A model generated the notes under the pieces. That model had not been told where the DNA came from and searched no databases. It saw only the letters and a program-made list of their open reading frames with translations. From contig JAEHGX010000003.1 in NCBI GenBank assembly GCA_019248265.1, positions 1 to 32,616 of the forward strand: DNA of 32,616 nt, given 5' to 3'. Numbering within the stretch: position 1 is the stretch's first letter; each line of letters starts with the position of its first letter. A program made the translations under genes and the position numbers. This document shows positions 1-32,616 of this stretch, piece by piece. This stretch comes from Candidatus Falkowbacteria bacterium S5_I03. Its GTDB lineage: Bacteria; Patescibacteriota; Patescibacteriia; Patescibacteriales; UBA12465.

Positions 1-1
1 T

Positions 2-295
2 ATTGATTTTAGATTTAAAGATTTAGAGATAGCAATATCAGATTCAACATTTGAATATATTCTTCAATCTTCAGGTCATGAAAAAATGATTGAATATAAT
101 TTTTCTAAATCATGCAACAACGCACCAAATTATAATCCATTTAAAATATCATATATTGAATCAAACACTATGGATGCAAGAGGATTAATTGAAACAACAA
201 ATAATGTCTTAAGAGCAATAGTTAGTTGTAGGAAACAGATACTTGCTGAAATGGATTCACTATTAAATTACGAATATAATCTAAAGGAGATTTGA
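2..295 (+). CDS. Hypothetical protein, 5' partial at window edge
   Basis: The reading frame is open from base 2, upstream of the first ATG at 86, so this is the C-terminal part of a gene that begins outside the window. About 97 codons are visible. The last 70 residues are hydrophilic with two Cys and end in a Tyr/Leu-rich segment. No family is recognised. Its TGA stop overlaps the ATG of the next gene (TGATG), which indicates translational coupling. Confidence 0.6.
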   Translation: MDFRFKDLEIAISDSTFEYILQSSGHEKMIEYNFSKSCNNAPNYNPFKISYIESNTMDARGLIETTNNVLRAIVSCRKQILAEMDSLLNYEYNLKEI

Positions 296-1182
296 TGGGT
301 AAAAACGAAGAAATATGCCATAAATTTATTTATGCAAAAGAAGGAGAATCATATAATTATGCTTCATACAATGTATCATTTCATGGCAAAAAGCTTTATA
401 GCTATAACTCAGTATTAGCATATATCGATAGAGAAGCAAAAACACTTGTTGTAGAAGACAGAATTGCTAATTACAGTAATACATCTAGAAAACACTTTGG
501 ATGCCTTAGAGATGCTACTCCTATTTACTATAATATATTCAGAACTGATACATCTGATCCATTAGGTTTTTATATTGATAAAATTAATGAATTACTTACT
601 AAGCAATCAAGAGCTAGAAAAAGCGATTACACAAGAGAAATCAGAAAATACATCAATGAAGCTTATAACTATACAACTTTCTTCAATCAAGACAAGCGTT
701 CTAGCAACTACAAAGCAATCTTAAATTTCTACAATAATATTGATGATTTAGCAGCTCAAACACAAGCAGCACTAGACTATCAAGCAGAAGAAGCTAGAAA
801 AAAGAAACATCTAAAAGCACTATATGATAAAAAATATCAAGAATCAAGAAATGCACATTTAGCCAACTTCTTATCAGACGATGAATCTGGCGCTATCAAG
901 CCTAAAAAATATGATCCAAATTACAACAGTGTATATATCAAAAAGGTTGGAGACTTACTTTACACTACAAACAGTATTAGAGTTAATTTCACCAAAGCAC
1001 TGGCGCTTTGGAAACGATACATCTCAGATAAAGACATCATAGGTTTAAAACTGGAACAATACACAGTTGTAAAATCTTCTAAGGATTCAGTAACAATTGG
1101 TTGTACTACAATAAGCAATAAAGAAATGTCTAGAATTTTCAAGAACTATAAGGAGACAATAGATGAAATCAGTAACACTTAA
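295..1182 (+). CDS. Hypothetical protein, 295 aa
   Basis: The start is taken at ATG 295, behind an AAAGGAGA ribosome binding site at about 283-290 and overlapping the previous stop, rather than the in-frame TTG one codon earlier. The protein is rich in Tyr, Asn and Lys. Residues about 150-195 are a charged Ala/Gln/Lys/Glu stretch that probably forms a long helix or coiled coil. No signal peptide or catalytic motif is seen and the family is not recognised. Two copies of the window-wide octamer lie in it (887-894 and 1000-1007). The 3' end overlaps the next small gene by 20 bases. Confidence 0.75.
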   Translation: MGKNEEICHKFIYAKEGESYNYASYNVSFHGKKLYSYNSVLAYIDREAKTLVVEDRIANYSNTSRKHFGCLRDATPIYYNIFRTDTSDPLGFYIDKINELLTKQSRARKSDYTREIRKYINEAYNYTTFFNQDKRSSNYKAILNFYNNIDDLAAQTQAALDYQAEEARKKKHLKALYDKKYQESRNAHLANFLSDDESGAIKPKKYDPNYNSVYIKKVGDLLYTTNSIRVNFTKALALWKRYISDKDIIGLKLEQYTVVKSSKDSVTIGCTTISNKEMSRIFKNYKETIDEISNT

Positions 1183-1339
1183 TATTCAATTCAAAGACTT
1201 ATCTGAATCTAAACAGCAAGAACTTCAAGAAATGCTTGAAGCACTATGCCATGGCAAAGACCTAGATCCAGATTATAATTGCTTTGAACTTTATGTAGAT
1301 GTAACATTCTACGATGATGGTTCACAATATGTTAGATAA
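1163..1339 (+). CDS. Small hypothetical protein, 58 aa
   Basis: ATG 1163 follows AAGGAGACAATAG, a strong ribosome binding site at good spacing. The 58-residue frame ends at TAA 1337-1339. It overlaps the end of the gene before and the beginning of the gene after, as is typical of compact phage operons. The sequence starts with a beta-like segment and a Gln/Glu-rich helix and ends in acidic and aromatic residues. No family is recognised. The RBS and the overlap pattern are the main support. Confidence 0.6.
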   Translation: MKSVTLNIQFKDLSESKQQELQEMLEALCHGKDLDPDYNCFELYVDVTFYDDGSQYVR

Positions 1340-1565
1340 GGAATTAACTAAAAAACAAGTAAATATGATAGCTAAGCTACATATATATTCATTTTTTTAT
1401 TTATCAGATGGATTTGAATCAAAAGAATTATCTTATGAAAATAATCAAATCATATCAGATGAGATTAAAAAAATTTGTGAATACAATATTGATAAACTAA
1501 ATACTGGAACAGCTACAGATTCTGATTTATGTGTAAAATATATATTAGATAAGGATAAACAATGA
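1329..1565 (+). CDS. Small hypothetical protein, 78 aa
   Basis: Two further in-frame ATGs lie upstream (1314, 1317). ATG 1329 is preferred because it overlaps the preceding gene least, but none has a clear Shine-Dalgarno, so the start is uncertain. The protein appears mainly helical and acidic and is not recognised. It ends in an ATGA overlap with the next gene. Confidence 0.55.
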   Translation: MLDKELTKKQVNMIAKLHIYSFFYLSDGFESKELSYENNQIISDEIKKICEYNIDKLNTGTATDSDLCVKYILDKDKQ

Positions 1566-1807
1566 GAATTCCAGATTATGACGAATGGTTTGAAAAAACA
1601 GGTTCAGACAAATTTGATGAACTTCTTGATTCAATGGATGAATTTCTAAATGAAAACAATATTGGAAGCAAATTTACTCTTCAAAGCGCCAGAGTAATGT
1701 TAGAAGCAAACGAAGCAAGGATCCTTATGGAATGGTATGAAGCATACACATCTGAAATTCAAGATTATGCTTATGAAACAATGAAGGATGAAAGATGTAT
1801 GCAGTAA
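1562..1807 (+). CDS. Small acidic hypothetical protein, 81 aa
   Basis: The start ATG overlaps the previous TGA (ATGA), so translation is probably coupled. The protein is strongly acidic (many Asp and Glu) and predicted helical. No motif is recognised. Small acidic phage proteins are often inhibitors or DNA mimics, but nothing here establishes that. One octamer copy (1685-1692) is read as Ser-Ala-Arg. Confidence 0.65.
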   Translation: MRIPDYDEWFEKTGSDKFDELLDSMDEFLNENNIGSKFTLQSARVMLEANEARILMEWYEAYTSEIQDYAYETMKDERCMQ

Positions 1808-2025
1808 TTTATAATTATGAGCAACAATCAATTGGAATAGTAAATAACATTCAAGGAATATTTCACAAAGATGAATCAACAACTATTCATTCAAAAGATG
1901 TTAATACTTTAACAATTAAACATGGAAAAGTTTATATCTATAATGACAACAATAAACTTATTTCATGTTATAAAAATAATACTGGATTTATTTATAGAAT
2001 AAAAAAATTCTTTAAATTAATATAA
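1795..2025 (+). CDS. Small hypothetical protein, 76 aa
   Basis: The start overlaps the previous gene by 13 bases behind AAGGATGAAAG. The pattern of short beta-like segments ending in a basic, Phe-rich tail suggests a small beta-fold protein. No family is recognised. It is the last gene before a 326-base gene-free stretch. Confidence 0.6.
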   Translation: MYAVIYNYEQQSIGIVNNIQGIFHKDESTTIHSKDVNTLTIKHGKVYIYNDNNKLISCYKNNTGFIYRIKKFFKLI

Positions 2026-2351
2026 TAATCGGGATTCAGTAGTGACAATACACTAGAGTAATAGATATAGAAAACAACCTGTTGCAACAGATCTTCTTGA
2101 GGCTATGAGGGTATGTATTGAAAAGGTGATAACTGGCTACGAAACCTATCATTGTAGTGGGAAGACGATAGGAATATGGATGGGATTTCCAGATGTTGAT
2201 TGAAGCTCAACTAATCTTGTATATGTGAATATTATACTAAAGCAATAAATATTTATGGAGAGTAGAACTACAAGAGAAGCAGCTAAGCTACACGGTTTAA
2301 ATTAGCAACTACTCTCTAGTAAGTATTTAATTATATTAAAAGGACTAAATA
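2026..2351 (+). ncRNA. Gene-free, strongly structured region; candidate non-coding RNA
   Basis: No credible gene is seen in these 326 bases. They hold several inverted repeats: a 12-base palindrome CTGTTGCAACAG at 2079-2090; CCTATC/GATAGG at 2145-2150 and 2167-2172; AGAT-GTTGA paired with TCAAC-TA-ATCT at 2191-2217; and a 9-bp stem 2257-2265 with 2309-2317 enclosing GCTAA/TTAGC (2282-2286, 2302-2306). The last element spans 61 bases, looks superficially tRNA-like, but is too short and lacks a normal T arm. Group I R and S motifs were not found. It may be a phage small RNA or a structured leader for the downstream operon. Confidence 0.4.
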
Positions 2352-2822
2352 ATGAAATTCTGCATACAATGCGGTCACAAACTATGCGGAAAACAAACAG
2401 TATATTGTTCAAAAGAATGCACAAATGCTTATGTTAGATTAAAGAAAATTAATGATAAACTTTCAGCTAATAAAATCTTCTCAGATAATACTTCGGTTAC
2501 AATATTTCCAAAAGTTAAAAACAGAACAAAAAGATTACTAGTTGTAGACACCATATCATATGATGACAAATCATTCCTGAACTGGTGGATTAAACAATCA
2601 AAAGTTAAAAGAGTCTACGATATAAAAAAAGTTACATTCATAAGAAATGGAAGCATTGCATCTAGAACTATACCATGTCTGGCGCTCAACATAGCTGACC
2701 TAGAAAAACTTGTAAACTATGTAGAGCTAAAGATGAAAGATAATCACAGAGTAGATTTAAAAGACACTATCAGACACATTCTCAAAATAAGAGCCAGATG
2801 GATAGAAAAATTAAAAGGATAA
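2352..2822 (+). CDS. Zinc-finger hypothetical protein, 156 aa
   Basis: The N-terminus has CxxCG at residues 4-8, a further Cys at 12, and YCSKEC near residues 18-23. That is a typical small zinc ribbon. The rest is basic, with a Lys/Arg-rich C-terminal helix, which suggests nucleic acid binding. The start at ATG 2352 is supported by AAAAGGACTAAATA. It ends just before the next gene. Function is unknown, and a DNA- or RNA-binding regulator is only an inference. Confidence 0.7.
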   Translation: MKFCIQCGHKLCGKQTVYCSKECTNAYVRLKKINDKLSANKIFSDNTSVTIFPKVKNRTKRLLVVDTISYDDKSFLNWWIKQSKVKRVYDIKKVTFIRNGSIASRTIPCLALNIADLEKLVNYVELKMKDNHRVDLKDTIRHILKIRARWIEKLKG

Positions 2823-2825
2823 ATA

Positions 2826-3362
2826 ATGTACGAAGATGATGAAGATTGGGATTATGAATATTATTATTCACTGTATTTAGGACCAAATAGAGAACTATTT
2901 GATTTTAATACAATTGATGAGCTAAAAGAGGAAATCAAAAGACTTGATCTTAATATATACATCGGACCAGATGTTATAATTGGAAACTATTCACATATAA
3001 ATTATGGAGCAAGAATAGGAAACAATGTTCATATAGGTTCTGGTGTATATATAGGAGAAAGAGCAACTATCAATGAGAACATCCATATTTTGAAGAATGC
3101 AAAAATCTACGGAGGAGCAAGAATTGATAATATGATTAATGTATATACACCTCATCCAAATATATATCTAAGTGCATACCAAATGGATGGATTATACATG
3201 ATACAAATCTCTGAAACAACTCAGTCGATAGAACAATGGGAAGATTATTTTATAGATGTGCTAAAAGAAATATCTAATATGTCACAAATATCAAGAGACA
3301 TCCTTAGAACAAAACACAGATATTTCAAACAAATAAAAGAAATGACAACAATCAAAGGATAA
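2826..3362 (+). CDS. Left-handed beta-helix (hexapeptide repeat) protein, 178 aa
   Basis: Residues about 40-101 show hexapeptide repeats of the [IV]-G-x-x form (IYIGPD, VIIGNY, ARIGNN, VHIGSG, VYIGER, and so on), the signature of the left-handed beta-helix found in acyltransferases and gamma-carbonic anhydrase-like proteins. The N-terminus is very acidic and Tyr-rich. The C-terminal 60 residues are helical. The His residues needed for a carbonic anhydrase or acetyltransferase site are not obvious, so a structural or binding role is as likely as catalysis. A partner in phage DNA metabolism cannot be named. Confidence 0.7.
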   Translation: MYEDDEDWDYEYYYSLYLGPNRELFDFNTIDELKEEIKRLDLNIYIGPDVIIGNYSHINYGARIGNNVHIGSGVYIGERATINENIHILKNAKIYGGARIDNMINVYTPHPNIYLSAYQMDGLYMIQISETTQSIEQWEDYFIDVLKEISNMSQISRDILRTKHRYFKQIKEMTTIKG

Positions 3363-3365
3363 ACA

Positions 3366-3431
3366 ATGGAAAACAAAAGCTTTTTCACGCAAGCACTAGA
3401 AATGCTAAAACAATTAGAACAAGGAAAATAA
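3366..3431 (+). CDS. Possible mini-protein, 21 aa
   Basis: ATG 3366 lies behind AAAGGATAAACA, the same ribosome binding site arrangement as its neighbours. It encodes 21 residues ending two bases before the next gene's start. The sequence is a short amphipathic helix. It is too short for a family call. The RBS and exact fit between genes are the only support. Confidence 0.4.
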   Translation: MENKSFFTQALEMLKQLEQGK

Positions 3432-3433
3432 AT

Positions 3434-3649
3434 ATGCAAGCAAAAAATGTAAAAATAGTTGAAGAAATAGAAGCTTGTAAAGATATTTTATGGTTCTTAA
3501 AAGGATATACTTTTAATACTGACTATTCAGTTACTGGAATATCTCAAATGCACATAGATGCATTATCTGATGTAATAAATGAACTTCAATCAAGAATGAT
3601 AAAAGAAAATAAAACAGAAAACCAAAAGGATTTAAATGCAAAAATTTAA
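3434..3649 (+). CDS. Small hypothetical protein, 71 aa
   Basis: The ATG follows AAGGAAAATAAAT. The sequence is mostly helical with a polar C-terminal tail and no motif I recognise. The 3' end overlaps the next small gene by 14 bases. Confidence 0.6.
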   Translation: MQAKNVKIVEEIEACKDILWFLKGYTFNTDYSVTGISQMHIDALSDVINELQSRMIKENKTENQKDLNAKI

Positions 3650-3806
3650 ACTTGAAATACAAGAAATATTATCAAAGGTTGTAGAAATTGAAGCAGAAAC
3701 ACTATCAGATGCATTAGATATAGCTCATGATATGTACAATGCTGAAGAAATAGTTTTAGATGCTTCTGACTTCGTTACAAACACTATAATAGAGTACATT
3801 CCGTAA
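3636..3806 (+). CDS. DpnD/PcfM-like small protein, 56 aa
   Basis: ATG 3636 follows AAAAGGATTTAA. The protein runs: beta strand with Glu-Ile-Gln-Glu, then VVEIEAET, a helix starting LSDALDIAHDMY, then NAEEIVLDASDF. This order, including the 'EIVLDASDF' end, matches the DpnD/PcfM-like family as I remember it. Those are small proteins found beside restriction genes and on conjugative or phage elements, with unknown biochemical role. The TAA overlaps the ATG of the next mini-gene. Confidence 0.6.
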   Translation: MQKFKLEIQEILSKVVEIEAETLSDALDIAHDMYNAEEIVLDASDFVTNTIIEYIP

Positions 3807-3892
3807 TGGCTTGGATATGCAGCAATTGCAAATCTAAAAACATCTATATAAACGACACTTGCCACAAATGTGGCAATCAAAAGGAAAAATAA
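3806..3892 (+). CDS. Zinc-ribbon mini-protein, 28 aa
   Basis: This frame begins in a TAATG overlap and ends in another TAATG overlap, so it is fitted exactly between two genes. Its 28 residues contain CSNC (residues 5-8) and CHKC (19-22), a minimal zinc ribbon with ten residues between the knuckles. The exact tiling and two CxxC pairs support a real gene. It could be an RNA- or protein-binding zinc knuckle, but no function can be assigned. Confidence 0.55.
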   Translation: MAWICSNCKSKNIYINDTCHKCGNQKEK

Positions 3893-4086
3893 TGGCAACA
3901 GCTACTTGCAAAACAACAAAAGTTATAACTTTAATTTTATCAGCTGAAGAAGCAGACTTTATTCAAGAAATGGCTCAAAACTATTGTGGCGAATATCCAG
4001 AAGACGAAACAGAAAAAGATAAAGAAATTAGAAAATCATTATTTGAAGCATTATTTAATGCAAAAAGAGAAAATAATGAACATTGA
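3892..4086 (+). CDS. Small hypothetical protein, 64 aa
   Basis: The start is ATG 3892, inside the previous stop (TAATG) and behind AAAAGGAAAAATA. A frame 11 codons longer exists but would overlap the zinc-ribbon gene. The protein has a hydrophobic N-terminal strand followed by an acidic helix (SAEEADFIQEMAQNY) and charged tail. No family is recognised. Confidence 0.6.
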   Translation: MATATCKTTKVITLILSAEEADFIQEMAQNYCGEYPEDETEKDKEIRKSLFEALFNAKRENNEH

Positions 4087-4306
4087 TGATTTATACAATG
4101 ATATTGAAGAACTTGAAGATGAAAACAATCCAGACAATGGAGAATTAATTAATTCATTAAGCTGTCTAATTTCAGCAATGAATGCAAGTGCAGCTGGGTT
4201 GATATCTGAGAAAAACTTTAATAAAACTTGTGACAATTTTAGACAAGATTTTCCAGATTATCAATTTCCAAACTGCATTTATTTCAAAGGAGATTCAAAT
4301 GAGTGA
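4076..4306 (+). CDS. Small acidic hypothetical protein, 76 aa
   Basis: ATG 4076 lies in the end of the previous gene behind AAAAAGAGAAAATA. The N-terminal third is very acidic (DDLYNDIEELEDE). A small, apolar helix follows. No family is recognised. It overlaps the nuclease gene by eight bases. Confidence 0.55.
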   Translation: MNIDDLYNDIEELEDENNPDNGELINSLSCLISAMNASAAGLISEKNFNKTCDNFRQDFPDYQFPNCIYFKGDSNE

Positions 4307-5162
4307 ATCAAAACAAAAACAACCAATAGACACAGGCTCATGGGCTTCTGATTTCGAAGCACTTCTGCTATTAGGTACTGAATACTCAGGAACAGCTAAA
4401 CCAGGTGATAAGGTGCTATCAGCTTCATCTATAGGTAAAGAATTATATTTTAATATTCTTCAGGTTAAACACGGAAAACTTGCTAATCAAAAGAATTATG
4501 GCGCTAATACAACTGGTTCTATTTATCAGTTAGGTCTTGATGCTTTAATAGCTCAATACGCAGAACCAGGTAGATACACAACAGCTGAACGATATAAACT
4601 TGACTTAGGTAACGGTTGGATTGTATCAGGTGAATACGATATTATTGACCATAAATATAAAATCATTATTGATGGTAAAGTTTTATCTGATTCAAGCTAT
4701 AAAAAGGTTATTATGAATGATATCAATCATGATTATAATCTTCAAGTTGCAACTTATAACATGCTAGAGTTTCACAAAACTGGTAATATCTACTCTGGCG
4801 CTTTGCATATTGTAAACAAAGGTGGTTCACCATCTAAAGACAATGTTATGAAAAACATGGAATTATTCATGCATGATGTTGACACAATCAAACAAATGTT
4901 TATTGACAGATCTGAAAAGATTCAATTTCATTTAGATAATAACACTATGCCAACAGATGATGACGAAATGTGCAATATCTTTGCATATGGTAAGTCAAAC
5001 GGCTCAGCCAACAGATGTTTATCATATTGTGACTATAACACTGTATGTCCAAGATACAACAACAATACACCATATTATGCTTCATCTCAAGTTAAAAATC
5101 TAGAAATAGAAACACCTAAAACAGAAGAAGAATACAAACCTGTAGAAAAATTTAGATTTTAA
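4299..5162 (+). CDS. Cas4/RecB-like PD-(D/E)XK nuclease with Cys cluster
   Basis: The start at ATG 4299 is chosen for its AAAGGAGATTCAA ribosome binding site. An in-frame upstream extension lies inside the previous gene. The core has a PD-(D/E)XK pattern: acidic residue in SGEYDII, then IIIDGKVLS (D-x-K), then LQVATYNM, the QxxxY motif of RecB/Cas4 nucleases. Near the C-terminus are four Cys in the order C...C-x2-C-x5-C, which in Cas4 and AddB binds a 4Fe-4S cluster. Such enzymes degrade or resect DNA ends. Next to Sak4-like, SSB-like and RuvC-like genes it probably supplies the exonuclease of a phage recombination system. Exact polarity cannot be told. Confidence 0.75.
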   Translation: MSESKQKQPIDTGSWASDFEALLLLGTEYSGTAKPGDKVLSASSIGKELYFNILQVKHGKLANQKNYGANTTGSIYQLGLDALIAQYAEPGRYTTAERYKLDLGNGWIVSGEYDIIDHKYKIIIDGKVLSDSSYKKVIMNDINHDYNLQVATYNMLEFHKTGNIYSGALHIVNKGGSPSKDNVMKNMELFMHDVDTIKQMFIDRSEKIQFHLDNNTMPTDDDEMCNIFAYGKSNGSANRCLSYCDYNTVCPRYNNNTPYYASSQVKNLEIETPKTEEEYKPVEKFRF

Positions 5163-5174
5163 AATCTATTTTCA

Positions 5175-5201
5175 AAGCGCCAGTACTCAGTGCTGGTGTT
5201 A
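5175..5201 (+). terminator. Hairpin built on an AGCGCCAG copy
   Basis: GCGCCAG (5177-5183) can pair with CTGGTGT (5193-5199) using two G-U pairs across a 9-base loop, right after the nuclease stop codon. No long U-tract follows, so it may be a weak terminator or an mRNA-end stabiliser. Confidence 0.4.
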
Positions 5202-5224
5202 ATGAGAATACATAAGGAAGTAAG

Positions 5225-5623
5225 ATGGAAAAAATATTATTAGCTGGTGCAATTATTGATTTCTATATTGATAAAGATAAATATAAAAAATTAAAAACAA
5301 AAACAGGAAAATATAGTTATGTCGAGAAAGTCTTAAAATCTATATTTAATAAGATTATAGGAATAAATGTAAACAATATAGAAATAAGAGATGTTTCAAT
5401 AACAAGCAATAATTTTTGGGGACAAGAAAAATTACTTGAAATAAACGATATTGGATATTCATGTAACAATATACTTGATAAAAATGAAGATTTTACAACA
5501 TTAAGAATATTTCAAATAGATATAGTTGGAGTGGTTAGTAATGATTTCAATATATGTGACTCTTTTATTGAAATAAAAGATAATGATTATTTATTAACAA
5601 TATCAAGCGCTAGATTGTGCTAA
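5225..5623 (+). CDS. Hypothetical protein, 132 aa
   Basis: The ATG follows CATAAGGAAGTAAG. The sequence alternates beta-like segments rich in Ile with a Lys-rich region around residues 18-45. No known motif is visible. It sits between the nuclease and the helicase and may belong to the same recombination operon. Confidence 0.65.
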   Translation: MEKILLAGAIIDFYIDKDKYKKLKTKTGKYSYVEKVLKSIFNKIIGINVNNIEIRDVSITSNNFWGQEKLLEINDIGYSCNNILDKNEDFTTLRIFQIDIVGVVSNDFNICDSFIEIKDNDYLLTISSARLC

Positions 5624-5635
5624 AAGGATTAAAAT

Positions 5636-5914
5636 ATGAGTAGTTTTAAAATTCAACAACTAAAAGAATTTGACAATAAAACAGTTAAAATGTTAACAAA
5701 AAGACTTAAAAGAGTTTTAGATGTAGCATTTCAGTATGAAAACACAGTTTATTGGATATTCTGGTCGGAATGCAACAATTCATGGACAATAGATATATTC
5801 GAAAACTGTAATCAAAACGAAACATCTGAAGCTTTAGCAAATAGAGAAGATTACGAATCAATATCTTGCTCAGGAAAAGCAAAACAAGCAGTTAAATTGG
5901 CTTTATTCGGCTAA
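5636..5914 (+). CDS. Small hypothetical protein, 92 aa
   Basis: The start follows AAAAGGATTAAAAT. The N-terminal 30 residues are basic. A Trp-rich segment (YWIFWSECNNSWTIDIF) is then followed by an acidic loop and a C-terminal helix. No family is recognised. It is immediately upstream of the helicase. Confidence 0.65.
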   Translation: MSSFKIQQLKEFDNKTVKMLTKRLKRVLDVAFQYENTVYWIFWSECNNSWTIDIFENCNQNETSEALANREDYESISCSGKAKQAVKLALFG

Positions 5915-5933
5915 ATACATAAAAGGAACAATA

Positions 5934-8660
5934 ATGGCTTATACACTTCGAAAACATCAAGAAGACATAATAGAACAAGAAATGGCAGCCATAACATTTG
6001 GTGAAACAAAACTAATGCTAGATTGCCCACCAGCGTATGGCAAAGAGCAACCATATTCTGAGCCAGTTCTGACATCAAACGGTTGGAAAACAATGGGAGA
6101 GTTAACTTTAAATGATAATGTTATAGGTTCTGATGGTTTGTCTAAATCAATAACTCATATTCATGAACAAGGAACAAAAGATGTTTATGAAATTACTTTT
6201 CTTGATGGAAGCTCTACAAGATGCGGAATAGACCATTTATGGACATACAGAGAAAGACAGGATCCATATAGAACTGGATCGTTATCTGAAATAATGAACA
6301 AAAAAAGCGCATTAAAAGAAAAGAAAATCAAAATAAAACTTCCAGCTCCAGTTGAATTCTATCAAGATAATACTTTGCCGCTAGATCCATATACTCTTGG
6401 AGCATTATTAGGTGACGGTTCTTTTAGAAATGCACAAATATCTCTTTCTAACAATAATGAAAAGATCAGAAACAAAGTTATATCATCTCTTCCAGCTGGA
6501 GACTTTGTATCAAGAGAATATATAAGAAACGAAGGAAGAAAACACGATATATTCTTTTCAAGAAAAGGAAGATGCAAAACAAATCTTGCATCAATACTTG
6601 AATCTTTTGGATTACTAAATCACAAATCTGTTGAAAAGTTTATACCTGATATTTATATGTATTCATCTATAGAAAACAGAAAACAATTACTACAAGGACT
6701 TCTTGATACAGATGGACATCTTGTTAATTGCAAAAACAAATACTATGAGTATTCTACATCATCTAAAAGATTAGCAAATAATATAATAAATCTAGCTAGA
6801 AGCCTAGGATTGTATGTTTTTTCATCATCAAGAATTCCAACATATTCACATAAAGGTGAAAAAAAAGAAGGATTGTTAAATTATAGAGTTTACATAAATT
6901 TTGATAGAAAAGAAAAATCAATAGTTTCAATAACTAAACTAGATTATCAAGAAAACAGTAGATGTATAACAATTAATTCAAGTGATAGTTTATACATTAC
7001 AAAAGACTATACTTTAACTCACAATAGTCTTGTTATGGCTGAAATGGCAAGAATCAACCAAGACACTGGTGTTATTTTAATGATTAATATAACAGCTCTT
7101 CTTGAACAGATTGCAGCTCATCTTGATGAACAAGGTGTAACCTATTCAATCCTGAAAGCTGATTATACTAATCACTTCGATCCAGATTGTAAAGTTCAGC
7201 TTATTATGGCTCAAACACTTCATGCAAGAATTGGTAAAATTAATTTCAAACATAAATTCAAAATAATGCAAATTGACGAAGGTCATATAGCTCATCCAGA
7301 TGTATCAAAAAGAACAGCTGATTGTATTGATTTTATTAAACCAGAAGTCCAAATTCTTTATTCTGGAACTCCATATACTGCAGAAGGTTATGCTTTTTCA
7401 GGTTATGAATATTTATCTAATCTTGGAACAAAAGAACTTCAAGACGCTGGATTTTTGTGTCCTATTAAATACTTTGTTCCTAAATGGGCTGAAGACATTG
7501 ACTATTCAGATGTTAAAACTACTACAAACGATTATAACACTGTAGAACTTGATAAAATCATTAACACAACAAGTCACCTAAATCTGGCGCTTAGCTCAAT
7601 GAATGAGATGAATGCTAAATCTAAAAAGACAATTGTTTTTTGTTCATCTATAGACCAAGCCAACAACTTTGAAGAAATCTTAAGAAAAGACGGATACAAT
7701 GCAAGAGCTTATCACTCTAAAACAGATAAAAGACTTTCACCATTAATCCTTGATGCGTTTATAAACAACACATCTTTTGTTAAGCCCGAAGATAAAGATA
7801 AGAATCTATTCAACCAAGATGACACTCAAGAAGCGCCAGGTGAGATGGTTACATGTCTACTATCTATCGGTAAGCTATCGGTTGGTTTCGACTGCCCTGA
7901 TGTATCTCTAGGTGTTCAATTAAGGGTAACAAAAAGCTTACCTCTTTATCTTCAAATGATTAATCGCTTAAGCCGTAATCATCCATCTAAGCAATTCTCT
8001 GAATATCTCGATTTGGGAAAAACAGTTTCAACTTTTGGCTTCCACACAGATCATTTTGAACCAGTTCATAGAGACTTAGTTAATCCAGAAAAATCTAAAA
8101 AACTTCTAGAAGATAGAAAAAAACTTCTAGGCTTAGAAGACTTATCTGTTATCATTGATGATGAATCACCAGTTGAAATAACTAGAGAATTCTATGATGT
8201 TAAGATGCAAGAACTTAAATCAAAACTTGAAAAATCTAATCAAGAATCTTTAACAATCCAGGATTTAATCAAATCATTCAAAATGGCTAAAGAAGCAATT
8301 ACTATTATTATAGTTGGTTCTCAACTTATGACTAAAGCCTATGGTGATCCTGTATCTAAAGCTGGGAGACCATACAAATATGATCCACTTTGGATTTACG
8401 AAGAATGGGAAAAAGCATTCGCTAAATATCCTGAAAAAATTACTCAATGGACTAGAGCTTTAAAAACAAGAACTGGAAACATAATTAAAGAAGAGAAAAA
8501 TTTCAATTCACTTAGATTCTTTATTGATTTCCTGGTTAAAAACTATTTAGAAGAAAGCGTATCAATAATTGATGAATACAAAAAACCTGATAATCATATC
8601 AATAATCTTAGAACATCTATTCCACAGATAGATATAGATGAATCCGAAATACCCTTTTAA
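5934..8660 (+). CDS. SF2 DEAD-like helicase precursor with inserted intein
   Basis: The 908-residue precursor is a helicase of about 581 aa once the intein (residues 38-364) is removed. The N-extein ends CPPAYGK and the C-extein begins SLVMAE, rejoining to a Walker A motif PPAYGKS. Later motifs are IDEGH (motif II), YSGTP (motif III) and MINRLSRNHPSK near the C-terminal RecA domain (motif VI). This layout resembles UvsW-type phage helicases, which remodel branched DNA during recombination-dependent replication. The UvsW comparison is inference from motif order. The helicase should be inactive until the intein splices, because the ATP-binding loop is interrupted. Confidence 0.88.
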   Translation: MAYTLRKHQEDIIEQEMAAITFGETKLMLDCPPAYGKEQPYSEPVLTSNGWKTMGELTLNDNVIGSDGLSKSITHIHEQGTKDVYEITFLDGSSTRCGIDHLWTYRERQDPYRTGSLSEIMNKKSALKEKKIKIKLPAPVEFYQDNTLPLDPYTLGALLGDGSFRNAQISLSNNNEKIRNKVISSLPAGDFVSREYIRNEGRKHDIFFSRKGRCKTNLASILESFGLLNHKSVEKFIPDIYMYSSIENRKQLLQGLLDTDGHLVNCKNKYYEYSTSSKRLANNIINLARSLGLYVFSSSRIPTYSHKGEKKEGLLNYRVYINFDRKEKSIVSITKLDYQENSRCITINSSDSLYITKDYTLTHNSLVMAEMARINQDTGVILMINITALLEQIAAHLDEQGVTYSILKADYTNHFDPDCKVQLIMAQTLHARIGKINFKHKFKIMQIDEGHIAHPDVSKRTADCIDFIKPEVQILYSGTPYTAEGYAFSGYEYLSNLGTKELQDAGFLCPIKYFVPKWAEDIDYSDVKTTTNDYNTVELDKIINTTSHLNLALSSMNEMNAKSKKTIVFCSSIDQANNFEEILRKDGYNARAYHSKTDKRLSPLILDAFINNTSFVKPEDKDKNLFNQDDTQEAPGEMVTCLLSIGKLSVGFDCPDVSLGVQLRVTKSLPLYLQMINRLSRNHPSKQFSEYLDLGKTVSTFGFHTDHFEPVHRDLVNPEKSKKLLEDRKKLLGLEDLSVIIDDESPVEITREFYDVKMQELKSKLEKSNQESLTIQDLIKSFKMAKEAITIIIVGSQLMTKAYGDPVSKAGRPYKYDPLWIYEEWEKAFAKYPEKITQWTRALKTRTGNIIKEEKNFNSLRFFIDFLVKNYLEESVSIIDEYKKPDNHINNLRTSIPQIDIDESEIPF
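6045..7025 (+). mobile_element. Intein with LAGLIDADG homing endonuclease (class 3 features)
   Basis: The intein is 327 aa. The N-block starts EQPYSEPVLTSNGW with no Cys or Ser nucleophile at position 1. Block B contains DHLW (Trp103), block F RCITI (Cys344) and block G TLTHN followed by Ser, with Thr362. This Trp/Cys/Thr triplet is the hallmark of class 3 inteins, which splice through the block F cysteine. Two endonuclease motifs are present, LGALLGDGS (residues about 155-163) and LLDTDGH (about 256-262), so the homing endonuclease looks intact. It sits directly after the Walker A Lys. It contains no exact copy of the octamer that is frequent in the flanking extein. Confidence 0.93.
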
Positions 8661-8708
8661 TTGAGGCTTAGACTACGCCTTTACCAAAGTAGTTAAAAAG
8701 GACAACAA

Positions 8709-9035
8709 ATGAAAGAAGAACGATATTTAAGAAGAGATAGTCATATCAATAAAGCATTTAATCTTACTTATGCATCATGGTTAATTTTACCAAGAACTTT
8801 ACTTATGGATATGCCTATTAAATGGCAAGAAAAATTTGTAAAACTTCTTGATGAATACAATGAATCAGTTGCAGACTTAGCGCCAGATTATGAGCTACAA
8901 CTATATGTTCAAGCTAAACAATCTGGAAAATTTACAAAGCTACCACAAGCATATTGCAACTATAGACATCCACAGCACATGGATGTATGCGATATCAGAT
9001 GCTTTTCACAATCAACATTAAATGATAATTTATGA
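8709..9035 (+). CDS. Hypothetical protein, 108 aa
   Basis: The start follows AAAAAGGACAACAA. The sequence contains LTYASWLILPRTLL, then MPIKWQEKFVKLLDEYNE, then a Tyr/His/Cys-rich end (YCNYRHPQHMDVCDIRC). Four Cys/His near the C-terminus could bind metal. This resembles small unknown proteins common in phage genomes, but I cannot name the family. One octamer copy (8879-8886) is read as Leu-Ala-Pro-Asp. Confidence 0.65.
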   Translation: MKEERYLRRDSHINKAFNLTYASWLILPRTLLMDMPIKWQEKFVKLLDEYNESVADLAPDYELQLYVQAKQSGKFTKLPQAYCNYRHPQHMDVCDIRCFSQSTLNDNL

Positions 9036-9220
9036 ATGAAAATACTTTATTGACTAAGCTTCAAGACTATATAGAATTAATTGAAATGACAATACTAAAT
9101 TCTTCAATTCTAAAATTTGATAACAAAATTGAAGAATTTGCTAGAGATAAAGCATCTGAAACAATGAAATTCATAGTTAATGATTTGAAATCAATTATCA
9201 AAGATTCAAAACATGATTAA
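9032..9220 (+). CDS. Small hypothetical protein, 62 aa
   Basis: It starts in an ATGA overlap with the gene before and overlaps the next by eight bases. The sequence is helical and polar without a recognisable motif. The tight tiling on both sides is the main evidence. Confidence 0.55.
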   Translation: MNENTLLTKLQDYIELIEMTILNSSILKFDNKIEEFARDKASETMKFIVNDLKSIIKDSKHD

Positions 9221-9422
9221 AATTAAATTAGCGCCAGATAAAGATGGTATATATAAATCTGCACAAGCAGTAGGCAATAATGTTGAAATTAAACTATTAT
9301 CTGGCGCTGAGCTAAGAGATATTATATCTTCATCAGTTGAATCAGATGAAGAGTTAAATTTCCTAAGAAAAGTAGCTAAACAATTTAAAGCTACAACAAT
9401 AACAATCGACAAAAAAGGATAA
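9213..9422 (+). CDS. Small hypothetical protein, 69 aa
   Basis: ATG 9213 overlaps the end of the previous gene. The protein has a beta-like N-terminus and an acidic, helical second half. Two octamer copies fall in it (9230-9237 as Leu-Ala-Pro-Asp; 9301-9308 as Ser-Gly-Ala), in opposite orientation 64 bases apart. No family is recognised. It is the last gene before a structured 286-base gap. Confidence 0.55.
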   Translation: MIKIKLAPDKDGIYKSAQAVGNNVEIKLLSGAELRDIISSSVESDEELNFLRKVAKQFKATTITIDKKG

Positions 9423-9428
9423 TTTAAC

Positions 9429-9524
9429 AGCTGGCATTAAATATAAGTTACAATATGCTAAACATTTGAATACTTTATTAAAATCATACTAAAGTTATGA
9501 TCTTATATTTATGTAAGTCCAGCT
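9429..9524 (+). ncRNA. Long stem-loop element, candidate structured RNA
   Basis: The left arm AGCTGGCATTAAATATAAG (9429-9447) pairs with CTTATATTTATG (9502-9513) and CCAGCT (9519-9524). The only interruptions are one bulged base and a 5-base bulge. The loop contains a further hairpin, ATCATA/TATGAT (9483-9501). A 96-base element with about 18 paired positions across an AT-rich region is unlikely by chance. It may be a small RNA or the leader of the primase-helicase gene. Known riboswitch cores were not recognised. Confidence 0.45.
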
Positions 9525-9599
9525 CCTTTATGTGTCTCTGTGGTTTGGTACACCACTACGAGTTGACTATAAACCGATATCATTTACTTTTGATATTTA

Positions 9600-9627
9600 A
9601 AGCCAGAACCTAGTCTGTCTGGCGCTT
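9600..9627 (+). terminator. Imperfect hairpin using a CTGGCGCT copy
   Basis: AAAGCCAGA (9600-9608) pairs with TCTGGCGCTTT (9618-9628) with a 2-base bulge. The loop is about 9 bases. It lies in the gap before the primase-helicase and may end upstream transcription or form part of a structured leader. No U-tract follows. Confidence 0.35.
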
Positions 9628-9673
9628 TGAAAAGTGAACATTAATTTCATTAATTTTATCAAGTTATAAATAA

Positions 9674-9679
9674 TATAAT
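9674..9679 (+). promoter_or_regulatory. Possible -10 element upstream of primase-helicase
   Basis: TATAAT lies 30 bases before the ATG at 9709. No good -35 hexamer is placed 16-18 bases upstream, so this is tentative in such AT-rich DNA. The AAAAAGGAGA ribosome binding site just before 9709 is strong. Confidence 0.3.
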
Positions 9680-9708
9680 TTGTAGAGTTAATTAAAAAGG
9701 AGAAAAAG

Positions 9709-11832
9709 ATGGTAATACTTGATAAGCTTTACGAATGGGCTAATGATCAGTGTCAATATACATTAATTCATGAACTATTTCAGAATGCTTTATTTTTTAA
9801 TACAGCAGCAGCAGCAGGTATAGCTGGAATCAAAATCAGAAGAGAATCAAACTCAGGATTCAAGGAAACAATTCCTAATTATTTTGCTATTAGCTTCGGA
9901 GGTCAAGGTATAGGAAAAAACATGAGTTTTGACTTAGCCGAATATTTATACAAAGAAATGTTTAATTCATATATAGCTCACTCAGAAGCTTTTTATAATA
10001 AACATTATGACTCTAAAAACGACAAGTGTGACATTAGATATATAGGAATTTCATCTCCATTTATTCCAGTAAACTCTTCATGGCAAGGTATTCAGAAAAC
10101 TGCACAAACGGTTTGTGATCAAAACTTCGGGTCAATAAATATAACAACGGACGAATTAGGTGATGAGATTACAGGTATGTCTGAAATACTAAAAATGATG
10201 AAAACAGCTTGGGATACAGGTTCATCTAGAGGTCCAGTTAATGTATCAGAAGGTGGCAAAGGTTATTTCGAAGCAACAAATGTTCCGTTTAATTCTTTAT
10301 TCTTTGGAGCACCAGGTCCTTTTAATCTAGTTCCTAAGAAAAAAGAAAAGCTTCTTGAATACTATCTATCAGGTGGCATCAGAAGAACATTTATTCTTCA
10401 CATTGATGAATACAAAAAAAGCTCAAACAGGAACAAATCATTCGAAACAGCGCCAGCTAGTCTGTACAAAGATATCGAAGAATATAAAAAATCTCTCAGA
10501 GAATTCCTTAATTCTACCAAATATATAGATATGCCAACAGACATCTATAAAATGCTTACAGATTATAATATCGAACAAGAAGGAATAAGAGAAACTCTTA
10601 ATTCTGATATCTCAGAAAATCTAGGTGCTCCTAAAAAAATTGAAAAACTTATGGGATTACTAGCAATACTAGATTTATCATCTAAGATTACAGAAGATCA
10701 TCTTAGATTTGCAATTAAATTCACAGAAACACTTGATGCTACAGTTATGGACACAGTTGAGATTAAACCTATATATATGGAAATCTACGAAGAACTTCTA
10801 AGAAGAAACTTCGCAGCTAGAACAGATATCATAAAAGCAGTTAAAGATGTAACTGTTAAAACTCTTGAGCAAGAAATGATACTAGTTAAGGAACACGCTT
10901 CTATGCAAGGAAATTCACTTATTCAAAAAGAAGCTGATGGAATTGTTAAATATAAGATCGAGAAGCTGTCTCAAGCATCTCTTGATAATGTAGTTCTATC
11001 TTATTGCGCCAACATGAATAAATACGATCCATCAGGATTTACAAGAGCTGAAGGTAAATTCGAGAACATTCATAAAATAGTTAATTCAGAATGCAAATAC
11101 TCAGCTGGTTTATTCAAAGGTCAATATGTTGAAGTTGATGAAGGAATGGGTCCTCAAAGCGTTTGGAAAGACGGCTATATAAACGACGCCAACTATCTAA
11201 AAGAACAATCATTATTTATTATAGATGTCGATGAAGGTCTAACAATCGAAGATGCTAAATCTTTATTCCAAAATATAACATATCTAATAACAACAACAAA
11301 ATCACATCAAAAAGATAAAAACGGTGTCATTTGCGATAGATTTAGATTAATTTTTCCAACTGTTTCAACTTTCCACTTAGAGCCAGAAATTTACAAAGAA
11401 ATGTATGTAAATGTTCTAAACTCTCTAGGAATGGAATTAGCAGACTCTAAATGTAGAAATGCATCTAGATGGTACTATGGTAATCCAGATGGAGAACATT
11501 GGTATAACATTACAGATCAAAAGCTAGATATTAGACACTATATTCCAGACTCAGCTGAGAAGCAACAAGCAGATCAAGCTATATCTAGATTCGAAGATGG
11601 CGATGCACCAGCAGACTTCAGGATATCTGGCGCTATAAGATGGTTCTTATCGAACACATCTAAAGGTAATAGAAATGATAACTTCTTTGCTTTATGTATG
11701 ATACTTAAGAACAAGATCAAAGCGCCAGATTGGGACATTTGGGCAGAGAATGCAAACTCATGCTTATCTGATCCTCAAACTAAATCTGAAGTTAGATCAA
11801 CAATAAACTCAGCAGCAAGGAGACATAACTAA
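9709..11832 (+). CDS. Primase-helicase: Walker ATPase fused to AEP-like primase domain
   Basis: Residues 64-71 are GGQGIGKN, a P-loop. The following region with NITTDELGDE and the long helical part resembles the DUF3987-type ATPase of phage and plasmid primases. From about residue 500, FIIDVDEG (DxD), then TTKSH, then DRFRLIFP follow in the order of archaeo-eukaryotic primase motifs I, II and III. The protein therefore probably both unwinds and primes DNA, or is an initiator-type primase. Its 707 aa fit a two-domain replication protein. It follows a structured gap and probably starts a new operon. Family assignment is from motif order only. Three octamer copies occur in it. Confidence 0.65.
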   Translation: MVILDKLYEWANDQCQYTLIHELFQNALFFNTAAAAGIAGIKIRRESNSGFKETIPNYFAISFGGQGIGKNMSFDLAEYLYKEMFNSYIAHSEAFYNKHYDSKNDKCDIRYIGISSPFIPVNSSWQGIQKTAQTVCDQNFGSINITTDELGDEITGMSEILKMMKTAWDTGSSRGPVNVSEGGKGYFEATNVPFNSLFFGAPGPFNLVPKKKEKLLEYYLSGGIRRTFILHIDEYKKSSNRNKSFETAPASLYKDIEEYKKSLREFLNSTKYIDMPTDIYKMLTDYNIEQEGIRETLNSDISENLGAPKKIEKLMGLLAILDLSSKITEDHLRFAIKFTETLDATVMDTVEIKPIYMEIYEELLRRNFAARTDIIKAVKDVTVKTLEQEMILVKEHASMQGNSLIQKEADGIVKYKIEKLSQASLDNVVLSYCANMNKYDPSGFTRAEGKFENIHKIVNSECKYSAGLFKGQYVEVDEGMGPQSVWKDGYINDANYLKEQSLFIIDVDEGLTIEDAKSLFQNITYLITTTKSHQKDKNGVICDRFRLIFPTVSTFHLEPEIYKEMYVNVLNSLGMELADSKCRNASRWYYGNPDGEHWYNITDQKLDIRHYIPDSAEKQQADQAISRFEDGDAPADFRISGAIRWFLSNTSKGNRNDNFFALCMILKNKIKAPDWDIWAENANSCLSDPQTKSEVRSTINSAARRHN

Positions 11833-12122
11833 TGACATTTAAAGAAGAACAAGAGAGAAATAGCAAAATTATGCAATTCAGAGGAATGTATAATAGAATT
11901 TATGACTGCATTCCTGAAGACATACTAAACAAATTAGATAATAAAGATCATAATGTTATTTGGCAAGCAAACTATATATATAAAGATATTATAAAATTTA
12001 TGAATGAATCAGCTGGATGCCGTCATTTTTTCGATAACAACATATGTCATTATTGTGGTCACAAAAAATACTCTAGAGATAAACTTGGAAAAGGAACATA
12101 TAGTGAAAATAAAAGAACTTGA
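11832..12122 (+). CDS. Small protein with C-terminal zinc knuckle, 96 aa
   Basis: The start overlaps the previous TAA (TAATG). The N-terminal two thirds are helical. Near residues 63-76, CRHFF...CHYCGHKK gives three Cys and two His in a short span, consistent with a zinc site. No family is recognised. Confidence 0.6.
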   Translation: MTFKEEQERNSKIMQFRGMYNRIYDCIPEDILNKLDNKDHNVIWQANYIYKDIIKFMNESAGCRHFFDNNICHYCGHKKYSRDKLGKGTYSENKRT

Positions 12123-12324
12123 AAATATTGCATACGAAATTGCAACAGGATGCATAACAATCAAAACACTAAACCTAAAAAAATGGAATAAATGTAGTAT
12201 TGAAAATATATTATGGGAACCAATTGAAGATTTAGGAACTGATTTTACTAAAGATTTAGTTTCATGCATATCTACAAACATTGTTATAAAATTTCAACAT
12301 TTATGTAGTGATTACAATGAATAA
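12103..12324 (+). CDS. Small hypothetical protein, 73 aa, GTG start
   Basis: I choose GTG 12103 because AAAAGGA lies at ideal distance upstream. The frame is open further upstream but that part would overlap the previous gene heavily. The protein contains TIKTLNLKKWNK and a Cys-containing C-terminal part. No family is recognised. Confidence 0.55.
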   Translation: MKIKELENIAYEIATGCITIKTLNLKKWNKCSIENILWEPIEDLGTDFTKDLVSCISTNIVIKFQHLCSDYNE

Positions 12325-12562
12325 AGAAATTGATCCAATTTATATAGAAACTATTTTCTATCAGCTAGACAAACACGGTGAATCTGTATTTATTTATGAA
12401 AACGAATACATTCAGATTTTTAAAGACCAAGACATCGATGGACAAGATATCTTTAGATACTTTTGTTACGATGAACTAGGTCTAAAACATTTTGACTCAG
12501 GAAAAATAAAACTTCCAAATGCTCAAGATGCTATAGAAGAATTAATACAAAGGTTACAATAA
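12317..12562 (+). CDS. Small hypothetical protein, 81 aa
   Basis: ATG 12317 overlaps the previous stop by eight bases. An in-frame GTG lies three codons upstream. The sequence is acidic and rich in Tyr and Phe, with segments like FIYENEYIQIFKDQDIDG. No family is recognised. It ends in a TAATG overlap with the next gene. Confidence 0.6.
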   Translation: MNKEIDPIYIETIFYQLDKHGESVFIYENEYIQIFKDQDIDGQDIFRYFCYDELGLKHFDSGKIKLPNAQDAIEELIQRLQ

Positions 12563-12774
12563 TGCTTAATCCAGAAAAAATAGATTTACTTAAATCAATA
12601 GAAGAATATAGAGACTCAATATCTCAAGACTTAGAGCTACTAGAAAACTTTGATAGACAGTGCTGTGACCAAGCAGAATATATAACACTTATGTATGTTG
12701 AATCTTGCCTGTCAATAATCATCAATAGCTATATTAATCAAGAGTATCCTTCATCTGGCGCTAAGCTAGATTAA
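12562..12774 (+). CDS. Small hypothetical protein, 70 aa
   Basis: It starts within the previous stop (TAATG). It is helical and acidic with three Cys and ends Ser-Gly-Ala-Lys-Leu-Asp, the Ser-Gly-Ala encoded by an octamer copy (12755-12762). No family is recognised. It is the last gene before a promoter-like sequence. Confidence 0.55.
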   Translation: MLNPEKIDLLKSIEEYRDSISQDLELLENFDRQCCDQAEYITLMYVESCLSIIINSYINQEYPSSGAKLD

Positions 12775-12795
12775 GATATAATTTTAACCCTTTTC

Positions 12796-12823
12796 TTGGC
12801 TTTCACAGATATTTGTATATATT
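12796..12823 (+). promoter_or_regulatory. Sigma70-type promoter before the Sak4-SSB operon
   Basis: TTGGCT (12796-12801), a 16-base spacer, then TATATT (12818-12823) lie about 52 bases upstream of the Sak4-like start. The match to TTGACA-N17-TATAAT is fair. Confidence 0.45.
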
Positions 12824-12875
12824 AAAAACACATACAAAAACAGATATAAGACCAAATAAATACAAAAGGATTAAA

Positions 12876-13553
12876 ATGGCAATTGAAATAATTAAAGCTA
12901 GTGATGGCACTAAAAAAAACATCAAAATGCTAATTTTTGGTAAATCTGGTACAAAGAAAACTAGATTTTCAACAGGATTTCCAGAAAGAGCAATAGTTCT
13001 AGATTTTGAAGGTGGACTTGGTTCTGCTTTAAATCCAGATATAGCATCTATAAGATGTAAAACAGCTGGAGATATGGCAGAAGCACTAGCTTTCCTTGAA
13101 GAAGATAAAGACTACGATACAGTTATAGTTGACTCATGGTATGAATACTGCGAAAAACTATTCTTAGCTCTAAAACCTCTTTATCCAAACAAAGCCGATG
13201 GAATGAACCTTTGGGGGCATTTTGACTTAGTTGTGAGACAAAGACACGATCAACTTATAGCTTTAGACAAAAATATTGTAACTATCTCTCTTGAAGAATC
13301 AATAGTTACAGATATGATTGCTCAAAAACATCCAATGATGAAAGCTAAAAAGTTTAAAGAAGTTATAGGTGCTAAATATGACCTTGTTGGACATATGTCA
13401 TATAACAGCGATGATAAGAGAACTATTAATTTCGAAGGTACAGACCAGGCAATTGGTAAGAACAGATTCGAAGGAAAAGTTCCAAACATAATTAGCGAAG
13501 ACGAAGAATTATTCTCAGCTTCAAAATTATTTGAATTGATTCAAGGAAATTAA
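12876..13553 (+). CDS. Sak4-like RecA-fold ATPase
   Basis: ATG 12876 is chosen for its AAAAGGATTAAA ribosome binding site. The frame extends 21 codons further upstream but that part overlaps the promoter. The P-loop is FGKSGTKKT (residues about 20-28). AIVLDFEGG follows, then DYDTVIVDSW as Walker B. This pattern and the length of 225 aa fit Sak4-like phage recombinases, sometimes annotated as AAA or phage nucleotide-binding proteins. Sak4 assists single-strand annealing and often has an SSB gene nearby, as here (14097-14759). It probably works with the Cas4-like nuclease, the UvsW-like helicase and the RuvC-like resolvase. Confidence 0.72.
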   Translation: MAIEIIKASDGTKKNIKMLIFGKSGTKKTRFSTGFPERAIVLDFEGGLGSALNPDIASIRCKTAGDMAEALAFLEEDKDYDTVIVDSWYEYCEKLFLALKPLYPNKADGMNLWGHFDLVVRQRHDQLIALDKNIVTISLEESIVTDMIAQKHPMMKAKKFKEVIGAKYDLVGHMSYNSDDKRTINFEGTDQAIGKNRFEGKVPNIISEDEELFSASKLFELIQGN

Positions 13554-13554
13554 C

Positions 13555-13746
13555 ATGAAACTAGAAATGAATAATATAGATATTGAAGAAGCAATAAGAT
13601 ATTTTGTTAATAACAATATTGATTTTAGTTCAAAAAAAGACATTGACATTGATTTAAATAATTACAATGGAAATATCTCTGCAACAATACTTATGAACGA
13701 AAAAGTATATGCAGAAGATAAAAGACAAGAAAAAACAAATTTTTAA
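13555..13746 (+). CDS. Small hypothetical protein, 63 aa
   Basis: It follows the Sak4-like gene after one base. The sequence is acidic with alternating Asp, Asn and Ile. No motif is recognised. Upstream AAGGAAATTAAC provides a ribosome binding site. Confidence 0.55.
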   Translation: MKLEMNNIDIEEAIRYFVNNNIDFSSKKDIDIDLNNYNGNISATILMNEKVYAEDKRQEKTNF

Positions 13747-13758
13747 AAGGAAAAACAA

Positions 13759-13980
13759 ATGAAAATTACTTTAGGTGCTAAAGAATTAGAAAACATCGTT
13801 GGTTCATGGGCAACTGACAGATATGACGCTGGTGTTCCATCGGTTAAAATTGTAAAGAAAAAAAACTCAATTGATGTTGTTATTGATTACGCAGATGCAA
13901 CAGCTTCAGAAGTTTTATGTAATGAAGTATGCAATGACTACTGCGAGACAGCAGAAGACTCTGAAGAAACACAAGCATAA
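13759..13980 (+). CDS. Small hypothetical protein, 73 aa
   Basis: ATG follows AAAAGGAAAAACAA. Residues 1-50 look like a small alpha/beta unit (ITLGAKELENIVGSW...VKIVKKKNSIDVVIDY). The C-terminal third is acidic with three Cys. No family is recognised. It lies between the Sak4-like and SSB-like genes and may be part of their module. Confidence 0.6.
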   Translation: MKITLGAKELENIVGSWATDRYDAGVPSVKIVKKKNSIDVVIDYADATASEVLCNEVCNDYCETAEDSEETQA

Positions 13981-14096
13981 TTAAAACAAACAAATCAAGC
14001 TTTAGGTGAAAGTAACATATTTATGTAAAATCTAACATTTTATATATTATGACAGATATATGAATGCAAACCAAATTAAAATTAAAAGGAATTAAC

Positions 14097-14759
14097 ATGT
14101 CAAACACAACAGTAGATTTATCAGCAATCGGAATTTCAGCAGAAGTTCAAGAAAAAGCGCCAGTGCAAGATATCAAATCAAGAACATGGTCATCTCAAGT
14201 AGCAAAATGTGTAGTAAAAGAAGCAGCTGTATTTAAAACAGCATCAGGTGCAACAATGTTTAAATTAGTTATTGCAAATGAAGAAGGTTCAACATATGAA
14301 GAATACTTCAATACTAAATATGTTGCAAAAGCAGATGATAAAGATGGAAAATTCAAAGCAGGTGATGAAGTTGAAAACATGAGTGGTGTCTCAATAGTTA
14401 CAGCATTAGTTGCAGCAACAGGTTGTAAAGATATCAACGCTAAAGATGCAGTATTTAAAGCTTACAAAGAAGAAAACCAAGCTGGTAAAGCTTTATTAGG
14501 TGTAATCGGTAAAGTTGCTTTATTTGGTATTAGAGAAATCCACACTGAAGGTGCTCAATATCCTCAGTCTAATGAAATCTCAATGATTACAGACTTAAAT
14601 GGTAATAATGCAAAAGGTGAAGAAGTTATGTCTAAATTCTCAGCATTAATTGAAAAATCTCCAATCTTAAACAGAAAAGCTAAAGAAGGTGCAACTCAAG
14701 CTGCAACTACTGAAGGTTCTGCAGAAGCTAAAGCAGCTGTTAAAAACATGACATTCTAA
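14097..14759 (+). CDS. Probable single-stranded DNA-binding protein
   Basis: ATG 14097 follows AAAAGGAATTAAC. The frame extends 11 codons further upstream without an RBS. The 220-residue protein has an OB-like run of beta segments (SSQVAKCVVKEAAVF, TMFKLVIANEEGSTYEEYF) and an Ala/Glu/Lys-rich tail ending KNMTF. An aromatic last residue after a flexible tail is common in SSB proteins. Position next to a Sak4-like gene supports the call. There is no diagnostic motif, so it remains an inference from shape and neighbourhood. Confidence 0.5.
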   Translation: MSNTTVDLSAIGISAEVQEKAPVQDIKSRTWSSQVAKCVVKEAAVFKTASGATMFKLVIANEEGSTYEEYFNTKYVAKADDKDGKFKAGDEVENMSGVSIVTALVAATGCKDINAKDAVFKAYKEENQAGKALLGVIGKVALFGIREIHTEGAQYPQSNEISMITDLNGNNAKGEEVMSKFSALIEKSPILNRKAKEGATQAATTEGSAEAKAAVKNMTF

Positions 14760-14772
14760 TAAGATCTCCTTA

Positions 14773-14853
14773 ATGGAACCGATTAAAGTATCAGAAAACC
14801 AAGTATCTAGCCATATCATATCAATTGATATCGGCTTAGATATTTTTATTTAA
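14773..14853 (+). pseudogene. RuvC-like resolvase, 5' fragment (26 codons)
   Basis: ATG 14773 opens a frame reading through HIISIDIGLD, the first catalytic strand of RuvC/RNase H-fold resolvases with the first Asp, then leaves homology (IFI) and stops. The remaining RuvC-like protein resumes at 15600 after an endonuclease cassette with GLDGG. Eight bases, GGCTTAGA, occur at both joints (14833-14840 and 15603-15610). If the intervening 770 bases were removed at that repeat, a continuous resolvase would result. Whether RNA splicing, another mechanism, or nothing restores it is unknown. Confidence 0.6.
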
Positions 14854-14857
14854 TAAA

Positions 14858-14898
14858 CCATTTAGCATATTATAGCTATAATAAAAAATGCTAAATGG
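14858..14898 (+). promoter_or_regulatory. Hairpin with nested palindrome, -10 and RBS of the endonuclease
   Basis: CCATTTAGCAT (14858-14868) pairs with ATGCTAAATGG (14888-14898). Inside lies the palindrome ATTATAGCTATAAT (14869-14882), whose right half supplies a perfect TATAAT. The stem's last bases are the beginning of the GGAGG ribosome binding site (14897-14901). Folding of a long transcript would partly hide the RBS, while transcripts starting just after the -10 would not contain the left arm. This resembles how phage intron endonucleases such as I-TevI are kept silent until their own promoter fires. Confidence 0.5.
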
Positions 14899-14913
14899 AG
14901 GAAAAATATTATA

Positions 14914-15543
14914 ATGAAAAAATTAAAAAAAAATATAAATGATTCAAGAAATTCATCAAAACATACTTATTATTGGTTTGAATGCGATTGCGGAAATAAA
15001 GTATCTGTTAGAGGTGACTCAAAAAAAGAATATTGCAATATTGGAGAATGTAAATTTTCAAAAAGAATAAGACATGGTAAATCAAAAACACCATTGTATT
15101 CAACTTGGGAAGGAATAAGAGCAAGACTTTATAATGAAAATGCAAAAGCTTATTCCACATATGGAGCAAAAAATATATCAATGTGCAAAGAATGGGAAAA
15201 TTTTGAAAATTTTGAGAAATGGTCACTAGCAAATGGATGGAAAAAAGGATTAACTATAGATAGAAAAAAAATAGAAGAAAACTATTATCCAGAAAATTGT
15301 AGATGGATAACAAGATCTGAAAATACAAAATATCAACATAAAGATGGTCACGGAACAAGTAAGCCAATAATATTAATCTATAAATGCAAAACACAAGAAA
15401 AATATTTTCCAACACTTAAGGCTTGCACAGAATATATAATAGATAATAATTTGGTTAAATCAAAATCTCATCATACTATAGTAAGAATAATATCTAAAAT
15501 AAAAAATACAAATAAGGATTACTTCGGATGGACATTCAAGTAA
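14914..15543 (+). CDS. HNH-type homing endonuclease inside the RuvC-like gene
   Basis: The 209-residue protein has two Cys near the start (CDCG) and two Cys further on, probably a zinc knuckle. The block PLYSTWEGIRARLYN...YSTYGAKNISMCKEWENF and LTIDRKKIEENYYPENCRWIT follow, typical of phage HNH endonucleases with the 'DRI...Y-P-x-N-C-R-W' end. The C-terminal segment (ILIYKCKTQEKYFPTLKACTEYI...FGWTFK) looks like a DNA-binding module of NUMOD type. The start is 12 bases from GGAGG, longer than usual. It is homologous in design to the gene at 26332. Confidence 0.85.
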   Translation: MKKLKKNINDSRNSSKHTYYWFECDCGNKVSVRGDSKKEYCNIGECKFSKRIRHGKSKTPLYSTWEGIRARLYNENAKAYSTYGAKNISMCKEWENFENFEKWSLANGWKKGLTIDRKKIEENYYPENCRWITRSENTKYQHKDGHGTSKPIILIYKCKTQEKYFPTLKACTEYIIDNNLVKSKSHHTIVRIISKIKNTNKDYFGWTFK

Positions 15544-15556
15544 AAAACAAAGGAGT

Positions 15557-15596
15557 ATGTCCACCCAATAATACTTGTATTATTGGTGTGGACATT
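15557..15596 (+). other. Near-perfect 18-bp inverted repeat with 2-base loop
   Basis: ATGTCCACCCAATAATAC (15557-15574) pairs with the segment 15577-15595 except for one bulged base, with only TT between. A loop this small favours a cruciform or a dimer-binding site over a simple RNA hairpin, although the stem can open a pair or two. It lies between the endonuclease stop and the resumed RuvC frame, so it could be a terminator, an endonuclease-related site or a splicing structure. Confidence 0.55.
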
Positions 15597-15599
15597 TAA

Positions 15600-16145
15600 A
15601 TAGGCTTAGACGGGGGAATTTACAAAGATGGTATAGCTTATCCAATGCCTACAACTGAGATAATCCTCAAAGCGCCAGTAATGGTGCAAGCATTGGATAA
15701 ATCTGGTAAAAAAGTTATCATTAAATCTGGACCTCAAAAAGGTCAAGTTAAGATGAAAATTAAAACACCAGCAGTAACAAAACGAGAACTTGATGTATTC
15801 AAAATCAAAGATTTATTTGAATCTGATGATAAACAAACAATAGTTCTTGAGTTACCAGGTAACAGTATAGGCAATAGTGCTAGTAGCTCTTCTACAACAG
15901 ATAGAAACTTTGGTAAGCTATTAGCTATAGCAGAACTATCTGGCGCTAATGTAGTTACTGTACCAGCTAATCAATGGAAGAAGGCATTAAATCTTTCTAA
16001 GGAAAAAATTGATTCAATTAATCTAGCAGAACAATTATCTGGCGCTTCATTCAGAAGCGAAAGAGATGCACTAAGAGATGGACAAGCCGAGGCACTACTT
16101 ATAGGTTACTATTATTCAGAAAAGATAAAATCTAATCTATTTTAA
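15600..16145 (+). CDS. RuvC-like Holliday junction resolvase, main part
   Basis: The frame is open from 15600 after a TAA at 15597. The first ATG is 15645. Residues before that ATG (IGLDGGIYKDGIAYP) belong to the family's first catalytic strand. Then TIVLELPGNS carries the Glu, and ERDALRDGQAEALLIGYY carries the last acidic pair. That makes this a RuvC/RNase H-fold resolvase of phage type. Starting at 15645 would lose the first catalytic Asp, so the protein needs the 5' fragment at 14773 to be active. Resolvases cut four-way junctions before packaging. Three octamer copies occur in 375 bases. Confidence 0.75.
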   Translation: MGLDGGIYKDGIAYPMPTTEIILKAPVMVQALDKSGKKVIIKSGPQKGQVKMKIKTPAVTKRELDVFKIKDLFESDDKQTIVLELPGNSIGNSASSSSTTDRNFGKLLAIAELSGANVVTVPANQWKKALNLSKEKIDSINLAEQLSGASFRSERDALRDGQAEALLIGYYYSEKIKSNLF

Positions 16146-16290
16146 TATGTAATTTCCCTATTCTTCAAAGCGCCAGTTGTGCATGTATCAGTTATGAGGA
16201 AGAATCTGCCCCTCTCAATAGCTTTATGGCGCTATTAGAAATGCATGCAATAAAGACCATATTTAATAAAAACAAATTAAGGAAAAACAA
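16146..16290 (+). other. Structured gap before HU gene
   Basis: These 145 bases hold an AGCGCCAG copy (16169-16176), GAGG/CCTC pairing, AATAGC/GCTATT around an 8-base loop ending in GGCGCTATT, and TTGTGCATG facing CATGCAA. Together they could fold into a multi-stem leader of about 100 bases in front of HU. No known riboswitch or tRNA is recognised. Confidence 0.35.
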
Positions 16291-16569
16291 ATGAACAAAT
16301 CAGAATTTATTGAAGCATTAGCTACAAGAACAAATACATCTAAAAAAGCTGCAAAAGAAAATGTTGAAGCGTTAATTGAAGTAATTAGTGAAACACTGGC
16401 TAGCAAACAAGAAGTTGCATTAACAGGATTTTTAACATTAAAACCAATTGCAAAAGCTGCTACAACAGCAAGAGTTCCAGGTACAAATAAAATCGTTGAT
16501 GTTCCAGCTAAAACAGTTGTAAAAGCTGTTATCGGTAAAAACCTTAAAACTTTAGTAGCTGGTAATTAA
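16291..16569 (+). CDS. hup: HU/IHF-family DNA-binding protein
   Basis: The 92 residues match HU along their length: NKSEFIEALATRTNTSKKAAKENVEALIEVISETL for the helical base, VALTGFLTLKP for the saddle, then an arm region and the C-terminal helix. The arm has ARVPGTNKIVDVPAKTVVKA instead of the usual R-x-G-R-N-P, and Arg content there is low, so DNA bending strength may differ. HU-like phage proteins compact or bend DNA in replication and packaging. AAGGAAAAACAA lies before the ATG. Confidence 0.93.
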   Translation: MNKSEFIEALATRTNTSKKAAKENVEALIEVISETLASKQEVALTGFLTLKPIAKAATTARVPGTNKIVDVPAKTVVKAVIGKNLKTLVAGN

Positions 16570-16571
16570 TT

Positions 16572-16901
16572 ATGGCTGGATCTGTTTCAGACCAAGAACT
16601 TGAATATGAAATTCAAAACAAAGGTCTTAATGCTCCAAGATTAACTCCAGCTCATATTGACAGCACAATCAATGACATCAGTTACCATAGGCTAACTGAT
16701 GTTCTTACTGTTTGTGTTATAACTTTAATGAATGGATTTACTGTTACTGGTGAAAGCGCTTGTGCATCTCCAGAAAACTATAATGCAGAAATAGGAAACA
16801 AAGTTGCCTTCGATAATGCCAGAGAAAAAATCTGGATGTTAGAAGGTTATCTTTTAAAAGAAAAACTTTATCAAAAAAGTTTAAACAAACCAGAAATGTA
16901 A
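16572..16901 (+). CDS. N4 Gp49 / Sf6 gene 66 family protein
   Basis: The 109-residue protein contains ITLMNGFTVTGESACASPENY followed by IGNKVAFDNAREKIWMLEGYLL, the near-invariant core of the N4 Gp49/Sf6 gene 66 phage family as I know it. Family members are small, widespread in tailed phages and have no firmly assigned function. It follows HU after two bases and precedes the ribonucleotide reductase genes. Confidence 0.8.
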   Translation: MAGSVSDQELEYEIQNKGLNAPRLTPAHIDSTINDISYHRLTDVLTVCVITLMNGFTVTGESACASPENYNAEIGNKVAFDNAREKIWMLEGYLLKEKLYQKSLNKPEM

Positions 16902-16910
16902 GGATTTTCC

Positions 16911-19115
16911 ATGAATGTGTTAAAAAATGATGGCACACTTGAGCCTCTAAATCTTCAAAAGTTTAGAGACTCATTAACATGGGCTAAAGGTAGTCTTAAA
17001 AATGTTTCAGTGTCTGATATTGAAATGCAATGCAAACTTCATATGTATGATGGCATTCCAACGTCATACATTCTTGATGTATCAATAAAAGCTACATATG
17101 ACATGTCTTCACTTAGACATTTTGAATACGATGAAGTTTCTAGAAATCTTAAGCTTCAAAAACTTTATAAACAAGTTTTTAAAAGCACAAAACCATGCAC
17201 TCTTGCTGAAATTATAGAGAAAAATAAATCATTATATGGAAAAGCAATTCTTTCTTATTCAAAAAAAGAACTTGAAAAACTTGACAGAATAATTGATCAC
17301 TCTAGAGATTTCACATTTAGTGCATCTGGTCTTGACAAAACAATAACTAACGATGTATTTTTAGACAAGAACAAAGTTCCTCTAGAAACACCACAATTTA
17401 TGTTTATGCTAATAGCAATGGATACATTTCATCATGATTTAAAGAGAATAGCAGATGTGTATAACGCATTATCTAAGTTCAAGGTAACTTTACCAACTCC
17501 AGAGCTAAAAGCTTTAAGAACTAATAGAACTGACTATGCATCTTGTTGTACTATAAGAATAGGTGATAACATTGATTCATGGAATACTGCAAGTTCTGCA
17601 ATAGTATCTCATACTGTTGCATCAGCTGGAGTTGGTGTTGATATTTCAGATATTGCATCTATTGGTGATATGGTAAAAGAAGGTCTAATTAAACACAGTG
17701 GTAAAATTCCTGTACTTAAATCTATAGATACTGATGTTGGTAAAGCTTCTCAAAACGGAAGACGTGGATCTGCAACAGCATTTGCTAATTTCTACGATCC
17801 AGAACTTGATGATATTTTAGGGCTTAAATCTCCTAGAACGGCTGTAGAAAAACGAATAAATGATTTATCTTATGGAATTAAACTTCATGAGCTTATTTAT
17901 AAAAGAGCATCTAAATCTATGCCATTTGGAACATTTAGCGTTAGGAAAGCGCCAGAGTTGAATAAACTTATGTACGGAAAAGATACTAAACTTTTTGAAG
18001 AAGAATATTGTAAACTTGAAGCAAGTAATGCATTTTCATCAACATCTGATGCTAAAGATTTATTTAGATCAATAGCGACAGAAAGAGGTGAAACATCATC
18101 ATATTATATTGTTAATATTGATGAAGTTAATTCAAACACTCCATATTTAGATGAGATTTCTCAGTCTAATATTTGTGTTGAATTTTGTACTCCAACACTA
18201 CCTATTCAAAGCTACGAACCAGATGCTCCAGCAATTGGTATTTGCGTGCTTGGCAATATTAATCAATCTGAAGTATCAATTGATGATTTACCATTTTATA
18301 CTAAACTTCTTGTTGAGCTACAGACAATGCTGGCGCTTAGACAAGTTCATCCAACATCTCAAGCTAATAGTTTTGTAAAAAATTATAGAGATATAGGTAT
18401 TGGTTTCAGTAATCATGCAAACTGGTTAGCTAAACAAGGTTTAAGATACGGTTCTCAAGAAGCTATTGATAAACACGATCAATGGATGGAACACTTTGCA
18501 TATGGATTAATTTCTGCATCAAATGAACTTGTTGAAAAATTTGGAAAAGCTCCATTGTTTGACAGAACAAACTGGGCTTCAATAATGCCAATAGATAGAT
18601 ACAAAAAAACTGTAGATACTATTTGCTCAAGAGCGCCAGAATGTGATTGGTCAAGTCTTCAAGAAAGAGTTGCTAAAAACGGTATGGCTAACTGTGGATT
18701 ATCAATGATACCTCCATCTGAATCTAGCTCTATAGGCTCAAATCAAACTAGCTCAATTGAGCCAATTAAAGAGCCATTAACAGTTAAAGACAGACAAGGT
18801 GTATTATTAAAACAATATGCTCCAGATGCTATAAAACTTGTTGACAAATATGATTATGCATATGACAGAAAGATTAATAAAGATTTCTTAAAACATGTAG
18901 CAATCACTCAAAAATGGATTGATAAGGCAATCAGTTCAAATGTATTCTATAATCCTGATCTATACGAAGATGGAAAAATAGATATAAAAGACATCATTGA
19001 AGATATGTATTTTGCTAAATTTCTAGGAATTAAAACTGGATATTATCATAATACAAAAGTTAAAGATGCAAAAGAATTATCATCAGCTTGCTCTGGTGGC
19101 GGATGCGAGGTTTAA
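16911..19115 (+). CDS. nrdA: Ribonucleoside-diphosphate reductase class I, alpha subunit
   Basis: At 734 aa it is close to NrdA (761 in E. coli). The first thiol is in ASCCTIRIGD (Cys212 or 213). The radical site is SNICVE, giving Asn420, Cys422 and Glu424 in the order of E. coli N437/C439/E441. MIPPSESSSIGSNQTSSIEP is the typical phosphate-binding region. The C-terminal tail CSGGGCEV supplies the Cys pair that re-reduces the active site. The N-terminal 90 residues resemble an ATP cone, so dATP regulation is possible. It makes dNDPs with NrdB, encoded two bases downstream. Three octamer copies lie inside. Confidence 0.95.
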   Translation: MNVLKNDGTLEPLNLQKFRDSLTWAKGSLKNVSVSDIEMQCKLHMYDGIPTSYILDVSIKATYDMSSLRHFEYDEVSRNLKLQKLYKQVFKSTKPCTLAEIIEKNKSLYGKAILSYSKKELEKLDRIIDHSRDFTFSASGLDKTITNDVFLDKNKVPLETPQFMFMLIAMDTFHHDLKRIADVYNALSKFKVTLPTPELKALRTNRTDYASCCTIRIGDNIDSWNTASSAIVSHTVASAGVGVDISDIASIGDMVKEGLIKHSGKIPVLKSIDTDVGKASQNGRRGSATAFANFYDPELDDILGLKSPRTAVEKRINDLSYGIKLHELIYKRASKSMPFGTFSVRKAPELNKLMYGKDTKLFEEEYCKLEASNAFSSTSDAKDLFRSIATERGETSSYYIVNIDEVNSNTPYLDEISQSNICVEFCTPTLPIQSYEPDAPAIGICVLGNINQSEVSIDDLPFYTKLLVELQTMLALRQVHPTSQANSFVKNYRDIGIGFSNHANWLAKQGLRYGSQEAIDKHDQWMEHFAYGLISASNELVEKFGKAPLFDRTNWASIMPIDRYKKTVDTICSRAPECDWSSLQERVAKNGMANCGLSMIPPSESSSIGSNQTSSIEPIKEPLTVKDRQGVLLKQYAPDAIKLVDKYDYAYDRKINKDFLKHVAITQKWIDKAISSNVFYNPDLYEDGKIDIKDIIEDMYFAKFLGIKTGYYHNTKVKDAKELSSACSGGGCEV

Positions 19116-19117
19116 TC

Positions 19118-20227
19118 ATGAATCAATTATTCAATAAGACAAACATAGATTTTTCTACTGAACCTTTATTCTTAGGTACTGGTAGAAACATCTCAAGACT
19201 TGATTTAAACATCGAGCAACATATTCAAAATCAAACAAAAGATGCATTAGGTTTAATGTGGTTTGCTACAGACTTTACATACACTGAAGACGCTAAAGAT
19301 TTTGAATCTATGGACGATAAACTTAAAAACTTATTTCTTAAAAACCTTAAGTTTCAAACACTTCTTGACTCTATAGCTGGAAGAACAGTAGCTGAAGTAT
19401 TTATACCAATTACTACTAATCCACAGCTAGAGTCTTGGTGGTTTCAGCATGGATTTATGGAGAACAATGTTCACTCTGAAACATATGCTGAAATAGTTAA
19501 AGCTTTACCAGTTAATGCTAAAGAAATCTTTGATGATATCATGATTAATGATCACATTTTATCAAGAGCTGAAGCAATAGTTGAAAAGTTTGAAGATACA
19601 GTAATTATGAATGCTAAGCGTTTATTAAAAACTGATGATTATGATTTATTTGAGCACAAGAAGTCAATAGCTTTATCGCTATATGCACTGAATGCTTTAG
19701 AAGCAGTACTGTTTAAATCATCATTTATAACATCGTTTGCTTTCAAAGAAAACGGTATTATGAATTCAACTGGTGATGCTGTTAAGAAGATCCAGCTTGA
19801 TGAAATTGGTCACTATGCTATGACTGTTAATTTAATTAATCGTTTAAAATCTGATCCTGAATGGGCTGCAGCATTTGATGCAGTTAAAGATGAAGCAAGA
19901 GAATTGTACAAAACTGCAATCGAAGCAGACTACAAATGGATAGATTATCTATTTGAGGAAAATGTTATTCTTCTTGGTATCGGAGCTGATATATTGAAAC
20001 AATACGTTGACTATAATGCTAAAATTGTTATGACTTCAGTTGGTCAAGAGCCTTTGGTTTATGAAACTTTTAACCCATGCACTTGGGATAAAAAGTATAA
20101 AAAATCTTCAAATGTTCAAACAGCAATGAAGGAAAAAAACTCAGCAAACTATCTACTTGGAAAAATAAATCCAGATTCTCCACAAGAGTTCTGGGAATCA
20201 TTATCTAAGTATTTAACTGGTGAATAA
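19118..20227 (+). CDS. nrdB: Ribonucleoside-diphosphate reductase class I, beta subunit
   Basis: ATG 19118 follows GAGG in the end of nrdA. A frame 10 codons longer exists but overlaps nrdA. The 369-residue protein aligns with E. coli NrdB: QTLLDSIAGR holds the Asp ligand, HSETYAEI the radical Tyr (Tyr123) after His119, NALEAVLF the Glu204 equivalent, and LDEIGHYAMT the Glu238/His241 pair. The oddity is the first Glu/His pair. E. coli has E-T-I-H, while here the segment is E-N-N-V-H, so Glu is four residues before His and the usual ligand position is Asn. It probably makes the di-metal tyrosyl radical cofactor. Confidence 0.93.
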   Translation: MNQLFNKTNIDFSTEPLFLGTGRNISRLDLNIEQHIQNQTKDALGLMWFATDFTYTEDAKDFESMDDKLKNLFLKNLKFQTLLDSIAGRTVAEVFIPITTNPQLESWWFQHGFMENNVHSETYAEIVKALPVNAKEIFDDIMINDHILSRAEAIVEKFEDTVIMNAKRLLKTDDYDLFEHKKSIALSLYALNALEAVLFKSSFITSFAFKENGIMNSTGDAVKKIQLDEIGHYAMTVNLINRLKSDPEWAAAFDAVKDEARELYKTAIEADYKWIDYLFEENVILLGIGADILKQYVDYNAKIVMTSVGQEPLVYETFNPCTWDKKYKKSSNVQTAMKEKNSANYLLGKINPDSPQEFWESLSKYLTGE

Positions 20228-20228
20228 C

Positions 20229-20846
20229 ATGAAAAATATTAGAGATAAGGTAATAATTCAAATAGGTGGATACAAGCGCTCTGGTAAAGACACTATATCT
20301 AAAATGATTTCTAATCATTATCAATCAAAAGGTAAGCTAGTGGATATTTTCCACTACGCTGATCCACTTAAACAAATAGCTGCATCAATTTTTGACATAT
20401 CACTAGAGCAACTAGATGAGTTTAAAAACAACAAAACTGAACTCTGGCGCTTTGATGATTTTGAAAATGCATATAAAGTTACAGACTTCAGAGAAGTTCT
20501 TATGAAGATAGGAAACGAAGCTATTAAGCCAGTATTCGGTAACGATGTTTGGCAAAAGCTTATGTGGGAAAAGATTGAAGAATCAGAAGCTGACATAATT
20601 ATAATACCAGACTTCAGATTCACGGTTGAGCACATTCCAAATGCTGTTACAATAAGAATAATCAATGATGATATTATTAACGATACAGATCATCCTTCAG
20701 AAACAGAGCTTATAGACTTTGATTTTGATATGTCAATTGATAATACTAATTATCGTCAAACACAAGAAGAGATTTCTTACTATTGTGAACAAATGATTGA
20801 TAACTATATCAAGCAAAAACACGGAGATCTATTATGGAAAAAATAA
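20229..20846 (+). CDS. Deoxynucleoside monophosphate kinase
   Basis: ATG 20229 is taken although a GTG three codons earlier is in frame. The P-loop is GYKRSGKDT. YADPLKQIAASIF and LMKIGNEAIKPVFGNDVWQ follow, then IIIPDFRFTVEHI, the motif set of T4 gp1-like dNMP kinases. It phosphorylates dNMPs to dNDPs, recycling nucleotides from degraded host DNA beside ribonucleotide reductase. About 206 aa. The gene directly follows nrdB without its own strong RBS, so it may be coupled. Confidence 0.85.
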   Translation: MKNIRDKVIIQIGGYKRSGKDTISKMISNHYQSKGKLVDIFHYADPLKQIAASIFDISLEQLDEFKNNKTELWRFDDFENAYKVTDFREVLMKIGNEAIKPVFGNDVWQKLMWEKIEESEADIIIIPDFRFTVEHIPNAVTIRIINDDIINDTDHPSETELIDFDFDMSIDNTNYRQTQEEISYYCEQMIDNYIKQKHGDLLWKK

Positions 20847-21085
20847 ATAAAAAAAACATAATAACTATTTTTAGAGATGATGTTTTCATGGATGAAACTT
20901 ATAATATGTTAGCAGCTCATCCTTTCACAATCAAAGGTGTAGACGATGATGGACATCCATATGTTAATATTCTTTTAACATCTTTTGATTCAGTATCATA
21001 TGATGACAAAGACCTAGTGCTTTCAATAGCGCCAGATGAAGATGCTAACCTAGATGAAGAACCATCTGATACTAAAATATTATAA
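20834..21085 (+). CDS. Small hypothetical protein, 83 aa
   Basis: It starts inside the kinase gene behind CGGAGATCTATT. It has a basic N-terminus, a central beta-like part with GVDDDGHPYVNI, and an acidic tail. No family is recognised. One octamer copy (21028-21035) is read Ile-Ala-Pro-Asp. Confidence 0.6.
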   Translation: MEKINKKNIITIFRDDVFMDETYNMLAAHPFTIKGVDDDGHPYVNILLTSFDSVSYDDKDLVLSIAPDEDANLDEEPSDTKIL

Positions 21086-21131
21086 AGGTTGATTTTATCG
21101 ATTATGATAAATTTAAACAGGTATATAAATA

Positions 21132-21341
21132 ATGTTGGATGAAAATAAAAGATACAAAACATTGCTTGAAACAATGACAAAATTAGAATACGATATATCA
21201 ATTGGAATACAAAACACAGATATAGAAGATGGAAAGATTGAAGGAATAAAAATCAAAGATAAATATTCCAATTATTCAAAATTCATATCTAATGAAGAAT
21301 TTAATTCAATGACATATCTTGAAAAATTAAAAATACTTTAA
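21132..21341 (+). CDS. Small hypothetical protein, 69 aa; paralogue of the next gene
   Basis: The core TKLEYDISIG...GKIEGIKIKD...SKFISNEEFNSM aligns, in order, with SRLDYNILRG...GSNEGVKVTD...SWLPYEEWYFM of the gene 11 bases downstream. The two are therefore tandem paralogues that have diverged. Function is unknown. Small phage proteins with an 'EG-x-K-V...S-W-x-P-x-E' core exist in many phages, but I cannot name the family. Confidence 0.6.
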   Translation: MLDENKRYKTLLETMTKLEYDISIGIQNTDIEDGKIEGIKIKDKYSNYSKFISNEEFNSMTYLEKLKIL

Positions 21342-21351
21342 AAGTTAAAAA

Positions 21352-21555
21352 ATGTTATTCGAAATAAGAAGAGAAGTTAAAATTGAACCAATGTCTAGAC
21401 TTGATTATAACATTTTAAGAGGTTGGACTTTGCCAGCCAATAAAAATGGTTCAAATGAAGGGGTTAAAGTTACTGATATTTCAAGTGGTCATGTTTCATG
21501 GCTTCCATATGAAGAATGGTATTTTATGAATAAAAGACAACTTCCAGATAATTAA
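21352..21555 (+). CDS. Small hypothetical protein, 67 aa; paralogue of the previous gene
   Basis: See the shared core described for the gene at 21132. This copy has three Trp and keeps the pattern RLDYNILRGWTLP...EGVKVTDISSGHVSWLPYEEW. It ends in a short basic tail. No catalytic residues are evident. A ligand-binding or inhibitor role would be speculation. Confidence 0.6.
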   Translation: MLFEIRREVKIEPMSRLDYNILRGWTLPANKNGSNEGVKVTDISSGHVSWLPYEEWYFMNKRQLPDN

Positions 21556-21570
21556 AAAAAAGGTTAACAA

Positions 21571-22185
21571 ATGACATTTAAACAATACACTGCTGGCGCT
21601 TTGAGAACAGAATCAACTCTGTCTCCTCTAGCGCCAGAAGTTGAAGACAGAGGTCTATCTAATAGACTTTATCATGCAATTTTAGGACTATGTACTGAAA
21701 TGCATGAAGTATATGATGCTATAGAACTTAAAGATCCAAACACTTGGGATAATGTAAATATCCTTGAGGAATTTGGTGATCAATTCTGGTATTTAGCAAT
21801 AGCGGCTGATGAACTTAAAATCACTAAACAAATTAATGATTTTAAAGTTGAACAAATTGACCAAGTTACATTATGCAATCCAATGTCTAAATATATCTTT
21901 ATTAAGAGCCTTAGACAGCTACAAGCAGGATTACTTGACACTTGTAAAAAAGTTATGTTTTATGGTAAACAATTAGATTTAGAAGTTGTTAAAGAGAACA
22001 TCTTTACTCAATATCTAATGCTGAGAGCAAACATTGTATTAATCTCTCAAGACGAAGAAACTATTGATTCAGTTATGCATATAAATCTTGCAAAACTTAA
22101 ACAACGATATCCAGAAAAATTTGATGGATACAAAGCTGAAATCAGAGACTTAGATGCTGAGAGAGCTATCTTAGAAAAGATTTAA
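21571..22185 (+). CDS. MazG-like NTP pyrophosphohydrolase
   Basis: The 204-residue helical protein has TEMHEVYDAIE (ExxE) and then NILEEFGDQFWYLAIAADEL (ExxD). This is the metal-binding pattern of the all-alpha NTP pyrophosphohydrolase superfamily (MazG, dUTPase-like). It probably hydrolyses non-canonical or excess dNTPs, or lowers ppGpp, next to nrdAB and the kinase. The C-terminal half is helical and unrecognised. Opposed octamer copies lie in its first 70 bases (21593-21600, 21630-21637). Confidence 0.75.
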   Translation: MTFKQYTAGALRTESTLSPLAPEVEDRGLSNRLYHAILGLCTEMHEVYDAIELKDPNTWDNVNILEEFGDQFWYLAIAADELKITKQINDFKVEQIDQVTLCNPMSKYIFIKSLRQLQAGLLDTCKKVMFYGKQLDLEVVKENIFTQYLMLRANIVLISQDEETIDSVMHINLAKLKQRYPEKFDGYKAEIRDLDAERAILEKI

Positions 22186-22194
22186 GGATAATTA

Positions 22195-22551
22195 ATGTCT
22201 GATTACGAAACAAGAAAAGGAAAATGTAAAGAAGTTATGAAGAATGAAAATGAATCATATTCAGACTTCTACATTAGACTAATTAGAACATATTCATCTA
22301 AAAATGATGATATATCAGATTTTGATGAAGAAGATCTGAGATGGCATATTTATGATAACAATATAGCAGTGTTAAATGATAAATATGCATATGTTATTGT
22401 ATCTGAAGATGATATTGATGGTTATGCAGATATATTTAATGCATCTAAAAACGAAGATGGAACAATAGATTTTTTACTTAGATATTACAATGGTGGATGC
22501 TCATTCAATGAAGCATTAACAACTGCAATAAATAAGATGAATAAGATTTAA
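22195..22551 (+). CDS. Hypothetical protein, 118 aa
   Basis: ATG follows AAGGATAATTA. It is acidic, with segments DFDEEDLRWHIYDNNI and GTIDFLLRYYNGGCSFNEAL. No family is recognised. A strong hairpin follows its stop codon, so it probably ends an operon that begins at HU or nrdA. Confidence 0.65.
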   Translation: MSDYETRKGKCKEVMKNENESYSDFYIRLIRTYSSKNDDISDFDEEDLRWHIYDNNIAVLNDKYAYVIVSEDDIDGYADIFNASKNEDGTIDFLLRYYNGGCSFNEALTTAINKMNKI

Positions 22552-22552
22552 T

Positions 22553-22600
22553 CAACAAAGCGCCAGATATAGTAAACAACTAATACTGGCGCTTGATTGA
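22553..22600 (+). terminator. Terminator-like hairpin from an inverted pair of octamers
   Basis: AAGCGCCAG (22558-22566) and CTGGCGCTT (22586-22594) are perfect inverted copies 19 bases apart, and the outer arms AATCAAC and TTGATTGATT extend the stem. It lies just after a stop codon. There is no strict U-tract. Paired uptake sequences form terminators in Neisseria and Haemophilus in just this way. Confidence 0.6.
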
Positions 22601-22624
22601 TTAAATACAAAAAGGAAAACCACA

Positions 22625-23206
22625 ATGCCTAGAATACACGAAACAATAATATATTCATTTGATGAATTATCAGCACAAGCAAGAGAAAAAGCAGTAGAGC
22701 ATTTTCAAGAATACAACTCTTACCTAGATTATGATTGGCATGGAGACACAATAGATGACTTCAAAACAATACTTGAACTTATAGGTTACTACGATATCAC
22801 TTGCTACTTCTCAGGTTTTCACTCTCAAGGTGATGGAGCTTGTTTTAGCGCCAGATTTGAAAGAAACAAACGATGTCTAGAAAAAGTTAAATCTTATTGT
22901 CCAAAAGAAGAAGAAATTCTTAATATAGTTGAACAGATTCAATCTGAAATTCCATTAAGAGAAAAATATGAGATTAAGCACTCAGGTCATTATTATCACG
23001 AATACTGCACAAATGTGTACTATTTAGGTGACAATAATAAAGCAGAACAACTTGATGAAAGATTCTTAGAACTATCAAGAAAGCTAATGGGAATACTATA
23101 TGAAAGTCTAAATGATGAATATGATTATCTTAATTCATCAGAATCAATAATTGAACACATAAAAGCAAACGATTATGAATTTACAGAAGACGGAACATTA
23201 AACTAA
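22625..23206 (+). CDS. Conserved phage protein, 193 aa, function unknown
   Basis: The N-terminus reads IYSFDELSAQAREKAVEHFQEYNSYLDYDWH, and later YFSGFHSQGDGACFSARF. This pair of motifs is familiar from a widespread family in phages of many hosts, often labelled with little basis as an antitoxin of a toxin-antitoxin system. No toxin partner is seen next to it. The YSFDELS and SQGDGACF signatures are what I rely on. Start follows AAAAGGAAAACCACA. Confidence 0.7.
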   Translation: MPRIHETIIYSFDELSAQAREKAVEHFQEYNSYLDYDWHGDTIDDFKTILELIGYYDITCYFSGFHSQGDGACFSARFERNKRCLEKVKSYCPKEEEILNIVEQIQSEIPLREKYEIKHSGHYYHEYCTNVYYLGDNNKAEQLDERFLELSRKLMGILYESLNDEYDYLNSSESIIEHIKANDYEFTEDGTLN

Positions 23207-23217
23207 AAGGAAAGAAA

Positions 23218-23382
23218 ATGAAAAAATACAAAGATTTAGACACTGATGAACTGTTTCATCTAACTGGAGAATACAGCAACTACGTTATGGAATTTGATTA
23301 TGAAAACTCTGGAACTCCAGTATGTATATATGAATTCTATGAATGCGAATATCAAGAATATTTAAAGGAGCAAGACCAATGA
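23218..23382 (+). CDS. Small hypothetical protein, 54 aa
   Basis: ATG 23218 follows AAAAGGAAAGAAA. The 54 residues are acidic and Tyr-rich (FDYENSGTPVCIYEFYECEYQEY). It ends in an ATGA overlap with the next gene. The RBS and overlap support it. No family is recognised. Confidence 0.6.
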   Translation: MKKYKDLDTDELFHLTGEYSNYVMEFDYENSGTPVCIYEFYECEYQEYLKEQDQ

Positions 23383-23624
23383 ATTGCATTAAATGCGGAA
23401 GCACAGATTTATATATAAAATTTAAAAATAAAGACTATGAATACAATAAATCAAGAAGCGATATAGTTAATTTATCTAAATTTACTAAACAAACTGATTG
23501 GCAAACATATGGATACACAGCTTATATAGCAACAAAAGAACATTTGTTTTGTTCATGCAAAACATGCGAATATCAATGGCTTCAAGACACATTAGACAAC
23601 ACAAAGGAAAAACAAAATGATTAA
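23379..23624 (+). CDS. Zinc-ribbon protein, 81 aa
   Basis: ATG 23379 overlaps the previous stop and follows AAAGGAGCAAGACC. CIKCG at residues 3-7 and CSCKTC near residue 60 form a two-knuckle zinc ribbon. The region between is polar and Tyr-rich. Possible nucleic acid binding, otherwise unknown. Confidence 0.65.
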   Translation: MNCIKCGSTDLYIKFKNKDYEYNKSRSDIVNLSKFTKQTDWQTYGYTAYIATKEHLFCSCKTCEYQWLQDTLDNTKEKQND

Positions 23625-24213
23625 ACTTACGAAAAACCAATTAAAAAACCTTATCATATCATGCGATACAAAAAATCCAAAATATGAATTAAATTTCATA
23701 TATATTGATAAGCAAAACGCTGTATCTACAAACAGTAGATGCATAACGGTTATCGAACATAATCAAAACACAGAAGAAATGTGGTTACATATTTCACTTG
23801 CTAAAACAGCAATCAAAGATTCAAAAGCTACACATTTTATTATCGAATCAAACAATTCAATTATATCATTTGATAAAGATAATTTCCATATCATGAGATA
23901 TTCTATTGATATGACAGACTATACTTACTCAACAATGAAATTTCCAGATTACAATAGAATTATTCCACAATCATGCACTAAGTCAAATATTCCATTCACT
24001 GATGCATCTCAAATACAAGGTATACTGGCGCTAGATGAAGTTAATGTAAATCCTAAATATTTACCATTAATTAATGAAGGATATATCTCATATAATGCAG
24101 ATGACTTACCAGTAATGATTCAAGATTCTGAAAAAATAATAACTCATGTAGTAATGCCAATAATAAGCGACAAATTCAAAGAATTAAAAGATTATCTAAA
24201 GAAAAATAAATGA
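23617..24213 (+). CDS. Unassigned protein, 198 aa; possible sliding-clamp-like fold
   Basis: Residues 20-55 (FIYIDKQNAVSTNSRCITVIEH) and the end ITHVVMPIISDKF are reminiscent of beta-clamp proteins, where a short strand 'x-Val-x-Met-Pro-x' ends the last domain. At 198 aa it is about half the length of DnaN, like many phage clamp homologues. The resemblance is weak and from memory, so the call is tentative. It lies beside helicase and primase-type genes, which fits a replication role. One octamer copy is at 24025-24032. Confidence 0.45.
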   Translation: MIKLTKNQLKNLIISCDTKNPKYELNFIYIDKQNAVSTNSRCITVIEHNQNTEEMWLHISLAKTAIKDSKATHFIIESNNSIISFDKDNFHIMRYSIDMTDYTYSTMKFPDYNRIIPQSCTKSNIPFTDASQIQGILALDEVNVNPKYLPLINEGYISYNADDLPVMIQDSEKIITHVVMPIISDKFKELKDYLKKNK

Positions 24214-24220
24214 GTCTAAC

Positions 24221-24249
24221 TTGACTTTCATTTTAACTACTGCTATAAT
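24221..24249 (+). promoter_or_regulatory. Strong sigma70 promoter of the endonuclease gene
   Basis: TTGACT (24221-24226), a 17-base spacer and TATAAT (24244-24249) preceded by TGC make a near-consensus extended promoter just before the endonuclease at 24278. It is one of the best promoters visible in the window. Confidence 0.75.
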
Positions 24250-24277
24250 TTAAGCAATAGCAATAAAAAGGAAAAAC

Positions 24278-24955
24278 ATGCAAGAAATATTTAAAGATAT
24301 AAGTGGATATGAAAGTTTATATACAATTTCAAACACAGGAAAAGTAATTTCATTATCTAAAAATGATGGAAATGGATACAGAGATAGAGAATTGATTCAA
24401 GAAATAATAAAAAGAAATCATACAAATTATAGAAGAGTAACTTTATCTAAAAATGGAAAAACAAAAAGATTTCAAGTTCATAGATTAGTTGCTATTGCAT
24501 TTTTAGAAAATTCAGAAAAAAAACCATTTGTTAATCATATTGATAGTAATGGAGAAAATAATAATGTTAAAAATTTAGAATGGAACACTCAAAAAGAAAA
24601 CATGGAACATTCTAAAAATAAAAATAGAAGTTATTCTACAAATGTTATGCAAATAAAACAAGAACTTGCAACAAAAAAAAGAATAGAAAATAGAAATGAA
24701 AAATCAAAAATTAATTTTGGAAAAACTTTTGGATTTGTAAAAATACTAGAAGAAACAAGAGAAAAAATAGGAAATTATAAATTTGGTCATAATAGATTTC
24801 AATATAAATGTTTATGCACAAGATGTAATTTTACGGAATCTTGGAAAGAAATATATTTATTAAAATCTGGAAAATATGTGCAATGTCAATCATGTACAAA
24901 AAGATATGGAAAAGAAAATTTAGAAACATTAAAAAATAAAGGAATTATAGAATAA
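24278..24955 (+). CDS. NUMOD4-HNH homing endonuclease upstream of the helicase
   Basis: The first 45 residues (EIFKDISGYESLYTISNTGKVIS) are the NUMOD4 module. VHRLVAIAFLEN...FVNHIDSNGENN and NLEWNTQKEN then form the HNH nuclease. The C-terminal 70 residues have CLCTRC and CQSC, a zinc finger for DNA recognition. It has its own promoter and RBS (AAAAAGGAAAAAC). Its stop overlaps the helicase ATG (TAATG), so it has inserted exactly at the helicase start, and the helicase may be translated by coupling to it. It carries no octamer copy. Confidence 0.88.
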   Translation: MQEIFKDISGYESLYTISNTGKVISLSKNDGNGYRDRELIQEIIKRNHTNYRRVTLSKNGKTKRFQVHRLVAIAFLENSEKKPFVNHIDSNGENNNVKNLEWNTQKENMEHSKNKNRSYSTNVMQIKQELATKKRIENRNEKSKINFGKTFGFVKILEETREKIGNYKFGHNRFQYKCLCTRCNFTESWKEIYLLKSGKYVQCQSCTKRYGKENLETLKNKGIIE

Positions 24956-26249
24956 TGGCTAGAACAGAAGAACAACAAAAAATAATAGACACATGTGTGT
25001 CTGTTTTACAAGGAGGAAATCCAGAGAAAGCACTAGTAAAAATTAGTGCAGTCGCTGGATCTTGAGGTCTGGTAAAACTTTTACACTTATCGAAATAGCA
25101 AAAGAACTTGAATCTTATTGCAGATCGAACAATCTTCCATTTACTGGTAGATATTTAGCTTATAACAAATCAATAGCTGAAGAAGCATCAGAAGAGTTTC
25201 CTAAATATGTAGAATGCTCTACAGTTCATTCTATGGCTTACAGAGCTACTGTTAGACAATTCAGCCTAAAACTTGGTCCAACACTTAAACCTTTGGATTT
25301 TAAAGACAGATGCTCATACCAAGACAAACAACTTTTAATTTTTCATCTTAATGAATTTTATTTATCTGAATTTGTTGCAGTATCTGACTATATAACTTCT
25401 CTTGACATGGATGATGGATTAAATCATATTGAAGAACTTATGAAGAAATATATGAAACTTATGAGCACTGGACAATTTCCATGCTCTCATGCATTTTATT
25501 TAAAGTTTTATCATATATTATTAGCTAATGATATTTTAAAACCAGCATATCAAACAATGTTGTCAATGGATGAATCAGGCGACTGCAACTCTGTCACTAT
25601 CGAGATATTTAAGCTTTTAAAAGCTGATATCAAAATAATGGCTGGTGATCAATATCAAAATATTTATGGATTCAATAATACTATTAATGGTTTTAAATCT
25701 ATGGAAAATCAAGGAATATTAACAACTTTATCAAAAACATTTAGAGTTTCAGCAAACATTGCATCAAAGATTGAATCATTTGCAAAGGAATACATTGATG
25801 AAAACTTTGTATTCATAGGTAACGATTATGAGGAAAAAACAGAAAACTCAATAGCTTATATATCAAGAAACAATTCTATGCTTATTGATAAAATGATATC
25901 TTTTGATAACAAGAATATTCCGTATAATCTTACTCGTTCTCCACAAAAAATGTTTGAAGTTCCATTGACAATATTAAATCTTAAACCATACAAAGATGTA
26001 TTGAACAAAGAATACAAATTTCTTGAAAAAGATGCAATTGAATTTCATGAAGATTTATTTCTTCAAAGAGAATATGGAACTCTTTTCAAATACATTATGA
26101 ATAAACACTCTGATGATATAGCAATCAAATCAGCTTGTACATTAATAATGAAACACGGACCATCTAAGATATTCTCTACATACGATAATGCTAAAAACCA
26201 TGCTGTAGGTGAAAACAAACACCTAATAACACTGACAACTGCGCATAGT
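24955..26249 (+). CDS. UvrD/FBH1-like SF1 helicase, exon 1 (frame interrupted at Walker A)
   Basis: Frame 1 runs from ATG 24955 (MARTEEQQKIID) to AVAGS and a TGA at 25063-25065. The second frame begins RSGKTFTL and continues to TLTTAHS at 26249. Removing eight bases (25063-25070) gives AVAGSGKT, a perfect SF1 Walker A. Later motifs are MDESGDCN (motif II, with Gly where DEAQD has Gln), AGDQYQNIYGF (motif III) and LTTAHS at the intron joint (motif V). Exon 2 at 28033 completes the protein. Such helicases unwind DNA in repair and recombination. Whether this copy is translated through the break is unknown. Confidence 0.78.
25060..25070 (+). other. TCT-TGAGG-TCT interruption inside Walker A
   Basis: The codons GCT GGA TCT are followed by TGA GG and then TCT GGT AAA ACT in another frame. 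The two TCT codons flank TGAGG. If translation hopped from the first TCT to the second, the product would read AVAGSGKT. This mimics the T4 gene 60 bypass (take-off codon, stop, matching landing codon), but over a far shorter gap. A simple inactivating insertion or a sequence error gives the same DNA. Confidence 0.6.
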
Positions 26250-26303
26250 TAACATAAATTAATTTTAAAAAAAACATTCAGCAAAACTCAAGACGTTTTA
26301 TGT

Positions 26304-26309
26304 TACAAT
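26304..26309 (+). promoter_or_regulatory. Extended -10 of first intronic endonuclease gene
   Basis: TG-T-TACAAT lies 28 bases before the ATG at 26332. No clear -35 is seen, as is usual for extended -10 promoters. Confidence 0.4.
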
Positions 26310-26331
26310 AAAGCAAAAAAAAGAGTATAAA

Positions 26332-27000
26332 ATGAAAATGAAACCATTAAATCAATCTGAATATACAATGAAGATTATAAAAGATTTAGGAATGACAACA
26401 GCTAATGAAAACACAACAAGTACAGGAAGATATGCAATATTTGAGTGTACAAAATGTTCAAAACATTTTAAAGCAAGATGTAGTGGATCTGTAGCAAAAG
26501 CTCAGACAACATGTCATGAATGTACACTTAATCCACTAGAAACAACAAAACATCCATTATATGCAATATGGAATGGAATAAAGCAAAGATGCTATAGTCC
26601 AAAAAGAAAAGATTATTGCAAATATGGTGCAAAAGGTGTAACTATGTGTGATGAATGGAAAAATAATCCACAATCATTTATAGATTGGTGTATTGAAAAT
26701 GGATGGAATAATTCATTGGTTGTTGACAAAGATATAAAATGCAGAGAACTTAATATTTCTCCAACAATTTATTCTCCTAAAACAATAACTTTTATAACAA
26801 CTCAACAAAATGCAGAAGAAGCAAATGCAATTCCTGTATTACAATACGATTTGAATATGAATTTTATATCAGAACATGTTTCTGCTCAAAAAGCAGCAAA
26901 CAGTGTAGGACTAAAAGAAGGATCATCTGTAACATCATGTTGCAAAGGAAGAAGCAAAACTTCTGGTGGTTTTATATGGAAATATAAAAATATAAATTAA
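26332..27000 (+). CDS. HNH homing endonuclease with NUMOD1 module (P1 loop)
   Basis: The N-terminal zinc finger has FECTKCSKHF and TTCHEC. The nuclease block HPLYAIWNGIKQRCYSPK...KYGAKGVTMCDEW follows, of the same type as the gene in the RuvC-like cassette. The usual 'NCRW' end is less clear here. Residues about 168-222 (PVLQYDLNMNFISEHVSAQKAANS...GGFIWKYK) are a NUMOD1 DNA-binding module. At 222 aa it appears complete and probably cuts the intronless helicase allele near motif V. Confidence 0.85.
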   Translation: MKMKPLNQSEYTMKIIKDLGMTTANENTTSTGRYAIFECTKCSKHFKARCSGSVAKAQTTCHECTLNPLETTKHPLYAIWNGIKQRCYSPKRKDYCKYGAKGVTMCDEWKNNPQSFIDWCIENGWNNSLVVDKDIKCRELNISPTIYSPKTITFITTQQNAEEANAIPVLQYDLNMNFISEHVSAQKAANSVGLKEGSSVTSCCKGRSKTSGGFIWKYKNIN

Positions 27001-27093
27001 TTTATAACAGCTCGCATATGGAGAATATCCATATGTCGCTATCTACTAAATAGCTGGAAACTCCTTCTTATCAAATTATAAGTTCCATAGTGT

Positions 27094-27099
27094 TATACT
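27094..27099 (+). promoter_or_regulatory. Extended -10 of second intronic endonuclease gene
   Basis: TG-T-TATACT lies 26 bases before the ATG at 27125. RBS AAGGATAAGCGG follows. The -35 is not recognisable. Confidence 0.4.
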
Positions 27100-27124
27100 A
27101 TATTAAACTTATAAGGATAAGCGG

Positions 27125-27748
27125 ATGAATATATGTAAAAAATGTAATAAAGAATATAGTTCTGTATACACTCAAAATAGTGGTTATACATACACAAATC
27201 TAAACACTGTATTTTGCAGTAAGAAATGTGCAACAACATACCAAAGAGGTTCTTTGAGTATAGATATATTGGAAAAAGAAATTATAGACTTTGTTATAAG
27301 TAAAAATAGGTACTGTACACAAGAAGAAATACACAAGGGAATTAAAAGGTCTTCTAAAACATTGATTAAGTTTAAAATTAGTATAAAAAATATTCAAAAC
27401 AATATAGGATTTACAAAGAGTAAATCTCATTTTGAAGAACAAGTGCTTTCGCACTTAAAAAAATATTTTACTGATATTGAGTGTGAAAAAACATTTAAAA
27501 ACTTATTATCTCCAAAAGGTTTTAATTTGCGAATTGATTTTTATATAAAAAAATTTAATTTAATAATAGAAGCTGATGGAAGACAGCATGTAGACATAAA
27601 TAATCCTTGGTATAAATCTTATTATGCAAATTGTGATTTATTGAAAAATAATTACGCAAAAAAGCATAATATTAATATAATTAGAATACCTTACATTAGA
27701 AACGTAACAGATATTTATATTAAAAAATACCTATCAGAATTCATTTGA
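27125..27748 (+). CDS. Vsr/EDxHD-type PD-(D/E)XK homing endonuclease
   Basis: The N-terminus has a zinc finger (CKKCNKEY...FCSKKC). After a helical spacer, residues about 140-207 read LRIDFYIKKFNLIIEADGRQHVD and end KKHNINIIRIPYI. The order D...E-x-D-G-x-Q-H is that of Vsr-like endonucleases, including the phage EDxHD homing enzymes. It occupies the P4-P5 side of the intron. Having a second, unrelated endonuclease in the same intron is unusual. It may cut a neighbouring site or a different allele. Confidence 0.82.
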   Translation: MNICKKCNKEYSSVYTQNSGYTYTNLNTVFCSKKCATTYQRGSLSIDILEKEIIDFVISKNRYCTQEEIHKGIKRSSKTLIKFKISIKNIQNNIGFTKSKSHFEEQVLSHLKKYFTDIECEKTFKNLLSPKGFNLRIDFYIKKFNLIIEADGRQHVDINNPWYKSYYANCDLLKNNYAKKHNINIIRIPYIRNVTDIYIKKYLSEFI

Positions 27749-28032
27749 GAGCTTTTCTATAGCGCCAGATGATGGTGTGATGAACAAGGAAAAGATTGGA
27801 CAATCAGCAGCGATATGATATTTAATCATAAAGCTTCAACGACTATCGCTGAGATGCGAGTACACCCAAGTGGGAGCAATAAGCTTTAAACGGAAACGGT
27901 AGACACCGCAAAACATTATATTTAATAATGAAGGTGAAGATATAGTCTGGTCTATATGGAAACATATAGAAGTTCATGAGAGAACTGACACAAGAGAGAG
28001 ATGATATCAACGACTTGTGTTGAACAAAAACG

Positions 28033-28290
28033 AGCAAAGGTTTGACTTTTGACACAGTGCATATTTTGCCAGATCTAAATGAATCTTTAACTAAAACATT
28101 TAAAGAAGTTGAAGAACTTATGTATTTAACAAACTTAAAAATAGAAGACACATCTGAACATGTAACATTAAAAGACTGCATGAATCAATATCAGCTAGAA
28201 ACCATGCTTTTGTACTATGTCGCAGTTTCAAGAACCAAACATAGATTACATAATGCTATACACCTAAATTGCGGATCAGTTATAGAATGA
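28033..28290 (+). CDS. UvrD/FBH1-like helicase, exon 2
   Basis: Exon 2 begins SKGLTFD, completing motif V, and ends with QLETMLLYYVAVSRTKHRL, motif VI, and a short tail NAIHLNCGSVIE before TGA. It has 85 codons. With exon 1 the total is about 515 aa, smaller than UvrD but adequate for a phage SF1 helicase. The last 17 residues reappear, diverged, at the end of the endonuclease ORF downstream (29445-29498). Confidence 0.85.
   Translation, partial: SKGLTFDTVHILPDLNESLTKTFKEVEELMYLTNLKIEDTSEHVTLKDCMNQYQLETMLLYYVAVSRTKHRLHNAIHLNCGSVIE
28237..28290 (+). repeat. Helicase C-terminal end, copy A (pair with 29445-29498)
   Basis: The last 17 codons and stop of helicase exon 2. The protein matches copy B at 11 of 17 positions, with many codon differences, so the two are related but not recent duplicates. 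The endonuclease gene lies between them. Confidence 0.75.
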
Positions 28291-28397
28291 TATAAATATT
28301 TTTTATTATCTTGCGCGATGTATTTGATCAAGTTAAACATAATTTAATAAAATAAATTGTATTATTCTTTAAATAAAACAAAACTAGGATAAAAAAA

Positions 28398-29498
28398 ATG
28401 AAATATTGTACAAGATGTGAATTAAAAAAAGATAAAAATAAATTCATACCAAGAAAAACAAATGGAAATTTTGTAAAAAAAGATGGAACACCTAGAACTA
28501 CAAATGTATGTTCTGACTGTATATCTTTAGCAAAAAAAATGACATACAAAAATAAAGAAATGCTTCCAAGATATATATATAAACATCAAGTTAGAAATTC
28601 AATAAAAAGAGGACATTTAGCGCCATCATATACACTTGAAGAATTTACTAAATGGATATATAGTCAAAATAATTTTAATATATTGTTTGAAAATTGGGAA
28701 AAATCAGGATACAAAAAAGAATTAATTCCTTCTTGTGATAGATTGGAGAATTCAAAAGGATATTCTTTTGATAATATAGAACTTGTTACTTTTGGAGAAA
28801 ATGCAAATAGAGCATACAATGATACAAAAAATTGTGTGTTAGGTAGCTCATCAAGAAAAGTGTATCAGTATTCGCTTGATGGTTATTTTATAAAAGAACA
28901 TATTTCTCAAGCAGATGCTCAAAGAAATGTACCAAATGCAGATCAAAGAAATATATCTGCTTGTTGTGAAGGAAAAATAAATCAACATGCTAGATTCCAA
29001 TGGAAACATAATTATGAAGGACCAAAAATTAATCCAGTTGAAACAATAAATGATTACAATAGACCAATATATAAATATTGTGCATTTACTGGAAAACTTG
29101 AGAATAAATTTAATTCTTTATTAGATATAGAAGGTGATACAAATTACATAGTTAGAGTAAGATGGAGCATTAGGGAAGAAAAACATGTTGAATTTAAGCA
29201 GTATTTATTTGATGAATTAACAAAAGAGGAATATTTAAATAAATTTAAAATACCATCAACAAAGCCAGTACACGCATATGATGAAAAATTAAATTTTTTA
29301 GGAAAATATGAATCTGTTGCAGAAGCAAGTAAATATTTTGATAATTCAAGTTCTGCAATATCAAGATCATGTCAAAAAAAAAATAAAGCATTGACAAATG
29401 GATACAGTTTTAGATTTTTCTATGAAGACGAAATTGCAGAAGCAAAACATAGACTATACAACGCAGAACATCTAATAGCTGGAAATATTATAGAATAA
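28398..29498 (+). CDS. HNH-like homing endonuclease with NUMOD1 repeats, fused to a helicase 3' end copy
   Basis: The 366-residue ORF has an N-terminal zinc finger (CTRCE, VCSDC). The nuclease region SCDRLENSKGYSFDNIELVTFGEN (about 112-135) is followed by at least two NUMOD1-like modules, VYQYSLDGYFIKEHIS...FQWKH and PVHAYDEKLNFLGKYESVAEASKYF...SFRFF. Its last 17 residues (from 29445) match the helicase end at 11 positions in K-H-R-L-x-N-A-x-H-L-x-x-G-x-x-I-E. So the endonuclease landed in the helicase 3' end, and the original end now belongs to its ORF while a replacement end sits upstream, or the reverse. Confidence 0.82.
   Translation: MKYCTRCELKKDKNKFIPRKTNGNFVKKDGTPRTTNVCSDCISLAKKMTYKNKEMLPRYIYKHQVRNSIKRGHLAPSYTLEEFTKWIYSQNNFNILFENWEKSGYKKELIPSCDRLENSKGYSFDNIELVTFGENANRAYNDTKNCVLGSSSRKVYQYSLDGYFIKEHISQADAQRNVPNADQRNISACCEGKINQHARFQWKHNYEGPKINPVETINDYNRPIYKYCAFTGKLENKFNSLLDIEGDTNYIVRVRWSIREEKHVEFKQYLFDELTKEEYLNKFKIPSTKPVHAYDEKLNFLGKYESVAEASKYFDNSSSAISRSCQKKNKALTNGYSFRFFYEDEIAEAKHRLYNAEHLIAGNIIE
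29445..29498 (+). repeat. Helicase C-terminal end, copy B
   Basis: The end of the endonuclease ORF, translated KHRLYNAEHLIAGNIIE. It is followed directly by the normal AAAGGAAAACACC spacing to the next phage gene. Copy B may therefore be the original helicase end. Confidence 0.75.
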
Positions 29499-29509
29499 AG
29501 GAAAACACC

Positions 29510-29719
29510 ATGAAATTTACAGATTACGAAAAACAAAATCCAAACTTTGACATATTTGAGGATGATTTATCAGATATAGTTGATTCGGAAGATCAAGACG
29601 AATGCAAAGCAAATATCTTATATGCAATAAAAGAAACAGCTGGATTACCACCTAGAGATATTTACGAAGCAATTAAAAATGTTGTAGAATCATATTACGG
29701 CGGAGTAGCATTCGCATAA
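29510..29719 (+). CDS. Small acidic hypothetical protein, 69 aa
   Basis: ATG follows AAAGGAAAACACC. The first half is acidic (FDIFEDDLSDIVDSEDQDE), then LPPRDIYEAIKNVVESYYGG. No family is recognised. It would originally have followed the helicase gene directly. Confidence 0.65.
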   Translation: MKFTDYEKQNPNFDIFEDDLSDIVDSEDQDECKANILYAIKETAGLPPRDIYEAIKNVVESYYGGVAFA

Positions 29720-29730
29720 AGGAAAACACA

Positions 29731-30360
29731 ATGGAACTTAAAAAACCAACAGACTTATACTATATTCAAGACTCAAGAGAATACGTTGGTAACTGCGTAG
29801 TCTTCTGGGGTAAGAACAATAGTGGTTATGTATGCGACATCAATAAAGCTGGATTATATACTTATGAAGAAGCTATGTCTCAGCACAAATCAAGACACAC
29901 TGATATCCCATGGCTAAAAGAAGATGTTGAAAACGCACTTAGAACATTCTGTGATGCACAATATCTTTCAAAGCGCCAGCATGAGGTATACGATGAGCTA
30001 CAAGAGCTTAAAAACCAAAGAGCAATAGAAAACAAGGCTAGAGAAGAATCAATCAATGCTAGCCAATTAAAAGATGATTTATTTTACACAATTGAAGTAT
30101 TAAATAGTAATATATCTTTGCCACTTATTAAAGAAGACATTATTGATGCAATAAGAGAATATGTTACTCCATCTCAATATTTTAATTCATATCATACGCC
30201 AATTATTTATAAAATGATTGCATCTGAAATATTTGACTCATTAGTTGAAAACAAATATTTATTTGAATGTGAAAAATGTGGAAAATATCAAGATTATTTA
30301 GAGGAAGATTTATGCTACAGCTGCAACGAAGAACTAGAAGAGGAAAAAGATGACAACTAA
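29731..30360 (+). CDS. Hypothetical protein with C-terminal zinc ribbon, 209 aa
   Basis: The N-terminus YYIQDSREYVGNCVVFWGKNNSGYVCDINKAG...YTYEEAMSQ recalls small unknown phage proteins that carry a similar 'tryptophan-glycine' strand. The middle is helical and charged. The C-terminus has CEKCG and CYSC (about residues 183-200), a zinc ribbon. Function is unknown. One octamer copy (29972-29979) is read in the third frame. Confidence 0.7.
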   Translation: MELKKPTDLYYIQDSREYVGNCVVFWGKNNSGYVCDINKAGLYTYEEAMSQHKSRHTDIPWLKEDVENALRTFCDAQYLSKRQHEVYDELQELKNQRAIENKAREESINASQLKDDLFYTIEVLNSNISLPLIKEDIIDAIREYVTPSQYFNSYHTPIIYKMIASEIFDSLVENKYLFECEKCGKYQDYLEEDLCYSCNEELEEEKDDN

Positions 30361-30532
30361 TAAAGACTTAATTATAGACGAGCTAAAAGATCAAATTGAA
30401 AATTTATCTTATGAAAACAAAAGAATGGGTGATTTTCTTGAGTTACTAGGTTTAGAACCAGATGAGATAACTTCATATGTAATTAATGGCAACGAACAAG
30501 ATGTTAAAAGAATGATTGATTATGTAATCTAA
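30350..30532 (+). CDS. Small hypothetical protein, 60 aa
   Basis: The start overlaps the previous gene by 11 bases behind GAAGAGGAAAAAG. The first 30 residues form a likely coiled coil (ELKDQIENLSYENKRM). No family is recognised. A structured RNA candidate follows. Confidence 0.6.
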   Translation: MTTNKDLIIDELKDQIENLSYENKRMGDFLELLGLEPDEITSYVINGNEQDVKRMIDYVI

Positions 30533-30564
30533 AACAACACATAACCATTTATTTCCAAGCCATT

Positions 30565-30643
30565 GTGCCGACAAGAGGGCAAACGAGTAATTTCTTTTTG
30601 CGGTAGCAAAAAAAATTACGAGAGCTGTCCTCTGCAGTCGGAA
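30565..30643 (+). ncRNA. Long structured hairpin RNA candidate A
   Basis: Three nested stems: GTGCCGAC/GTCGGAAC at the base (30565-30572 with 30637-30644, one mismatch), AGAGGGCA/TGTCCTCT (30574-30581 with 30626-30633, one G-U), and GTAATTT-C-TTTTTGC with GCAAAAA-A-AAATTAC (30587-30601 with 30606-30619) closed by a GGTA loop. A second small hairpin, CTACTGCAAGTAG, lies at about 30666-30678. The GC-rich outer stem and AT-rich inner stem recur in candidate B (31806-31891). Confidence 0.6.
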
Positions 30644-30701
30644 CTTGTGGTCTTGATAAGCTCTCTACTGCAAGTAGTAAAAAACAAAACAGGGATATAT
30701 T

Positions 30702-30968
30702 ATGAAAGATGAATTATCTATTGACATATTAAAATCAAAATATGATATTGATATTGGAGACAAAATAACTTATGCTAAAACAAAATGTACGGTACTTAAA
30801 ATTGGAACAAGCAATACTGGAATGCTTGTAATGTTTTTAAAAGATATAAAAAAAAGCAAAAATGAGTTAACTTATGGATTTATTATTAGAGAAGATGAAA
30901 TAAGTAAGCTTTATTTACATAAAAGATTTAAAAAAGCTAGTGAACTATTTAGAAAAAAGGAAAAATAA
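30702..30968 (+). CDS. Small hypothetical protein, 88 aa
   Basis: The core DIDIGDKITYAKTKCTVLKIGTSNTGMLVMFLKDIKKSKNELT resembles the second half of the protein at 31160. Its beta-rich pattern 'I-x-I-G-D-x-[IV]-x-Y...K-C' suggests a small barrel domain. The C-terminal tail is basic. Function is unknown. AGGGATATATT lies before the ATG. Confidence 0.6.
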   Translation: MKDELSIDILKSKYDIDIGDKITYAKTKCTVLKIGTSNTGMLVMFLKDIKKSKNELTYGFIIREDEISKLYLHKRFKKASELFRKKEK

Positions 30969-31163
30969 ATGAAAAGAAAAATAAAAAATGCATTAAGAAT
31001 GACATTCAAGCAACATTCAGAAGAATTAGACTTAAATCTTTTTAAACAAAATGTAGAAAAAATAGACTTTGGATATATTACAGAACAAGGAAATTCTTTT
31101 GTAGATGGTGAGATTCAAGAGTTTGCAACCATTAAAATATATTTCAAAAAGGATAATAAATGA
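30969..31163 (+). CDS. Small hypothetical protein, 64 aa
   Basis: It follows the previous gene with no gap, behind AAAAAGGAAAAATAA. It is basic at the N-terminus, then mixed. No family is recognised. It overlaps the next gene by four bases. Confidence 0.6.
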   Translation: MKRKIKNALRMTFKQHSEELDLNLFKQNVEKIDFGYITEQGNSFVDGEIQEFATIKIYFKKDNK

Positions 31164-31501
31164 ATCATGAGATTTATAAAGAACAAATGGATATGCTAGA
31201 TACAAAAGCTAAAGAACTATCTAAGCAAATTGATATAGTTAATATTCAAAAAAAAATATTAAAATATAATTATATTGAATTTTTAAAAAAAGAAGCAAAT
31301 ATTGAAATTGGAGATAGAGTTATGTATAGAGGAAATAAATGCTGGATATATGAATTTTCATTTGATTACTTTAATAAAGGATTAGTTGCAAAACTTAAAA
31401 AAGTTAAAAAAGATGGAACAAATGGAGAACAATCAGCTGATTCATATGGAACTCTAGTTGATAAACTAATAAGGACAATAAATGAACAAACAAGAATTTA
31501 G
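31160..31501 (+). CDS. Hypothetical protein, 113 aa, coiled coil plus barrel-like domain
   Basis: Residues 1-45 form a likely coiled coil (EQMDMLDTKAKELSKQIDIVNIQKKIL). Then IEIGDRVMYRGNKCWIYEFSFDYFNKGLVAKLKKVKK matches the barrel-like core of the protein at 30702. The two are therefore domain paralogues. Function is unknown. Confidence 0.6.
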   Translation: MNHEIYKEQMDMLDTKAKELSKQIDIVNIQKKILKYNYIEFLKKEANIEIGDRVMYRGNKCWIYEFSFDYFNKGLVAKLKKVKKDGTNGEQSADSYGTLVDKLIRTINEQTRI

Positions 31502-31754
31502 AATGAAAGACAAACACAGATCTTTTAAACATCAAAAAGCGCCAGTTATTAATAAACCAGACACATCTCTATCTGGCGCTATTATAGATAATAACACTTT
31601 AGAAAATAGCATGTTAGATGACTTATGTTCTGTATTTCAAGAATCAACTTCTAAAGCGCCAGATAAGAAGAACTCATACAATAAGGTACTTATATCAGCA
31701 ATAATAATTTCAGCTGTTGTATCTACCTTAATATATCTATCTGGCGCTAATTAA
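31482..31754 (+). CDS. Small tail-anchored membrane protein, 90 aa
   Basis: Start ATG 31482 overlaps the previous gene. An alternative start is ATG 31503. The first 65 residues are polar, and residues about 68-87 (VLISAIIISAVVSTLIYL) form one membrane helix followed by a short end, so the protein would be anchored by its C-terminus with the N-terminus in the cytoplasm. Four octamer copies fall in 273 bases, read as Lys-Ala-Pro or Leu-Ser-Gly-Ala. No family is recognised. Confidence 0.6.
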   Translation: MNKQEFRMKDKHRSFKHQKAPVINKPDTSLSGAIIDNNTLENSMLDDLCSVFQESTSKAPDKKNSYNKVLISAIIISAVVSTLIYLSGAN

Positions 31755-31805
31755 AAACCATCAAGCTTAGGTATTTATTTTTTAATATCTTGCAGATGCT
31801 TATGC

Positions 31806-31891
31806 AAACCACAACTGTGCACTGCTCTCGAAATTTTTTTGTTCCGCTACGCTACACAAAAGAAATTTCTCATTGGCGCCCGTTGTGGTTT
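31806..31891 (+). ncRNA. Long structured hairpin RNA candidate B
   Basis: AAACCACAAC (31806-31815) pairs perfectly with GTTGTGGTTT (31882-31891). Inside, GAAATTT-TTTTGT (31830-31842) pairs with ACAAAA-G-AAATTTC (31856-31869), leaving a C/G-rich loop of 13 bases. Between the stems GTGC and GGCGC can also pair. A T-rich tail follows. The architecture parallels candidate A (30565-30643). Confidence 0.6.
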
Positions 31892-32101
31892 GAGGGTGAG
31901 GGTTGTTTTTGTTTTAATCATTACTATATATTATTACTTTACTCTATAGAGCTACGAGATTTTTTATATGCAAAAACACTATGTCAGATACCATATTATC
32001 GAGAATTTATTTAATTTAAAAAGCGAAACCACGAGACAATTTTTATATCAAAATTTTGTCAAAAAAGTGTTCCATAGTTTCCTTTTTTAAATTCAATTAA
32101 C

Positions 32102-32129
32102 GAAACTGTAAGTTTCCATTTGTTATAAT
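32102..32129 (+). promoter_or_regulatory. Promoter with upstream palindrome for the RepL-like gene
   Basis: An extended -10, TG-T-TATAAT, ends at 32129, 33 bases before the ATG. The palindrome GAAACT-GTA-AGTTTC (32102-32116) lies just upstream over the -35 zone, a natural place for a repressor or autoregulation. The AGGAG ribosome binding site follows at about 32151. Confidence 0.5.
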
Positions 32130-32162
32130 ATTGATGACTAAAAAAATATTAGGAGAACGAGA

Positions 32163-32616
32163 ATGGAAAAATACTTAGACCATCAGTATATCGAAAAAAG
32201 TCGAATTACTAACTTAAAAGAAGTTACAAATTCAAAAGGTGAAGTGACTCAAGCAGCAGAAGCTAGACTTGTAGTTTATCAAATTAATTTGGCAAATACA
32301 CAAGGAATGAAAAATATGAAATACAACGATTTATCAACAATTGGTGAAACAATAATTAAATCTAATCTTGATGCTAAGATGTTCTTTTTTATTATAAGAC
32401 ATCAATCTCAAAACTCAATGCTTAAGAAGTCTTACGGAACTGATTTAGCTACTACAAGCTATATAGCTAAGAAGTTCGATGTAACACCTCAAAAGGTTAG
32501 AGGATTTATAAGGGAATGTATAGAACAAAAGCTACTTAAAAAGCTCTCTAAGAACTTTATTATTAATCCATATATTGTTGCGCCATATATGATTAAAAAC
32601 AATCAATTGCATCAAC
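32163..32616 (+). CDS. RepL-like replication initiator / winged-helix protein, 3' partial
   Basis: ATG 32163 follows AGGAGAACGAG. About 151 codons are visible and the gene runs off the window. The part from residue 85 (AKMFFFIIRHQSQ...TSYIAKKFDVTPQKVRGFIRECIEQKLLKKLSKNFIINPYIV) is a helix-turn-helix with a winged end and closing 'I-N-P-Y'. This matches the plasmid replication protein RepL pattern as I remember it. RepL initiates replication of some plasmids and phage-plasmids. A transcription regulator of similar fold cannot be excluded. Confidence 0.5.
   Translation, partial: MEKYLDHQYIEKSRITNLKEVTNSKGEVTQAAEARLVVYQINLANTQGMKNMKYNDLSTIGETIIKSNLDAKMFFFIIRHQSQNSMLKKSYGTDLATTSYIAKKFDVTPQKVRGFIRECIEQKLLKKLSKNFIINPYIVAPYMIKNNQLHQ

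Follow-up and report, generated by a model that had tools for sequence, protein, structure and literature searches.

Introduction

Cells are known to carry genome-wide short words, such as Chi, the uptake sequences USS/DUS and HIP1; the only ones known in phages had been taken over from their hosts. Chi is over-represented in phages that encode a recombinase and lack a RecBCD inhibitor, with a median observed/expected ratio (O/E) of 2.5 and a density of 0.2 per kb in the phages of E. coli, and among concatemer packagers it is the T5- and P1-like phages that over-represent it most strongly (PMC3784561). The octamer AGCGCCAG described here belongs to a lytic-type phage lineage with a word of its own, which is at least as dense as Chi, USS/DUS and HIP1. 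New here is an asymmetric site of approximately 25 nt around the octamer, copies of which tend to alternate in orientation and to avoid close neighbours of the same orientation. Should the host share the octamer, the word would identify that host and, in a bacterium not yet cultured, a Chi or uptake system that is new; should it not, the word would constitute a phage self-recognition code.

Abundance of the octamer

A sequence-only reading of the window, the whole 32,616-bp stretch of DNA analysed, had counted 20 copies of AGCGCCAG and 18 of CTGGCGCT between positions 887 and 31748, and a recount returned identical numbers. All are exact matches:

887..894, minus, octamer copy
1000..1007, minus, octamer copy
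1685..1692, plus, octamer copy
2679..2686, minus, octamer copy
4795..4802, minus, octamer copy
5176..5183, plus, octamer copy, intergenic
7584..7591, minus, octamer copy
7832..7839, plus, octamer copy
8879..8886, plus, octamer copy
9230..9237, plus, octamer copy
9301..9308, minus, octamer copy
9619..9626, minus, octamer copy, intergenic
10449..10456, plus, octamer copy
11627..11634, minus, octamer copy
11721..11728, plus, octamer copy
12755..12762, minus, octamer copy
14156..14163, plus, octamer copy
15671..15678, plus, octamer copy
15940..15947, minus, octamer copy
16039..16046, minus, octamer copy
16169..16176, plus, octamer copy, intergenic
17948..17955, plus, octamer copy
18330..18337, minus, octamer copy
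18632..18639, plus, octamer copy
20444..20451, minus, octamer copy
21028..21035, plus, octamer copy
21593..21600, minus, octamer copy
21630..21637, plus, octamer copy
22559..22566, plus, octamer copy, intergenic, inverted pair with 22586, 27 bp apart
22586..22593, minus, octamer copy, intergenic, inverted pair with 22559
22847..22854, plus, octamer copy
24025..24032, minus, octamer copy
27761..27768, plus, octamer copy, intergenic
29972..29979, plus, octamer copy
31538..31545, plus, octamer copy
31573..31580, minus, octamer copy
31655..31662, plus, octamer copy
31741..31748, minus, octamer copy

AGCGCCAG is the top-scoring 8-mer of the window, where an order-2 Markov model expects 0.19 copies, in keeping with the earlier estimate of well under one (about 0.1). 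The over-representation held against Markov backgrounds and proved larger than first stated: the joined phage sequence of 117,603 bp, comprising a 100.4-kb contig, an 11-kb sister contig and sequence taken from a second assembly to fill gaps, contains 155 exact copies (81 plus, 74 minus), with 0.4-1 expected (order 1/2). The O/E was 416, 163, 15.6 and 4.3 at Markov orders 1, 2, 3 and 4, the higher-order backgrounds already including the octamer itself. Density was the same throughout, with 124 copies in the whole 100.4-kb contig and 21 in the 11-kb sister contig, and amounts to about one per 760 bases, or approximately 1.3 per kb on both strands and 0.69 per kb per strand. Exactness is strict, in that variants differing by one base are all but lacking, the one-mismatch neighbours occurring near expectation (0-12 each). 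No strand bias of the copies was seen along the phage genome, nor any helical or 3-bp periodicity in their spacings.

The carrier phage and its genes

The window is part of the contig of an N4-like (Schitoviridae-type) phage, an assignment made by gene content. Markers of N4-like phages were matched (phrog_2206, E=9e-151; phrog_1216, E=2e-135; phrog_1357, E=1e-61), and the phage has the large virion RNA polymerase, N4-type portal, major head protein, gp43-type primase and Sak4/SSB module of the Schitoviridae; phrog_2135, phrog_124 and phrog_743 were matched, the same primase and Sak4/SSB module being found in N4 and Presley. The same phage is carried by a second single-cell genome of the CPR. 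Genes of the window relevant to the octamer are:

4230..5162, plus, PD-(D/E)XK exonuclease of N4 gp42 type, candidate reader/target (PF12705, E=1.9e-4, slightly below the curated cut-off; phrog_1227)
12813..13553, plus, Sak4-like ssDNA annealing protein of N4 gp44 type (phrog_124, E=1.2e-31)
14064..14759, plus, single-strand DNA-binding protein of N4 gp45 type (phrog_743)
15645-16145, resolvase-like gene with three octamer copies (phrog_1770)
16291..16569, plus, HU-like DNA-binding protein, candidate binder (PF00216, E=3.8e-22)
25062..26252, plus, UvrD/RecD-like helicase of N4 gp37 type, candidate reader (PF00580, 5e-4), conserved in motif-less relatives

The phage has a recombinase of its own (Sak4-like). 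Neither a Gam/Abc2 family nor, across 81 phage ORFs, a DNA methyltransferase family was among the Pfam matches listed for the phage. It also encodes two ParB-like proteins and several RepL-like proteins with a winged helix, which form a family and of which one carries a fused HNH nuclease. The matches to RepL are mostly weak. In five relatives lacking the motif none of these paralogues was detected; ParB-like, HU and helicase genes also occur in motif-less relatives.

Distribution outside the phage

Whether related phages share the motif had been put forward as a check; six N4-like relatives (three of 90-101 kb, N4, Presley and DSS3phi2) showed no enrichment, and the octamer was rejected as a general property of N4-like phages. 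Searches with the primase and virion RNA polymerase found no close relatives, and the closest relative by major head protein (61% identical) was motif-free. A 15-mer scan of IMG/VR yielded mostly single matches; the few dense ones (L084, L107) were rejected, all or nearly all of their copies being one-stranded and without flanking arms. As the N4-like relatives are without it, the octamer arose in a single phage lineage, to which it is restricted, and spread there through the genome.

An uptake-like tag shared with the host had also been suggested, and was not borne out by the co-assembled cellular genome: 20 copies were found in 340 kb of the non-phage part of the source assembly (O/E 1.0-1.4, orders 2-4), and about 50 in its approximately 1.0 Mb overall, although this is a CPR assembly of single-cell type whose cells may not be the phage's host. 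Octamer counts were at background in 39 related CPR genomes, and the cellular part of the second CPR single-cell genome with the same phage was not enriched. A tag common to the co-assembled cells was hence rejected.

Genes, codons and recent arrivals

The proposal that the signal operates on DNA rather than on mRNA or codons was upheld. The octamer occurs on both strands and in all six frames (phases 0/1/2: sense 19/5/40, antisense 18/43/2), at variable protein positions, and it overrides codon choice, with 58 of the 117 GCG codons falling in motifs; a protein-repeat or codon origin was thus rejected, and confinement to repeats in one frame, named beforehand as the contrary outcome, was not seen. 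Intergenic DNA is also enriched and includes some inverted pairs. Of 75 comparisons of sites with the relatives, 63 gave a gap-free alignment, indicating that copies arise by substitution and excluding an insertion-element origin.

Recent arrivals are poor in copies, as had been claimed: inteins and homing endonucleases, totalling 7.0 kb, hold one site against 9.7 expected (P=6e-4). The helicase intein and five homing-endonuclease-like genes contain none, again as first described; the intein and four of these genes are listed below.

about 6045..7022, plus, helicase intein splitting the Walker A motif, 0 copies by count (boundaries from sequence)
24278..29498, plus, stretch with four homing-endonuclease-like genes, 0 copies inside these genes
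24278-24955, plus, homing-endonuclease-like gene (family match), 0 copies
26332-27000, plus, homing-endonuclease-like gene (family match), 0 copies
27125-27748, plus, homing-endonuclease-like gene (judged by its sequence), 0 copies
28398-29498, plus, homing-endonuclease-like gene (family match), 0 copies

Two details required correction. A group I ribozyme was said to hold one copy, but no group I intron was found in the window (Rfam, E<=0.5), and the RuvC cassette said to be copy-free, if the resolvase-like gene was meant, has three. The octamer is maintained at the level of DNA, probably by selection acting on the DNA itself.

Extended site and orientation

The non-palindromic AGCGCCAG is the core of an asymmetric site of about 25 nt, with arms that are C-rich/G-poor at -8..-3 and G-rich/C-poor at +11..+16. 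These arms are present at coding and intergenic copies alike, and a pure codon-phase effect was rejected on this ground and by comparison of whole-codon windows. Adjacent copies are oppositely oriented in 98 of 154 cases (64%; permutation p=0.00045), or 96 of 152 (p=0.0009) once a duplicated pair is removed. Same-strand gaps are more regular than under shuffled orientation (CV 0.84 versus 0.98, p=0.0016), and same-orientation pairs less than 300 bp apart number 16 against 29.3 expected (p=0.003), with no depletion of opposite-orientation pairs within that distance. The effect of orientation on copy placement is moderate; from a tag that worked alike in either direction, neither same-orientation avoidance nor alternation would be predicted.

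Possible functions of the octamer

Enrichment more than 100 times above chance, taken with absence from relatives and co-found cells, implies that something in the life cycle reads the octamer. The reading we prefer, tentatively, is that of a Chi-like control site, read in one orientation by a helicase-nuclease or recombination machine of the host or the phage, the reader and its recombination or nuclease function being what we infer. A helicase-nuclease (a host enzyme of RecBCD/AddAB type, or the phage exonuclease/helicase) would enter phage DNA at a double-strand end and, on reading the octamer in one direction, would cease destructive degradation; the strand would then pass to recombination, for which the phage Sak4 and SSB would be available. 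Since each orientation would serve one entry direction only, both strands would be stocked separately, which would account for the even use of the two strands, for the alternation and for the scarcity of close same-orientation neighbours, which would be redundant. These orientation effects place the Chi-like reading first. The roles proposed earlier, namely uptake, binding/partition/packaging and modification, did not include Chi-like control.

Consistent with the Chi-like reading are the strict exactness and number of the copies (155 against 0.4-1), the alternation, regular same-strand gaps and same-orientation avoidance, and the asymmetric arms at coding and intergenic sites alike. The paucity of copies in inteins and homing endonuclease genes resembles that of Chi in recent acquisitions. 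The phage Sak4, with no Gam/Abc2 among the Pfam matches listed, and the RecB-type nuclease and UvrD-type helicase also suit it. Against it, the O/E of >100 and 0.69 per kb per strand lie far above Chi in E. coli phages, and alternation reaches only 64%. RecBCD, the best-described Chi-type reader, is a host enzyme, and an enriched host genome would therefore be expected; the source assembly is unenriched, and no host is known whose Chi matches. We also know of no Chi whose core is flanked in this way on both sides.

An uptake-sequence tag of USS/DUS type, accumulated by molecular drive in a phage long recombining in a naturally competent host, is a rather unlikely explanation. It would account for a strict core with weaker flanks over about 25-30 bp, roughly one copy per kb, both strands and origin by point mutation, all as in USS (PMC7811141), for the intergenic inverted pairs and for new genes poor in copies; temperate Pasteurellaceae phages do accumulate the USS of their hosts, but large, likely lytic phages are USS-poor (PMC6776037), and the carrier is a lytic-type N4-like phage. 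Neither the co-assembled cellular genome nor the 39 related CPR genomes are enriched, and same-orientation avoidance is not predicted. The octamer is not known to match the Hin/Apl-USS or the Neisseria DUS. We give a similarly low probability to binding sites of a phage protein that would recognise this DNA sequence and serve to organise, partition, count or package the genome or to mark it as self; candidate binders are the HU-like protein, both ParB-like proteins and the RepL-like family with its HNH fusion. Specificity to the phage lineage rather than the host, the ParB-like and HU matches, the RepL-like paralogues not detected in five motif-less relatives, and a size of about 25 nt that suits a dimeric or multi-domain protein all argue for it; however, motif-less relatives also have ParB-like, HU and helicase genes, the RepL-like matches are mostly weak, known partition/packaging systems use one or few sites as opposed to 155, and there is no evident reason to expect an effect of orientation. 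Slightly more doubtful is a genome-wide self/non-self code, in which a 25-nt orientation-read tag at about every 1.5 kb per strand would have a candidate phage-encoded reader. That reader (the RepL-like family with its HNH fusion, or ParB-like) would spare, process or package phage DNA and not other DNA, self being marked by DNA sequence and not by base modification.

Modification of the octamer by a methyltransferase or other marking enzyme, the mark protecting or labelling phage DNA as with HIP1, is improbable. HIP-type words at 1-2 per kb are indeed linked to methyltransferases (PMC4390886), but they are palindromic, as AGCGCCAG is not; no DNA methyltransferase is among the Pfam matches listed, and avoidance, not enrichment, is usual for restriction targets. 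Programmed single-strand nick sites of the kind found in T5-like phages are very improbable: AGCGC is common to the octamer and the T5 major-nick consensus R/GCGCRGG, and an HNH-winged-helix protein is encoded, yet known phage nicks are few and one-stranded (PMC3517423), versus 155 copies evenly on both strands. Equally remote is a role in the priming of replication or in transcription, through recognition by a primase or as an N4-type hairpin promoter. A virion RNA polymerase and a primase of the N4 gp43 type are present in N4-like phages, and the per-strand spacing of about 1.5 kb is close to Okazaki-fragment length; however, copies of either orientation are found within genes, the genome shows no strand bias of copies along its length, and relatives with this primase family are without the octamer. 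The arms are unpaired (longest stem 3.82 true versus 3.78 swapped, no covarying diagonal), and the N4 vRNAP hairpin promoter was rejected, arm complementarity not exceeding swapped controls. We know of no primase that reads 8 or more bases.

Comparison with known systems

Like Chi, the octamer is an exact, GC-rich, asymmetric word, dispersed and over-represented in phage DNA (PMC3784561; PMC8022716), in which recent arrivals are poor; orientation matters for Chi and may do so here, as the statistics of copy placement suggest. It differs in its O/E (>100 versus approximately 2-3) and density (1.3 versus 0.2 per kb), in being flanked on both sides, in having no known host that uses it as Chi and in a sequence unlike all described Chi motifs. 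With USS/DUS it shares density, a strict core with weaker flanks, use of both strands, origin by point mutation (PMC6776037, PMC7811141) and occasional intergenic inverted pairs, but it resides in a lytic-type phage, with no enriched cellular genome found (CPR assembly, 39 related genomes), avoids same-orientation neighbours and is not a recognised uptake sequence. HIP1 of cyanobacteria is likewise an octamer at about one per kb, far over expectation, that overrides codon choice (PMC4390886); it is, however, a palindromic, cellular word, GCGATCGC, tied to methyltransferases that were not seen among the Pfam matches listed for the phage, whereas AGCGCCAG is non-palindromic and phage-borne. The localized nick sites of T5, phiKMV and tf also follow a short phage-specific consensus, that of T5 having RGCGC too (PMC3517423), but they are few and single-stranded, whilst the octamer is present in 155 copies on both strands.

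Distribution of the octamer

A sequence-only reading had reported 20 copies of AGCGCCAG and 18 of CTGGCGCT (the same word on the minus strand) across positions 887-31748. Both the counts and the span were reproduced in the window, where an order-2 Markov background predicted 0.19 copies against the 38 observed, and the second-ranking 8-mer fell far below the octamer. The window corresponds to positions 1-32616 of a 100.4-kb contig (C20) of a 1.11-Mb assembly; C20 carries 124 copies, with another 21 in C9, a contig of 11.2 kb whose G+C content is equally low, the remaining assembly being about 40% G+C. The joined phage sequence of 117.6 kb harbours 155 copies (81 on the plus and 74 on the minus strand), with near-random overall spacing and no periodicity of position. 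Non-phage portions of the assembly were at background (20 copies in 340 kb, 14.7-20.6 expected under orders 2-3), as were the counts in 39 related genomes, none of which was enriched.

The carrier phage

Judged by its gene content, C20 is an N4-like phage, with matches to a portal (phrog_1216), a major head protein (phrog_1357) and a virion RNA polymerase (phrog_2206), genes for an N4 gp43-type primase, Sak4, SSB and a class I ribonucleotide reductase, and a gene order similar to that of N4 and Presley. Its head protein was identical (100%) to one on a contig of the Candidatus Shapirobacteria single-cell genome S2_F12, whose source was single cells isolated by printing from the wastewater lagoon of a winery (PMC8241940). 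Six S2_F12 contigs match the phage at 99-100%, one of which (29.5 kb) joins C20 to C9 to give the 117.6-kb sequence. Its presence in two distinct CPR single-cell genomes would fit a phage that infects CPR bacteria or, alternatively, plentiful virions that were co-sorted with cells. In a sample of 380 genomes from the phylum, only the window's own assembly gave a strong head-protein match. Identical phage copies in two public CPR assemblies also inflate their apparent 'host' gene content.

The phage, comprising the window and pieces L001-L004, L021, L204 and L205, is at least 117.6 kb, compared with 70-79 kb for N4-like isolates in the searches. The polymerase match falls within an ORF of 1446 aa (L001:2906-7246) adjoining one of 2934 aa (L001:7275-16079), an arrangement resembling the giant N4-type protein divided between two genes. 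Three inteins were identified, one interrupting the Walker A motif of a helicase (window 5934-8660) and two in the terminase large subunit (1399-aa ORF, L003:5417-9616). A recent tandem duplication of ~1.4 kb (C20:52559-55389; L002:560-3390) contains two genes and one motif pair. An Apyc1-like anti-Pycsar match among the phage Pfam hits was assigned, by an HxDH-like motif only, to a metallo-beta-lactamase-fold protein (L002:13574-14314; C20:65573-66313). A 94-nt tRNA-like gene, called Phe(aaa), overlaps an octamer copy at its 3' end (L004:4914-5007, minus strand).

Three relatives with head proteins 45-49% identical (90-101 kb each) had one octamer copy in 287 kb and lacked an equivalent word; these were partial sequences, and the searches yielded no close relative for gauging site gain and loss. 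Enrichment was likewise absent from N4, Presley and DSS3phi2 (50 kb each; a single chance copy in DSS3phi2), and a 9.1-kb piece, the nearest that the searches gave (head protein 61% identical), had no copies. It follows that the word originated in a single lineage.

Maintenance at the DNA level

Most of the 24 one-mismatch octamers occurred 0-6 times, the most frequent being AGAGCCAG (12). Copies numbered 127 within ORFs and 28 in intergenic DNA, where 15 were expected at 90% coding. All six frames were used, those forcing Trp-Arg or Arg-Gln rarely, and the common encoded peptides were SGA/TGA, KAP, LAL and SAR. Protein identity to relatives averaged 35.1% overall but 22.5% at motif positions, where 63 of 75 alignments were ungapped. 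The word was thus created by base substitution at sites where the proteins tolerate change. The octamer is a DNA-level signal which the proteins accommodate. The inteins and homing-endonuclease-like genes (7.0 kb) held one copy against 9.7 expected (P=6e-4); their slightly lower G+C (27.7%) cannot account for this scarcity.

Orientation and extended site

Adjacent copies were oppositely oriented in 98 of 154 pairs (permutation p=0.00045; p=0.0009 once a duplicated pair was removed), and same-strand gaps were more regular than under shuffled orientations (p=0.0016). Same-orientation pairs under 300 bp apart numbered 16 against 29.3 expected (p=0.003), whilst opposite-orientation pairs numbered 37 against 29.6; these tests were picked after data inspection, and their p-values are moderate evidence. 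Depletion of same-orientation pairs without that of opposite pairs implies that redundancy is counted per orientation, as expected if reading of the site is confined to one direction or one strand. Three intergenic inverted pairs with 19-20 nt between copies (window 22559-22593; C20:59026-59061; L004:5392-5426) could fold into hairpins resembling the terminators that USS pairs make in Haemophilus.

Around the octamer, composition was at background except between roughly -9 and +16. The left arm (-8 to -3) was 25% C and 9% G and the right arm (+11 to +16) 31% G and 6% C, against about 15% each farther away; the single-column signal is partly codon phase (G every third base), but the windows compared were whole codons. 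Arms accompanied both coding and intergenic sites (right arm, p=7e-16 and 5e-9, respectively). The extended site looks like a protein footprint on an asymmetric site. An N4-type hairpin promoter was excluded, the longest stem being equal in true and swapped arms, with no arm pairing.

Candidate readers and comparison with known systems

Two explanations were rated unlikely: a modification site, as no methyltransferase was among the phage Pfam families listed (the first 25 of a bulk scan), and nick sites of the known-phage type, which are confined to one strand (PMC3517423) whereas the octamer occupies both. A phage-encoded reader is a possible alternative. The candidates are two ParB-like proteins, one HU protein and at most four winged-helix proteins of the RepL-like kind, one of which carries an HNH fusion. 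ParB-like and HU genes are common to the phage and its motif-less relatives, whereas RepL was not detected in the latter; the RepL assignments are weak apart from one (E=1.2e-7).

RepL-like candidates
L001:660-1397 (C20:32659-33396), fusion of an HNH nuclease with a RepL-like winged-helix domain
C20:32163-32747, separate ORF resembling the RepL-like domain
C20:67894-68400, separate ORF resembling the RepL-like domain
L004:7493-8080, separate ORF resembling the RepL-like domain

Known words of this kind include Chi, uptake sequences and HIP1. Phages that leave RecBCD unblocked are known to accumulate the Chi of their hosts (PMC3784561), as temperate phages are with host USS (PMC6776037). We tentatively favour a Chi-like role, itself rather short of probable, in which the site would be read by an end-processing enzyme of host or phage, because of the statistical orientation effect, the presence of a Sak4 recombinase, of a nuclease of RecB type and of a helicase of UvrD type, and the lack of a Gam or Abc2 match among those first 25 families. 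Counting against a Chi-like reading, the enrichment is far above that of Chi in E. coli phages.
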